In this document: positions 1 to 64,000 of the stretch, piece by piece | Position numbering within the stretch: the stretch's first letter is position 1 | How the letters are laid out: each line of letters opens with the position of its first letter | Assembly (NCBI GenBank): GCA_013115135.1 | Contig: JABANP010000188.1 | Span: 27,557 to 91,556, forward strand | DNA: 64,000 bases | Direction of reading: 5' to 3' | Source of the DNA: Perkinsus olseni | Taxonomy: Eukaryota > Perkinsozoa > Perkinsida > Perkinsidae | The notes under the pieces: generated by a model | Databases searched by the model: none | Told to the model about the DNA's origin: nothing | The model's input: the letters and a program-made list of their open reading frames with translations, nothing else | Made by a program: the position numbers and the translations under genes

Positions 1-117
1 CAAATGGTGGATTGCGAGGAGTTGTTGAAGGCAGCTGAGGAGAAGGAACAGCAGAACACGGCGGCTACGATGGATAGTGGAGGGCCCGTCAATAAACGTA
101 GGCTCCCTGTTCTCTAA
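1..117 (+). CDS. 3' end of a hypothetical gene (partial)
   Basis: A frame open from the window edge encodes 38 residues and stops at TAA 115-117. The peptide is hydrophilic and helical (EELLKAAEEKEQQN), like a coiled-coil tail. A similar EAA/EER-rich tail closes the gene at 4203-5157, so the two may be related, but the match is too short to prove it. The gene body lies upstream of the window. I do not recognise the family. Confidence 0.45.
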   Translation, partial: QMVDCEELLKAAEEKEQQNTAATMDSGGPVNKRRLPVL

Positions 118-707
118 CTCCTTCTCTCGGTGCGCCTCTTACCTGAAACTTGCACTCGTGAGGCTTATTATAAATATGGTATTAATAATATTGGGGTTTG
201 CTTAACTAATAATACTAAATACTATTATTAATACTGTGTAATACTGCAACCCCCTATCTATGGAGACTGTATTAACTTATGGTATCTATAAGTACTATCA
301 TTGGGTGGTAACCTACTATAGAGTATCAGGATATTTACGATAATCTGTTCTCTTTAATAATGTATAATCTATATAGTAATATTTAATATATTAAGATCCG
401 GGTATAGATCGATCAATTGTCATGTGTGAGAGGTTGCACGGGTGCGAGAAGTGATTCTGTTGGTTCGGCGCTGTCAGTAAGGTCGGGAGTTCGGCTTCCA
501 TCCTGCTGCGGTCGTTCTATCTCAGCTTGCCAGGACTACTATGCGTTCCCAACAGGGTCTCCTTCTAGTTAGAGAGGGACTGGGATCTCTCAGGTTGTGG
601 TGGCCATGGGCCGAAGGGCATCAGAGTTACTAGGAGGTGCCTTTACGCGACCTCGGGCCTCCAACAGCAGCAGCAGCTCAATTCGAATGAGGGTAGGGAA
701 GGGGGAC
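118..707. other. Intergenic, AT-rich first half
   Basis: Positions 150-420 are strongly AT-rich, with repeated TA-steps and TAATA runs, unlike the rest of the window. No frame longer than a few dozen codons with splice signals is visible. It is probably the 3' flank of the preceding gene and the promoter side of the next. Confidence 0.5.
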
Positions 708-811
708 GAAGATACTCTTGGCGTATCTTATGTCGATCCGTGCTAAACATACTCAGCTCGAAGATACTCTTATCGTATCTTATGTTGATTCATGCCAAAC
801 ATGCTCAGATC
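708..811 (+). repeat. Two tandem copies of a 52-bp unit, each with a GT...AG
   Basis: Positions 708-759 and 760-811 are about 85-90% identical. Each copy holds an 18-bp block followed by a 34-bp stretch that begins GTATCTTATG and ends CTCAG, with a C(T/C)AAAC branch-like motif. Read as gene structure, this is a duplicated 18-nt mini-exon plus a 34-nt intron (723-756 and 775-808), directly before the LOTUS exon. The repeat is certain. Splicing is inference. Confidence 0.7.
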
Positions 812-999
812 ACAAAGCGTCTTCCAAGTCCACAGCGAGTCAGTTCCGTCTCCCCACGGACCTCGTCGAGCAGCTGAGAAATCTCGTCCGGGAGCACAGC
901 CTGTCGGACTCCCCCGCGGGCAGGCTGGCCGACTCCTACCGCCGTACCTTTGGCCATCGAGTGCCGGTCCAGGAGTACGGATTCAAAAACTTCGTTGCG
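809..999 (+). CDS. LOTUS/OST-HTH domain exon
   Basis: The frame following the AG at 808 encodes LPTDLVEQLRNLVREH, then LADSYRRTFGHRVP and VQEYGFKNFVA. This is the pattern of the LOTUS (OST-HTH) domain: a helix, a short loop, an 'YRRTFG' helix and a closing 'EYGFKxFVxL' helix. LOTUS domains bind RNA or helicases such as Vasa and occur in RNA-regulatory proteins. The exon probably ends at a GTAGGA donor at 1000. The start codon and downstream exons are not resolved. Acidic and proline-rich open frames at about 1500-1680 and 1800-2170 may belong to the same gene. The domain call is from motif pattern only. Confidence 0.5.
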
Positions 1000-2824
1000 G
1001 TAGGAGGAGGGGTGGGAGGGCTACCGTTTTGTCGTACGAAGTGGCGCGGTTGGAGTGGTAGTAGCCTCGCGCTGGTCGCCCTGAGGGCTCCAGGCTCACG
1101 CCTAGGGTCTAGAGAATAATCGTAAATCATACGAAAGTGTTATGGCAAAAACGAGATTATTTCTGTTGGAATCCCAGACTTTCGCCCGCAGCCCCCCGTA
1201 AAATTGGGAGAACAGGAGAGCTCGCGTCGCGAATCGATCAGCCGGCAAAAGACTTTCCTACCAAACGACCCCAATCGTTGAGCTCGATTCGGGACGACGA
1301 GTTCTACTCCCACACCCGCGGGTTTCATTATAGGAAGATAGATTTTGGTAGCTTTTCGAACTGGATTCAGAGACAGTGTGGTGACATCTGTGTACCCACA
1401 TGTAAACCCTCAGGATGGTTAGGTGTAGCTGTCTCATTCTGCCTCGATATCTCACAGGGGTTATTTTTCCCATCCGGCAGGCCCTGAGTTCGATCCCTGG
1501 GGTGAGCACTTGGGAGGAGAAGCCGCAGCAGATATGGTTTTCCTGGGATACTGAGGAGGATGCTGATGATGACCTCTCACCCCCTCCTCCTGCTGCTGAT
1601 GGTGGTGGTGGTGAGGAATCTAAACCGAGCACAACTGAGAACGATGAAGATGTTTCTATCCACATAGCTGCTTGGGTTGCCGGCCTGGTCCTCACTGATC
1701 ACGGTCATTGGATTAGGTGCCACCGCCTGTGTGTCTGAGTTTATAGTCCACTTAGTTAGCCTCTTCCCGATGTGCTCAGTTAGGAGACTCTCGTGTAGCG
1801 ATGATATGCCATGCAATCAGAATGTTCGCGAGGAAGCTTTTCCTCAGGGTTACATTCGAAAAGGGAAGCTTCTATTTACAGTGTCGTTTTCTAACAGTAC
1901 ACTTGGCTGGTTCTCCTATGGGGATGAATGTTCTTCGCCTTGCTCCTGAATGCAGCACGCCCTGCCCTCAGGCCAGGGCCTCTGTAGGAGCGTTCACTCT
2001 CGTACCGTCTTCCCGGTGTGAGATCCCTGGGATAGTGACTAGATGTGGAGACACTCTTCTGCGCCTCTTCGATGAGGGTTATGGGAAGCTGTACGGGATG
2101 GTAGGGCTGCACCCCACTCGCCGAAGGCAACTCCATATCCCGCCACCCGCTTACTCCTTACTAAATTCGCCTTACTGACCGCCGGCAGGCTGCTGTCAGA
2201 CAGGGGGTCTATGGGAACGAGTAACCACTTTCTTCTCGGAGATGGTACGGATTCTGCTTTGGTGGTCCGCCCGTCCTCATCACGTGTCTCCTCAGTCTTT
2301 TGTTATATGCCTGCCGACCCCAACCTAGTCTCGTCCCTCTGTGCCGCAGCAGCGTCAGTATTCGCTAAAGTCGGCTTTGACTCGACCGGGGATTCCCTAC
2401 CGTAAGTGCAGCTGCCCTCGGCGTACCCGACACAACGCTCTTCCTACTCGATCCCCCCTCCCACCGCCATGAAGATGCTCCTCATCGGCTCCAGGTCGTC
2501 ACCCGACTGTCTTTGTCTGGGAAGACATTTTAGGCGTCAAGATCTGCGCAGCTAGCGTGCCGGTGTATTTGCGATAGATTTCTCGGAAGGTTTGAGTGAA
2601 TTTTTTTCGAGCATTTTCACGCTGCCCTACTGTGAGAGTATCTAATCTATGTAACAACTGCCATTATTGGTAGTGAGTATATACACATCTAGTTAGTATT
2701 TACCCATGCGACCAATTCTGGATCCGCATCCAAGCTGTTTTCCTACGTCACCGTGCCGCGTGAAATTGATCCTCTCGGGCCCTTTCTAGTGTAACCTGGG
2801 GCTTCGGAACCGACTATTAGGTTC
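1000..2824. other. Unresolved region with possible exons and a tRNA T-arm-like motif
   Basis: Several open frames occur on the plus strand. One is an acidic, proline-rich stretch at about 1505-1670 (WEEKPQQIWFSWDTEE, then PPPP and a glycine run). None shows a recognisable domain. At 1486-1509 there is GAGTTCGATCCCTGGGGTGA, which resembles a tRNA T-arm followed by the start of the acceptor stem. It matches the motif in the intron at 54982-55033. The 2400-2820 part holds no convincing frame. Confidence 0.35.
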
Positions 2825-3678
2825 ATGATGTGAGTTCAGTTAGAATGCCAGCTTTGGCCACCCCCTTGGTCTTCGATTCTGTTGGAAGGGTCGTCGTCTT
2901 TTGTGTCAGGTCGGAGGTCTCGATGAGCGTACATCCCCTGGCGGGATATTTGCTCAGGGCGATTTTTATAGCGCTCTCGTTGGCTGCCAATGCGGCTATG
3001 ATGTCCTATTATATAGAAGCCTTACAAAAACGTAGGGTGCCGGGATTGAACCGGGGACCTTCAGTAGTGGTACTTCCCAGGCACAGCCCTGCAAGCTACC
3101 GTCATGAACTTCGGCGGCAACTTCCTGTTCTCCTCTATTTTCGGCGTTATCTTCTTCGGCGAACGGATGAGTCTGACCTGGCTCCTAGGGGCAACATCCA
3201 TCCTTACCGGAGTGGTAAGCTGCTGCTGGGCCGGGAGACACCGAACGACGGAATCTGCTCTTGGTCTTGAGCGGAGCGAAGCCGCTGTAGTCGTCCTATG
3301 GAAAGCGACTATAGCCGCTTCGCTCCGCTCAGAATATGATATTATATTACTGTAATGTTTAGTAGGAGTAGCATAGTAATACATAGTGTCTAGGGTTATC
3401 ATTCTCCAAGATGCGCAATAGGTGTCCTCTTCATTTAAAGTATCGTCGCACGCGATCGCACATTCCCCCGCCGTCGATGCCCCTAAACCAGCGTGGAGGC
3501 ACTCAGTGTCGTCCCCATATGTTCCCCCCCAATTGCAATCGCGCGCGCCTCACTTTAAACTCGCCCAATAAATTGACCAATCAAGCCACTGTTCATGTCT
3601 ACATACGGGTATCTTCCGTAGGTGCTGGTGGCAGCGGGAGGCAGCAGCAAGCAGGCCGCAGAGAAGAAGGAACGGTGA
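2825..3678 (+). CDS. EamA/TMEM42-like small multi-pass membrane protein
   Basis: Proposed exons are 2825-2829, 2910-3031, 3081-3214 and 3622-3678, joined in phase to give 105 residues. Three hydrophobic segments are visible. The signature is that of half-size EamA drug/metabolite-transporter proteins: AANAAMMSYYIEALQK, then ATVMNFGGNFLFSSIFG, FFGERMSLTWLLGA and ILTGVVLVA, ending in a lysine-rich tail (KQAAEKKER). TMEM42 proteins share this layout. They are presumed transporters of the secretory membrane system, and the substrate is unknown. The 5-nt first exon is speculative, and the N-terminus could lie in another exon. The 49-nt second intron carries a tRNA-like motif, and the 407-nt third intron a long hairpin. 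Confidence 0.7.
3032..3080 (+). repeat. 49-nt intron containing a tRNA 3'-half-like sequence (antisense)
   Basis: The donor is GTAGGG and the acceptor CCCAG. The middle reads GCCGGGATTGAACCGGGGAC, the reverse complement of a tRNA T-stem/T-loop (GGTTCAATCCCGGC) with the adjoining variable-arm bases. The intron is fixed by phase: joining 3031 to 3081 restores KRTALQATVMNF in the EamA-like protein. Confidence 0.7.
3268..3331. repeat. Hairpin with 26-nt arms inside an intron
   Basis: Positions 3268-3293 and 3306-3331 are inverted copies with two mismatches and a 12-nt loop. The outer arms hold GCGGAGCGAAGC, a 12-mer that recurs in introns and exons elsewhere in the window (4219, 12402, 34013, 58061, 61546). 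It lies in the third intron of the EamA-like gene. Confidence 0.85.
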
Positions 3679-4045
3679 CGATGTAATCGATTGGCTTAGT
3701 TTCTGCAACCCACTGGCATTGCTTGTGTTCAGCGGAGCGGAGTTTATTCTCCTCGTGAAGATCATCATTTCTCGATGATGCCCCGATGGCTGAGGAGTCT
3801 GAGTCAAGAGGAGATCGAGGACTTGTGGGAGGTGAGCAGTCTACACGCGGTGAGCATGGCCCTCTCGGATCGTCGTCGATGGTCACTCTGGTAAAGCGTA
3901 TGACGCAGTAGAGGTGTTTTTGGTGGATGTCGCTCCTCCGGGAGCTCAGGATCGAATCCAAGGTTGATCATAGTAAGATACGAGTGACCTCGTATCAATC
4001 CTGAGCGCCGCAATCGTTCTACTGTTCTGCGCTCTCACTATGTTA
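3679..4045. other. Intergenic, no supported gene
   Basis: Both strands have open frames of about 100 codons here, but neither shows a domain, a signal peptide or a convincing splice pattern. The minus-strand frame starting near 3961 is serine/arginine-rich and looks like antisense noise. Confidence 0.4.
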
Positions 4046-4107
4046 ATTATAAATACGAAAGACTCATTGAATTTGGTTACCAAATTTGAGTCTTTCGTAT
4101 TTATAAT
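4046..4107. repeat. 62-bp near-complete palindrome
   Basis: Arms of 21 nt (4046-4066 and 4087-4107) are perfect inverted copies. Between them, AATTTGGT at 4070-4077 pairs with ACCAAATT at 4079-4086 around a single T, leaving a 3-nt bulge. Almost the whole element can fold as one stem. It is AT-rich against a GC-balanced background and is not inside a recognised exon. Confidence 0.95.
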
Positions 4108-4202
4108 TTTCAAATTTTGATAGCAACCTTTTTGCCGAGGGATCGTGCTAGTTCTATCCTCCGCCTGGAACAGTCGGTGGTGTATCTCCCTTCCCTTCCG
4201 GC

Positions 4203-5157
4203 GTGGCATTATTCCCAACTTCGCTCCGCTGTATCTGCCTCGACACCGTCCAGTTTCAGTTCTATGTCCGCCATGAAGATAACAAGCCCTCCGCCGAGTG
4301 CTTGCGTGTCCGAGGTGGCTTCGCTGCTCTGCTTCGCTCTCTGTTCGAGCAGGAGGGCGTGCCCTCGCCCTCCGCCGGGCTCGTTGCATGGATTGCTTAC
4401 GACGTCTTCGGGGCTGTCGAGGATGAGATCGAGCACAGGAGCTTTCTGAGGCACTTCAACGAGTAGGTGGCGAATCGAGAAACCGGGATAGCGTAGATCG
4501 ATCGGCACAGGTTCTGGAGTGGCCGGGGTGATCTTGTACCGCAGTATGGCCGTCTTCGAAGCTCCTGGTCTCCTCCAGCGCATGCTGTGCTTGGTCAAAG
4601 GGAAGCCCGGTAGGAGTGGTACTAGACAAAAAGCGGAGGAGAGGGAGCTCTTGACCACGCCCTCGGCAGTGGAAGCTGCACTCAACAGGGTGTCTGCGGT
4701 GGGAACTCAAGCTCATTTGGAGGACTTCCAGAGGCTCACAGAGGTGGATAGGGGCACGTATGAGAGGGATGGGGAGCCTGCCAATGTGCGTAGGAGAACG
4801 CTTGAGAGGGATGGAGAGCCCCTAGAGGTCGGTAGGGTCACCCTTGGGAGGGGTGGGGAGCCCCTAGAGGTCGGTAGGGTCACCCCCGAAAAGGATAGGC
4901 AGCCCCTAGAGGTAGATAGGGTCTCCCTTGAGAGGGATGGGGAGGATGCGTTAGACGGTCCTGTGAAGACGCCAGACTCATTATCGGCCGCGCTCCCGGC
5001 GGCCATCAGAGAATCTGACGAGTCCTGGCCGTCGGGAGAGACTCCGGGCAATGATACACGAGCAGCAGAACGACCTGTGGCGGCTGACGAGGTCGAATGG
5101 AAGGATCTAGAAGTCGCGAGGTTGTTGAAGGAACTGGAGGCGGCGGAGGAGCGGTAG
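4203..5157 (+). CDS. Hypothetical protein with a 14-residue repeat
   Basis: Two exons are likely. The first frame, ending near 4464, encodes RGGFAALLRSLFEQ, AWIAYDVFGAVEDEIEHRSF and LRHFN. Skipping GTAGGTGG...CCGCAG (4465-4544) in phase joins it to MAVFEAPGLLQRMLCLVKGK. The second exon contains about 4.3 copies of a 14-residue unit, roughly ERDGEPLEVGRVTL, encoded by a 42-bp minisatellite. It ends in a charged tail (ARLLKELEAAEER) and a TAG at 5155-5157. The opposite strand is also open over this stretch, a side effect of the repeat. No domain is recognised. The first exon may begin further upstream. Confidence 0.45.
4762..4943 (+). repeat. 42-bp minisatellite (about 4.3 copies) in coding sequence
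   Basis: Units start at 4762, 4804, 4846, 4888 and 4930 (partial). Units 2 and 3 share a long identical block from AGCCCCTAGAGGTCGGTAGG onward. The period is a multiple of three, so copy-number change keeps the frame and adds or removes 14-residue units. Confidence 0.95.
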
Positions 5158-5393
5158 GGGGGGGGAGTGTCCGCCACTCGAGCAGTCAAAGCGGCACCTG
5201 CCCTGTCCAGTACTAGCCGCTCGGGGTTGTTCCCCTACTCGCAGTGGTGTGGCGATATCGGGAACGGTGGGTCGTTCGAGTGCAGCGCAGACTGAGAAGT
5301 AGTGGAGGGCGTAAAAGTTAGGGAAACTCAAGAAATTGCAAGTGTGGTAAGGAATTGGTGATCAATAATGGAGCGGTTCCTAGCGAGAAGCTA

Positions 5394-6422
5394 GAAGGCG
5401 AAACGCTTTGTTCATGAGGGTGATGTTTCCGTCAGGAGGGCAGCCGCTGAGGAAGTGGCGCTGTCGCGGGCGTTGGAGGTGCAGCAGATCTCCAAGAGGC
5501 TTCGGAGGCTCGAGGTGAGCTTGGGATTGGTTACCCCGCTCCGCAGGGGGTCGGCTGCTCAGGAGGCGCTGACTGTCGAGAAGGGCATCTCGGCGAAGCT
5601 TAGGGCAGAACGGCGTGGAGGGAATGGCGATAGTGTAGTAATGGTGGGCGCTTTGAACCTTCCCTGCTGGCTTCGGTAGGGCCCGCCTCGGGTAACCGCG
5701 ATGCTTCCCAACTTTGTGTTGTTCGATCTCTATGACTTCTCTTCACAGACAGCGGCGGTTGAGGATCAACTAGCGGCTCTGCATCGTTCCAGAGCCTGTT
5801 TGGCGACAGCCGTTGCAGCAGCCTCGAGTGCAGTTGCCACCACCGAGGAGGTCTGGGACAGGCCCTCGCAGCTCACCAGCATACTCTTCGAGGTGAACCC
5901 GGGGCTGGGAATCCCAGCTTCAGTGTGGGTCGAGTCGTTACGCTGATTTCGCATGCATCTTTTGATTGGAATGTTGATTGATACATCAGTAGATTCCTCC
6001 CTTCAAAACACGCATGCACTTCGAATTTGAGACGCAACAGCTCCTTGTTAACGGGTGAGTCCCAGTCTTGGCGATTTGCACCAACGAACTGGTTGAAGCA
6101 GTATATCTTTAATCATGAAGAAGATCCACTATCTGGTACTCATGCCATGTAATGTATAATAGAAATTGGTATTAATCATGGTGTGGTATCAATACGGATT
6201 TATTTTATCCCGGGATAAACGCCCCTGCTGGAAGGGGTCTCCGTGCCATCTCCGGTCGCTCTTCAGGTCCTCGACAACGCCAAGACGCTAGCCCAGTCGG
6301 AGAGGGATGACCAGCAGTCTACTTGGCGAGACCTCTTCGTCGACCTCTGCAACATACTGGTGCAGTTGGCCAGGGTAGACAAGAGAGCTCAGCGTCTCGT
6401 CACCACCACCACCAACTCATGA
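5394..6422 (+). CDS. Hypothetical coiled-coil protein, several exons
   Basis: The strand has three exon-like blocks. About 5394-5633 encodes ALSRALEVQQISKRLRRLEV, LTVEKGISAKLRAERRG. About 5750-5900 follows a TTCACAG acceptor and encodes TAAVEDQLAALHRSRACLAT and a long alanine-rich helix. About 6216-6422 encodes VLDNAKTLAQSERDDQQSTW, RDLFVDLCNILVQLARVDKR and a threonine tail, with TGA at 6420-6422. Heptad-like leucines and charges run through all three blocks, suggesting a structural coiled-coil protein. The start codon and a small exon near 6000-6060 are unresolved. No family is recognised. Confidence 0.4.
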
Positions 6423-6917
6423 TACACTGACGTCTCTTCTATACGGACCTAACTGCCTTTGCGTTAACCGTGGGCAGGCTTCTCTCGGATATTTTCGCCC
6501 ATTTAGTATAATCGTTTCGGGGTTCTTCCACTGCTGTAGACGCTCAACCCACCATTCAACAGACAGAGGTGACAGATTGATCAGCAAATCCTAACGATTG
6601 CATCAATCAGGGGAAATGAGTCATTTCTGAGCTCTCGGACCATCCTCTCTTCAATTAGGATACCTCCCTCTCGCCCCCTTTCTGCCGTGATTTGATGCTT
6701 TCAGATGTGCCCGAGGCATCCCTTATTCTCCTTTTGAGTATGACAAAGAGCTTAGTGTCAGCGCTGTCGACCTTTGCAGGAGACTCCACCTCCCTCTGCA
6801 TCTTCGGTGGCGGAGGGGGATCTGATCAAGAGACGGCGAGACTCCTGGCGATTTCACTAGTCAGTACGTCTTCGACTCATCTCGCCCGCCGCTGACGCCC
6901 TACGGTTTCACTTTCAG

Positions 6918-7371
6918 GCTGCCAGAAGCATTCCCTGAAGACCATCACTGTTATTACCGCCTTCGCCGCTCTTTATGACCGAGAAGGCGCGAACCATGAG
7001 AGGGAGATCTTCACGTCTCAATCACGGAGCCAGACCAAGAGAAAGTACCGCGCGCCACGAAATTGACTGTCCTACTGCTGCGTGCCAGGTACACTGGAGA
7101 AGCATTCAAAAGTTGGCAGAAGACCGCTTCTGGAGACTGGGAGTATTCCCAACGGCAGCCTTCCGCGGCTTACTCGGGCAATCAGTGCGTTACATCAATT
7201 TTGAAGGACGGCTCCGATGAAGGCCTCCTGTACACTACCGCCAGCCCAGTTGTCATAGACGGCGTCACGATACAAAGGTAGGCTGCTGGCTGCTACTAAT
7301 CTGGGAGGGAAAATCTCGTTGTTATACCGTACAGATTGTACTCAGAAAATTCGCTTATGCAGTTTGCCTGA
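6918..7371 (+). CDS. Hypothetical gene, 3' exons
   Basis: Three exons join in phase: 6918-7044, 7089-7277 and 7335-7371. The introns are 44 nt (GTACCG...GCCAG) and 57 nt (GTAGGC...ACAG). The product reads KHSLKTITVITAFAALYDRE, then KYTGEAFKSWQKTASGDWEY and GLLYTTASPVVIDGVTIQRL, ending LYSENSLMQFA at TGA 7369-7371. Upstream exons probably lie at 6690-6850, where a glycine-rich and a proline-rich frame overlap, and I could not choose between them. No family is recognised. Confidence 0.45.
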
Positions 7372-7455
7372 GTATATGTATCTGAAGGGATTCCCCATAG
7401 TAGTCCCTTTGGCTCTCGCTAGCGTTCAATCCGAGATGGGGTGGCTGACCGTTGT

Positions 7456-8369
7456 ATGGGGTTTTCAGGCGCTCCTCTGCGGTTGAGTCCGCTAGAAGCT
7501 TCCCTGTCTTCCACTCATTCTCTGCTTCATGTTAGTTACGGCTTGGTTGTGGTCCCGCCATCCGAGACCGAACTTTTTCCAGCTTCACGCGACCTCCTGA
7601 GGCACCTCGTTTGTCCAGCCGACCCCGACGTTGTGGAGCCGATTCTCTTAGTCGACACCGGTGGCGATGGGATGAAGTTTTACACTCAGCGGTCTTTACC
7701 ACCCGTGAGTCCTTGACGCGGAGAATAGACTGTAATCTTTCCACTCAGGGAGCGCCGCGGATGGGCGATGTAGACGTTACCGCTATCTACGGTGGTGTCA
7801 GTGACAGCAGAGACACAGATTCCCTTCGCTTGTGCCTCGACATCTCTCGAAAACGGGATGGGAAGATGGGCTTCCTAGTGGTGGGCCCCTGGTGCCGACG
7901 GCGAGAGCTCCACTCAGGTGAGCTCAGGATTTTCGTGGGAGAACATGACCGCCGTGCTTTCAGGGTCTCAAAAACACCCACGAACTGATACGCCAAAACG
8001 GCTCATTGATTTTGGAAGGGTCCGTGGCGGAGCTCATCGAAGTGATGGAGGATCACACGTCCTTGCCGGAGAGGCATTTGGTATGGAAAAACGCCGAGCC
8101 CAGGGATCGAACCCGCCTCCTATTTCAGCTCAAGCTCTGGCTTAAACCACGCGAATTCAGCACGATTGCTCATATTACCGAAGCCGTGAAGCAGACGTCT
8201 TCCAGTGCAGTGGAGGGTTCAGTCGTCATCAAGCGACGCGGTGTGGCGGTAAGGTTAACCTTACAACATGCGCGCCGTTTTACCTCTTTCTCAGGTCGGG
8301 CCTCGCCCAGCTTCGTTCCTCAGCTCATTCTGGCTGATAAGCGGAGATGTTTTGGAGCAGTTCCTATGA
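7456..8369 (+). CDS. Hypothetical 230-residue protein, five exons
   Basis: The exons are 7456-7704, 7749-7880, 7964-8080, 8129-8248 and 8295-8369. Each length is a multiple of three, so all four introns (44, 83, 48 and 46 nt) are phase 0, which supports the model. The protein includes LLVDTGGDGMKFYTQRSLPP, MGDVDVTAIYGGVSDSRDTD, THELIRQNGSLILEGSVAEL, LIEVMEDHTSLPERH and a C-terminal FLSSFWLISGDVLEQFL. It has no signal peptide. I do not recognise the family. The third intron carries a tRNA-like motif. The start at 7456 is the first in-frame ATG. Confidence 0.55.
8081..8128 (+). repeat. 48-nt intron containing a tRNA T-arm-like sequence (antisense)
   Basis: It begins GTATGG and ends TTTCAG. The core CCAGGGATCGAACCCGCC is the reverse complement of a T-stem/T-loop, GGCGGGTTCGATCCCTGG. 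The flanking exons are in phase 0 on both sides. Confidence 0.65.
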
Positions 8370-9210
8370 TCGTACGATAATGATGGGGACGACGACAAGC
8401 CCACGCAGTTCACTGTCATCACATCCACTACAGCTGTTAGGCTGTGGGTTAGCTACTACTACAGCAATTCAATAATACCAAATTGACCTGCTACGGGAGT
8501 AACGCCAGCTGTTGTGTTTATAGTACCAGTTGCTCTAGGAAGGTGATGAGTTTCGGAAGATGTGGTACGTATCACCCTGAACGTAAAAGGGTTGAATGAT
8601 CAGAATCCATCAGAATTATCTCTCGAAGCATACGGCCAATGACTTGAGACACACAACGTTGTGGGCATGCACTGATAGTCTCGCGGTGACACGTACAACT
8701 TCAAGGTGGCGCGGATGCCCGACCGCCGGCAGAACTCCGCACTTCATATCTGACCCTGTGTTCCATTCATATTAACTCAATCCTTGTGTATGCGTCCACA
8801 CGTCATCTGAGTGATGAGTAAAAATACTTGTCTAGATTCACGCGAAAACCGACGTAAAATCATTGACCTTGCTGCTCGTTCTGGCGCAGTTCAACATCTA
8901 ACCATGTGAAGCCGCGAGAAAGTACTGCAGGCCAGTAACAAAGCACGTCACTACGCTATGGTGAGACGCCGCTCCGCTGCAACTACCCCAAACCGGCGGA
9001 TACCAACCGCTTAGGCCTCAACTGCCAAAACCCCCTACCAGATTGAAAAACTCGAAAAACGACATGATCATCAGAGTGAGATGAAAATGGTATTTAATCA
9101 GACGACAAAGGCTGGAACACATAGTATCAGGACTGTCATCACCGAGGGCAGGAGAACCCTGGTGGGAGGGCAAATTTTTTTCACCATCCGTCAGGGATGC
9201 TCCCTGTCGT
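8370..9210. other. Intergenic between convergent genes
   Basis: No open frame with a domain or splice pattern is visible. It separates the end of the plus-strand gene at 8369 from the 3' end of the minus-strand thioredoxin gene, so it is mainly 3' untranslated and intergenic sequence. Confidence 0.5.
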
Positions 9211-9893
9211 TTACTGACACAACTGCTTAACAATCTCCTCAATCTTCACTGGATCGGCACCGGTTACGCGCTGAACCTGAAATAAATGAAGCATTCATGG
9301 CGATCGCTGAGGTTGGCACTTGAATGACCGAGGGAAAGTCTGCGATAAGGCCACGTCAAAACTGCCCTTACCTCCTTGCCATCCTTATAAAAGGCGAATG
9401 TAGGCACGGACATGACCTTGTTCTCCTGAGCCATATCATCAAAATCGTCGATGTCGACCTTGATGAACGACACTTTATCGTTGTTCTTCGCAAGATTCTC
9501 GATCTGAGAAGGCAGAAATACAAACGACCGAAACATACTGAAGCACGCACGCTCCCATACGAAAGCGCGACCAGAACGAAAGGGGAGGACGAAGTTGTTG
9601 CGGATGAGCTTACATAAGGAGTAACTTGCTTGCAAGGGCCACACCAGCTAGCGGTGAACCATGCAACCTTCAGAGGAGGGTAAGGGGTCGATAATTGCTG
9701 CTTGGCAGCGGCCTCAGACCCGGCAACTGTGACCTAAGTAGGATCAGAAATAAAACTCAACCCGCGCGACATAACCGATAGGAGCCCTCCCGGCAGCCAA
9801 ACTTACTGCAAATCGACGAGCTGCAGGAGCCGCCATTCGAGCGGCAGTAGAAGCAGCGTTGGTAGCAGCAGCCTTCTGTAATGATGCGAGCAT
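9211..9893 (-). CDS. Mitochondrial thioredoxin
   Basis: Four exons on the minus strand (9807-9893, 9614-9733, 9372-9503, 9211-9276) join in phase 0 to give 134 residues. The N-terminal 29 residues (MLASLQKAAATNAASTAARM...) are rich in Ala, Arg, Ser and Thr without acidic residues, a typical mitochondrial presequence. The fold follows: VAWFTASWCGPCKQVTPY with the WCGPC redox centre, KVDIDDFDDMAQENKVMSVP with the cis-proline after 'MSV', then TFAFYKDGKEV and VTGADPVKIEEIVKQL. Thioredoxins reduce protein disulfides by dithiol exchange. All four introns and exons are short and canonical. The start is the first ATG in frame. Confidence 0.93.
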
Positions 9894-10170
9894 TCTTATA
9901 TATAATCGGAAACGGTATTATCAAGTGAATTACAGCTAGTAGATTTACTTTACTGGAGTGAAGATTCGGGCGTGCGCTAAAGCGTTTGCACAAAGCGCTC
10001 GGACGAAAATTGTGACCTGGTCCCGAAGGAAAGGGCAGAAGTGTGAGACGACGACCTGCTAGGCGTTCGAATAGGGGCGACGGTTCACTCGAAGTAGGTA
10101 CTTCGACGCCGCCAAACCACGGAAACGAAAAACACCGGGCTCACTTTGAACCACTCATGTAGAATCGTAG

Positions 10171-10402
10171 AAACGCCTACGGCGTGTATTACGTTGGTAG
10201 TGCCTTTGGCCAGCCAGTAATGCCGGAAAATATCTTTCTGTCTCCGAGTCTCCTGGCCAACCCCCAAACCTTCACCTGGGTCAAGGCCGATATCATCTCT
10301 GAGCGCACTAAGGCCATCGCCAAAGAGCGCGCCGAGTCGGAAGCTCACTTCAGGCAGAGCGTCGGGGGCCGTCTCAAATTCCCCCAGAGCGAATACCGGT
10401 AG
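10171..10402 (+). CDS. Hypothetical exon, charged C-terminal helix
   Basis: After a TCGTAG acceptor the plus strand encodes NAYGVYYVGSAFGQPVMPEN, then SLLANPQTFTWVKADIISER and TKAIAKERAESEAHFRQSVG, ending FPQSEYR before either TAG 10400-10402 or a GTAGGG donor at the same place. Codon use and the amphipathic helix look protein-like. The opposite frame (10085-10348) is less convincing. The gene boundaries and family are unknown. Confidence 0.35.
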
Positions 10403-10643
10403 GGCCTCGACGTGTCTTTCGGTGAGGCGTTGCAGCTTAAACTGAGCTCGGTTCAGTTCAGTCCCGAACTGAGGACATCCCGCCTCTCGTCCTCAGTCAG
10501 TAGCGCTGCCACCGTAGGTCCAACTTCCGTCCGCTAGACACTATTCAACCCGACAGGTCAAGGCTGATCCTTCGGGACAGCGGCACGCCGTTCTCGGGCG
10601 CCACCTGCTCCCTGGGGATGTACAAGTCTTCTGGGATGCGGCC

Positions 10644-11107
10644 TTATGCGGTCCTAGCCACCAGCGTAGGTCGCTCGCTGCTGTCGTAGCGATGCTGTTG
10701 GTTTCTACTGGGGACTGTCCTCAGGACGTCGGATACGATGACGCTGGCCTCCGCCCGGGCACCCTCGACCGGCACCTGCCCGGCATCAGACAGTCGAAAT
10801 GTGAGCGCCGCAGCAGAGACGCGTAAGCCTTTCATTTCAGCAACGAGTTCCTTGAGGAGGTGTGTTCGAGATGTCACGCATGCTCTCGATGTGTGATGCT
10901 CTTGCGACTGCCGTACCGCGTTCAGTTCGGGGCGTCGCTGAACCCTAGGCTGAGGCGTACCCCGTAGTATTCGCCTGGGATGGCATCAGCATTGATTCTA
11001 ACGACCGCCGTAGAACTTACAGCGAGGTCTGCTGAAGAGAACTGACCACCGAGCCCATCCCCTCTGGTGGTCGAATATCCGCGGTGAAAAGTTCGTGTGG
11101 CGCACAT
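10644..11107 (-). CDS. Hypothetical minus-strand gene, two exon blocks
   Basis: Two frames on the minus strand look coding. About 10922-11107 encodes GGQFSSADLAVSSTAVVRIN and IPGEYYGVRLSLGFSDAPN. 10644-10877 encodes THLLKELVAEMKGLRVSAAA, LTFRLSDAGQVPVEGARAEA, SVIVSDVLRTVPS and a stop at 10644-10646. They are in different frames, so an intron near 10880-10920 is needed and I did not find a clear one. The family is not recognised. It lies downstream of, and on the same strand as, the SpoU gene. Confidence 0.35.
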
Positions 11108-11607
11108 TGTGTGCCGGCGAAGCCAGAATCAGGCGGAGTACGACGTAGCCGCGGAATCTCGTGATAGGAACGTCATGACTTTCTTCTAACAACGAGTGCG
11201 TAGCTCACTTGCCTTTGAATTTTGTCATACCGTCGGCTCCGTATGAGAAGCGTAAGTCCTAACGAGACCGATTGAGAAACTGCGTCACGACAGGGTCATC
11301 GAGGTGCGGAGGAATGATGACGGAGTCGTTGTGAGAAATGGTCCCTGGCCCTGGCAACAGGAACGGGCACGCAGCATGAGGATGTCCTCGGCAAGTTTGA
11401 TGAATGTTCCAAGGTCGTAACTTAGGTCTCACTCCCTAGTCGGTGAGCTCGGGGCCGGTGGCACGCTGTGGACCAATCGAGGAACAGCCTGAGACTCAAC
11501 TTTCGTCGCAAGTTGCGACTCGCAACCTCAGGTTACTAGAAAGGCACACTATCAACACCATCATCATCTTGCGAAGTCCTGGAAACACTGTACAACTGGG
11601 AGATCGT
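11108..11607. other. Intergenic with an alternating palindrome
   Basis: No supported gene. At 11505-11526 the sequence reads TCGCAA-g-TTGCGA-c-TCGCAA, two overlapping single-base-centred palindromes that share a half-site. It is about 80 bp beyond the SpoU stop codon. Confidence 0.6.
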
Positions 11608-12508
11608 TCAGCTGTGGGTCGGCTCGTCGGCAGCCTTTTGACGTTTGGCGGCCCGCTGCCGCCTTTTCTCCTCGATCACTTGCTGCTCATACTCAGTGGG
11701 GTGCTCATATCTGTCGAGCTTCCCTCGACCCTCGTCAGTTACAAACTTCTGACCCTTCCGCTCCGCCACGGGCATCCCAGAGGCTAGGGCGAAGTGGTGT
11801 AGTACGATCGAACCGGCTATTGCCACGTTGAGGGATGCAGTAGCCTTCGAGTATTGCTGTATGTAAGTGAACTGGTCACAGGCTGCTATCTGACAGACGA
11901 AGAAATTCCTATCAAAACGTGGACGTCTCAGAAAGAGCGTTCGGACGTCCAACGATCGTGAAGGCGCGAGTATCACTGAGCCTACCTGCTTGTCGGTCAT
12001 GCCGGTGCCCTCGTTGCCCAGCATGAAGCAAGTGTCCCCTCGCCACTGCATGTCCTGTACAGGCTGCGAGGATGAGTGGATCTCCACCCCACACAAGGTG
12101 ATGCCTCGTTTCTGCAGCTCCTCTTTGGCTTCAGCTATCGTGTCGAAGAACTCGAAGGAGGCGTGAAGCGTCGTACCTGCTACGGCCAGTGAACCCGGCC
12201 CAAACCCAGCGAGGGAGAGTTCTTGAATTGGCGATACGGAGAACGGTCATTAGTCGAAGAAATCACCACTTGCGAGGTTTTCGCAAACTAACGACCTCAG
12301 AGCCAATTGAAAGACCAGTATGACCTTGATTCCCGAAGAGGGCTAACTCCTTCATCTTCTTGGCGCCAACGACAAACACCTCAGTGACTCCAAAAGCTGT
12401 AGCGGAGCGAAGCAGCTGACCCCAATTCTGCCGCTTCCCAACGTTGCATATGAGAAGATAACTTTTCCAGGGCCGAGATGGCCGGTCCGTCGATGCTGAG
12501 GAGGCCAT
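11608..12508 (-). CDS. SpoU/TrmH-family RNA 2'-O-methyltransferase
   Basis: Exons 12325-12508, 11986-12176 and 11608-11889 join in phase to 218 residues. SPOUT motifs are present. The N-terminus has WGQLLRSATAFGVTEVFVVG with the conserved N-x-G-x-x-x-R region of the fold. LFGNQG is followed by a helix (FFDTIAEAKEELQKRGI). Motif 2 is CFMLGNEGTGMTDKQ, and motif 3 is IAACDQFTYIQQYSKATASL, NVAIAGSIVLHHFA. These bind S-adenosylmethionine in the trefoil knot and methylate a ribose 2'-OH. The layout resembles the catalytic part of TARBP1/Trm3, which makes Gm18 in tRNA, but here it stands alone without the long N-terminal region. Substrate is therefore inference. The basic C-terminal tail (EEKRRQRAAKRQKA) suits RNA binding. 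Confidence 0.88.
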
Positions 12509-12614
12509 CGTTGAACTGCACTGGAAGTCGGTTACTCCCCTGAGCTGCTGGTGACACAACCACTAGTCGGACTAGCAACACAACACGCTGAGGGATACGA
12601 GACCACACCAATCA

Positions 12615-14310
12615 TCACAATGCGGAAGGCTCATGACCACCATCCATGCTAAGGGCGCTGAGGGCAAGGCTGACCACGGGCCACAGCGGCCATGAAGAGC
12701 GTAGGGAGTAGTCAAGCTGAACCGCACCAGCCGGAGACGAGGAGATATCTGCCCACCACCGATTGGAAGGAGCTGGGCGAGTGTGCTACCGAAGGCTATG
12801 ATCTCCTGAGCTGCACTGAGCAACGAGGCCCGATACTCCCGACTGTCGGTGGTGACGGCCACCTGTCACCATCAGTAGCAACACGGCACGGTCTCGCGGC
12901 GCCTACCGCAGCCAGGGCCGTGGCGAAGGGCAGAGGGTTGGCTCGAACGAAGGCGTCATCGGCGGAAGCTTCGTCAGACAGCAGCTGCTGCGAGATGATG
13001 GTCATCCCAGCAAGATCCCCAGTAGTGAGAGCTCTGAGGTGGACACTCGTTGACGGAGTCGATATGGCCGACTCACGTAGACAGATTGGTGTGGTAGGCC
13101 CCTATCAAGGGATGATCAAGACCGTCATTCGGGCTGACAGGAAGGCCTGTAGGGAGATTCCGTAGCTGCCACTGAGCCTGCTACCGCATCGTCTTGGCGG
13201 CCACGGCACCCAGAATATCCTCACCAGGAGTGGGAAGAACGGCCAGCCGCTGACGTGCACGTCAGCCCATGGTATGTCTACGACGAGCGTCATCAGAGGA
13301 CTGTGGAGCTTCTCATTCGACACGACCGACTCGGAGACCTGATGGGCGTCAGTCCAACTGCGCTAGAATGACGTAGTACACTATCAGCTCCTAGAGTGTT
13401 GATGGCCGCCACCACGCCCATCAGCTGAGTGACGAGCCGGGCCAGTCCACAATCAGCCGTAGTGGTGAGCAGATCGACCGGCAGCGTCTCGGACACCGCC
13501 TACACAGTGATGCCAGCTGATCGACGCGCGGTGATGGCCACTTGTTCCAGAACGATAAGGTCGCTATCGCCTAGTAGTTGCAGGGATGCTTCTGGGCGCA
13601 TGAGCACCGAGGCGAGCAAGCGTTTGGACTCCTGCCATCGGGGACCGCAGGGGAGATCTAGTGCCTGGGATGGGGGACCTCTATTGGCCTCGCCTTTGCG
13701 CAAGTTTGCTTCACAAGTTGTGAATCACAACCATGTAGTGAGTGGAAATATTTTGTAAGACAGTCCGCGACGAAAGCAACCACACACGCAAGAATGAGGC
13801 ATAATAACCTCATTCTTGCATGTGCCATTTTGCCGCTCTTAGGCTCCAGAAATAAAACGACGCTTTTACCTCAGACGGTTGTGGCACCGCTCCGCCATCG
13901 TCAGTTGCTTCTACTACTGGTGGCGGTGGTGGTGGTGGTGGCGTAGCTTCTACCGCTGCGACGGGCATCTGCTGAGCTGATCTGCAATGAGCACGTGCCT
14001 CAACTGACGCTATACGCCCAAGGCACACTTAGTGTCATTTTCGGAAGGGCTCCAGATGGCCCAGTCCTCTCGAAGCTGCTTGATGTCACTGACAACATAC
14101 CGTTAACAGCAGAGATGGTGAGCCACCATACGTGCCAGAGCCGCCCTCCACTGTGGTTCGAGACCCGCTGCCAGACACACTACGGACGCCATCCACGTTG
14201 ACCTCAGCGTAGCTGGCGCTGACAGTCTCTTGATGAACATGCCACCTGAGCCCGGCCTGGCGCACTTTTCGCACAGTCAACTCACTCATTAGCCTTCCTA
14301 TCCGCCCCAT
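12615..14310 (-). CDS. Uncharacterised protein, about nine exons
   Basis: Starting at ATG 14310 (exon to 14101: MGRIGRLMSELTVRKVRQAG...), short introns connect blocks encoding VAAVEATPPPPPPPPVVEAT; RWQESKRLLASVLMRPEASL; MGVVAAINTLGAD; MTLVVDIPWADVHVSGWPFF; LPVSPNDGLDHPLIGAYHTN; GDLAGMTIISQQLLSDEASA, FVRANPLPFATALAA; and REYRASLLSAAQEIIAFGST. Clear GT...AG pairs and phase agreement link most of them. The last exon and stop are tentative. A proline run marks a linker between the N-terminal and central parts. The family is not recognised. The second intron contains a 12-bp hairpin at 13788-13819 and an alternating palindrome at 13710-13730. Confidence 0.45.
13788..13819. repeat. Perfect 12-bp hairpin in an intron
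   Basis: GCAAGAATGAGG at 13788-13799 and its exact inverted copy at 13808-13819 flank an 8-nt AT-rich loop. It lies within an intron of the uncharacterised minus-strand gene. Confidence 0.9.
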
Positions 14311-14554
14311 CGACAGTCGAGGCAGCATCTGGCGGAGAGCTGACCACCCCTGTAGCCCTCGCGATGCGCGTCAGCCAGTCGCTCTTGGCCGAGGTCGTAG
14401 TGGCTAGAGAGAAAACGACGAGAAATCTCATAGAAGAAACTCGACGAAAAAGACCAACCACACCCGTCCCGTATTAAACCCGGCGCTGATCGGACAATCA
14501 GAGAAGCAATATTACGGTGACAGCAGTTAGAAGAGAGAGAGGATGAGGGAGGTC

Positions 14555-15930
14555 TCAATCGGGTGGATGCCCGGCCGAAAATACATGGGTGAATGTGAGG
14601 ACACCGAGCACTATAACAAATGCCAAATAGCATGAAAACATCACCACAGCTCCGGTACGAGTAATGTAGGCCTTCGGGTAGCGCTTGACCAGAGCAACGC
14701 CAACAGTGAGAAGAAGCAGACCGAAGACGGATACCATAATAACGATGGAAGTGTCGAAGAGGAAGGAGCCTCTCACATCCACGGGTATAGAGCCGCCAGC
14801 AAGGCAGGCTAGTGTCCATGGCAGACCTAGGCCGACACAGATGTTGATGATCTGGGAGCCCATGCAAGCTGATGCCGCCATTGAGCCGTAGCCACGACTG
14901 GCAACGGTGATGGCATTCACTGTGTCGGGTATCTCAGCTCCAATGGCGACCAGTATGAGACCGAAGTAGCCCATGCTGGACGGCTGGCCAAGTAGCGTCA
15001 CCCAACGGTCAACCACCGTCCCAAGCACGAAGGATGCTACTGTAATCCACAGGAATGCAGCCACGAAGGTTATGGGGTAGAGGTCCTCTCGAGGCTGGTA
15101 TATTCGACAGTCAGGACAGGTCGCGTCCACCGCCCGCTTCAAAGGGGCCATCAGCGCTACCACCACGCTCTTCGGAGAGGGTACGCGCTTCTTATGCTGA
15201 TGATTGCCCTGCTGCTGCTGAAGCAAGGGCTGCGTCCGTTGGGAGTCGTACCGCTCACGGAAGATCGAGGTGGACTCCTTCGCAAAGAGCTCTCTGGGGT
15301 TGGTGCCATGACTGAGCTTCCACTGTTTGTACCAAGCATTGACCTTCCGTGCATAGCATAGGACCAGCACGTAGACAACGTAGGTGAGGAAGCTCGAAGG
15401 CGGCCAGTGCCAGGTCGACGCCTCTTCTCAGTGCCCACATTAGTATCCCCAGGGCAATCATATAAAAGCAAATATCCCGGGCGAGGGGACGGCGCTTGAG
15501 GGCGAGGGGCCTTCCATCTACCATTACGAGCGTACACATGGCGGGGATGGCCAGGAAGGCGATGAGGCCGCTGCCAAGAATCGCTCCAACGCCCAACTCT
15601 GCTTCTGTTACATCTTCAGGGTGGTCTGTTCGAGACTGTTTGAGTAGGGACCTGACGGTCGCCACGGAGTTGACGGTAATTTCCGGCACCGCTCCGCCGA
15701 GGGCCATGAAGGTGGCACCGCCGACATCCTCAGGAACATCCCAGTGATCGCAAAGTGTCTCCATCGGAGTTGCATAGATGGTCAGCGGCAAAGGACAGGA
15801 TACCAAAACAGTAGAGGAGGATGACCAGTTCCAGCACTATGCCGTACCAAGCATGGTCCACGCTGTCCAGACACATGCTCTCCTCGAAGTGTGATAGGGT
15901 ACATGCTGCTGCTCTGCCTTCATCAGACAT
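14555..15930 (-). CDS. K+-dependent Na+/Ca2+-exchanger-like protein with two frame breaks
   Basis: Three adjoining frames encode one recognisable cation exchanger (CaCA superfamily, NCKX-like). Frame 1 (from ATG 15930) has LVILLYCFGILSFAADHL. Frame 2 has METLCDHWDVPEDVGGATFM, ALGGAVPEITVNSV (alpha-1 repeat) and LGVGAILGSGLIAFLAIPA. Frame 3 has FLTYVVYVLVLCYARKVN, a hydrophilic loop, then the alpha-2 repeat LVAIGAEIPDTVNAITVASR, GYGSMAASACMGSQIINICV and closing membrane helices to the stop at 14555. Frame shifts near 15765 and 15395 interrupt it. No GT-AG intron repairs either without deleting conserved helices. It exchanges Ca2+ for Na+ (and K+) across a membrane if functional. It could be a decaying gene, an assembly error, or a frameshifted gene. 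The hydrophilic loop holds a glutamine run (QPLLQQQQGNHQHKKR). Confidence 0.8.
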
Positions 15931-15942
15931 GCTCCAGCGTCC

Positions 15943-16642
15943 ATGGCAGAAGGAATGACGAAATATGAGATTCTTGTGAACTTGCCAACACTTGCTTTTC
16001 CTCAACTTCAAGATACCCTGGTTTCGGCGACGTGAAGAAGGTCCTACTACTGCCGTGGAGGCGCCAAAAATCCCTTGGCCCTCACCCTGGCAAGGCCCGG
16101 TAAGTAACACGCCTGACATGCTCTTCGCAATTCCTCTTTGTCAGCCCTGCTTCGATGGGGTTCGTTGTAATGAAGTCGCCTCTGGCCGTATCGAATATTC
16201 TCGCGCTGCCACAGCACACTGTGGCTGGCTGGCCCATAAGCGTTCAAGTGTTCGAGCGGCAGGCGGATAAGTCCGGTGGGGGTAGGCGGCGACTGGTCCT
16301 TGCTGTTTGTACGTCGTCTGTTCAGATTCACGAAGGTCCAGTGTTACCTCCGACTTCCTCACTTACGAATGGTCTTCCCCAGCGAGCACTGCTGCTACTC
16401 CTGCTGTCGACCGCGCCTCATTCATGCTCGAGAGTAGCAATCCCCTCGACGGAGATTGTTCGGCGGCGCTCTTTGCCGCCGAATCAGTGCTCAGAGGCCT
16501 GACAGACGACCTTCCCGGTCCAGGCGGCTCTGACCGAGTGGCTGATTGCAAGGAATTCGTACCCTCAGCCGACGCTTCCTCGGCACTCCCCATCTCTTTT
16601 ATATCACAACCGGTGAATCCGGACCATATGCCGCACTTATAA
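15943..16642 (+). CDS. RRM RNA-binding protein with one frame break
   Basis: From ATG 15943 the frame gives MAEGMTKYEILVNLPTLAFP; ILVNLP fits RNP2. After about 70 nt the RRM continues in another frame, FGDVKKVLLLPWRRQKS, to a donor at 16100. Exon 2 (16145-16281) gives the RNP1 region MGFVVMKSPLAVSNILALPQ and GWPISVQVFER. Exon 3 (16326-16642) is a serine- and proline-rich tail (SRRSSVTSDFLTYEWSS...). The two introns (45 and 44 nt) are in phase. The first segment and the second differ by a -1/+2 shift around 16012-16022 without a usable intron. Its ATG lies only 12 bp from the start codon of the divergent exchanger gene. Confidence 0.65.
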
Positions 16643-17357
16643 TGCATATGTTATTTATAAAGGCACCGATTACTGCAAAGTCAAGTAGTTGGTGTCCTCA
16701 TCGTCGGTTCATATACGCGGCTATCGCTGTGCACGTCATATCAAGGGAATGCCCCCGTGACTGTATAAACGTTTATTTTTGGATTACTGAGCGAATCTCG
16801 CTGTCATCGATTTATCCCATATATCAAAATGCTCCCAACCGGGTTGGATCCCGGCGTCCATGGTCCTCAAGTATCGCACGCTTTTCCTCTGCAGGGGAAG
16901 AAAGCGTTTCCACATTTCGTTTGTGTTGGGTTGGCTCAGTGGATACTACGTCTCTCCGCTACGATGAATTCTAGCCTCCGGGCGAGGTTCTCCAAGCTTG
17001 AGACTCGGTCTCGACATACCTCATCTCTCATGAGTTCTCCTGTATTAACTGCTCAACCCCATAATCTCTTCACTAGATAAGCGTTCTAGTTTGGGAGGAC
17101 CGGACACACCAAAGGTAGATAACTAATCTGGGACTCATGGCCTCTCTCATGCTAGCCCTTCAATCCCTACCATATCAATGAGTGATAATTAAGAAGTATG
17201 CGGACATACAGAGTTTTTCTTAAAAGATAAAAAATATCTTGTCAATGAAGAGGCATCACGATACGCAGATAACGAAAGTAGATTTCCAGTTGAGCAAGAC
17301 ATGAGTTGCCATTCATCCATGTGATGAACTACTGACGAGGCGTCCTGTCTCAAAGGG
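16643..17357. other. Intergenic, no supported gene
   Basis: AT-richer than its surroundings. Short plus-strand frames (16829-17080) lack a recognisable domain. It forms the 3' flank of the first secreted-family gene. Confidence 0.45.
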
Positions 17358-17759
17358 CTAAACCGTTGGAGGGAATGGCAGGGGGAATACCGACAGAATA
17401 ATCTGATGACCATGGTATAGAATAGTAAAGGTGTCGTCAGCGCGACAGTAGGGGATTTTCTTCCAGTCCTCGACGTTGAGGTCGTACTTCTCCGCAAAAG
17501 CCTTGAAGTTTTCATCAGTTGTCTTCAGCTCCAATACAGACCCATCCGGGTTCACATCCCAGGGAATGTCACCCGTGACGTCGACTATGAGGGGGGTGTC
17601 CTTGGGATTTATAATGAAGATATTGACAATGTTCGGGGGCTTGAACGACCACGTGCTCTTGAAGAATTCGTTGCCCGAGTTGAAGTATATCCTATTCGGC
17701 GGGAAGGCGGCCACCCTTTGGAGAATGGCGATCACCAACAGAATGAGGGAGCGACCCAT
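17358..17759 (-). CDS. Secreted-family protein, copy 1
   Basis: A single exon encodes 133 residues. Residues 1-20 (MGRSLILLVIAILQRVAAF) form a signal peptide, basic then hydrophobic. The mature part starts with PPNRIYFNSGNEFFKSTWSF and continues with the family core: VTGDIPWDVNPDGSVLELKT, DENFKAFAEKYDLNVEDWKK, IPY and DDTFTILYHGHQIIL. The start was chosen because the same ATG position and upstream block are conserved in the paralogues, although an ATG further upstream is in frame. It is the first of six minus-strand paralogues at 17-30 kb and is closest to copy 2. It contains a single cysteine. Function is unknown; the family looks like an exported, lineage-specific set. Confidence 0.8.
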   Translation of the reverse strand: MGRSLILLVIAILQRVAAFPPNRIYFNSGNEFFKSTWSFKPPNIVNIFIINPKDTPLIVDVTGDIPWDVNPDGSVLELKTTDENFKAFAEKYDLNVEDWKKIPYCRADDTFTILYHGHQIILSVFPLPFPPTV

Positions 17760-18162
17760 GCGAAGTGGTACACTACAGAGCGGTCTGATCAACAACAAGC
17801 ATTACTGCATCGGCAAATTTTGCCGGGCAAAAACTCAACTCGAACTTCCCTGAACGCATCGACGGTATCGCATCTCTTCGTATGCGTGTTGGTGACAGGG
17901 GACGCCCTTGTCCCCCAACGAAAGTAGCGCATTCAATGCTTCAAACCTGCAGATTCGAGGATTCTGATCGATCGTTCCTCCAAGCATGTGCCTCCTGCGA
18001 GCCTCTGGGACGGGGCGGCAGTTTCGCTATTGCAGAGGGCATATCTTAGATGGTCGAGGGGGTTGACCCCTTTCGTTGTGTCCGGCGAAAACTGTCTACC
18101 GAGGATACAGCGAAGCTAGAACCATGGGCGGCTTGATGGTTTGGGGCACATCGGCCTTCTAG

Positions 18163-18400
18163 TTTTCTGAATTGCGAGTATCTTGACGACTCGCATATTG
18201 CGAGGATCAACTTTTCGTAATCTTGTTTTCGAACTGACGGAAGGGGTTCCACACTGTGATGGCTAATGCGTTGCGCCCTTCTCGCTCGACACGCACATAG
18301 TAGCGCTGCCCAGGGGAATGCTAAACGCCCTGTTCCTGGTTCGTCGAACAAAGCCGAGTTCATTACGCCGCCTGAACTCCAGGAAGCTCTTTTTGAACTA
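18163..18400. repeat. Duplicated upstream flank of secreted genes 1 and 2
   Basis: The sequence upstream of copy 1 (about 17760-18400) is clearly homologous to that upstream of copy 2 (about 19398-20110). The best-kept part is GCGAGTATCTTGACGACTCG at about 18174 and 19920. Similarity extends well beyond the coding sequence, so gene and promoter were duplicated together. A shorter, more diverged trace occurs near 27600. Confidence 0.8.
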
Positions 18401-18522
18401 CCTCGAGTCGCAATTGAATCGATTGTGATAACTGGATCGCCACTGGGTCGGTATTAAATTCGCTACTCATGTTCGCGTCGCCTAGCTAGCCACGAGAGAT
18501 TCCGCGCGAGTGGTGATACGGT

Positions 18523-18990
18523 ATGATGTCTGATCGCCACCTTTGGAATGCACATGGTATGATGAGACCTCAGGCTGAGGTCCTCAGCATCGGAGCCTTC
18601 GACAGCCTCGCATCCCGAGAAGTCCTCTCGCATTTGCTGAACCTAATCGGAACAGACAGTCTTTCAGATGTATGCGTGGATTGGAGTCACTCGATGGGGC
18701 TCCACTCGAGTGTAATTACGGCGAAAGGGACTGCACTAGCCTCGCAGGCGGGGCTCGCGGAGGAGTGAAAGGTTCTCAAACTCGAAGGACATATTCAACT
18801 ACTCCGAAACTGCTCCAGCACTGCCAACGCAAGCGCACGTCGCTCAACTCTGCTCGATTCGAGCTCTCGAGGTATGCTGTGAGCAAAAAAAGTTAGCATA
18901 GAATGAATCTAAATACCTCGGCTTCTTGCTAATATTCTTCCGAGTAGACGTTAATCTCGTCCGGAGTGCGCAAAGCCTCGCATGACTGCT
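18523..18990. repeat. Duplicated downstream flank of secreted genes 2, 3 and 4
   Basis: This block matches 20840-21310, and its last part matches 23235-23400. Shared words include TCGCAACGGGGCTCGCGGAGG-like sequence (18735 and 21055) and GCCAACGCAAGC. The order and orientation relative to the genes are the same in each unit, which marks tandem unit duplication rather than scattered copies. Confidence 0.75.
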
Positions 18991-18995
18991 TGAGG

Positions 18996-19397
18996 TTATT
19001 GCAACGGAATTGGCCCGGTATATGGCGCAAGAACGATAAGATGACCATGGAATTGTATAGTGAAGGTGTTGTCATCAACATTAAAGGGGATGTTCTTCCA
19101 GTCCTCGACATTGAGGTGGTACTTCTCCACAAATGCCTTGAAGTTTTCATCAGTTGTCTTCAGCTCCAGTACATACTCATCAGGGCTCACATCCCAGGGA
19201 ATGTTACCCGTGGTGTCGGTTACGCAAGGGAAGCGCTTGCAATATATAATAATGAAGATATTGACAACATTCGGCGGCCCGAAAAACCACACGCTCTTGA
19301 AGAACTCATTGTCCACGTTCAAGTATGTCTTATTCGGGGGAAAGGCGGCCACCCTCCGAAGAAAGGCGATAACCAACAGAATGAGGAGGCGAGACAT
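18996..19397 (-). CDS. Secreted-family protein, copy 2
   Basis: A single exon of 133 residues, the same length as copy 1. The signal peptide is MSRLLILLVIAFLRRVAAF. The core follows: PPNKTYLNVDNEFFKSVWFF, TTGNIPWDVSPDEYVLELKT, DENFKAFVEKYHLNVEDWKN, IPF and DDNTFTIQFHGHLIVL. The frame remains open upstream of this ATG to 19721, but that extension covers a foldback insertion and is not conserved in paralogues, so the start at 19397 is preferred. Copies 1 and 2 differ at scattered residues, mainly in a variable stretch (residues 43-57) before the IPWDV motif. Confidence 0.8.
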   Translation of the reverse strand: MSRLLILLVIAFLRRVAAFPPNKTYLNVDNEFFKSVWFFGPPNVVNIFIIIYCKRFPCVTDTTGNIPWDVSPDEYVLELKTTDENFKAFVEKYHLNVEDWKNIPFNVDDNTFTIQFHGHLIVLAPYTGPIPLQ

Positions 19398-19442
19398 ACG
19401 AAGTGGTACACTGCATTGCGGCTTGATCAATGAACAAGCATT

Positions 19443-19557
19443 TCTGGGGGTGGTCAATAGACCTCCACTGAATTCCAGAAGCGCTCCCAGGATTGAATTT
19501 GACGTGCGGAAGATGATTCTGGGAGCACTCCTGAATCCAGGTCTATTGAACACCCGG
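19443..19557. mobile_element. Foldback/MITE-like insertion
   Basis: About 115 bp with inverted ends: TCAATAGACCT near 19453 and AGGTCTATTGA near 19540. Internal arms also pair imperfectly (AGCGCTCCCAGGAT against ATTCTGGGAGCACT). It interrupts the duplicated upstream flank of copy 2; the equivalent place in copy 1 (between AACAAGCATT and ACTGCATC near 17800) lacks it. Presence in one duplicate and absence in the other dates the insertion after the duplication, or marks a precise loss. No transposase is encoded. Confidence 0.7.
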
Positions 19558-20650
19558 ACTGCATCAGCAAAAGACCCAACTTGAGCCCCCCAGCACGCAT
19601 GAACGGTATCTGCAGATCTTCGTATGCGCCTTTTGGCTCCGTCGAGGGCAGCAGATTCCATACTCCGAACCTGCAGGTTCGAGACTTCTGATAGATTTTC
19701 CTCCAAGCATGTGCCTCCCACGAGGTCGTGGATCTGGGCGGCGGTCTTGCTATCACTGCAATAGTATTGCAGAGAGCATGACTTGGATGGCCGTATGAGT
19801 TGAATCTTCTCTTTGTGTCCGGCAGAAACTGTCTACCGTGGGTACAGTGGCGCTACCAGCTAGAATCACGGACGGCTTGATGGTTCATGACGCATAGGGC
19901 TTTTCATTTTCGGAGTGCGAGTATCTTGACGACTCGCAAGTTGCGAGGTTCAACTTCCTATAATTTCGTTTTCGAACTGCCGGGAGTGGTTCGGAACCAC
20001 TGGTTCCACACTGCGATGGCTGTCGGGTCGCGCCCCTCTTGGAGTAGCGCTGTCCCGGGGAATGCTGCACGCCCTGTTTCTGGCTCGTTGAACGAAGCCG
20101 AGTTCATTAGTAATGCTTCGGAAACTTTCCGTGGTTTCGGGAGTACTTTTCATACACCCTGGATTCATTACGCCGCTGAACTCGAGGGAGCTTCCCTAGA
20201 GCTAACGGACGTCGGAATCGAATCGCGTTTATCTCAGGCGTCTCTGCGGAGGAGAGAAGTCATTCCGGCAGTTAATAGTGCTATTGTATTTTGCAGAGCT
20301 ATTACCCCTGCACACCGCTTCCGATGCGGCTCGAGTACCTCCTCGGAGTGTGGCTGCGGCGCGCCGGTTAGGGATTTCCGTCGCGACCTGCTGTCGTGTG
20401 CGTTCTTGATACCTGCGCGGGAGGCGGTGGCTGAAGGAGTGCCCTACCATCTCTACGAGATGGTGACGGATTTGAAGCGTCGCAGGTCATTCAACCGTCC
20501 TTCAAAACTCTCTAAAAACCTCAGAAGACCGCTATTGTGTAGAATTGGCGCGACATACAACACGGTGTATGAGGAAATCTTCCATCACCAGGCGTCTAAC
20601 TCGGCAAGAGTCTAACGAAGCCGGACCCGGCGTTGGACTATGAACTCACA

Positions 20651-20675
20651 CACACCAGCCGTGACGGCTGGTGTG
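20651..20675. repeat. 25-bp palindrome with a single-base centre
   Basis: CACACCAGCCGT, a central G, and the exact inverted copy. The arms are 12 bp with no mismatch. It lies in non-coding sequence between secreted genes 2 and 3. Confidence 0.95.
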
Positions 20676-21315
20676 ACCGCTCGTGACGGCCGTCGGAATC
20701 GAAATGCTTATGATAAGTGGAGCGTCACTGGCTCGCTATCAACTTCGCTACTCATGGCCGCGAGCCCACCGCTGCTTGATAGGCTGAGCTATGCGCAACT
20801 CTTGTCGTAACTCTTGTCTTGAGGCACAGGTGAGCGTCGTGCTACGATATAAAGTCCGATCGCTACATAGGAATGCACATGGTATAAAGGGACTTCAGTC
20901 GAAGTCCTCGAAAGTCACACATCCCGAAGAGGCCGCTCGCTTTAACAAAACCTGGTCGAAACAGACATCGTCTTTCATATAGAGAGTGCGTAGGATAGAG
21001 TCACTCGATCGTGTTCCATTCCAGTGTAGTTTTCATACCGCGAGGGGAACTCCACTAGCCTCGCAAGCGGGGCTCGCGGAGGAGTGAAGGCTTATCAACC
21101 TCGAATAACATACTCAGCTGCTCCGCAATTGCTCCAGCACTGCCAACGCAAGCACACATCGCTCAACTGAGCTCGATTGGACTTCTCGAAATATGGTGCG
21201 AGCAAAAAAGGGCAGCATACAATGAATCTGAATATCCCGGCTTTCTTGCTGATGTTTTTCCGAGTGGGCGTTCGTCTCGTCGGGAGTACTCACGGCCTCG
21301 TTCATCTCTATGGGG

Positions 21316-21711
21316 CTACGGTGGAAAGGGTTCGGTAGACGGCCTGAGAACGATTCGTTCACCATGGTATGGTATAGTAAAGGTATCGTCGAAGGGGTCG
21401 TAGGGGATGTTCGCCCAGTCCTCGACCTTGAGGTCGAACTTCTTCGCGAAAGCTTTGAAGTTCTTATCAGATGTGTCGAGGTTCAACAGAATTCCGCAAT
21501 GGTCCACCTTCCAAGGAATGGGGCCGCAAGGGTAGATTGGGAACGGGAATCGACTTTCTGGGGTGATCGTGAACGTGGCGATAGTACCATCAGAAAAGAA
21601 GTACCACGCAGTTCTGAACTCACGGGCCTTGCTGACGTAAAGCTTATTGGGGGGAAAGGCCGCCACCTCATACAGGAAGGCCAGCAGCAACGGAGTGATG
21701 AGGTGACACAT
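21316..21711 (-). CDS. Secreted-family protein, copy 3
   Basis: A single exon of 131 residues. The signal peptide is MCHLITPLLLAFLYEVAAF. The mature part begins PPNKLYVSKAREFRTAWYFF. The core is IPWKVDHCGILLNLDTSDKN, FKAFAKKFDLKVEDWANIPY and DDTFTIPYHGERIVLRP. Copy 4 is nearly identical, so these two are the most recent pair. Compared with copies 1 and 2, the first half (residues 30-60) is rewritten while the FKAFA...VEDW...IPYD...DDTFTI half is kept. Two cysteines occur in copy 3 but one is missing from copy 4, so a conserved disulfide is unlikely. Confidence 0.8.
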   Translation of the reverse strand: MCHLITPLLLAFLYEVAAFPPNKLYVSKAREFRTAWYFFSDGTIATFTITPESRFPFPIYPCGPIPWKVDHCGILLNLDTSDKNFKAFAKKFDLKVEDWANIPYDPFDDTFTIPYHGERIVLRPSTEPFPP

Positions 21712-22882
21712 AGGAAGCGATACACTGCAGAGCCACAGAGACGATAGACTCAATCTAGTGTGGGCTCTCATCAAGATACTCGACAAGAAAGGATGTCTTC
21801 ACGCACAGTCATGGTCAATACATTACACACAGTTGCACATTGCATTGCCGCACGCGATGTGTGTCCCTAATAATTGGGGGCCTAGGGCCCCTTTCTTAGC
21901 ATCGCTGAACGATTTCCCACCCATTGTCTCCGCCAAGTCTCCTGATGCTCCCCCTGTCAATGTCCCTTTTTGCTGCGACGGATGTCGTGGTTTACAAGTC
22001 GTGACCTTTCTTCCCTCTAAGCTAACCCTCTTTCACTGTTTTTCCTCGCTAAAACGCCCGAGAAGGATGGTAATAATGTTCAGGATTTTTGATTAATGCG
22101 CGAAGGTGGCACACAGGTCCAAGCGTGCGAGTTGGCCCATAAAATGTGACGCGATCGATCACTGTGTAGGAGAAAATCGGCCTGACTTGAGCGTTCGTTC
22201 CTCCCTTTGCCTCGCATCTATTACACTTGTCGAGTTGAACATTGATAATACTCATCATGCGTAGGCCACGCAGTGTGGCTTTGCACTACGCTCGCCAATA
22301 GGTTCGCTAGAAGTTCTAGCCTAGCACTAGCTTCGTAGCGAATGCATAGCGTGATGAGCGTGACGTCGAGTTCAGCGAGAGCCTAAGGGGCTGCATACTG
22401 TCTGTAGCCGCGACGTTCTGTCCAATTGCCCGCTTCGAGTGGCAGCTCACTGCCGTGTACATTACGTGAGGTTAGCCTTCCTTCTCACGGACTTCTTCCT
22501 GGAGTCTTCCTGTAGTAGTAAGGCAGACTGGCGCACTCTTGATGGTAACGCAAATCATGTTTTGAAGTCGAGAACACTCCAGTCCGATGCTGATTGGTGA
22601 CTGCGAAGAAGAGACATCTCGTATTTTTCATTGGTCGAAGGCTCCGGACGCCTTCGGTCAGATCGCCGTTTTCCAGCGCGGTATATGAGGTCGTCCACGA
22701 CATGCATCATCACCGAGGGCGTCTTCCACAGCGGAATAGCATTATAGCGAAATGATCGGCGATACTGGCCTCGATGGTGGCCGTGCAAGTAACCTCGGAA
22801 TCGATGGTCAGCATGGCATAAATTGACCTTGAAGACCGTAATCGGTAGAACTATGATGATGAGAAACGCCCGAAATCCGAGG

Positions 22883-22948
22883 ACTCAGGAAGTCACTTCC
22901 TGAGTTGTCTAGGACTTCCTCAGTCCTGGCGCTGGACTGTCCAGCGCC
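22883..22948. repeat. Pair of single-base-centred palindromes
   Basis: Positions 22883-22905: ACTCAGGAAGT, centre C, exact inverted copy (11-bp arms). Positions 22928-22948: GGCGCTGGAC, centre T, exact inverted copy (10-bp arms). They lie 22 bp apart in the non-coding stretch between copies 3 and 4 (21712-23403), where I see no supported gene. The minus-strand frame at 22555-22788 is a weak candidate only. Confidence 0.95.
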
Positions 22949-23403
22949 TGCTGAGTCTTGCTCCAAGGGATTGATGGATGGGGCCTTTTAAGATGCTGTG
23001 ATGTTAGCTTACTTTTCGGTTGAATTATTACTTTTAACAAATGGCATCCTAATGTTATTGTTGACCATAACTTGAGTTTCAGCGTTGGATGATAGTTCGG
23101 TTGAAATTCGCAGAGTTCGTGATTCTCAAAGTGTGAATGCCGACAAGTAGGCTACGGTAGCGGGTAGGGCGACGTCACCTATGTGAGGAAACAGGCTATG
23201 GAGGGGTTAAAACTATTCCGCTGCCCCAACACTTAAATTAAGCACACATCGCTCAACTCAACTCGAGTTGACTTGTCCAGTTATGTAGTGAGCGAAAAGG
23301 ATAGCGTATGATGAATCTGGATAACCCTGCTTCTCGCTATGGTTGCCCGGAGTCCGCATCCGTCTCATCGGGAGTACTCACGGCCTCGGTTGCCTCCATG
23401 AGG

Positions 23404-23799
23404 TTACGGTGGGAAGGGCTCAGTAGACGGCCTAAGAACGATATGACGACCTTCGTATAGTATAGTAAAGGTATCTTCGAAGGGGTCATAGGGGATGTTC
23501 TCCCAGTCCTCGACCTTGAGGTCGAACTTCCTCGCGAAAGCTTTGAAGTTCTTATTAGATGTGTCGAGGTTCAGCACAATTCCGCAATGGTCCGCCTTCC
23601 AAGGAATGATACCGCTGAAGTAGATTGGGAATGGGAATCGACTTTTCGGGGTGACCGTCATAGCGTCGAGAATACCATCAGGACTAAAGTACCACGCAGT
23701 TCTGAACTCACGGGCCTTGCTGACGTAAAGCTTATTGGGGGGAAAGGCCGCCACCTCATACAGGAAGGCCAGCAGCAACGGAGTAATAAGGTGAGACAT
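23404..23799 (-). CDS. Secreted-family protein, copy 4
   Basis: A single exon of 131 residues with signal peptide MSHLITPLLLAFLYEVAAF and the same mature start as copy 3 (PPNKLYVSKAREFRTAWYF). Differences from copy 3 cluster between residues 38 and 60 (SPDGILDAMTVTPKSRFPFP and FSGIIPWKADHCGIVLNLD), while the C-terminal half is almost unchanged (NFKAFARKFDLKVEDWENIP, YEGRHIVLRPSTEPFPP). This pattern suggests faster change in one surface. The flanks are duplicated too. Confidence 0.8.
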   Translation of the reverse strand: MSHLITPLLLAFLYEVAAFPPNKLYVSKAREFRTAWYFSPDGILDAMTVTPKSRFPFPIYFSGIIPWKADHCGIVLNLDTSNKNFKAFARKFDLKVEDWENIPYDPFEDTFTILYEGRHIVLRPSTEPFPP

Positions 23800-24564
23800 A
23801 CGAAGGGATACACTGCGGAGCCACAGGGACGATGAACTCATTCTAGCCCCGAGTCTGACTCAATTCCACGCGATAATCGCAGCGACTCCTTGCATCCCTG
23901 CGTAGTGCTTAGCATGCGTAGGCTACGCAGCGTAGCTATGTACTAGCTTTCCGCTAGCCTCGCCATGATCATTCTTGTGCGCGTTCCGTGATGAACGTGG
24001 AACCACGCGATTCGCGTCACCACAGGACGGAGAGAAGCCCCCGTCAACTTGCACCACCCGACCATTGTTTCAGAACATTTATGTCGATTCCGGACGAGCG
24101 GACCCGAAAAAAATCTGATTATACGAAAAAACTGATTATGCAGTATACCAGCAGCAAATAAGTGCGTAAGACGTTGGTTCTTTCTTGGTTGATAATGTTT
24201 CTCGAATATTGAAGTATAGGGGAGAACCATTCTCCCGACCTTGTCGCATCACCATATCCATCGGTATCCTTACGCAGACCATTCTTCTTGGCATCCAAGT
24301 CGGTCCTGTCAGTTGACCTCGTCGAGCCCTGCGACGACGGCGGAAACTCAGGCCCTCATGGCCTTTTTACTATGCTCAACACAACACCACTGCGTGGCTT
24401 GAGAGGCAGAGCCTTGTTTTCTCAAACCTCAACGAAACAGTTTTGACGAATGGATTCTCTGGGTGAGCCAGGGGAGCGTGACAATGAAGCCGAATAATAC
24501 AGTGCGAAGTAACTCAGCCGGAGTCGCACGGTTGAGTACTCACTGACTACTACATGGGTATAGA

Positions 24565-25329
24565 TCAGCCATACAGTGTACCATTAGCGACAACGCGAGC
24601 GACTTGGAAATGTTTGCCATTGTCTAACTGGCCTCTCGCTCCAAAATAAATTTCATAGCTCCATCCTAGTTCCACCTTTGTTATGGTCACTGCCTGCTCG
24701 GTGTTCACTTTCACTTTATTAGTGCTGCATTCGACCGGATTATCAAAGTGCAGGGCCAGTTGCTCACTGGAGGCCCAACCCTCTATATCGTACCCTCTGT
24801 TGCTCGCTCTCTCTCCGCCGGGGAAGCAGACAAATACTCTGGATGGGATCTTGATCTCGTCGATTCTACTCACCAAACCGCGATGGACATCGATGCCGCC
24901 CGGATTCCACCAGAGGTATACCCCATCTTGCCCGGCATCCAAGTTTGCCCGGCCAGTGATACTCAGAGTAATTAGGCGATGGGGCGCGAACTGATGAACA
25001 ATGAACGTACTCAACTTGATTCTCATGTCGCCGTAGCGTCCAGGCATGTCAGTCCTGATTATGATGCCGGTGCTCTCTTGGTAGAGTCCAAGCTCACCAT
25101 AACCCCTCATGTTGTAGATGCAGGCGCCCTCCTGCAAGTTAATATCGCCTCCCCCCTTCGCTGGACCGGGCCCTCCGTTGCAACCCTTCGGATAATCAGC
25201 AGTAACAACCACAGGCGGTTTAGGCGGAGGAGACGTGCGAGGGCGATGAACGGGATGAGCGGCATCCTTGGCACCACTAACCATCACCATTTGCATAATG
25301 TAGAACAAGAAGAATCGGCGGTGAGGCAT
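24565..25329 (-). CDS. Secreted glycine/proline-flanked protein, unrelated to the array
   Basis: A single exon of 254 residues. Residues 1-19 (MPHRRFFLFYIMQMVMVSG) look like a signal peptide. A proline-rich linker follows (HRPRTSPPPKPPVVV), then a folded-looking domain: GLYQESTGIIIRTDMPGRYG, ITGRANLDAGQDGVYLWWNP, IPSRVFVCFPGGERASNRGY, DIEGWASSEQLALHFDNPVE, ending VNTEQAVTITKVELGWSYEI and VARVVANGTLYG. The alternating hydrophobic pattern suggests a beta-sandwich. I do not recognise the family. It sits between copies 4 and 5 of the secreted array on the same strand but shares none of their motifs. Confidence 0.7.
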   Translation of the reverse strand: MPHRRFFLFYIMQMVMVSGAKDAAHPVHRPRTSPPPKPPVVVTADYPKGCNGGPGPAKGGGDINLQEGACIYNMRGYGELGLYQESTGIIIRTDMPGRYGDMRIKLSTFIVHQFAPHRLITLSITGRANLDAGQDGVYLWWNPGGIDVHRGLVSRIDEIKIPSRVFVCFPGGERASNRGYDIEGWASSEQLALHFDNPVECSTNKVKVNTEQAVTITKVELGWSYEIYFGARGQLDNGKHFQVARVVANGTLYG

Positions 25330-26775
25330 GTTGGAGTGAAGCGTCTAGAGGTGTAAGTCGGTAACTACTGCCAATACAGATGGTCTGCCTGGAATCACCC
25401 AATTGGGATCGATAGTTGTGTCTTGCGTTACGGCAGGAACGAATCGCTGACCTGTTTTTGCTGCCGGCCACAAGCTCACCAGTGCTGAGCTAATGAGTCA
25501 CCATCTGTCACCACCTACTCGTACGCTACTCGACCAATAGCACGCACGATAAGTATCCGTGTGTTCGTAACAAGCGTTGGTCCGTACGCTAAGCTATGCG
25601 CAATGGCTGGTTTTCGGCTGTTCCGCTGGTTTTGCAAAGCGTTTGAAGTTGAACTAAAAATTTCAACTGGAGCACCGAAAATCTGTCCATGGTTTTAGAA
25701 AGTTATCGAACTCTTAATGAATAACTCAGAAATTGAAGAAACGTCTCCGGCCGATGATATCTGCAATCAATGCAGGTCGAAGACGAACTGTGTTATACAT
25801 GTTAGATGCAGGCCAAATCCCTGATTTTCGCTTCCCGATTTTTCGTTGCTAGAGTCACAGTATTGAAGGCGAACAGTGACAGCTGCGGTGTCGATGCCAA
25901 GTTTGTAGTCGAGCATTTGAATGCACTCAAATTTAGCTTCTCCCTTCAGCGGAATTAGTTGTGTTGGGTAGGCTTAGTGTATAGTATGCCGCTTGTCGAG
26001 AATTGGCAGTGTGCATTATAACTTTTAGTCTATAACTCGGTATGGTATGGCTATTTGAGACGGGGCTCAAAGAAAGGTGAGATTGGACTTGAGGGTAGCT
26101 AAGCAATACTGTGATCTACAGCTTACCAGCCTAAACTTAGTGTGGCACGTATACTCATGCACGCGAGTGCCAAGTTTAGAATGATATGAGATACTGGTAG
26201 TAAGTAAGCAGTAGCGATGGTTGTCACTATAGTGTGCAAGGTGGGCGAGCAGCAGCAATGAAGGTGGTTGGCACTATAGTGCAAGAGCCATGGGAAGAAA
26301 AGAGGGCCTCATCGGGCGTCGCCCCAAAATTAATCAACCGAATCTACTTGCGTTCTGCTAGCGCGCAATATTGAGCGATGCTGCCATCTGTCCAGTCGTG
26401 CGTGCTGTAATAACTCGGATGTCTTCGCGACCGAGAACAACCATCATCAGACAGCATAAGAAACAAGAAGAGAGCGTCATTGAAGCTCGTTTCGGTCTAG
26501 ACTAGTTGCCACTCGGTCTGAGGCTCACAGTGTAAGTACGCACTTTCCAGGGCTACCCTTAAGGTTCTCATACATTCACCACTCAAGAACTCTACAACTC
26601 TCTAGAATCAACTAGTCCAACGTGGAATGGCATTCAACGTAAACCAGTTGTGAAAGTATCATTAAAAGTCATGAATAACGAGAGATATCGATAGAGAATG
26701 AGTAAAGAGTAGCCGCAAAGATTCTGTCCAGCATACGTTCCCACGATGAAGTATTGAAAGTGAGAGGTTCGTCGA
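25330..26775. other. Intergenic, no supported gene
   Basis: No frame over about 65 codons with a domain, signal peptide or splice pattern. It is relatively AT-rich. It separates the unrelated secreted gene from copy 5. Confidence 0.5.
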
Positions 26776-27162
26776 CTAAACTTTTGGAGGGAAAAACTTG
26801 ATTGCCGACAATACAATATAATGACCATGGAATGATATAGTAAAGGTATCATCACTGCTGTCGTAGAATATGCTCGCCCAGGTCCTGACATTGAGGTCGT
26901 ACTTCTTCGCAAACGCTTGGAAGTTGTCATCGTAGGTTCTCAGGTGCATCAGGGACCCATCAGAGCTGACGTCGAAAGGCATACCACCCGTGTAGTCAAG
27001 AAGAGGAGAATCATAGGGAATTATGAGGATGGAAACTTCACCGGGATCGAAGACCCACACACTTTTGAAGAATTCATTGTCCACATTAGAGTACACCATA
27101 CTCTGGGGGAAGGTGGCCACCCTACGAAGGGATGCTATGAAGAGAACGAGGAGGGGAGACAT
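26776..27162 (-). CDS. Secreted-family protein, copy 5
   Basis: A single exon of 128 residues. The signal peptide is MSPLLVLFIASLRRVATF. The mature part is PQSMVYSNVDNEFFKSVWVF, TGGMPFDVSSDGSLMHLRTY, DDNFQAFAKKYDLNVRTWAS, IFYDSSDDTFTISFHGHYIV and LSAIKFFPPKV. The core motif is kept, but VEDWxxIPY has become VRTWASIFY, so it is a more diverged member. It retains the NVDNEFFKSVW block shared with copy 2. No cysteines are present. The duplicated flanks seen for copies 1-4 are mostly eroded here. Confidence 0.75.
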   Translation of the reverse strand: MSPLLVLFIASLRRVATFPQSMVYSNVDNEFFKSVWVFDPGEVSILIIPYDSPLLDYTGGMPFDVSSDGSLMHLRTYDDNFQAFAKKYDLNVRTWASIFYDSSDDTFTISFHGHYIVLSAIKFFPPKV

Positions 27163-29909
27163 ACGAAGTGGTACGCTGTAGGACCACAGGTACGCTCAAG
27201 CAGCAAGTCTCACCGCAACGGCGTTATCAAGCTCGAAACTGGTCGGCATGTACGCAGGATCAACAAAACTCACGTGAACTTACGCGTGCGGGTCACTTGG
27301 GCGCGCCTCACCAGTACCGATACCATTACATTAGCAACTCTCGTTCAACATATCCGAGGAAAGTGATTGATCATATCATCGAAATCTCGAACTCCGGCGG
27401 GTTCTAGAGTGCGCTGGCTTCCCGGTTGTGGGGGATATCGTATCTCGGTCCGAGATTCTCGGATCGTCGAGATCGTTGATCTCAGTTCTTTTGTCAAGTA
27501 GACACTGTACACAAGGGGACCTTTTACCCAAGATCATGAACGCTATGATTGTTCAGGGCGTATGAGGACTCGCAGCCGCTGGGGAGGAGGCTATCTTGAA
27601 GACTGATAAGTTGCAAGGATCAACCTGTGTTCCTCCTGTACCCGACTGATGTGAGTATTGCTACACTGCAACGATCGACGTGCTGCGCCCTATCCAGCTG
27701 AGCACTCGCTCAGCAATGCTGCACTTGGGGACCCACTGTCCCCGTCTCCGCGGCCAGAGGAACGATGCCTACACCCAGGAGTTCACGAGTTGCCAAGGAA
27801 TTCCACTCCGCCGACGTCATGTCTCTCACTGAGCCTTGAATGTGTTCGTGCTTGGATTTCCAACCGAGCCTCGGTGTCGGCACTGCCAACTCGGTTCATG
27901 CCATATCTTCAAACGCTGTTGCACTGATTGTACAAATGCCCTAGAAAAGCCTTAATACTGGAAGCAAGCCTATCCACAGGCATCCATACAGCGTACCAGC
28001 ACCCATGACATACGCGAGCGAAAGTCTGGCGTGGCTCAGAATGCCTCAGAGGCATTGTCCGTCGCCCTATAATGGATGTGACAGAAGGAGCTCCCCTCTG
28101 CCTTCGTCAGCCCTGGGTGTTGCGAACCACCACCTCCGTGGCGTGTGACACTGGTTTCCTGTGCAAGGAAGGCCGCAGGCTTTACTGAGGGTGAAACCAT
28201 CGCGGCAGGGGACGTAGTCACACATTGTGTGACACACAATCCTGCACTACCTAAGCTAGTCGTTTTCGATGATGATACTAGTTCTAGCTGCGTTACGATC
28301 ACCGATTTCTGGAGTGGTAATTTGTGTACGGCAGTCGCGAGGAGTGGTCCTGCGGAGACGCGTGGACCACCTTCCAACTGCCTCTCTTCTCAGTTTCTCT
28401 ATGCTACGTCGGCGTGAGCGGGTCTGCGACATTCCGCGTGACCTGCCCGCCGCCTTCCCGGGTGGAATTCAACCCCTCCCATCCTCAACCTAAACCGAGT
28501 CTGCGGGTGAGCCATGGTAGCCCTGGCATCAAAGGTTCCCAGGCTGGACGAGTCCAGTTTTGGGGTGCATGCGTGTTCGCACGCCCAGCACTCCGGTGCA
28601 ATGGCAGACGGGCCGGCGTTGCTCCTTTGCCTGTCGTCCTCAACAGAGGCACGTGCCACATGCCCTGTTCAGGTGTGCCATAACCGTCCCTTTCTCCCAG
28701 TCCCCGCAGTCCGAGGTTTCACTGGCAGAAACGATGGAAGATCCGACCTTCGAGGTATTTCCAAGTAAAACCAATCCAAGAGGGTCGATGAAGCTTGGAC
28801 ATCGGGAACTACTCCCATTCTTTCCTCGTTGTCACCACGATTGCGCCATCGTCCTCGTAATGCAGGTCGGCCGTGCAAGCAACATTGGGCGGAACCGCGC
28901 AGCTCGCCCCAAGCCTTGAATCATTACACCTTTTAACTTAAGGGGAGTAAAAGGTGCTCAAGACAAGCATCTGGTTCAGAAATAGACGGGCTGTGCAGTG
29001 AATCAACCCGTTACTGAGGATCAATCCTGGGGCAATCCAGGAGCCTTTTTCTGTTCAGTCAATACTTTTCCGACCCACTCGTTTGGGGCTGGTATAGACC
29101 GGTCATGAGGGCTCCGTGGAGCGCGAAAAGACACCAAATTACACGGAGTCGCAGCGTTATTCACCAGGATGGTTGGTTGGAAATTTCAATTGAAATCGAC
29201 CCCGGGATCGATTCTGCGAAATCTCAGGACAAGGTTCCCTGGGTTGCAAGTGGGCAAGAGCTGGCTGGCGAGTGATGACGACGAGTTGATGATTAGGCAT
29301 GTGATCTGAGAGTTGAGGTTACGTCATCTATTCATTTTCCTGGTTTCGAGTGGTATCCTTGCTTTTTCAAAATCGAGCTTCAAAATCGGTCTTCAAGCAA
29401 CATTTGAAACCAAGTCATGAAATCTTTTTGTTTTGCTGCCCCCTTTTCATTGGAACGTCTCAAAGGCGCATCGGAAGGGCTCGAAAGCAGACCATCGGAG
29501 GTTTTCGTTGTCATTGGCAACTTCTTCCCGAACGAGGGAAACCTCTCTGAGGGTAGACTGGGGTAGGACGTTCTGAGGAGGCCCATACGAGCGTAGTAGT
29601 ACCCGCGTCCACTGTTCACCCGGTGAACTGTTCACCGAATAGCCTATACTCCGCGGACACCGAACTCTGAACTACTTTGAGAGTATTTCCATATTAACAA
29701 CTCAACCTCACAAAACTCGGCAGCATGAGTCTTATTGTACGACTTCTACTTGTAAGGCTCAGCAGAAGTTTCCCCGTCTAACCTCTGCTCGAGAAAGCCC
29801 AGCTGCAGCAAAATTGTTGGAAGAGACGCTGGGGCTGTGGGCCTGCCATCTGCAAGCACCTCAACATAGAATTGTCAAGAGTTATCGAATCAATGAAAAT
29901 GATTATCAG
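27163..29909. other. Intergenic, degenerate repeat traces only
   Basis: Both strands have frames of 80-120 codons near 28040-28920, but they overlap each other and show no domain. At 27600-27670 there is a worn copy of the flank repeat seen near 18180 and 19930. Single-base-centred palindromes occur at 28217-28233 (GTCACACA, centre T) and 29614-29636 (GTTCACC-c-GGTGAAC-t-GTTCACC). Confidence 0.5.
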
Positions 29910-30407
29910 TTAATAAATACTTTCATATGAGATCCCCGCCGATAGTAATAGATCCTTCAGTCGACGGAAATCTCGATCGGCATCCCTCCTCCTGGTGCCC
30001 TGTGGAGGCGGGACAGGTGGCTTACCGACGGCTTTAAGAATAATCTCATGACCCTGGTATAGAACAGTAAAGGTATCATAGTTGCGGTCGTAGGGAATAC
30101 TCTTCCAATCCTCAATGTTGAGGCTGAATATCCTCAAAAATTCTTGGAAAGTCAACTCATGAACGTGCAGCATGATAGCTTGGTCGTTGGGGCTCGGGTC
30201 CCAGTCAATGTCTCCCGTGACGTCGTGACGAAAGGGGACCTTCGACGTGTCAGCGTCGAGAGCACAGATCTTGACCGTCAAGGGGGAATCGAAGAGAAAC
30301 CCGATCCACACGAACTCGTTGTCAACATTGGCGTAGAACTGTTTAGGTCGGAAGGCGGCCAGTTCATATAGAGACGCCACCAGCAACACGTTACGGAGGT
30401 GGAGCAT
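29910..30407 (-). CDS. Secreted-family protein, copy 6 with a C-terminal extension
   Basis: A single exon of 165 residues, the longest member. The signal peptide is MLHLRNVLLVASLYELAAF. The core reads RPKQFYANVDNEFVWIGFLF, VTGDIDWDPSPNDQAIMLHV, FQEFLRIFSLNIEDWKSIPY and NYDTFTVLYQGHEIILKAVG. After the point where the other copies end it adds PPVPPPQGTRRRDADRDFRR and LKDLLLSAGISYESIY, a proline stretch followed by a basic helix. The start follows the family position. Confidence 0.78.
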   Translation of the reverse strand: MLHLRNVLLVASLYELAAFRPKQFYANVDNEFVWIGFLFDSPLTVKICALDADTSKVPFRHDVTGDIDWDPSPNDQAIMLHVHELTFQEFLRIFSLNIEDWKSIPYDRNYDTFTVLYQGHEIILKAVGKPPVPPPQGTRRRDADRDFRRLKDLLLSAGISYESIY

Positions 30408-31709
30408 ACGGGTAGTTCACTGCAGAGAGGGGCTGATGAACCCGTTAGTTGCACCCTAGGGATTCGACATAGGCCCACACGCATACACGATATATGGGCC
30501 GCATGTTGTGCGTGCGGGTCACAGAGACGCGTCCCCTCACTTGCCATTCAAGTGCATTTCACACTTCCACACCGTATGCGTAAGGATCCTCATTAGTCGC
30601 TTCTCGCATAAGAATGTTTCGCAATCTGGCTGGCCGTCCGTCGTCGGTGTTGTCGCATGTAGGATGCTCTTTGCGTTGGCTTTTTCTCCTCGTAACTACT
30701 AGACACTGTCCACTAAGGATACAACGGCCACTGTCACCAGTTGTTCGGTGGCGCCAGGGAAGTGTGCCTTTCCAACTTCTTGAGGGTGCAAGTTCTGCGC
30801 AGCTTTCCTGTTGCCAGGCACCGATTTCGTGCATTCTCATCCTGCACTAACGGAGTGGTCGTCGACCGTGAAGATGCACAAGCTGCGCCCGCTGAAGCCG
30901 GAGCACGTGTGCAGTACCGCTCCTACAGGGAATAGCTAGCTGTTCCCAGCGTCCCCAACGGTTGGGGACGTGGAGTTCCTCGGGTTCCTGAGTTGTTGTC
31001 ACAGGCGGTGGTTCGCCCGTCGTCTCCTCCTCGTGCCAGAGTGTTGATTCAAGGCGCAGTGGGTAGTCCGTCTGCCAAGGCGCCGCCGTGTTTGCCGAGG
31101 GCATGGTGAGTTGGACGTCCAGTAACGGATGCTGTAAGCTTGAGGGCTACATCCTGCGTTCCCTCATACTCCAACTCGACGACGTACAGGCATTAGTATT
31201 CGGGACCCGAGTTTTCAAGCTCAATAAGCAGAGGAAATTTCATCGCTCGAACCGCGCCGAGCTCATGTGTGGCGCGATCCCGAGTTTTCACCTCAGCTGC
31301 TGTGGTACCCTAACGTTGATGATGTTATCAACCCTTAGTGATACACTGTCCCTTCTTAATGTACATGGCGATTTTGGCTGTAGTTAATGATGATCGGAAT
31401 GGTTACTCCTGTACCTCTTCTGCTTCACCACTGGCTGTGCTCCTGGGTTCATTCCCACATACACGGAATGAGTGATGAAGAAGGGATTACAGCAGCGTGT
31501 CGCCCTTTGTTCCGAACGTTCGTTTCCACAATGGTAGTCGCGCCGCACTGCCCCAGCAAGGCTGAACTCTCCAAACACAAGATATGGTGCGAAAAGAAAG
31601 TACACATCGGAGTGTCGAGTACGTGCCACGTACCACGTGGAGACAGCGGTATATAACTTCCAGTGCTTCCATCGTCAGTATAAGGAGACTTCACAGTAGC
31701 CATCTTTGC
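30408..31709. other. Intergenic, no supported gene
   Basis: Short overlapping frames only. A single-base-centred palindrome with 10-bp arms (CGTCCCCAAC, centre G) occurs at 30950-30970 and a 7-bp one at 31619-31633. The 3' end of the P5A ATPase gene follows. Confidence 0.5.
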
Positions 31710-34700
31710 TCATAACCCTGATCCGACCTTCTCGAGGTGCATGCACCAACGGCCAGCGAATACAGGAAGGAGGAAATGGCAAACAACGAGGAACATTGAC
31801 CATCTATGATATCCCTCGCTGTCAGGGAACCGCACTATAGAGAACAACTCATTGAAATCCGGTGAAGCTTCACTCGCCACGAAAAGTACTGTGCTAACTG
31901 CGGCGATCAGGCCCATCCACAAGGGACGATTAGCCTTCATTGGCTTCATGGAGGGCGGACCTTCGTAGTTGGCGAGGAATGCCGAGAAGTGGCAGGCGGC
32001 TGTTTGAATGAACATCTGAGAGTTCAACAGCGTGGGCTCGAACGCGGAGTCCAAGTCGACCACTGGCTCTTCAGTCGTGTACGAAACAGCAAGCTTCCAT
32101 CCAGCAAGTAACAGAATCACGTGGGTGACCAATTGGAGGGCAAGTGAAAGCTGAACACTCCAGTGGAAGATACTCGTTACTGGCTTGAACTGGGACAGTC
32201 GGCTCTCCGGCTTCGAACGCCCCATCGCCGTGAAGATGAGCGACACTGCAATGGCCTCTACTGCCGACTGGAAGTCTCCAAACTTCGCGCCATGCAGGGT
32301 GAGGACGGAGAGACTGAATGCACCCAGAAGAGAGTTCAAGGCGAGTATCTTGTACATCATCATCACGACTGAGTGGACAGCTCGGCCACAGCGAAGTACG
32401 AAGGGAACGCACTTGATGCACTCTCCCCGATAAGTGAAGGGAGCGGCCACGCTAGCGTCCATGCCAATCTTGGCGATAGGTGCTGCACCGTGCAGTTCGG
32501 CATCACGAAGCTGCAACTTCCTCTTCCGAGACATGGGACCAGAATCAGAGGACAGCAAAGATATGCCCACATGCGCGGCCTTCAGGGCCCCAACATCGTT
32601 CGTGCCATCGCCACACATGAGAGTGATCTTGCCGTCAGCCACCATACGCTTGATGACGTCCTCCTTGTGTACCGGGGACATTCGACTGAACACTGTAATC
32701 TTGGACAAGTCTACATCCGGCTTCTCGAGAAGGGCCTCGACTGATTTCCCCTGCACGCACAGGGTGTACTGGTCGCTGTGCTCGAAGCCCCAGTCCAGCG
32801 ACACTGTGTAGTCCTCAGAGTCGAACAGAGGCTTCCACTCCGAGGCGTCGTCCGACAGCAGCAGAACGCCATCAGAATCAGTCGACTTGAGGCCGATGGA
32901 CTGAGCCACTTCGCAAGATGTCGATGGATGGTCACCGGTGATCATACAGAGAGGTCTGATGACGACGAGCGATGGAGCGCGCGACGCGCGCAGCAGCAGC
33001 GACTTACACTTTCCTGCCCATCTCCTTCAAGTGCTTCACAGCCTTCAGCGTGCCAGTCTTGACTTCATTCCGGAAGGCGATAAAAGCAACGAAGTGTAGG
33101 TTCTTCTCGACTTCTCCTCTATCAGTGATCTCACTATGGTTACTAACACGCTTGTAAGCTGCAGCGATGACCCTGAGGCCCTCTCCGGCGAGGTCCTGGT
33201 ACGTTCTACGATACAATGCTTCAACAGCCGAGACAGCAACAGCCACGGGTAATACTCTTCGTAGTCCTGTGGCACCTCCTCCAGAAGCGTTTCCATCATC
33301 TCCGGACTGCCTTTGCTTAGTATCAGCAGCTCGCTTGCAGGACCATTCTCGTGCCTGCTTAGATGATGAACGGGATTCTCAAGAAACCCGCGTGCCCACT
33401 TCATAGCGACACTCATCCGCTGCAGCTCGCTATTGAAGGGGAACCTTGCGACCTGGGAGTACTTCTGTGTACCGAAGATTTGAAAGGTCGGAGGACCGGA
33501 ACCCGGCAGGTATATGGCTGAGAGGAAGATGATAAAATAAAGGGTGTCCATGAGGGGAAGAGAAGGCCAGATAAATCCGATGAAGATAGCAGAAATGAAG
33601 GGGAAAGGTAAGTGTGCGGAGACCGACAGGGGCCTACCCGCAGCATTGGTAGCCGTTCTCGCTGCCGTGAACATGGCCTGTTCGAGAGGGTCCCCGACAA
33701 GCACAGTCGCCAGAGGATCGACTGCGGTGAGGGAGTGGCAGCAGGACAACACCAAGTCCAGCAACCTGAAAGTTTATACTTCCCCTTAGACCTTCGGGGA
33801 GAGCGCGATCCGACCATGACGCAAGGTCGTGAACAGAGTATGTCGAGGAACCGTCCCATTAACTGCAAACCAACTCGAGCCGAAGCCTACTTTCCCGAGT
33901 CCACGCTACTCGCCCCCGGCAGCATCTTAGTCGCTTGCAGGGTCATCTCGCCATTGGTAATCGTACCAGTTTTATCGAAGCAGCAAACGTCGACCTACAT
34001 TCGAAAAAGTAGGCGGAGCGAAGCGTTTCTTTCGAGGCAGCTCTCACCTGGCCGGCGAAGGGTAGTCGGAAGGGTTCCGTGCAGTATACACCGTTCCTCA
34101 TGAGATGGCCGAGGCACATCGTCACAGCAATGCTCATAGTCACGGGGAACTCGGGCGGCACTACGTTGGTTATGATATGCGTTAAAGACAGGAAGAGCTT
34201 CCACCTGAAGAAGACGTCTGTCACTACCGCAGTGGGCGGTTCTTACTTCGAGGAGGTCAGACTGGGCTCCACAACCAACCGGTAGTAGGCAACGTATGCT
34301 GATGCTACCAGGGCTACTGCAACCAAGCCCAGCAGGAACGTAGTGGCCTCCCTACTATTGGTACCTATAGTGGACGCCTTCTGTTCTGCAGCAGGTGGCC
34401 CACTCTGTTACCAGTGACTCGCTCCGATGAGTAGAGTATAGTCCGCACGAGCTTTCCCTGTACAGTGTCGAACCCCGTCCTCAGAACGTAGCAGATGGCA
34501 CCCTGCTTGTATGGTGCCTGCCAACGACGAGACTACACCCCGTCTAAAGTGAGCGGTAGTACCTTCCTTAGTATCCCAGAGTCGGGGGCAGTTGGGGGTT
34601 TGGTTAACACCAGTCTAGTGCCAGAGAACAGGATGTTGTCCTTATGAGCGCCTCGACAGTCCAACTTGATGTCGGACGAGGAGAGAATAGACTCCTTCAG

Positions 34701-36847
34701 ATTTGGAGTGGACTCTCCTGAAAGGGAACCCATCCACCCCCCCCCCCTCCTCTGCTGGCTCCCACCTGTCAGCATGGACTCATTCACTACCGCTGAGGAC
34801 CCGGCAAGTATCAGCATGTCCGCCGGCACCACCTGAAGAAGCTGACGTCGACGAGCCCAGGGCGACCGCGAGGGGCTACCGGATTGTTAGTAGTCACGCA
34901 GACGATGTCTCCTGGTAGAAGTCGGCTGGAGGGGATGAACGTCCAGCGCCCTTCTCGAAGCACTGCGAGCTCGTAGATTGGGGGCTTGATCGAGCGTATC
35001 TCGGACATGTCTCTAATGCGCCGCTTTATCTGACAACGAGACTCGCTTTTGGCCGCTGAAAGCGAGGTGGGAGGCTGGGGTACCGTCATGATCTCCAGCA
35101 TCACCAAGAGGATTATCGTCATCAGAGAGTAGTACCAGTAACTGCCATAAAACATGGACCACGTTGAGCTATTCTGCATCTTACAAGCTCAACCCGAAGA
35201 TTCGATATACTACTAGACTTACTCATCGAACAGCCACAGTAGCCCGCATATCATTTGGAAGACAAAGAATGGGGCGGTTACGTGTTGCAGCAGCAGCTCC
35301 TGAAACTTGGGAACCTGAGTACGTCAGTTTGCCGGGATTGAACCGGGAACCTTTCGATTACGAACTCACAGGCAGATTAAGGGTATTGTCAAAGTAAGTG
35401 CCCTCCGCTTTAGCGATCTCCTCTTCTGACAATCCGCGACTGCTACTATAGAAATCCAGTGTGTGGTCGACAGGGTATCTGATAAGCTCTAGGTCTCGGG
35501 TTCAATTCCCGGTCACGTCACAAAACTGTACTTTCTACGCCCATCGAACGGAGTTCCGGAAGCCCGAATTTAGTGTCTGGTAGTACAAACGCGTAGCATG
35601 GCCCGAATCTGCCGTCCATCACTCATTATGGGAACGACCAACCAAATGCGGATATACGCGACGCTTCGAACCCATTACACGGCACCGGCAGCCGAATCGA
35701 CGCGCATCCGAAACGGCAGTTCCGACGGTACTAATTCTTCTCCGAGAGGTGCAGTGAACCCGACCCGCCCGCTAGGCCATGTTACTACTTTGGTCGATGG
35801 AACGTGCCATCCTTGGGGTCAAGCAAGAGCTTCTTTCTCTGATAATCAATCCAGACCTGGTCTCCATTCCGTCGTTGTATTGGACAAAGCAACGACTTCT
35901 CAGATGTGACCACTCTGCAGAAACAATCAGATTGGACCAGAAAGCAAGCACCAATCAGAGATCAAGCCCTGCGCGATTCCGCGCGAAATTTCTAGCACTG
36001 GCTGGGCGTCAATCTACGATACCATGCGATGATTCTATTGAGGAAGAACTCTGTCGTACTCTGTCTCTCACCATAAACAGTCGAGCGAAGCCGCGGCCAA
36101 ACGGCAACACGAATGAGCGGAACTAGGATATTCGACAATTACTCGATGTCCCAGATGGTCTGTTGAAGAAGTAAAGCGAATCTATCACAACCTCGCCCAT
36201 AATTACTTCACATGAGTGACCTCCGAAGTGTAGGACGGTAGGCGGGTGAAGGCTATGAGGCACCGAGCTGCTACCGACCAATGGCCCATAAGATGCAGCA
36301 ACAGATGAGCTAGGCCACTGAGAACCTGGCAACGTCGGAGTCATGGGAGTGCGGTCACTGGACTCGAAGCTGAACACTCGGACGCTTCTCGGAGCAACGA
36401 CGAGCTATGCCCCGCTCGGTTCTAGAGTAATAGCGTTATAAAGAGAGGCATTGGGATACTAAACTCCGACACAGTCACCATGCAGAAGTTCGACGAGGAG
36501 AAAGCCGATCACGAATTACTTAGAACTCACGGACGCAAAGCGCTGACGGAAAATGACCCAGAAATCGGGAACGAATATGATTATTCTCGACTCTAGAGGT
36601 ATCCTCTATGCGAACAGAACGCCGCCAACGGCCTCATCCTCCCCCCTACTACCAGTGGAACGAAGTGCTCCAGTTCCCCATCATCCCTTATCTCCACTGA
36701 GGTCATGAGCCAAGCATGCAGTATGAGCCATAGAGGGCCGTCAAGCCTGTACAGCAAGGACCTCTCCTTGTAGAAGATGAAATGCCGTTTCCGCCACTTC
36801 TGGGGCTCCGTTGATGAATCGAGATCACCGAGATCAGGGTCAGACAT
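31710..36847 (-). CDS. ATP13A1: P5A-type ATPase (Spf1/ATP13A1 family)
   Basis: The first exon, 36653-36847, encodes [18 protein letters not shown] and the first membrane segment ([15 protein letters not shown]). Exons between 36652 and 35522 are unresolved. From there 13 exons join in phase: 35370-35478, 35223-35314, 34880-35168, 34766-34832, 34563-34717, 34412-34517, 34247-34364, 34048-34204, 33891-33994, 33638-33765, 33256-33517, 33008-33205 and 31710-32955, giving 1009 residues. Motifs include [27 protein letters not shown] (actuator loop), [14 protein letters not shown] (the P5A-type PPELP motif), [13 protein letters not shown] with the phosphorylated Asp, [18 protein letters not shown] and [19 protein letters not shown]5A ATPases remove misinserted transmembrane helices at the endoplasmic reticulum. 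Two neighbouring introns carry tRNA-like motifs. Confidence 0.95.
35315..35369 (-). repeat. 55-nt intron with a tRNA 3'-half-like sequence (sense)
   Basis: On the gene strand it runs GTGAGTTCG...GTACTCAG, with GGTTCCCGGTTCAATCCCGG in the middle, a T-stem/T-loop with its pairing partner strand. Splicing joins NTLNLP to [11 protein letters not shown] of the P5A ATPase in phase 0. Read on the plus strand, it is almost the same as the motif at 3041-3060. Confidence 0.75.
35479..35521 (-). repeat. 43-nt intron with a tRNA T-arm-like sequence (antisense)
   Basis: On the gene strand it begins GTGACG and ends TATCAG. Read on the plus strand it contains TCTCGGGTTCAATTCCCGGT, a T-stem/T-loop. It precedes the exon [20 protein letters not shown] of the P5A ATPase. 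It is separated from the previous tRNA-like intron by a single 109-nt exon. Confidence 0.7.
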
Positions 36848-37303
36848 TTGTAAAAACTAAGAGGACCGTCGCCTGACCACATTCAACTCGTTTCTCCTGT
36901 GTTCGTTATGAGAGAGAACGAAGCCGTCGAATGGGGAATGGGACCAAAGAGACAAGTCACGATTGATGACAGTACCAAATGGAGCAAGATACGGCAGCGG
37001 CACGTCGTGCAACAATAATCGATCACCAGTCGACTGTCGTTGTCCCCCTTCGGGTTCATACTGACGTTGCTACCTAGGAGTAATTGATGATACGGTCACA
37101 CTTATCGGACCTGACGGTTCAGTTGGGTCGTCCAATAAGTTCATTTTAGAAAAGGAACGATTCCAGAACGGCTTTGGCTCTTGTCTATTGAACAAGCTGA
37201 GTGCATAGCTTTGACGTTGAGTGACATTCGAGGGGAGTCCTTGGTCTGGTTATGAGTAGCTTATGACGCGTTCGTAGGGTACAATAGTTAGCGTACAATA
37301 ACA
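36848..37303. other. Divergent intergenic region (P5A ATPase and QNG1 promoters)
   Basis: The two genes start head to head, so this 456-bp stretch should hold both promoters. I see no TATA-like or repeated operator-like element that I can support. No gene is seen. Confidence 0.5.
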
Positions 37304-39518
37304 ATGTCAGTGGCAGAAAATGAAGTACTTACTACCACTAAGGGGGTTGTGGACACAGCCAAGGACGTCACCATCAACTCTGATGCAGTCGAGGCCTTCG
37401 CGAGTAGGCTTGCTGAGGTAGTTCTACTGGACGACCGATTCCGCAGATACCCTTCGTCAAGACGCTATGATATCGCCACTACCCTGGGAAGAGTGTGGCT
37501 GCCATTTGGTTGTTGATGTCACCGCGGACGCCGGAGCGGAGCTTACCGCTCTGTAATAGCAATGGGGGGAGAGGTTGACCAGTGGGGTCGTAGGACTGTC
37601 ACCACCCGTTCAGTGAACTTGTTCTTAATCGGTTCTGGAATTGATTTCTCCCCGTTCAAATGAGTTTTTGTTGGCAATGAGTTTCAAAATTGAAACTCAG
37701 AATCGATTCTGGGATTGATTGTTGCACGCAAAAGGCAATCCCAGAAGCGAGTCTGAATTTCAGAATTGGTTCATACAATACCCCTCCGTTGCAGCGAGCA
37801 TTCTCTCTTTGTGCGTACTACCGCTCTGCGATTTACGCAGTTCTTCGCTGGACACAGATCGACGAACTGCTAGCCGGTCGTCTTTTTATGATGGGCATAG
37901 CATGCACGCCTTAGGTTCGTACTACTACTGGACTCCATGAACTTCTGTTTTTGGCCGGCGGGGAACTTTGAATATGAACAGCTGTCGAATGGCGTCAAGT
38001 GGGCCCTAGCTGGGCCTGATGGATCCAAGGTGAGATCTTCTAAGAGTCTCTCTGTCTGCTGTCTACGAGGACACGCCTTTGTGTCGTGGGTTGAGAGAAC
38101 GCAAGGACGTCCTACTACTGTGCCCAGCCATACCCGACCGTTGATTGGGAGTTCTTCTTCTCAGTGGCGTACGATGGACAGCCTCGCGGAGGCATCAGCT
38201 GATGATCTATGCGGTTGGTTCAACAATGGTGCCCGGATAGTGGACGAGAAGGATAAATGGGGGCCGCGGGACTTCCCTCTGTAGGAGGCTGGGGACAGTC
38301 GCGGCGTCTCTTAGAATGCTACCTGACTATCTTCAGGAATAATAGCTCTACCGATGCGACAGTCTGACTGATCGTTCGATAATCTTTTGTGAATTATTTT
38401 CGGGAACAAAATAGAACGAGGTGCCTTCGGTAGTTCCCCGTCCGTATCGATAGCTCGAAGAATAAGACCACCTGTCAATGCCCATCGTCTCAGAATCGAG
38501 GAGCGGGCCCGTCTGGTCCACGGGCTGGCATGTTGCCTCCGGGACAACTTCAATGGCTCTGCGTTGAAGCTAGTCGAGTCTGCTGATGGCTCTGCCTTGC
38601 GGTTGATGCGGACATTATCGGCACTTTTGCCGGGCTTCAGAGACCAGGCTATCGACAGTAACACTGGTCGGCAGGTGAGTAGGGCCTTTCTCGGTTCGCG
38701 AATGCACTGTGGTCAAGGCGTGCGCCCGACCGATGGCAGGGCTGTACTATGATAGCGCGACTGTTGTATCATCAGGTATTCTTCTATAAGCGGGCCCAGA
38801 TATGTGTAGCGGATATCTGGGGAGCCTTTCGGCGTCGGGGGAAACCTGTTCGGGCAAAGTTGGACTTCGCCGATATGTCGTCCTTGACGATGTTCCCTGA
38901 TTACAGAGTGAGCTATCGATGGTGGACTGAGCAGAGCTCGCGGGCTATACTATGAGGCTTGGCAGGAAGTATTCTCGGTTTGAAATAGTGTGCTTCCGAG
39001 TATATAAGAGAGGCACTGACAGTGCCTCCCAAATACCGCTGTATCGCTGGCCCCACAGTGCTGCCTTGTGACTGACTCAAATATCAATTTTTCAGATGGT
39101 CGTCTGCCGTGTTCCTCAGTTATCCGGTCGTGCCACTGATGCTGTGCCAATTTTCAGGTCCCTCAGTTGCTGCGACATAAAGGCATTCTCGTCTACAGTC
39201 CCGCGCTCAGTGAAATAGTAGACTCGAGAGAGCCAATAGCTGCGGGAAGTAGAACGGAGCTTGAGATCAGAGCCTGTAGGACTTCGGGAATGCTCATTTC
39301 CCGCTACTGGCTCGTGCAGAGCCTACTACTGTGACCAGACTGCAGCAGCCGTGTGCAACCGTCGCCCAGGTACGATCCATGCATGCCATCGTATAGCGGA
39401 GGCCACGAGGCGGAGTGACATCTTCGACGTGACTTTAGACTGGTTGTTATGGCAAGAAGGCGAAGCCATCAAAGACGACATCAAACCTCACCATCGTACA
39501 TTGACGATTTTCTACTAA
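37304..39518 (+). CDS. QNG1: Queuosine 5'-phosphate N-glycosylase (DUF2419, QNG1)
   Basis: Exons encode, in order, VVDTAKDVTINSDAVEAFAS (from ATG 37304), LDSMNFCFWPAGNFEYEQ (37915-38029), ERARLVHGLACCLRDNFNGS and RLMRTLSALLPGFRDQA (38494-38674), VFFYKRAQICVADIWGAF and FADMSSLTMFPDYR (38776-38907), VPQLLRHKGILVYSPALSEI and ELEIRACRTSGMLISRY (39158 on), and TLDWLLWQEGEAIKDDIKPH, ending FY at TAA 39516-39518. These match the DUF2419 pattern, including the (V/M)NFxFW, F(F/Y)KRAQI, SLTMFPDYR and LDxxLW motifs. The enzyme releases queuine from queuosine nucleotide during salvage of this tRNA base. A few exon joins (37400-37914, 38030-38493 and the last one) are uncertain. It is divergent from the P5A ATPase gene. 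Confidence 0.88.
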
Positions 39519-39586
39519 GTTCACCATATTCCATTCAATTGTTATGTTGGCCTTGTGAGACTTCTCCGTAGTTTTCTTTAACACCT

Positions 39587-40625
39587 ATGAGCTCATCAAG
39601 ACAGCTAGTCATCTCAGTGGTCTCAGACTTCGTATGCCCGTGGTGCTACAGTAGGCTTGCTCCTGCTCCGGTCGCCATGATCATATCGGCGTTTTCAGTC
39701 GGGCATGTTCATCTCACCCGAGCACTCGACAAAGTGAAAAGCTCCTCTTCGAGCCCTCCTCGGCTACAGCTGCTCCACGAGCCTTACAGTGTCTATGAGC
39801 AGCCAATGAAAACTCCACCAAAAGGGCAACTCGTGCTGTGTGTCTGAGTAGAGTCGTCTGTGGGAAGTCATTGTAGGTGTTGGATTACCTGTCCGAGGCC
39901 TACGGAGTCGATCGAAGCTTTCTGCAAGATCCAAGCCTCAACGCAAGCCTTGCCGCAGCGCAGGACCTCGGTAAGTTCACCTGTCATACTCCTGTCCAAC
40001 CCATTCAGAGCCCTGATGCTTCGCTCAACACTCGGACGGGCGTCGGTGGCATTAGAAGGGCTCTTGCGTAGCAATGGTTTAGGTCATCTTCGGATAATCT
40101 GCTGCACGCTGTGCGCTGCAGTCGTCTTTGATACAGCTTGGTCGGCAGGCCTCAATCTATCGTGGCAACGGCGGGTCACCGACTCATCACTAGCTCACAG
40201 AGCCGTAGTACAGCAGCAGGCCAGCCTGTCAGTGGAGGAGATGCTCAGTCTCCTAACCAAGGTATCGGTCTCTTGTAGTCGTGAGCTCACAGCAGCTCTT
40301 GCTGCTGTTCAAGATTTATCGCTCTTACTTCGAGGAAGCTCGTGACATTGGGGACGCTCAGGTCTTGCAGGACATCTTGCCCAGCACGCTCAGGTGAGTA
40401 CCATCTCTTCACTAACTCTGTCTGCGCACCCCCCTTGTTGTCAGTACTGACGCTGCTGTGCCTTGGCGGACGGCCGTTGAAGGTGTGCCTCTTATCGAGT
40501 TCCGTCAGCAGGGGGCTACTGTGGCCCAGTTGAGTGGAGAAGATGTCGAGTCTGATAGGATATACGACACGATCAACCGAATCGTGTCTTCGGATCCTTC
40601 AGGCTCCACCATGCCTGCGGAATAG
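39587..40625 (+). CDS. DsbA-family oxidoreductase, FrnE-like
   Basis: Exons 39587-39650, 39699-39832 and 39877-39970 give MSSSRQLVISVVSDFVCPWC, YIGHVHLTRALDKVKSS, RLQLLHEPYSVYEQPM and VLDYLSEAYGVDRSFLQDPS. Later exons give LFKIYRSYFEEARDIGDAQV and TAVEGVPLIEFRQQGAT, IYDTINRIVSSDPSG, with TAG 40623-40625. The pattern 'VSDxVCPWCY-IG' followed by 'P-F-x-L' and 'YFxEARDIGD' is that of FrnE-like thioredoxin-fold proteins with a CPWC active site. Partners are unknown. The middle (39971-40290) has competing frames and is unresolved, so the total length is uncertain. No signal peptide is seen, which suggests a cytosolic protein. Confidence 0.78.
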
Positions 40626-40941
40626 TGTTTCTACGAGTTGGAGTGTTGGGTTCTCGGTGACGACTGGAGTGAACGTTGTAAAAATGGGTAAAATATCGCG
40701 GCTGATTTTTGGTGGGGAATATATTCCTTCAGCGGAACTTTTCACTCATACTTATATCGTGTACTCAGCGTTGTTGTCATGTGCCCAGTATAGATCCGGT
40801 ATAGGACCCAGCAATCAGTGCTAGATGGCTCGTCTCTGACCACTTGAACGTTCTTAACTGTCACGTGTAATTGCGTTTTCATCAGGATTTGTTCACTCCT
40901 TAACTTGAGCTACTTCGGTTGATTCATTATCATTTTTACCG

Positions 40942-42943
40942 ATGCCAGCAGGTGTAGCGGACCATTACGCACTACCAGTCGCAGCCATCACTACTGCCGG
41001 CTTGGCTGTCATCAGTTACTTCGTCTATCATAAATACCGAGACCAGAAATCTGGCCAGAAGAAAGTCCCCGCAGGTGCAGCAGCGGTAAAGATACCTGAC
41101 GATGATGACCATAAGGTATTCATTTATTTTGCATCACAAACCGGCACGGCTGAAGGCTTTGCCAATGAGCTCGCCGATGAAGCCCAGGAGATGGGCCTCC
41201 ACACTGAAGTCGTTGACTTCGAGGAGTTCGATCCTGACACTTTCGTCGAGCAGAAAAACGTCATTATTTTGGCTGCTACGTACGGTGAGGGAGATCCGAC
41301 CGATAACGCCTCGGAGTTTGCCAACTGGCTCTCGAAGGAAGCTCAACCGGGCTGCCTAGAGAACATGAAGTAATAACGGGGAGGCGTAGTCGTGATGGAA
41401 TTGTTGGACGACGGTCGATCGTGTTGGTGAAGGTCTTTTGCTGATATGCAGGTTCACTGTCATGGGTTTGGGTAATCGGCAGTACGTCCACTTCAACCAC
41501 TTCGCTATTGTGATCGACTCCAAGCTGGCGGAGCTCGGAGCCACCAGGATACACGAACTGGGCTTGGGTGATGACGATGCGGATATCGATGAGGACTTCG
41601 CCAAGTGGAAGGATGAGGGCCTGTGGGAAGCTGTGATGACCCAGATGATGGGCATCCGAGAGCGCAGCGCCTCCAGTGCCTCTGTCGGCGGGAAGAAGGA
41701 ATTGCCTGACGTGAGAAACAAGTTGAACTTAGTAGCAAATTTTGAGAAGGCCAAGACCAACTTGCCTTATGATGCTACTGTCCACGGTGGTGGCATGGAC
41801 GTGATCTCCAAGTTCTACTTCACAGCGGACGAGGCCACTGTGAAGGACATTCGGGAGCTTCGTCAAGAGCCCAATCCTGAAGAGGGGCTCACCACTGTCC
41901 ACTTAGATGTTGATATCTCTACTCTGCCGGCTGCTCGGTACAGAACTGCTGACAATCTGGAGATTCTACCCAGGAATCCTGAGTGGGAAGTCAACGCTAT
42001 TGCTGAACGTTTTGGGTGCGAAGATATGCTCGACATGTACGTGGGTTTTACTCGATCGTTGTCTTGTACAAAAACTGTCGTGAAGAAGCCGTTCCCGACG
42101 CCGTGTACGCTTCGGGAGGCCCTTACGCTTTATTGTGATCTCAATGGTCATCCCACCAAGGCCTTCGTGAGGGACATGTGCTCTACTGAGGCTGGGGCGT
42201 TGGACCCTGATGAGCTGTTGCTAAAGTGGAAGGGTGAGCTTGTCACGGTTACTGAGGCGACTTGCGAGACTTTCAAGGCATCTCCTATCAGCATTGGGGA
42301 ATTTCTGCAAATTGTGCCCAGACAGAAGTGCCGGGCCTATACCATCTCTTCGTCAAATCTTGAGCACCCTAGGATGATATCAACCACGGTTGGTCTGATA
42401 CACCATCCACGATCCGGCAAGGGCCCCTTCAAGGGAGTCACCACGCAGCAGCTGTGTACATCAGCGAGGCCTGGTGACAAGATGTGGGTGCAAGTCAGGG
42501 CCTCCAGCTTCAGACTACCGGCCAACCCAACCGCGCCGATCATCATGATTTCGGCAGGAACTGGTATTGCTCCCATGCGAGCGTTCATGAGAGAGCTCAG
42601 CATCAAGCCTCGACCGGCCGCCAAGAAGATAATGCTTTTCGGATGCCGGTATCGAGACAAGGACTGGATCTATGCTGACGAGACCAAGGAGTTCGCGGAG
42701 AAGTCGGGCTGCAAGCTCTTCACTGCCTTCTCCAGAGAGCAGGCTGAGAAAATCTACGTCCAGGATCTGGTGACGACGACGGCAAAGGCGGACCTTGAAG
42801 AGGCCTTGAAGGGTGATGCTTACGTGTATATATGCGGTACCCAATCGATGGGTCGAAGTGTCATCGAGGCTCTCCGCACGATCGGCGCTGATGTTGACAA
42901 GATGAGGGCTGAGAAGAGGATAGTGGAGGAGCTCTGGGGCTAA
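40942..42943 (+). CDS. POR: NADPH-cytochrome P450 reductase
   Basis: Two exons (40942-41369 and 41452-42943) join in phase to 639 residues. Residues 7-30 (YALPVAAITTAGLAVISYFV) are an N-terminal membrane anchor. The FMN domain has YFASQTGTAEGFA and LAATYGEGDPTDNASEF, then FTVMGLGNRQYVHFN across the intron. The FAD domain has RAYTISSSN and KGVTTQQL. The NADPH domain has ISAGTGIAPMRAFM, LFGCRYRDKDWIYADE and YICGTQSMGRSVIEAL, ending VEELWG. CPR passes electrons from NADPH through FAD and FMN to P450s and related acceptors on the ER membrane. The single 82-nt intron uses GTAATA...ATGCAG. It is complete and of normal family length. Confidence 0.97.
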
Positions 42944-43548
42944 GGGCCACCGAAGGATTTCTCTCCCCTTCTCGATGATGATGACCACCCCTGGAAGTTT
43001 GTAGAATTCCTCTGTCTATTTCTTTAGCTATCGAGATAGTACTCGTTGTTGTCCTGCAGCTACTGAAGTCAGACGGTGTTGCGTGGAGTATCTTTCTGGG
43101 TGGATGTACCGGAGGCCACCACCAATCACGAGGGCCCGGTATTAGTCTCATATTCATGCCAAAGACGAGCTCATATAGTTACTGTTTTCTTCCCTCTTGT
43201 CCTTTCTATTCATCCCTGTTTGACTGATACTACTGATGTTGTCTACACTCCAAAGGCTGCCCACTTTCACGTCCCGGTGCGCTCTAGTGCGCATGATGAG
43301 CAAGAAGCGAAGAGTACCGTCACCAGCACCGCAGGGTAAGACCGATACCCATTGGATGACGATGAGTGAGGCTGCTGAGGATAAACCTATAATCACCATC
43401 AATGGAAAAGAGTAATCCCCGGGGTATCTTCGTTGTTGGGCAGAACGTTGATCGGGCACCGCGAATGAGATTCACAGGGCGGTGATTTGCGCTTGGTGTG
43501 GTAGGGTTGCTGATGCTGGAGGGTTGGCGAGATGTGTGTAGTGCTGAG
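42944..43548. other. Intergenic, no supported gene
   Basis: Both strands carry short frames without domains. It separates CPR from the 2Fe-2S gene on the same strand. Confidence 0.5.
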
Positions 43549-44426
43549 ATGCGAGTCATTATGGCGGCACTCTTCTCGGTGTTGGTCCTGGCTGCCTCAG
43601 CCACGGCCGCGCCGCCGAGTCGTTAGACTATACCGCAACTGAGCTGTCGTACCGGTCTTGATGGCCCGTAATGATGTAGGTATGATTGGAATAGTATACC
43701 AGCATTTACCCACAAGAGCGTGTTGACTATGTTACAGCAGATGAAGATACCGATAGACAGCGAGTGTGGTGGTAAAGGAGAGTGCAAGCAATGCACGGTA
43801 AGCAACTGAGGGACTTGCGTATATTTCGCCACGTATCTTTGAAGGGGGGCGTAAGATCTATACTCCTCCGTGATCGTGGTGGAACATGCCCTGCAAAGCC
43901 TGCTCTATCAGTCTCGCTTGTGGTGCATGTGTCGTTGGATGGGTTTAAGTTCAACCTCGCCGGCTACTGCGACTTTGTAGTACACAGGAGCGGATGCTGC
44001 TCTTGCAAACCGGTTGTCTTGCCTAGTGCTGTTGCGGCTGTTGTTTCTCGTTCTGCTGCTCCTTACCCAAGTACTTGGCGTCACACACTCTCGGCTCTCG
44101 CAGGTACACTTTGACGGAGTAGAAGGGAACTCTCTTGCATGCCAGACACCCGCCGTTGCTGGGATGAAGCTTGAGGTCGTTCCCACTAAGCCGCAAGATA
44201 CGGAGCCAGCAAACCTGACAGAGGAAGTCAAAGAGCCTGGTCGGTTAAGGCAGCTCTGCTGTTGCTGTAATCGCCCTGGGTTGCAGGTCAAATAGCGGAT
44301 TTCGTGATCGAGCAGTGTGAGGACTGGGTGGGGGGCTCCACTGACGAGTGCCTTGCTGTGCAGTATGATCTGTCCGGCAACGCACGGAAGTTCGCAGCGG
44401 CGTTGAAGGAGAAACTTGGCATGTAA
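43549..44426 (+). CDS. 2Fe-2S ferredoxin-fold protein with an N-terminal signal peptide
   Basis: Four exons (43549-43621, 43703-43797, 44104-44239 and 44287-44426) join in phase to 147 residues. Residues 1-21 (MRVIMAALFSVLVLAASATA) read as a cleavable signal peptide. Next comes FTHKSVLTMLQQMKIPIDSE, CGGKGECKQCTVHF and SLACQTPAVAGMKLEVVP. The cysteine spacing C-x5-C-x2-C, followed by LACQT, is that of the beta-grasp 2Fe-2S domain with the CGGxGxCxxC motif, not the C-x4-C of plant ferredoxin. A C-terminal helical part follows (IADFVIEQCEDWVGG, ARKFAAALKEKLGM). It probably transfers electrons. The signal peptide suggests a secretory or organellar route. Partners are unknown. Confidence 0.75.
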
Positions 44427-44603
44427 GATGAGGTTCCAGGCTCCATGGTTTTAGCGTGGAGATGATTCCCGACCGTTCACGAATTGGAGGCTCGCCGTCC
44501 GTGTCTTGGTTCATGCCGCTATGCATGCTACGCGGATGTTACTCCTGCACGTTCGCTGAGTGGAGGCTGGCCTCTTTTCCACAGGAAACGCATTGGGCAG
44601 TTG

Positions 44604-46003
44604 ATGGGTGATAAGGCCTTCATTCACGTCGATGCCAAGGACCTTACTGACATGGATGCCCTCATCATTGCTAAGATGCTCCGGTAGTGATCGTGCTCAT
44701 CGAGGGCCCTACTCCTGCGTAGAACCGGTTGAGCCGTCTCTTTGTCAGGTTCCAAAATGCGGAGTGTGAGATGCTTGATATTAATAATAATCCGAGGATG
44801 GGTGACCTTGGAGTAAAGGCGATAGCTGAGCACGTAGCACGGGGGCGGTCTAGACCGGAATATTCACTGGCAGTCTCTGCCGCTCCTAGGGAGTCACTCC
44901 GCAAGTGAGCGAGAGTGACGTCGGGGAAGTGTATGAGCGAACAAGCGAGAGGGACGAATTGCAACGTCCAGTATAGGATTAGATACTGTTGAGAACTTTC
45001 TTAGTCTTGGGTATTGAGGTTGTGGTCGACACAATCATCACGGTGCGGAGTATCATAGCTAACCTTCGAGTCTGGGTCAACGCGGATAGTAATCTCGCTT
45101 ACGACTGAGGTTGCTGTGGTGGAGGCGGAAGTCAGATAATGCTTGCGCAGGTCCTTGGACGAGCCAGTAATGGGCATCCTTTGGAGACGCTGCTGATATC
45201 AGAGGTCAATATGACTGATGAAGGATTAGGTATTATACACGTGCTGGGGATCGAACCGGGGACCTTCCGGTTTGAAGTTGGGTGAGTTCGCTGTTGTTGC
45301 CAGGTTACATTACTGAAGCGTTGAAGACCAACAATAAGCTCCGGCTCTTGGAGATGCGGAAGAACAAATTAACTGATGAGGGGGTTGTCGCCTTAGCGAA
45401 GGTACTGAAGGGTATCACGGCCCATCTGAACGATTCCATCGAATCTGACCATCGCCCGACCAGTCTTATAGAATGCCATTGTGGGAGGTTGAGACCGGGA
45501 ACGCTGCACTGAAGCGACATCACTGTATTAACCGCCAGGTGTTGATCGCAATAGCGTGCCTTACGAGTGGGGATGTTCTTCCCGTTACCATCATCGAGTG
45601 ATCACCGTCTCACGGACTCAGTGTCTTGAGTCAGGTCCTGAAGGATGATAACAGTACATTAGAGTCCCTGTATTTGAATGCTAATCCTGGCCTCACTGAC
45701 ATATCCGCCGAGGTACTCGCTGATGCTGTAGCCGCTCGGAAGGGCAAACTGAAGGTGAGCCACTGCCTGGCAAACTGCGGAATTAACAGTAGCCATGTCC
45801 GCCTGTGGGCATTCCTGTCATCTTACTCTAATGTGGGCTTGTTGGTTTCGCCTCGGTACGCTTGAATGGTCGCCGACTGATAGTTAAGTAGTGCTATAAG
45901 GGTCTATTGTATTTTGCAGGTTGTCCTTCTGGATTGCGAGAACATCAGTTTCTCAGCGAGGGCGCGAGCGACAGCTAGATGTGGCAAGAAAATGAGATTC
46001 TGA
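44604..46003 (+). CDS. Leucine-rich repeat (RNI/tropomodulin-like) protein
   Basis: Six exons (44604-44683, 44749-44833, 45151-45229, 45304-45401, 45635-45754 and 45920-46003) join in phase to 181 residues. The repeats are clear: HVDAKDLTDMDALIIAKML, LDINNNPRMGDLGVKAIAE, LLISEVNMTDEGLGYITEAL, LRLLEMRKNKLTDEGVVALA and LYLNANPGLTDISAEVLADA, closing with VVLLDCENISFSA. The 28-29-residue period with 'LTDEG' and 'ALxxN' is the ribonuclease-inhibitor class, also found in tropomodulin C-termini. It is a protein-binding scaffold, presumably cytosolic. An AG just upstream (44584) leaves only 19 nt of leader, which could suit a trans-spliced leader, but this is inference. Intron 3 carries a tRNA-like motif. 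Confidence 0.82.
45230..45303 (+). repeat. 74-nt intron with a tRNA 3'-half-like sequence (antisense)
   Basis: It starts GTATTA and ends TTGCCAG. It holds GCTGGGGATCGAACCGGGGA, whose reverse complement is a T-stem/T-loop with bases of the variable region. Removing it restores MTDEGLGYITEAL in the leucine-rich repeat protein, phase 1 to phase 2. Confidence 0.7.
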
Positions 46004-46250
46004 GATCATCACTGATGCTACGAACATTGTGCCTGAGTTTCTTTCATCGGCTCTGATGAGTTGGGTAGCGGGCTGAGCATCCACACAGTAGACCCGAGTT
46101 CAACCCTTGGCAACTGAGTTTATCTGTTAGAATATTGAGGTCGTATACTCAGCTGTATCACTGAGTCCTCCTCACGGCGTCCTACTTCGCGACTCTGGTT
46201 TCATAACTCCCCCGCAGTTTTCCGTTGCCCCCTTCTATTTCACTATTTCG

Positions 46251-46505
46251 ATGGCTCAGCGCGACGCAGCAGGAGGGGGAGGTAGTGCTCTCTCGTCATG
46301 GACGTTCTCTCTGGTTCACTTCCCATGTTCTCTGTATTTGACACCAACTGTGAGTTGCCGCTTGTTAAGAGGCTTTCGAATTGGTCCTGTGCGTAATGCT
46401 GAATGTGTGAATGTGAAGGAAGCCTGGGACGAAGCTGAGAAGCTTTCGGGTGGCGCTCAGTGCGAAGCCGTGTACTCCCTTCCAGCGACAGTGAAAGACG
46501 AATAG
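46251..46505 (+). CDS. Small hypothetical protein
   Basis: A frame from ATG 46251 to TAG 46503-46505 encodes 84 residues. It starts MAQRDAAGGGGSALSSWTFS. The better-looking half is the C-terminus, NAECVNVKEAWDEAEKLSGG and AQCEAVYSLPATVKDE. A possible donor (GGAG/GTAGTG) after residue 10 means the middle may be intronic. It ends 47 bp before the CK2 beta start. The family is unknown. Confidence 0.35.
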   Translation: MAQRDAAGGGGSALSSWTFSLVHFPCSLYLTPTVSCRLLRGFRIGPVRNAECVNVKEAWDEAEKLSGGAQCEAVYSLPATVKDE

Positions 46506-46551
46506 GAGCGTCCTTTCTTTGGATTCCTTGTTGCTCTCTTCAGTCGCCAGC

Positions 46552-47911
46552 ATGTCAAAGAGCGATTCTGAGGGTCTGTCCGACGAGGTGAGTTGTGGGG
46601 GCGGATCTGTCTTTGTAGACGGCAGCAAGGCTCCTTCTATGGTAGGCATCGGATGATCTTAGCGAAGACGAAGGTGTCAGCTGGATTGAATGGTTCTGCC
46701 GGTGCAAGGGCAACGAGTAATGGCGGGTCGTGGTAGCTGGAGGGAGGCCATGGTGTTGCCCCCCAGGTACTTTGTAGAGGTAGACGAGGATTATGTCTTG
46801 GATGATTTCAACCTCACAGGGCTGCGGGATATTGTGCCGTATTATGATCACGCTCTTAATGTCATACTAGACGCTGGTGAGCTGTCAGCGCTGCCTTGTA
46901 TGCCCATCATTCCTCGTGCGCAGAGGACGAGGAGCTAGACAGCGGCCAACTGGACACCTCGAAGGAAGATGCTATAGAGAGCGCGGCACAGATGTTGTAT
47001 GGGCTGATCCATGCGAGGTGGGTGCACGGGCTTCCGCTATAAACCGCTCCATCGTTTCTCTCGGAGTGTTCGTTCTCATCTTCATCGCTTCAGTGGTTTA
47101 TCGTCCCCCTTTGGTGATGTGTCTTTGTTGTATGGTTGGGTCGTCGGTTCTGTGATATACCTTGTATTTAGGTTTCTCTTGACAAGTCGGGGCATGCAGG
47201 CAATGCTTGATAAATACTCAGCTTTTACCTATGGGTTATGCCCTAATGCGGACTGTGAAGAGGCCAAGCAACCGGTAGTAGCACCAGTCCTCGATACCTC
47301 GGCACACCGCCCCATTACAGAGATGGAGTAATCCCTTCAGTAGCGCACAGTAGCTCGCTGCTATCAGCGTGTCTATACCTGAGCCCGACCTCTCAGTCTC
47401 GGTGCCGTGGTCGCTACCGACTAAGCTTCTTTCCTGGGATTCCCTTCTCCTCCTTCAGGTCCTGCCCTATGGTAACGATCGGCCCGGTCAGTGCGGTACA
47501 AAGGTCTACTGTCCACGGTGTAACGAGATCTACTTTCCTCGGTCTGCCAGGTAAGTATACTCACTCCCTTCTCCATGCTATGTGGCCCTCTTCAGGTTGG
47601 AGGTCATAGACGGCGCCTACTTTGCCAGCTCCTTCTGCCACATGTTCCTCATGGCATACCCCCATCTGCGGCCTACCTCCCCTGCGGTACCCTTCGAGCC
47701 CACGTGAGTCGTCGCATGGCTCAGGACGGCCTGCTGTGACGGTGGCGGTTTCTCTGTCAGGGTGTACGGCTTCAAGATCCACTATAGCGTTCGGGATGGC
47801 GTGAGGAAGCAGTTCAAGCTTCGACAACAGAGGCTTCAAGAACAGCAACAGCAACAACAGCGGGAAGAGGAGGAAGATCTGAAAGCCCAGCAGCACGCTG
47901 CTAGTGTTTGA
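46552..47911 (+). CDS. CSNK2B: Casein kinase 2 regulatory subunit beta
   Basis: Eight exons (46552-46587, 46646-46716, 46767-46876, 46924-47017, 47172-47274, 47459-47550, 47596-47703 and 47761-47911) join in phase to 254 residues. The family sequence is plain: [80 protein letters not shown], the second zinc-ribbon half [15 protein letters not shown], then [19 protein letters not shown] and [20 protein letters not shown]. The zinc ribbon cysteines are C-x5-C and C-x2-C. The glutamine/glutamate-rich tail ([18 protein letters not shown]) is unusual. CK2 beta dimerises and directs the catalytic subunit to substrates. Introns are 45-184 nt. Confidence 0.96.
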
Positions 47912-48695
47912 CCCTGGCTGGCAGCAGCGAGACCTGGTGGTCTACACGCGACGTACTACCACTACCAAGAACAACAACCACAACTGAGTGAACGACAGAA
48001 CCGCTTTTCTTACCCTGTATTCGACGAGGGCGTTTAGTTAGTGATCAATTAGATTCCACAGGGGTTCGTCAGACTTGTGGGCCGAAGTAACATGAGAGCT
48101 GACGACTATGTGGGAGGTGTGTCAATGTCGGCTAAGTGCGCCGTAGTTCTGGAGCATGGGAGCTTCCTTGGGTTGGGTGAATCGGAGGGTTTTGATGAGA
48201 AGTACACTGAATGTATCGGTGGCCTCACGTGTGGGGTATCTCATTGCAGAGCGTTGGTTGTTGGAGCGGGAGGGGCGTGTGGAACTCGAGAGGAGCAGAA
48301 CTCCGACCATCGAACTCGTTCTACGATACGCGAGGAAGAGGAGCTAGGAAGCGCGAGGAAAGGCAGTTCATTCGGACTGCGCTAACGAAATTTGGTGGCA
48401 CTAGAAATGTCGGAGCCTTCGACCTCCGACTCGGTGGCCCGGTTTCGAGGGCTGGAACGTCGAAGAGGATGCCCGTAGAAGCTACGCAAGACTGATGAGC
48501 GAGGGTGATTACCACTATTAGAGAGCCCTTTGCCCTCTTCCTCTGCCCTGAATAGCCCTGGGTTTTATCGTGAGTGCCGACTCATTATTGCGTCCCGAAG
48601 GGCAATTCGAGCCATCTGCCCCGTGTAAACCCCGCTGAAGTGCCAAAATCACGGGTTCAACTCTCGACAGATAGTGCGAGGCACAGCATGAGAAT
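47912..48695. other. Intergenic or unresolved exons
   Basis: Three overlapping plus-strand frames at 48077-48495 are hydrophilic, and none shows a domain. At 48653-48671 the sequence ATCACGGGTTCAACTCTCG resembles a tRNA T-arm. No gene is supported. Confidence 0.4.
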
Positions 48696-48936
48696 GTGGT
48701 CTTGAAAATTTGCGTACGAGTCCTACACATCGGTGTCTATAATCGGTTTTTTTCTTGGGGCACTTTGATTCTCAACGGCGAGTCGCCGTCGGCGACGTGC
48801 GACGGCGGCAGTATCCAAGTGCCGCCTGCGGTCTCTGCCGAGTTACCCTCGCAAGGGTCCCTCCTCAGGATCGTTAGTGGCTGTCTAATGGTCCGCGGTA
48901 CTTTCAACCTGGCACTCGACCTTCGGGCATGCGAGC

Positions 48937-49765
48937 GTGTATTCCAAAGGATGGGGCATCGCCTCGCCGACCCTCGTTACCTCACTGCGCAGTTCTTCGG
49001 CCGTCGAGACCCACGAGTCTTTGGGCATTCCAACGAGAGAGAGCGGTGCCGTGGGAGCCGGGAAGTGCTGTTCTCGCTGTAATTCCGTCAATTCCTACAG
49101 TGTCGAGCATTCCTACGATGCTGAGAGCGAAACACTAGATGGCCTGCTGGTTTCATACGGTACTGGTAAGCCCAGGCGGGTCGAACTTCCAATTACTCTG
49201 TGCGAGTTTACAGAGAGTTTTTTTACGTATTCTCCGGCTATCATCCACTTGCTTGCCCGGTCCGTCGAGGAAACCCAGACAAGGTGCGACCTCTGGGAGC
49301 TTGACGTGGCAACTTTGAAGTGGAGAAAACTACGGAAACTCGAAGGGCATGTAGAGGACTGCGAGATGTTCGAGGTGGCCGTCACTTCGTCAGGGATGAC
49401 CAGAGTGGGCGCGATCTGGATGAAAGGACTTTACTAATAATATCACCGAGTTGCTCCTGTGGGATGGTGGTGCGCCTCCGAGGAAGCTTGTTTGCGACGA
49501 GGGAGCCAAGGGCTGTGTCGATGATTTCTGCTTCGTCACCCCGGATGTCCTTTTGGTGTCCACCCGTAAAGGAGATGCTGAGGATGTGGGACAACTTTTC
49601 CTATGCCGTATTGAAGAGGACGGACTTCCGACGACCCTCTGTAGCATCTGGTGGATCTCCGAGCTGGAGCCGGCCCGCCTGTATATGAGTCACTGTGGCC
49701 ACTCTGTTGAGTTCGAGGAAGAGTTGCTGCACCCACAGGTCAAACAGCTGAACTTCAACTTCTGA
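48937..49765 (+). CDS. Hypothetical kelch-like/beta-propeller-like protein, 3' part
   Basis: Exons join in phase: one ending at about 49064 (VETHESLGIPTRESGAVGAG), then about 49102-49400 and 49447-49765. The second reads SETLDGLLVSYGTGKPRRVE, CDLWELDVATLKWRKLRKLE and MFEVAVTSSGMTR. A 46-nt intron (49401-49446, with a TACTAAT branch site) leads to LLLWDGGAPPRKLVCDEGAK, VDDFCFVTPDVLLVSTRKGD and LFLCRIEEDGLPTTLCSIWW, with the stop at 49763-49765. The repeated 'LWELDxxTxxW' and 'F(x)TPDxLLVST' patterns resemble kelch or propeller blades. The 5' part near 48700-48940 (GTLILNGESPS...) is probably the same gene but not joined. Confidence 0.5.
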
Positions 49766-50056
49766 GTCGTTGGAGACATGTTATTCGTCGTTTTGTGAAC
49801 TGATGATGTGTCGTTATCAGTTTTGGAATGGAAGGTTGTGTTTACCGATTCAACTCGAATCAGTCTGGAATGAAGCGGCCTGACCTAGCTCTCCCGATTC
49901 ATTTCATGATTATCTACCGTGTGAATTACCTGCAACACGAGAGAGCCTCGTGGATGGCGTTGAATGCAATAGGTTGGTTGGGCATGAATAAGTCGTTCCC
50001 ATGCTTGAAAACTAAGATATGGTTCAGAGGAATCTGCAGCTGGTGGACTTGATTTT

Positions 50057-50554
50057 ATGGTGTGCAACCCGTCAATGCCACACAAGACTTCGGCCGCTAA
50101 GGTTAGCAAATCATCTGAGCGTTTTGGCATCCTCTTCCCGTCAGAAGAAGATACATCATCACCTCGGAGTCCTTGTGCGCAGAATGTCTATATTCACTCT
50201 TCCTCGCATGGAGGTACCTACTATCTTGTTCCTTCTCGAAGGCTCTTGAGGGTATGCGGCCGCGGACGTTCTAACAAAGAGCTGGACAAAGTGATCGCAC
50301 AATTCATCCGGAAGATCGAAAGCTGTGACAAAAACTCTTGGGAGTCATGGAGCGAGTTCGCCTATTGGTACAAGCAAATCAGAATCGTGAAAAAAGTTGA
50401 TGACACGAGCCCGTTTGTATGCTCCTGTGAAGACGGAAAGTTCGTCTTCTGCCGGCATGCCTTAGCTCTCGCGCTTCTTGAAGGCTGCGAGAAGTATGCC
50501 CCACTCGCTGCAGTGAAAGTGGCAGGCGCCGTGCCAAAAGGGCGCCCAGCGTAA
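50057..50554 (+). CDS. SWIM zinc-finger protein
   Basis: A single exon from ATG 50057 encodes 165 residues. The N-terminal 50 residues are serine-rich. The SWIM motif is near the end: FVCSCEDGKFVFCRHALALA, that is C-x-C-x7-C-x-H, which binds zinc. A short tail ends VPKGRPA. SWIM domains bind DNA or proteins and are common in MULE transposases and in expanded protist families. The preceding part (ELDKVIAQFIRKIESC, WSEFAYWYKQIRIVKKVD) matches the helix-strand lead-in usual before SWIM. No transposase core is seen nearby, so it could be a cut-down transposase relic or a genuine small gene. Confidence 0.65.
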   Translation: MVCNPSMPHKTSAAKVSKSSERFGILFPSEEDTSSPRSPCAQNVYIHSSSHGGTYYLVPSRRLLRVCGRGRSNKELDKVIAQFIRKIESCDKNSWESWSEFAYWYKQIRIVKKVDDTSPFVCSCEDGKFVFCRHALALALLEGCEKYAPLAAVKVAGAVPKGRPA

Positions 50555-50576
50555 TATCCGTCGCTCCTCGTCGCCA

Positions 50577-52285
50577 TGCCTAGCACGGTCCATTTGAGGC
50601 ATTCGCTCTCTTCTGACAGCCTCACGCTCGCAGTGACAGATACACCTCGGCTCCGGCGCTCTTGACTGACAGCGCGTATGTACGGCGGCATCTCAATTTG
50701 CCGGGCGAACTTGACATTGGGGCAATCAGCAGTGGTCAACAAGAGCCCTTCCTGCCCAATGGGGCTAGACGCGTATCTGTAGCCCAACTCCAGTCCGATT
50801 GTGATCGCATATCCGTCGATACCCTACTGGGAGATACCTCAGATGGTGAATCAAGTGGGGACGAAGACGGTGAGTGATCCTACTGTATAATCGTGGGCCA
50901 CTGTCCGCTGTACCCTACCTGTGCTGCTAGTAGTAGCACGTCAACTTTCCCACGTGGAAAATGCTGAATGGGTCTCATTGCGATCCATCCTCGTCGGAGT
51001 ACGTTAACCTCAGATCCACAAAGGATACGCGAGAAAACTCTCATCGAGAGCGTGGAAGAGGAGGATGAAGAGGACGAAGGTAAGCGCTGGTCAATAACTT
51101 TCAGGCTTCTGATTTGAGCGACTCGCACTGCGTCGATGGATATACGTTTCATTGAAGTGACGGAGACGACCTACATGAGATTTGCCAGATGTGCAACGGA
51201 CCCTTATCGAAGACTCTCCGATCTTGGACAAGTCGGCAGCAGAGCAGGCGCAACGGGCCGGCCGCGAAGGGATTATATCCGGAAATTCGGCGGGGAATTT
51301 GGCTTTGGGATCCGCTAGCCCGAGCCCGATACGCCAGCTCAAGAATCCTGGGACACCGGGATACACGGCAGTTCAGGTGGCGGAGTTCGACTGGTCTCCT
51401 GAGCAATCCCAGGTGGGTGTACTCATCCCATCAAACAGCAGCCAGTCTTTCAGGTGGACGCTGCTCACGTGGCTATTGGTAACGTTCGCGAGCCATCATA
51501 CCCTGCAGATATTTTGGATGCTTCTGCGATCGGTGCTGCTGCTGTGGCATTCGTAGACTACGTACGTGAACGAAAGCCCAATACGATGGTTCATGAACAG
51601 ATGCAAGCCTACACGGAGACACCTGAGCACCCCTTGCCCCAGCACCCTCTAGCGGTATGTAGTAGAACTAGCAGACTACTCGGATTCTCAGCCCGTTCAG
51701 GTCAACCCAGCGATCCTGGGCTTGAGCTTGGGAGCTGTTCGGAACAGCTCGGAACAGCCCGTTCCAGCTTCAGCAGTAGTCAGATCTTCCGCGCAGGAGA
51801 CACATCCGGTTAGAAACGAGTTCCAGCATCGGTCACAACTTGTGACGCGCAAGTTCCTGTTCAGGCGGTCTTCGAGCCAACCATGGGCAACCGAGTCAAT
51901 CAGGATGTTGCTCAAGCGGCTATGGGCAATATCGGCGAGCCATCACACCCCGTAGACGAAGAGCCAACTCTCGCTGGCGAAGACCGGGAAGGTAACGAGA
52001 GAGCCAACTCTCCTCCCTTATGGTCGGGATCCTCTACAGGTGGCAGTGCGACCGGAGACTCGGCTGGTTGAGAGCCCGGAGAGCTCCCGCGGTCGCGGAC
52101 CGGAGAGGAGCGCGACTGAGTACTGGCGTTCCGAGGCCTCCTGGCGACTGTCGAACGGCACATTATCAAGTTCGTCTCGCACCATCTCAAGAAATACGAG
52201 CCCATCTTCGCAGCCTCCTTCCGAACACGAGCCAGATCGGCTCTACGGGTGGCGAGCCCCAATCTGGTACCCTCGGCGAAATTAA
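50577..52285 (+). CDS. Hypothetical acidic/serine-rich protein with an internal repeat
   Basis: Several exons are evident: one from ATG 50577 (MPSTVHLRHSLSSDS), about 50665-50872 (VRRHLNLPGELDIGAISSGQ, GDTSDGESSGDED), about 51017-51080 (REKTLIESVEEEDEEDE), about 51189-51411 (DVQRTLIEDSPILDKSAAEQ), about 51453-51654 (VDAAHVAIGNVREPSYPADI) and about 51698-52285. The later part repeats the motif as VAQAAMGNIGEPSHPVDE and ends VAVRPETRLVESPESSRGRG...WYPRRN. The 42-nt intron between AFDWSPEQSQ-like and VDAAHV blocks is clear (GTGGGT...TTTCAG). Low complexity suggests a disordered protein. No family is recognised. Two single-base-centred palindromes (51732-51750 and 51832-51846) lie in its coding exons. 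Confidence 0.45.
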
Positions 52286-53044
52286 TGCCGCCGTCGTCAG
52301 GATGTAGAGTGAGCAAGCGGACCTGCGCGCGATATCACGCTGTAAATCGGGAGGGAGATGCTTCAATATCTGAACCTCCACCTCGTTGAGAACGTAGTTG
52401 CCCCGGCTTATGACTCTATCGAGAGTGCGAGAGCAAGATTTCTTTCGATCGGCCCATTTGCCAGGAGGCCTTCCCGGGAGAGGCATAGAATATTAGGGCA
52501 ACCCGTGGCAGCAACTGAGCTGGCATACAGTATTAAGCACCGGCGCGGGGACGAGTACAGCTAGAGGTGTTAGATATGGCTATGCTGCCCGGCGGCAGGG
52601 CTTAGACAGCAAACGGCGGTCCCCGAGCACGGATTCGAGGGCAGGCATAACAACAGGGATGTTGCTCAAGGCCTGCCGCTTGAGAAATTCGTGAAAGAAA
52701 TTTGTGACATCCGTGACAAATTTAGGGCGAGCGCGAAAAAAGTATTGACATCGCGGGGAAAAGTGTTGCCTTCGGCAACACTTTTCCCGCGGTTCGGCTC
52801 AAGGGTAGAGTTCGACCCCGGCACCCGGCGTTTTTCTCGAATTATCTGAGGCTAAGCATAATAAGATGAACCGCAGAGGTGTCGTGAAGCTGACATTCTG
52901 GAATCGAAACCTGTTTATGTTGCGGGCAGGAATCAGTCGTGCGGGTACTAAACCAAACTCGAAGGCCCCTGTCTTCGTGGGAGTTGTTTCATCGGGAGTT
53001 GTCTTTCTGTCATAGTTTTACTACCTGTATAAAAACCCGACAGG
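52286..53044. other. Intergenic, weak frames on both strands
   Basis: The minus-strand frame at 52187-52486 (YVLNEVEVQILKHLPPDLQR) looks faintly protein-like but has no start, partner exon or domain I can confirm. The rest, including a strong hairpin at 52756-52788 and the T-arm-like GAGTTCGACCCCGGCACCCG near 52809, is non-coding. Confidence 0.4.
52756..52788. repeat. Perfect 15-bp hairpin with a 3-nt loop
   Basis: GGGAAAAGTGTTGCC at 52756-52770 is followed by TTC and the exact inverted copy at 52774-52788. As RNA it would form a very stable stem with a C-C-UUC-G-G tip. It lies about 260 bp upstream of the ferredoxin gene. Confidence 0.95.
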
Positions 53045-53632
53045 ATGTCATCATCATTAATACGGGCTATGGCTCCTGCACTGGCAAGGGGAGTCGCCCC
53101 AGCCGTCCTTAGCGCTCCTCTGGCCAAGTTCAGTCGAGCCTTCCATGTTGATGCGGCTGCCGCGAAGGGACTTCCAAGCGTCAATATCACCTTTGTCGAC
53201 ACTGATGGTACGAAGAAGGTCGCGAAGGCTCCGATTGGCTGGTCACTGTTGAAGGTTGCCCACTTGAATGGTATTGATCTTGAAGGGGCCTGTGAGGTAA
53301 TAACAGCACGGCAAAGCGAAATGCTCTCGTGATACTTGTGGATTCTCAGGAGTCTATGGCGTGTTCCACTTGTCACTGTATTTTATCGCAAGACCTTTAC
53401 GATAGCCTCCCTGAGCCTTCTGAAGAGGAGGAGGACTTGCTGGACCTCGCTCCGGGATTGGAAGATACTAGTCGACTGGGATGCCAGGTAGTCTCCTCTG
53501 CTGGGTCCCTCGTGTTATGATCACTGTGATGATCAGGTTAAAGTAACGGAAGACATGGACGGGCAAGAGGTGAAGTTGCCGCCTTCCACCGTGAACTTCT
53601 ACGTTGACGGTTATAAGCCCACGCCCGACTAA
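53045..53632 (+). CDS. FDX: Mitochondrial [2Fe-2S] ferredoxin (adrenodoxin/Yah1 type)
   Basis: Three exons (53045-53296, 53350-53487, 53537-53632; introns 53 and 49 nt) give 161 residues, all phase 0. Residues 1-40 (MSSSLIRAMAPALARGVAPA...) are an Ala/Arg/Ser-rich mitochondrial presequence ending near KFSRAFHVD. The domain follows: VNITFVDTDGTKKVAKAPIG, WSLLKVAHLNGIDLEGACEE, SMACSTCHCIL, EEEEDLLDLAPGLEDTSRLG, CQV. Cysteines C-x5-C-x2-C and the later C of LGCQV hold the cluster. This class donates electrons to Fe-S cluster assembly and to mitochondrial P450s or haem A synthesis. The C-terminus matches the family (LPPSTVNFYVDGYKPTPD). Confidence 0.96.
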
Positions 53633-53830
53633 ACAGGAGAGAGCTGTGACGAGGTTCTGATGGGCCAGGCCGAAAAGCTGCCTGGTGCATTGGAGCTGCT
53701 CGACTGTCATCGTGTTGAATTTTCTTCAGTAATGCCATCGCTCGTCTTGGGTTACAATTACTACGGGCCCGTCATCCTGTCCGCAGGGCCATGCTGCCTT
53801 TCTAGCTTGTTGTTAAGGCTTCATTTTGTC

Positions 53831-55683
53831 ATGCTGCGTCTCGCGCAGAGGGGTTTCAGGAGCGCCGGTGGGGTCTTCAGGGAGGCTCGAGGCTTCTCCA
53901 CGATCGGGTTCATCGGACTGGGGAATATGGGCTCGGGAATGGCAGCTAATCTTTTGAAGGCCCAACGCAGCCTGGTCGTCTTTGATAAGATGAAAGACTC
54001 TCCTGGTAGTAGAAACAAGGGGCGTCTGCTCGTTATGGTAGTAGTAAAGTTTTGAGGGGCTTGGACGACTTGTAACAGCTTCTATAATTTTTCTACAGGC
54101 GTGTTTGCCAATCTAAATTTTCCTAGGAGACTTCTGTAAATCTACATGAGTGTTGAATTTAGAGAATTTAACAGATAATATGTTGAAAAAATCAGGTCGT
54201 AAGTATCCGCGGCTGTTGTTGGATCACAGGGGTGGAGCTAGCGATGGTACAGGGGCGTTCGCTCAGGCATCGTCGAGGCTGCTTCTAAAGGAGCTCGAGT
54301 GGCTGGGGATGTGGAGGAGCTGTGTAGCTGTGCTGATGTTATCATTTCTATGGTACCTGGCACTCGAGACGTAGTGGACCTCTACACCGCTGATGGAGGG
54401 GTAAGGGCGATGGCCGGGCTGGCGGCTCAACCTAGAGTGGATTTGGTAGCATAGTCTTTGACGTCCGAGTCCGAGCCTCGCTTCGCTCTAGGCGAGAACT
54501 ACTCTGTTGTCTTTATAACGTGTATACGGACCGTATTCTACATTTACCGTATTCAGAGTGCCGTACGTCAAAGCAAGATTAATACAATGACCTTGAATGG
54601 CTGCCTGACGTGAAATCATGTCCTATAATAGTAATGTCCTAGGCTGATAATAGTAATATTTATGTAGCCTGTACTGTATCTGAGTCTCTCTGCGGAACCC
54701 GGTGATTGAGGATGAGCAGGAAACCTGTTAGTAGTCAAGGTACTTCGTGTGCTACAATGCTTCCCTCACCGCGCATCGTGGTGTATTGCTTCATCGTCTC
54801 CTGCACCTCTTGGCCTGTGTGCTGCTCAGATCCTCTCTCTACTGAAGAAGCCCTCATTCTTAATAGACTGCTCTACCTATTGACCCTATAGCAGCTCAGC
54901 ATGTTATTAAGAAGGCCCAGGAGGAGGGGCACAGGATGGTAGATGCACCCGTTAGTGGCGGAGTACCGGCAGCTAAGGCTGGTGAGCACTGTTCAGCACG
55001 GTATGGAGGTATCGGGTTCGATCCCTGGAGCAGGCACTTTGACGTTTATGGTGGGCGCCGATAGTTCCGATGATTTGAAGGCAGCGACGGAGATTCTGAG
55101 TCCCATGGGCAACCCTAAGTACTGTGGATCAGCGGGCCTAGGGCAGGCAGTGAAAGTGTCGAACAACCTCATACTTGCGGCCAGCATGCTCGGCGTAGCG
55201 GAAGGCTTCCGGCTTGCTAAGTACGCACTGCCACCGTCTGCTTCATCTCCGCTAGAGCGCATCCTCAGGACGCTGGGTGTCGATCCAAAAGTCTTCGCCC
55301 AAATCGTGAACGCCTCCACTGGTCGCTGTTGGAGTTCGGATACTTACAATCCTGTGCCTGGTGTGATGGATAAGGACGTCCCGTCTAATAGGGGCTACGC
55401 TGGAGTAGGCGGGCCCTGCCTGGGTAACGCCATCGATGGGGGAGGTCTCAGGGGTTCATGGTGGACTTGATGGTGAAGGACTTGGACTTGGCGAAGGCTG
55501 CTGCGGAGGGCTGTGGTGCCGAAGTGAGAAGGGCTCGTTGTGTTTGTGATGACTCTGTGCACGTCTCAGGTTCCGGTGGCAAAATTCGCCCGGGAGGTCT
55601 ACGCCAGTGTGGGCGCCAAAGGGCATGGTAGGAAAGACTTCAGTTGTGTGTATGAATATCTCGACGGCAGCAGCAGCAAGTGA
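53831..55683 (+). CDS. HIBADH: 3-hydroxyisobutyrate dehydrogenase, with a one-base frame break
   Basis: Six exons (53831-54005, 54267-54445, 54848-54981, 55034-55404, 55452-55523 and 55570-55683) give 347 residues if one base is skipped. The presequence MLRLAQRGFRSAGGVFREAR precedes the NAD site TIGFIGLGNMGSGMAANLLK. Then come ADVIISMVPGTRDVVDLY, KPSFLIDCST, IDPIAAQHVIKKAQEEGHRM, VDAPVSGGVPAAKAG, the catalytic LGQAVKVSNNLILAAS lysine region, and RCWSSDTYNPVPGVM. The enzyme oxidises 3-hydroxyisobutyrate to methylmalonate semialdehyde in valine breakdown, in mitochondria. Between DCST and IDP the sequence has one extra T (54878), without any intron to remove it. Intron 3 carries a tRNA-like motif. 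Confidence 0.93.
54982..55033 (+). repeat. 52-nt intron with a tRNA T-arm-like sequence (sense)
   Basis: It begins GTGAGC and ends GAGCAG. The 3' half is TATCGGGTTCGATCCCTGGA, a T-stem/T-loop; the AG acceptor lies right behind it. Splicing joins PAAKAG to TLTFMVGA of HIBADH. The same T-loop and following GG are seen at 1486-1509. Confidence 0.8.
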
Positions 55684-56641
55684 GATTTTACATTTCGTGA
55701 ATTTTGTGTTTCATCATCATCATCATGTGAAGGATTGGAACCCATGCTGTATTGTGTTTTCTAGTAATGGTGTAACACGGCTGAACTCTCCCTCTCAATG
55801 ACCGGGGAAACCCATTCTGAAGGAATGATGAGTCTCTACTCAGTCGTCGGCCAGAGAATGTTTGAACTTGAGATGAGCCTGGACGCCATGCTGCTGCTCA
55901 CGGGCTTGCCACGAAACCTGCGGACCTGGCGTGACACGTGTCACCATCGTCATCTCTCTGTCCCCCCAAGGCCTGCTCCTACTGGAGTTGTATTTTCGCG
56001 GTAACGGAGGCTCTCGGCATGCGCATGGGAGCTGGGAGCTTGGAAGATGAAGTCATTCCTTGACGATCATGCAACGACGTCGTTGAGACGTTGATCGATC
56101 GGCCACTTTCGATGGGTAAACCCTGGGTCAGCCGGAATCAGCACGAGCCAGTTGTGCGCTGAAGTTGTGCTGCCGATCTCCGTGTCCCAAGATAGCGATC
56201 ATGAGAGGGCGGGCGCGTGAGGGGCAGCGACCTCCGAGTACGAAGTCATCGATGGACTGCTCATTCCTGAGGGGCCCTTCGGCTTGTCAAACTCTCAGCC
56301 ACAGCCATGAGGGATGCCGAAGGAAAGGCTCGATGCAATGGCTAGCTACTAGGCTACCGCTGCGAGGCTGAGTTGTGGTGCTGGTGGGAACAGCACGTCT
56401 GTTAGTAGACTCCAAATTTGGTAGGATGAGGCGAGATGTTGTTCATGCTCTATAGCTTGTATTGGAGTCGCCCATGTGTATTGGAGTCGCCCATGTAGCT
56501 ACTCAGCAATGAGCACACGGGCCTGGCCTGTGTCACCAGGCTGGTGACACAGGGCTGTCCCGGTAGTGACGATGGTATGCTGCTGTGTTGTATGGCGATG
56601 GTCTCTCTCAGGCATTTCTGTTTATATTCCTTTCCTGTTCT
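55684..56641. other. Intergenic, no supported gene
   Basis: Frames at 55798-56004 and 56165-56371 lack domains. A CAT trinucleotide run occurs near 55713 and a 19-bp unit is tandemly duplicated at 56459-56496 (GTATTGGAGTCGCCCATGT twice). Palindromes: GTGACACGTGTCAC at about 55931, and the 27-bp element at 56527-56553. Confidence 0.5.
56527..56553. repeat. 27-bp palindrome with a single-base centre
   Basis: CCTGTGTCACCAG at 56527-56539, centre G, exact inverted copy at 56541-56553. These 13-bp arms are the longest of this class in the window. It lies 88 bp upstream of the AARSD1 start codon. Confidence 0.95.
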
Positions 56642-59021
56642 ATGACTACTACTCGAGTTCTCTGTATAGCCCAGCCCAAGCTGCGCTCCGCCACCGCCAA
56701 GGTCCTCACTTGCGAGCCGGCCCCGAAGAAGCCGGTCGCTCCGATGGCCAAAGGTGATGGGTGTTGAGGGACCTCGTCTTTTGATGCCGATGATTATCTT
56801 AGGTTCCAAGTTCGTGGTGACGCTGGACCAGACCTTGCTGTACCCTGAGGGGGGCGGTCAGCCCTCTGATACCGGCCGTATTGGCACCGCTAAAGTCCTG
56901 TATGCAGACAAGAACTCTGAAGGGGAGGTAATGCTGGGGCTGAGGCTTGTCGCCTGTGATAGGCCTTGCATGCCGCTGCTCGATTCACTCATACTGACGA
57001 GAATTTACTCATAAGTTTCTTGAGATTTGATACTGTGAGATAAGAGCATTATGATTCTTGCCTTTCCACTGCGTGAAGTTGTGAGGGATTGTGAGCTTGT
57101 TGAGGTTGATTATCGCACGGCTTGCAATTGTGAGGCGGATAGGTTGATGTTCGTTCGGATTAGGTTCACCATTATGTGGACTCCAAGGTCGAAGTCGGGT
57201 CTGAGGTAGAGGTCACCATAGACTGGGCCAGGCGCTGGGATAACACCCAGCAGCACTCAGGTCAGCATCTCATCAGTGCTCTGTGCGAGGTGAGTCCGCT
57301 GCACGCAAGCCCAGCGTTACTCTCTTGCTTCAGACGCACGAGCTCTTCCCTGAGTTTGGCAACACCGATTCATGGGAGTTCGGAAGTCAGGCATGCACGG
57401 TTGACATCGGTCCCTGTAACTTGGATCTCATCCCTCAAGGTAAGAATCTCCCCGCCTTTGGCAGGAGTAACCTTTCGGATGGGCTGGCGTGCCTAGAGTG
57501 CGAGGAATCGATAGATCGCTGAACGTGTGAGAGATTTTACTTGCACAGCTGTGAAAATTGGATGCTAAAAACTCTATAGTAAGGTCATGGCTATCATGTT
57601 CTACCTGCCGCCTGCGATCGTGTATTTGAAGTCTCGTATTGAGTTGGGGACTACTCAAAATATTGAGATAGGTTCTGGATGAGTGTTGATAGTTTCTAGC
57701 ATGTGAAACTTATAAGAATCGCAAACGTGCTTATCGATGGGTGATGATGCGGCCGAGTTCACCAGCCTTGATGGTGCTCAATGCCAACACAGCGCTCGAT
57801 TGTCCTCATCTTGCTAATGGTATGTTCATTGTGATGCTGACTTCAGGCGAAACGCTGGAGTCCCGCGTGAAGGCTTTGGAAGATCACTGCAATCAGGCGA
57901 TCCGGGAGCACCGAACAGTTTTCAACCGCCAGATGAAGCGCAGTGAGTTGGAAGATGAGAACGGCAACAGAGATCCGTAAGGCCCTTGGGGGAGTCAGCA
58001 TTTTCAAGTCCGCCTTGCCGGTTGTAGATCCGACCTGTGCTGATTTTCTGTTTTAGGATGCTTCGCTCCGCCTTGCCGACGAAGGTGAAGGGAGACGTTT
58101 TTAGAATTGTGGAGATCGATGGCATCGAGAAGAATGCTTGTGGTGGGACTCATGTTGAGAACCTCGCCGAGCTACAGTGTGTGAAGATCACTGGTGAGAA
58201 TTTCGTGGCGCGCAGTCATGACTTCGTTGGTACTTCAGGACACTCGTGGAAGGCCTCTACGAAGATCCTCACTCTGAGCTTCCTCATCGGCCAGAGAGTC
58301 CTCGATCGTTTTGACGAATGCTGTGCTCGCGAAGCTGCCATGATCAACGAGTTGAGTTGCAAGCGAGAGAAGCTGCCTGACCTCGTCCAGCAACGCTTGC
58401 AGCAGCTCACAGTGGCCAATCGACAGGTGAGTCGAAACGTCATTGTGAATGCTGCCGGTTATCGCGTTAGCCTCGTCGTTGCGTTGTGTCTCGTCGTGGT
58501 GGCTACGGCTAGGTTGTCGATCTGTCAGGTGAAGGCCCTTTCTGATGAGCTGGTCCAGTTCCTGGCCTCCGATATGCTCACTAAGGCCTCTGAAGGGAAG
58601 GTTGTCGGTACCTTCAGAGATTGTGAGTCCGCCTTCCTACATCTACTCGAGAAGGCCCTGTCAGAGAAGATCAAGGCGTCCGAGGGAGGCCCAAGGGCGG
58701 TAACACGAACCCTGTGTCGCCGTCGACTCTATTATCGTTTCGTTCCCTCAGATTCTCCTTTGCTGCCCCACAGCCTTTCTCTTCGCGGACTATAACGAAG
58801 GCACCCCTCTGTTGTCGAATAAGGATATGCTCAATTCGGTAGGCCGCTTCGGCTTCTGGGCTCGGCTGAAGTAGAGTTCCTGACAGTTACTAGCGGAGTT
58901 CGGAGCGAAGGGAGCTGGCGGAAAGAAGCCTATCTGGCAGGGCAAGTCCATCACAGGCATCAAGGAGCGCAACTTCAAGAAGGCCATGGGCGTCATCGAG
59001 GAGGCCGCTAAGGATCTGTAA
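56642..59021 (+). CDS. AARSD1: Alanyl-tRNA editing protein (Aarsd1/AlaX-L type)
   Basis: Ten exons (56642-56753, 56803-56927, 57164-57289, 57334-57439, 57847-57976, 58057-58193, 58239-58426, 58529-58699, 58752-58838 and 58887-59021) join in phase to 438 residues. The editing domain shows FVVTLDQTLLYPEGGGQPSD, TIDWARRWDNTQQHSGQHLI with the zinc-binding HxxxH, GTHV in FRIVEIDGIEKNACGGTHVE, and the C-terminal coiled helix RVLDRFDECCAREAAMINEL. The last exon, GAKGAGGKKPIWQGKSITGI, matches the glycine-rich end of the family. It hydrolyses mischarged seryl-tRNA(Ala) in trans. The N-terminal 40 residues (PKLRSATAKVLTCEPAPKK) are somewhat basic. Confidence 0.94.
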
Positions 59022-59281
59022 ATGATACCAGTGTTCCTATTATTGTTTTCGACTGTTTATACTGCTACTACTGGAGAGATGTGAAGACCTTCGCTTCGTC
59101 TTGAGCGATGAATTGGGAGGGGAGGGGGTGTCGGGATGGGTGCTACAGTGTGGGGCTGAGTCATGGGCCAACCACCTTGCTTGCAGAAGCGCCGCTCAAG
59201 GCCTTCCAATCGAGTGCTTGGTAGTTCGTAGCGGGATATGCCTTAGTGTTCACCAACAGTGTGAAGTGGGAATAATTTGGT

Positions 59282-60363
59282 ATGAGTCGTCGCACTATAC
59301 GAGCACTTCGCGAATTCATTGAGCAATCGCAAATTGGAGAGGAGGTCGAAGAAACTGACGCTGTTATGTTGGACTTGAGAGTCAAAGTACAGCAGGCTTT
59401 GCGAGGGATATGGCTTTTTACTTCTTTGTCTCCTTTCTCTAAGGCTGAGGGCTCGAAATTTTCACCGCACCAACGGTTCAGCAACTTACGACCATCAGTT
59501 TTTGTTCGTTCCAATGCTGAGCCGGCCCGAATTGCAGTATTGGCTGCGCACAGCACACCGGCGGTGTTGTACTCTAGCTGCCTCTTCCAAGGTACCCCAG
59601 GAAGAGACCCGACCAACTCACCGATGGAAGCTACCGATCGCTGGGGAGGTGCGCCGTGCTCTTCGCTTTTCCTCGGCTTGACGTTCTCGCACAGGTCCGA
59701 CAACGCAGCCGAGAACGAGTGGTCCCGAGTTATCCATCTTACGAAAGCGTTGGTATAACGGAGTTCATCGACTTGCAGTCTATCGGTGGACGTGTTAAAG
59801 TGAAGGTGAGTCGGAGTGAGGACTCTCGAATCGTCTTATCGAGTGTCATCCACCTTTGCACTATCTCGTTGCGATGGGCGTAGTCGAAGAGCACAACATG
59901 GATGGACTGGGCTTACAGGGAGGATGTGGTATGAGGAGCTCTCGAGTTGGAGCTAGTATGAAAACAGATCGATGGTATCATGCATGCGATGCACCTCTGA
60001 ACGGCAAATGACTTTTCTGGCTTGACGGTGCCATGCTCCGGGAGGGGCCTTACGTTAGCGCTCTTTTTTCTATGGGTTCCCGTCAAGCTGTCGATGGTGA
60101 GTCGAATCTCGAGATTCTGTCTACAGTAGCACTGATAAAGTCACTCACCAGCGTCAAGCTGATCTTAAGGTTCCATAATTCAAATCTTGAACAGCTACAG
60201 TTTTCGAAAGCGTCCGCCGAGATCGGTCTGTCGGCAGATGAAAGACTGGGAGGTGCGAGAGGTGGGCATCGACGGTAAAGTAGCCAGACTGCCCTTCGAG
60301 ACGGGGGTGGAGGGATGGAGGGAAGTTGAGCAGAAAATGCAGACACAAACGATGCATAAGTGA
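59282..60363 (+). CDS. Hypothetical small protein, at least three exons
   Basis: ATG 59282 opens MSRRTIRALREFIEQSQIGE and DAVMLDLRVK (to 59386). An intron ending CGCACAG leads to 59695-59805: VRQRSRERVVPSYPSYESVG and TEFIDLQSIGGRVKVK. A last exon at about 60238-60363 reads MKDWEVREVGIDGKVARLPF and GWREVEQKMQTQTMHK, with TGA 60361-60363. The connection from the second to the last exon is uncertain. The first intron (59387-59694) holds no obvious exon. An antisense frame (59161-59703) covers the first intron and is less plausible. The family is not recognised. Confidence 0.4.
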
Positions 60364-60559
60364 GTTGTCTCAAACTCAGCTATTCGCGCTCGGGAAGCGG
60401 TCCGCAGGTTGGAGTCCTTCACCCCCAAGTGATGGTATAGACGATACGCCTTTGCCTGACGCTGACTCGACCGAAGAGCTCCGAAAGGCCTTCTGGGAGG
60501 GGTAGCGGGAAGGGCCGTATTAAGGAGGGATTGAAGGGCAAGATGTTATCAGTTACTCC

Positions 60560-63500
60560 ATGAAAGCGGAGGAGGCCAGAGCCTTCGTCTTGGAGTGCTG
60601 TGGGGAAGAAGCCCTGAGGAATATAGAACTGTTCCTCGATATGCATAGAGTGAGCCTGGAGGTCTTCAGAGGAGTGACGAACCCCGCATGCTCAGGCGAA
60701 CGCGGGTACGACCGACGCCCCTGCGTGGAAGCATGTGTTGGTCTGTGAGCTGCCGTCTACCTTCACCAAGAGCGATGTAAAGAAGATCAGGGGCGCCATG
60801 CTCCGTATCACAGAAGAAGTAAGAGGAAGATACCGTCGCGATGTGTCCCGCGGTGGCACTGAGTGTCGTCGATCAGATCACCTGCTCGGTGAGTTCGAAG
60901 TTTTTTGCGAACAAGACAATGCTGAGCCTGTCGTCGGATGCGGAGACGAGCAGCATGCTGGAGAGGGTCCTAGACGCTGGAGATGTCAAGCGGTTCATGA
61001 GCTTCTATATGGCAGGGTAGGTGGGGAAGGCGGCGTAACGCTCAAAATACTCGGCATTTGGGAAAGTGAAGGTTTCTGACCGGGGTTGACGGGAAGAGTC
61101 TCCGGGCGTGGGTTGAGGCTCTCTCTTTCCTCTGGCTCAGCTACTCGCCTGATTTTTTGGATCTGCACTTTCGCCTGCCGCAAGGAGAGACGGCTGAATC
61201 GCACTTGCAAGATTTTCGGGAAAAGATACGCCTCAAACTCAAGGAGGTGCGCTTTGCCCTCAACACGGAAGAGGAGGCTGAACAGGTGAGGTCGCTGTCT
61301 CAGAGAGCCTTCCACTATCTTTACCGACCGCAGGATGCGTATCCGGTCCGAGTCTCCTGGTCTCGAGCCTTCTCGCAAACCGGCCTGATAGGGCGAGCGC
61401 GATGGCGTTTCGTTTTGCATAAAGTGAACATCGACATGCCAACGCTACAGAGTCATCTCGAGCGAAGGCTCAAGCTGCCGCGGGACTCGCTGCATTTTGC
61501 CGGCCTCAAGGATAAGAGAGGGCTCACCTATCAGTACGTAGGAGAGACGCTTCGCTCCGCCGAGTTCGAGTGTGGTTTTCGGGCTGATCGACTTGCGATG
61601 GTATAATACTGTATAGTAATACTGAAAGTATTTATGGTGTTTACAAAAGAACTAACATGATTAATTTTATATATTCATGTCCTTAAAGTTGTTATTTGTT
61701 TTCTCTTTTCTACAGAATGCTGAAGTCTTGGACGAATGCTTCCAGGTTCGCCACCTTGCCAGCCACACACAGTCCAGCGGAGATTCAGTTCGCTATAGAG
61801 GATCTGTGCAGCACCTTCAAGAGAGGTTGGGCTCAAGTCGATAATTTCGAGACCGACAATACCTCAAGGAAGCTGCAGTACGGGATGCTCATGGGGTAGG
61901 TCGACTACTCCGGTTCTTAGCACGAGGGGCCGAGGGGCACCCTCTGATTTTCAGAAATTTCTTCCGCGTGCGCGTACGTGGAGTTCCCCAAGGCGCATCG
62001 GAGAGGCTCAAATCCCTACGAGAGCTCGGCTTTGTGAACTACTTTGGCCTGCAGCGTTTCGGATGGGCCCTGGATGGTGGCTCACAACATGTGAGAGCGT
62101 GACCTGTCTCCAACACTCGCAGTGTAGCGGGTAGGTTCGTATTGGTGGGGCTATCCTGTGCAAGGACTACAAGCGGGCTATACGGAATTGGATGAAGCCG
62201 CCGAAAGGGGACAACACGGCCCAGGCGGAGGTGAGCTCATGTTCTCACCCGAGGACGTGTTTCGCCTCTGTTCGAGGGGAATACAGTATGATCATGGAAC
62301 TGCTGTCTGAGCAGTTGATACGTCCACTACTAGTCTCAGAGAGGGAGTTACGTTCCGAGTGGTATTGCCGTTCCGTCAGGTGTTCAGACAATGGCTAGCG
62401 GATGGGGACTCGGCCAAGGCTGTGTCGTCGCTCAGAGAGCTGTCTTCTGAGAACAACAGGGACCTCAACTGGTATTCAACTCCGCTCACTCAGCGCCTAG
62501 GTCAGTCGAGGCCGTCCAGGTGGATAGACGCCTTGCTTATTGTTGGCGATAATGGTGAGCACTGGAAGTACCGCCAAGCCGTGAAGAGACTCCCTCGAAG
62601 TGTCGTCCACCTCTTCCCCAATGCCTACACGGCCTGCCTGTGGAATCGGCTAGCTAGCAAGTGAGCGAACCTCGTCCGACCGGCCCGAACGTATCAGCTC
62701 GACGATTAGGCGAATTAAGGAGGGTGGCTTGACTGTACGCGTGGGGGATCTCGTAGCAGTGGGAGCCGAGGACAACCTCGAGGAGCTTACACTGATCAAG
62801 ACCGAGGAGGATGCACAGAAGTATGACGTGCCGATTTTAAAGTCACTTGTCCGTTTTCTCAATCCTAGGTTCGAATTGACCGACGTTAGGATACCTCTGC
62901 TAGGGTTGTCAACGGAGCGATGCCCTGTGAGAGATGCCGGAGTTAACGTCCATGCACTGTGAGTTGCCATAGAGCAGTCCATGCGGTTGAGCATGCGTTG
63001 CTTTCTTTGCGGCGTTTACGCTCATGTGGAAGGGTGAGCAATACCTTGATCTCAGCGTAGAGACTCTCGGATTTTCCTCTTCTTGCGCGGCGTGGTTCTA
63101 AACGCAAACACATTACACAAGACAGAAGCTAGGTGTTCACAGGGGTCGACCATGATCAATGCAATAGTACAAGATGGAGCCAGAGAGAAGTCTTATCTTA
63201 TTCCATCAGTGGCCATGCAGAGTTTCTAGAAATGGAGGGCGACCGATATACAGAGAATTTTCGTGTGAGCGGAGCGACTTCGCATGCGAACACTAGGGTT
63301 CCCTTCATACTAGCGACGTGAGAGACTATTGTAGCCTACTTCGCACTTGAACTGCGGGGTATGGATGTCGCTATAGGTGACGCCGCAGATGGGGGCAGAC
63401 TGCTCGCACATACTTTGCACTCGGCAATAGGAAGTTAGAAATGGGAATCTCCAGGTACAGTGATCTGCTGGATGAATCGATAAATCTTGGCGAGATTGGC

Positions 63501-63877
63501 CCGTGGGCCCGTGATGGTATCGATTTCGATCTGACCCCTCACGTTGGGTGCCGAGTCGTCATCAAAACTATAGCGCGGCCATTGGTGGTGAGACCAGTAG
63601 CACTGCACGCCGAGGAGGAATGGAAGATGGACTGGGGGGAGAACGTGAAAAGGAACATGCTCCTGGATGTGAGGGACGCTGCTGGTTCTAGCTACTGCTA
63701 GTTCTGCTTTAGTTCTACCTACCTCGTGGGAGCTATGCAACGATGCTGCTACGCGAGCTTGGGGTTCACCAAGCCCTCGGGAGAGCCAGATGGAGATTCA
63801 TGACGTGGTGGCCCGCACGAATTCAACGTTTCTGTTCAACACGTTTCTATGCTGCTCGTGGCGTTGACTTGTGGTAA
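60560..63877 (+). CDS. PUS7: TruD/PUS7-family tRNA pseudouridine synthase
   Basis: Eleven exons (60560-60649, 60696-60818, 60877-61016, 61072-61533, 61716-61895, 61955-62090, 62135-62230, 62380-62660, 62710-62926, 63435-63668 and 63713-63877) join in phase to 707 residues. Motifs are those of TruD: RWRFVLHKVNIDMPTLQSHL, LHFAGLKDKRGLTYQ with the catalytic Asp in GLKDKR, LGFVNYFGLQRFG, FPNAYTACLWNRLASKRIKE, GLTVRVGDLVAVGAEDN, VGCRVVIKTIARPLVVRP and the C-terminal FYLPRGSYATMLLRELGV. PUS7 converts uridine to pseudouridine in tRNA and other RNAs. Upstream, a frame at about 60439-60503 (GIDDTPLPDADSTEELRKAF) may be an extra 5' exon, so the true start may be earlier. The 508-nt intron at 62927-63434 is the longest. 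Confidence 0.92.
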
Positions 63878-64000
63878 ATTCACGACCCGGCCCGATGCTT
63901 CCCTCTCGGGACACAACAGAGACACTATAAGGAAAGATCCGACAGGAGCATCAACCTGTCGGTACATGCCGGGCCGGTGGTAGGGTGTTGGTTCTGGGTT
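63878..64000. other. 3' flank of PUS7
   Basis: GC-rich sequence with no frame that I can support. The window ends here. Confidence 0.5.

What the first reader, a model, noticed from the sequence alone, without database searches (positions are those of the whole stretch)
3032..55033. Short introns built around a tRNA 3'-half (T-arm) sequence, in both orientations
Six introns fixed by exon phase and protein homology carry a tRNA T-stem/T-loop: 3032-3080, 8081-8128, 35315-35369, 35479-35521, 45230-45303 and 54982-55033. They are 43-74 nt long, so the tRNA-like part is about half of each. Two are sense to the gene (35315, 54982) and four are antisense. The sequences are related but not identical (GGTTCAATCCCGG, GGGTTCGATCCCTGG, GGTTCGATCCCCAGC). 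This looks like introns created from, or invaded by, tRNA fragments: a tRNA-derived introner or minimal SINE. I know of no described intron class like this, but I cannot search. The RNA polymerase III B-box is included in each copy, so transcription signals may travel with them.
Basis: partly seen in the sequence, partly recalled or inferred. Interest (0 to 1): 0.88.

Follow-up and report, generated by a model that had tools for sequence, protein, structure and literature searches.

The report
tRNA-fragment introns in Perkinsus olseni
This single-celled shellfish parasite carries thousands of copies of the tail end of a tRNA, and in the genes that could be checked a copy makes up most of a short intron, which suggests that a tRNA-derived mobile element has been creating introns.

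Summary
The window lies in the 61.5-Mb genome of Perkinsus olseni. All six tRNA-like sequences are present. Protein evidence fixes four introns exactly (3032, 35315, 45230, 54982); the fifth (35479) is the 3' end of a 310-nt intron, not a 43-nt one; the sixth (8081) is untestable because its frame stays open. The feature is genome-wide: GGTTCRANNCC occurs 6,046 times against 1,033 for the reversed control, and GGTTCRANYCC + 9 nt + CATTT 545 times against 1. The conserved unit is about 35 nt (variable loop, B box, C72, A73, T-run). T-stem pairing outside the B box is no better than shuffled, so this is a tRNA-derived linear module, not a kept fold. Unrelated places share only 35-47 nt at 89-94% identity: the module has dispersed. 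Seven protein-tested module introns measure 49-74 nt, about as short as plain introns, so the module is most of the intron, not cargo. Splice-like signals are enriched upstream in both readings. Best reading: a tRNA-derived introner-like family usable in both orientations. Retroposition is inferred. No description turned up in eight paper searches.

The parts
3032..3080 (+). 49-nt intron in an EamA-type gene; module antisense (B box 3042-3052 on -)
   Evidence: deposited P. olseni protein P0241 aligned to the window is spliced here, phase 1
8081..8128 (+). 48-nt putative intron; module antisense (B box 8103-8113 on -)
   Evidence: GT-AG ends and module present; frame open through it, no family found: intron status unproved
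35315..35369 (-). 55-nt intron in a P5-type ATPase gene; module sense (B box 35334-35344 on -)
35479..35788 (-). 310-nt intron in the same gene; antisense module in its last 43 nt (B box 35499-35509 on +)
45230..45303 (+). 74-nt intron in a leucine-rich-repeat gene; module antisense (B box 45247-45257 on -)
   Evidence: spliced product aligns gap-free to ribonuclease inhibitor repeats; 28-residue period by my count
54982..55033 (+). 52-nt intron in a 3-hydroxyisobutyrate dehydrogenase gene; module sense (B box 55015-55025 on +)
   Evidence: no gap at the junction against 2gf2
52800..52834 (+). decayed copy of the module (B box 52809-52819, AGTTCGACCCC) next to a GTTGCCTTCGGCAAC hairpin; intron status not tested
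   Evidence: profile score 15.9; Markov control averages 2.0 hits above 14 and 0 above 16
1478..1512 (+). possible decayed copy (B box 1487-1497, AGTTCGATCCC); intron status not tested
   Evidence: profile score 19.8; 0 in control above 16

Best explanation
P. olseni holds a dispersed family of short tRNA-derived elements whose conserved unit is the 3' end of a tRNA gene: variable loop (AAGGT), B box (GGTTCRANYCC), nine free positions, then C72-A73 followed by a T-run. Inserted into a gene, a copy is removed as a spliceosomal intron. In sense, the 5' splice site lies at or before AAGGT and the T-run after A73 acts as polypyrimidine tract before YAG. In antisense, the 5' splice site lies beside the complement of the T-run and the 3' splice site follows ACCTTC. 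The copy makes up most of the intron, so in most cases insertion probably created the intron (introner-like). Likely mobility: Pol III-transcribed tRNA-like RNAs, copied by a host reverse transcriptase with loss of the 5' half. Shown: family, dispersal, intron location, both orientations, fixed 3' end. Inferred: that insertion made the introns, Pol III transcription, retroposition.
For: Excess genome-wide: 6,046 vs 1,033; 21-mer with up to 3 mismatches 1,356 vs 5; fixed 3' end 545 vs 1, roughly a tenth of the excess; subfamily GGCATGYTGYATTT 108 vs 0. In 39 matches (two of them true tRNA genes) only -9 to +25 is conserved. Dispersal: a 501-nt query found itself, two further gene copies and 5 other places that match only 35-47 nt at 89-94%; those matches are the module. 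Seven module introns of 49-74 nt checked against proteins (+53, 49, 50, 71+73, 72, 83). Length: of the 17 ATPase introns 11 measure 42-55 nt, the short module intron 55 nt. In 53 copies GTRNG upstream 42% vs 19-25% background, reverse complement of a 3' site upstream 45% vs 17-28%, T-runs downstream. tRNA origin: element consensus agrees with tRNA genes of this genome at 6-14 of 20 places outside the B box; 2 of 20 fetched tRNA genes also end A73-TTTT; an A box stands at tRNA spacing in some copies (by eye). Reverse transcriptases: 150 matches, 150 scored of 421 candidates.
Against: No empty site was found; the one copy-number difference examined is a tandem repeat inside an intron. Two modules lie in longer introns (310 nt; roughly 240 nt in a CAX-type gene, by eye), which fits invasion as well. 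No full-length source: a 91-nt A-box-bearing copy matches only itself. Copies differ widely outside the core, unlike a young SINE. 18 of 20 fetched tRNA genes lack TTTT directly after position 73, and 18 of 20 have T72 where the element consensus has C72, so the fetched tRNA genes are not its direct source. In one search a plain 3' site is not enriched downstream (30% vs 15-38%) and strong GTRAG only mildly upstream (17% vs 6-13%). A coding-potential test failed to separate copies from random places. No target-site duplication was recognised by eye. Splicing rests on protein evidence and deposited models, not RNA reads.
Confidence: 0.62

Rival explanations
1. The element invaded introns that already existed, and deletion then trimmed them back to the usual 45-55 nt. 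It is an ordinary tRNA-derived repeat that survives best in introns.
For: Modules also lie in introns of 310 nt and roughly 240 nt (by eye); both orientations are tolerated.
Against: The seven protein-tested short module introns measure 49-74 nt, against 42-54 nt for 10 of the 15 plain introns of the ATPase gene: little room for an older intron, and repeated precise trimming would be needed. In the casein kinase 2 intron (53 nt) the module reaches the 5' splice site.
Confidence: 0.2
2. The B box itself is under selection in the introns, for instance as an extra TFIIIC site or a splicing signal, so that the motif was kept or arose repeatedly.
For: In a search by flanking anchors that left the B box free (63 places, control 7), 25 of the 29 places with two or fewer mismatches keep all nine invariant B-box positions; several of the 29 are copies of one gene.
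Against: 5 of 16 element hits above a control-free threshold in 264 kb have a changed B box, although the profile was trained on intact ones; two gene copies have a changed B box where a third keeps it; 15 of 17 ATPase introns lack the module; copies share sequence well beyond the B box.
Confidence: 0.08
3. A DNA-transposon introner (MITE type) that happens to include a tRNA end, as most described introners look DNA-based.
For: Most introners are held to be consistent with DNA transposition (PMC9860276, abstract); Perkinsus marinus has Dada transposons that insert into tRNA genes (PMC3706591, passages).
Against: No shared 5' end: the profile is flat 5' of -9, and by eye the distance from 5' splice site to B box varies from about 10 to 34 nt in sense introns. 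A fixed 3' end with a ragged 5' end fits retroposition better.
Confidence: 0.08
4. Chance matches plus tRNA pseudogenes.
For: About 1,000 of 6,046 B-box matches are at control level; at least two examined matches lie in coding sequence (C1:22510 and L048, by eye).
Against: 545 vs 1 and 108 vs 0; of 20 loci searched against Rfam only one, a true tRNA gene put in as a control, matched tRNA.
Confidence: 0.02

Closest known systems
Introners / introner elements (Micromonas, Aureococcus and others; survey PMC9860276, abstract and passages seen)
   Same: Dispersed repeats that are spliceosomal introns, in both orientations, with varied splice-site recruitment.
   Different: Most are held to be DNA-transposon-like; the survey's held text has 0 occurrences of 'tRNA' and 'SINE'. 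Here only a 35-nt tRNA-derived core is shared.
Introner elements of Amoebophrya (PMC7789003, passages seen)
   Same: Intron-borne repeats in an alveolate parasite (kinship to Perkinsus recalled).
   Different: Those have 8-20-nt inverted repeats, 3-5-nt direct repeats and non-canonical splice sites; here GT-AG ends, and no inverted repeat noticed by eye.
tRNA-derived SINEs (recalled)
   Same: tRNA-derived region with a Pol III box; dispersed; reverse transcriptases present in the genome.
   Different: No shared body or tail and no conserved A box in the profile; shared stretch only 35-47 nt.
Dada transposons in tRNA genes of Perkinsus marinus (PMC3706591, passages seen)
   Same: Same genus, involves tRNA genes.
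   Different: DNA transposons of 4,666-10,979 bp inserted into tRNA genes, not tRNA pieces in introns.

Membership tests
Introner | Copies lie in introns of protein-coding genes and are removed by splicing | tested here: met
   Protein level, seven short introns (+53, 49, 50, 71+73, 72, 83). RNA level not tested.
Introner | Sequence similarity between introns of unrelated genes | tested here: met
   35-47 nt at 89-94%; 108 places vs 0
Introner | Similarity begins at or near the intron ends | tested here: inconclusive
   Near the 3' end in sense copies (by eye); the 5' end varies
Introner | Insertion created the intron (empty site in a relative or allele) | tested here: inconclusive
   Three copies of one gene compared, only a tandem copy-number difference; no relative's DNA was available
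tRNA-derived SINE | tRNA-related region with A and B boxes | tested here: inconclusive
   Copies were picked by their B box; an A box at tRNA spacing seen by eye in a few
tRNA-derived SINE | Shared body beyond the tRNA-related part | tested here: not met
   No conserved block outside -9 to +25 in 39 matches
tRNA-derived SINE | 3' tail shared with a partner LINE | not tested
   Reverse transcriptases counted, tails not compared
tRNA gene or recent tRNA pseudogene | Cloverleaf recognised by ARAGORN or the Rfam model | tested here: not met
   Window: none; 40 loci: 2 genes, both true tRNA genes and not modules; 20 loci: only the tRNA-Ser gene put in as control
Amoebophrya-type introner | Inverted repeats at intron ends and direct repeats over the borders | not tested
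   Looked at by eye only; none noticed

The most novel reading that the evidence does not exclude
A new class of introner of Pol III origin: tRNA 3' fragments, mobilised through reverse transcription, that carry usable splice sites on both strands and have generated thousands of short introns in one genome, possibly from several tRNA sources, with transcription signals (B boxes) left inside Pol II genes.
Probability: 0.45. Interest if true: 0.88.

Novelty: new variant of a known kind. Interest (0 to 1): 0.78.

Why it matters
Where spliceosomal introns come from is a long-standing question, and most caught examples look DNA-transposon-like. A tRNA-derived family that works in both directions and is as short as a minimal intron would add a second, RNA-polymerase-III-linked route. 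Perkinsus would become a system in which intron birth could be dated between strains. It would also put thousands of potential TFIIIC sites into the genome, many of them inside Pol II genes.

Tried and rejected
Coding-potential test of GT-AG pairs around 39 matches, two of them tRNA genes: no separation from random positions (0.18 of matches vs 0.21 of 600 controls above score 2; 0.51 vs 0.41 above 0); too weak with 49 kb of training sequence. T-arm fold as the kept feature: rejected. Kept tRNA fold: rejected. A long repeat body: rejected. Single tRNA source: not resolved; no tRNA gene at hand stands out, and a recalled tRNA-Ala end gives 14 places within 3 mismatches, none exact. T-run as a mere copy of tRNA gene ends: my notebook says that fetched tRNA genes have no TTTT after A73; a recount shows that 2 of 20 do, and the report follows the recount. 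Presence/absence between gene copies: L090 has three units where L091 and L092 have one, which I read as tandem duplication. Literature searches: introner + tRNA (13 papers), Perkinsus + intron + tRNA (51, 20 listed), SINE and intron gain terms (41, 20 listed), introner + Perkinsus (1), a Perkinsus olseni term set swamped by unrelated papers (9,303), spliceosomal intron + tRNA-derived SINE (3), introner + Pol III (1), Perkinsus + repeats (16, 12 listed): nothing like this in the listings. Four papers were opened, by abstract or passages only: PMC7789003, PMC3706591, PMC11782384 (nothing to the point), PMC9860276.
Full report
Setting. The window is part of a 61,483,535-base assembly in 968 contigs. 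The reductase at 41396-42943 is 98% identical to a deposited Perkinsus olseni protein, and an ATPase and an EamA-type protein also find P. olseni records. P. olseni is a parasite of bivalves in a group close to the dinoflagellates (recalled).

Observation. Four introns are fixed by protein evidence. 3032-3080: a deposited protein matches the spliced frame at 100% identity over 96% of the query. 35315-35369: deposited ATPases of three Perkinsus species, aligned to the window, are spliced here, and solved P5 ATPases show no gap at the junction. 45230-45303: the spliced product aligns without a gap to ribonuclease inhibitor repeats, and by my count the repeat period of 28 residues is restored. 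54982-55033: no gap at the junction against 2gf2, though that alignment has gaps elsewhere. The 35479 module lies at the 3' end of a 310-nt intron that starts at 35788. For 8081-8128 the frame is open through the segment and no family matches, so its status is open.

Scale. GGTTCRANNCC occurs 3113+2933 times, the reversed control 499+534. Confirmed tRNA genes are far fewer: 63 matches from 63 scored of 7,618 first-look candidates, a lower bound, and the A-box plus B-box pattern occurs 263 times against 3, by eye mostly true tRNA genes, many in arrays, among the 100 listed. A 21-letter consensus with up to three mismatches occurs 1,356 times against 5. A scan of 264 kb with a softened profile, trained on 71 copies from outside that stretch, finds 19 hits above 16 bits against 0 in three Markov controls. 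Two of the 19 are tRNA genes and one is the opposite strand of another hit, which leaves 16 elements, 11 with an exact B box and 5 with a changed one. The training copies all had an exact B box, so decayed copies are undercounted. Most other steps picked copies by an exact B box, so statements about its conservation rest only.

Anatomy. In 39 matches, two of them true tRNA genes, only positions -9 to +25 relative to the B box are conserved: AAGGTCCC, the B box, then after nine free positions C72 and A73 followed by T-runs. GGTTCRANYCC + 9 nt + CATTT occurs 272+273 times against 0+1. T-stem pairs outside the B box are no better than shuffled in 83 distinct copies; all five pairs form in 10 of 83. 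Those 83 include some gene copies and some likely chance matches. Rfam recognises none of the modules in 20 loci as tRNA. The consensus agrees with tRNA genes of this genome at 6 to 14 of 20 positions outside the B box, which supports tRNA origin but names no single source. Of 20 fetched tRNA genes 18 have A73 and 2 are followed directly by TTTT, as the element is; 18 have T72 where the element consensus has C72. The element's end thus looks like a tRNA gene end with a Pol III terminator, but not like most of the fetched tRNA genes, which were the best-scoring ones and cover few isotypes.

Dispersal. The region of L051 finds itself, two further gene copies and five other places that match only over 35-47 nt at 89-94% identity. 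These five and ten more places with GGCATGYTGYATTT seem by eye mostly to be sense introns. One was tested: in casein kinase 2 alpha a 53-nt intron beginning GTAGGTCCCCGG interrupts a conserved stretch, and the spliced peptide aligns gap-free over 39 residues. A kinesin (49 nt) and a PP5-like phosphatase (54 nt) are further tested cases. The phosphatase gene seems by eye to hold three module introns in a row, sense 60, antisense 51 and sense 54 nt; only the last was tested.

Intron or cargo. In the ATPase gene 11 of 17 introns measure 42-55 nt; the sense module intron is 55 nt. The seven protein-tested short module introns measure 49, 55, 74, 52, 49, 54 and 53 nt. A module of about 40 nt therefore leaves almost no older intron around it. 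Against this, two modules sit in introns of 310 nt and roughly 240 nt (by eye).

Orientation. In 53 copies with enough flank, not chosen by splice sites, GTRNG is found upstream in 42% against 19-25% in six background windows, the reverse complement of a 3' site upstream in 45% against 17-28%, and the reverse complement of a strong 5' site downstream in 13% against 2-9%. The plain 3' site is not enriched downstream (30% against 15-38%), and strong GTRAG is only mildly so upstream (17% against 6-13%). These are five tests on one small set, without correction. An earlier coding-potential test did not separate copies from random positions.

Mechanism. Shown: a dispersed family with a fixed 3' end and a ragged 5' end, located in introns in both orientations. 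Inferred: insertion creates the intron, with the splice sites partly in the element (AAGGT side and T-run side) and partly in flanking sequence; source RNAs are Pol III transcripts; copying is by reverse transcription with 5' loss. The genome has many reverse-transcriptase matches, 150 from 150 scored of 421 candidates, many in open frames over 1,000 residues, but no link to a particular one was tested.

Comparison. The survey of introners (PMC9860276; abstract and passages seen) describes elements mostly consistent with DNA transposition, and its held text has no occurrence of 'tRNA', 'SINE' or 'Perkins'. Amoebophrya introners (PMC7789003; passages seen) have inverted and direct repeats and non-canonical sites. 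The Current Biology paper on dinoflagellate introners was not held and may contain related material. In the eight paper searches listed under Tried and rejected no description of tRNA-derived introners was found.

Verdict. A real, genome-wide and unusual feature. It works like an introner; membership is not complete because intron gain itself, target-site duplications and RNA-level splicing could not be tested here.

Noticed in passing
window 34047-33995, 3268-3331, 34007-34030, 61543-61566: The motif GCTTCGCTCCGC occurs 6 times in the window and 7 times in 200 kb of contig C1, about 0.01-0.02 expected, including inside a 53-nt intron and as a hairpin in a 407-nt intron. It may be a second intron-borne repeat.
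   Followed up: partly
L104 vs L103; window 52753-52776: A GTTGCCTTCGGCAAC hairpin lies upstream of a module in L104 and not in the related L103; the same hairpin lies beside the decayed module at 52809.
   Followed up: no
C1:61655 (L002): A sense module ends GGCACCGCAG some 15 nt before a possible start codon of a gene that reads like PWP1 (by eye); the 3' site could be a spliced-leader acceptor.
   Followed up: no
L090 vs L091, L092: Three tandem copies of a module-bearing unit of roughly 115 nt in an intron of a gene that reads like a CAX exchanger, against one in two other copies of the gene.
   Followed up: partly
window 17371-30416: Five to six diverged repeats that look like paralogues of one short protein family.
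   Followed up: no
window about 54876: A one-base frame slip within the HIBADH gene, without room for an intron; assembly error or allele; left as it is.
   Followed up: no
C778, C172, C142: tRNA genes in regular tandem arrays, some spaced about 170-180 nt, 1.2 kb or 360 nt.
   Followed up: no
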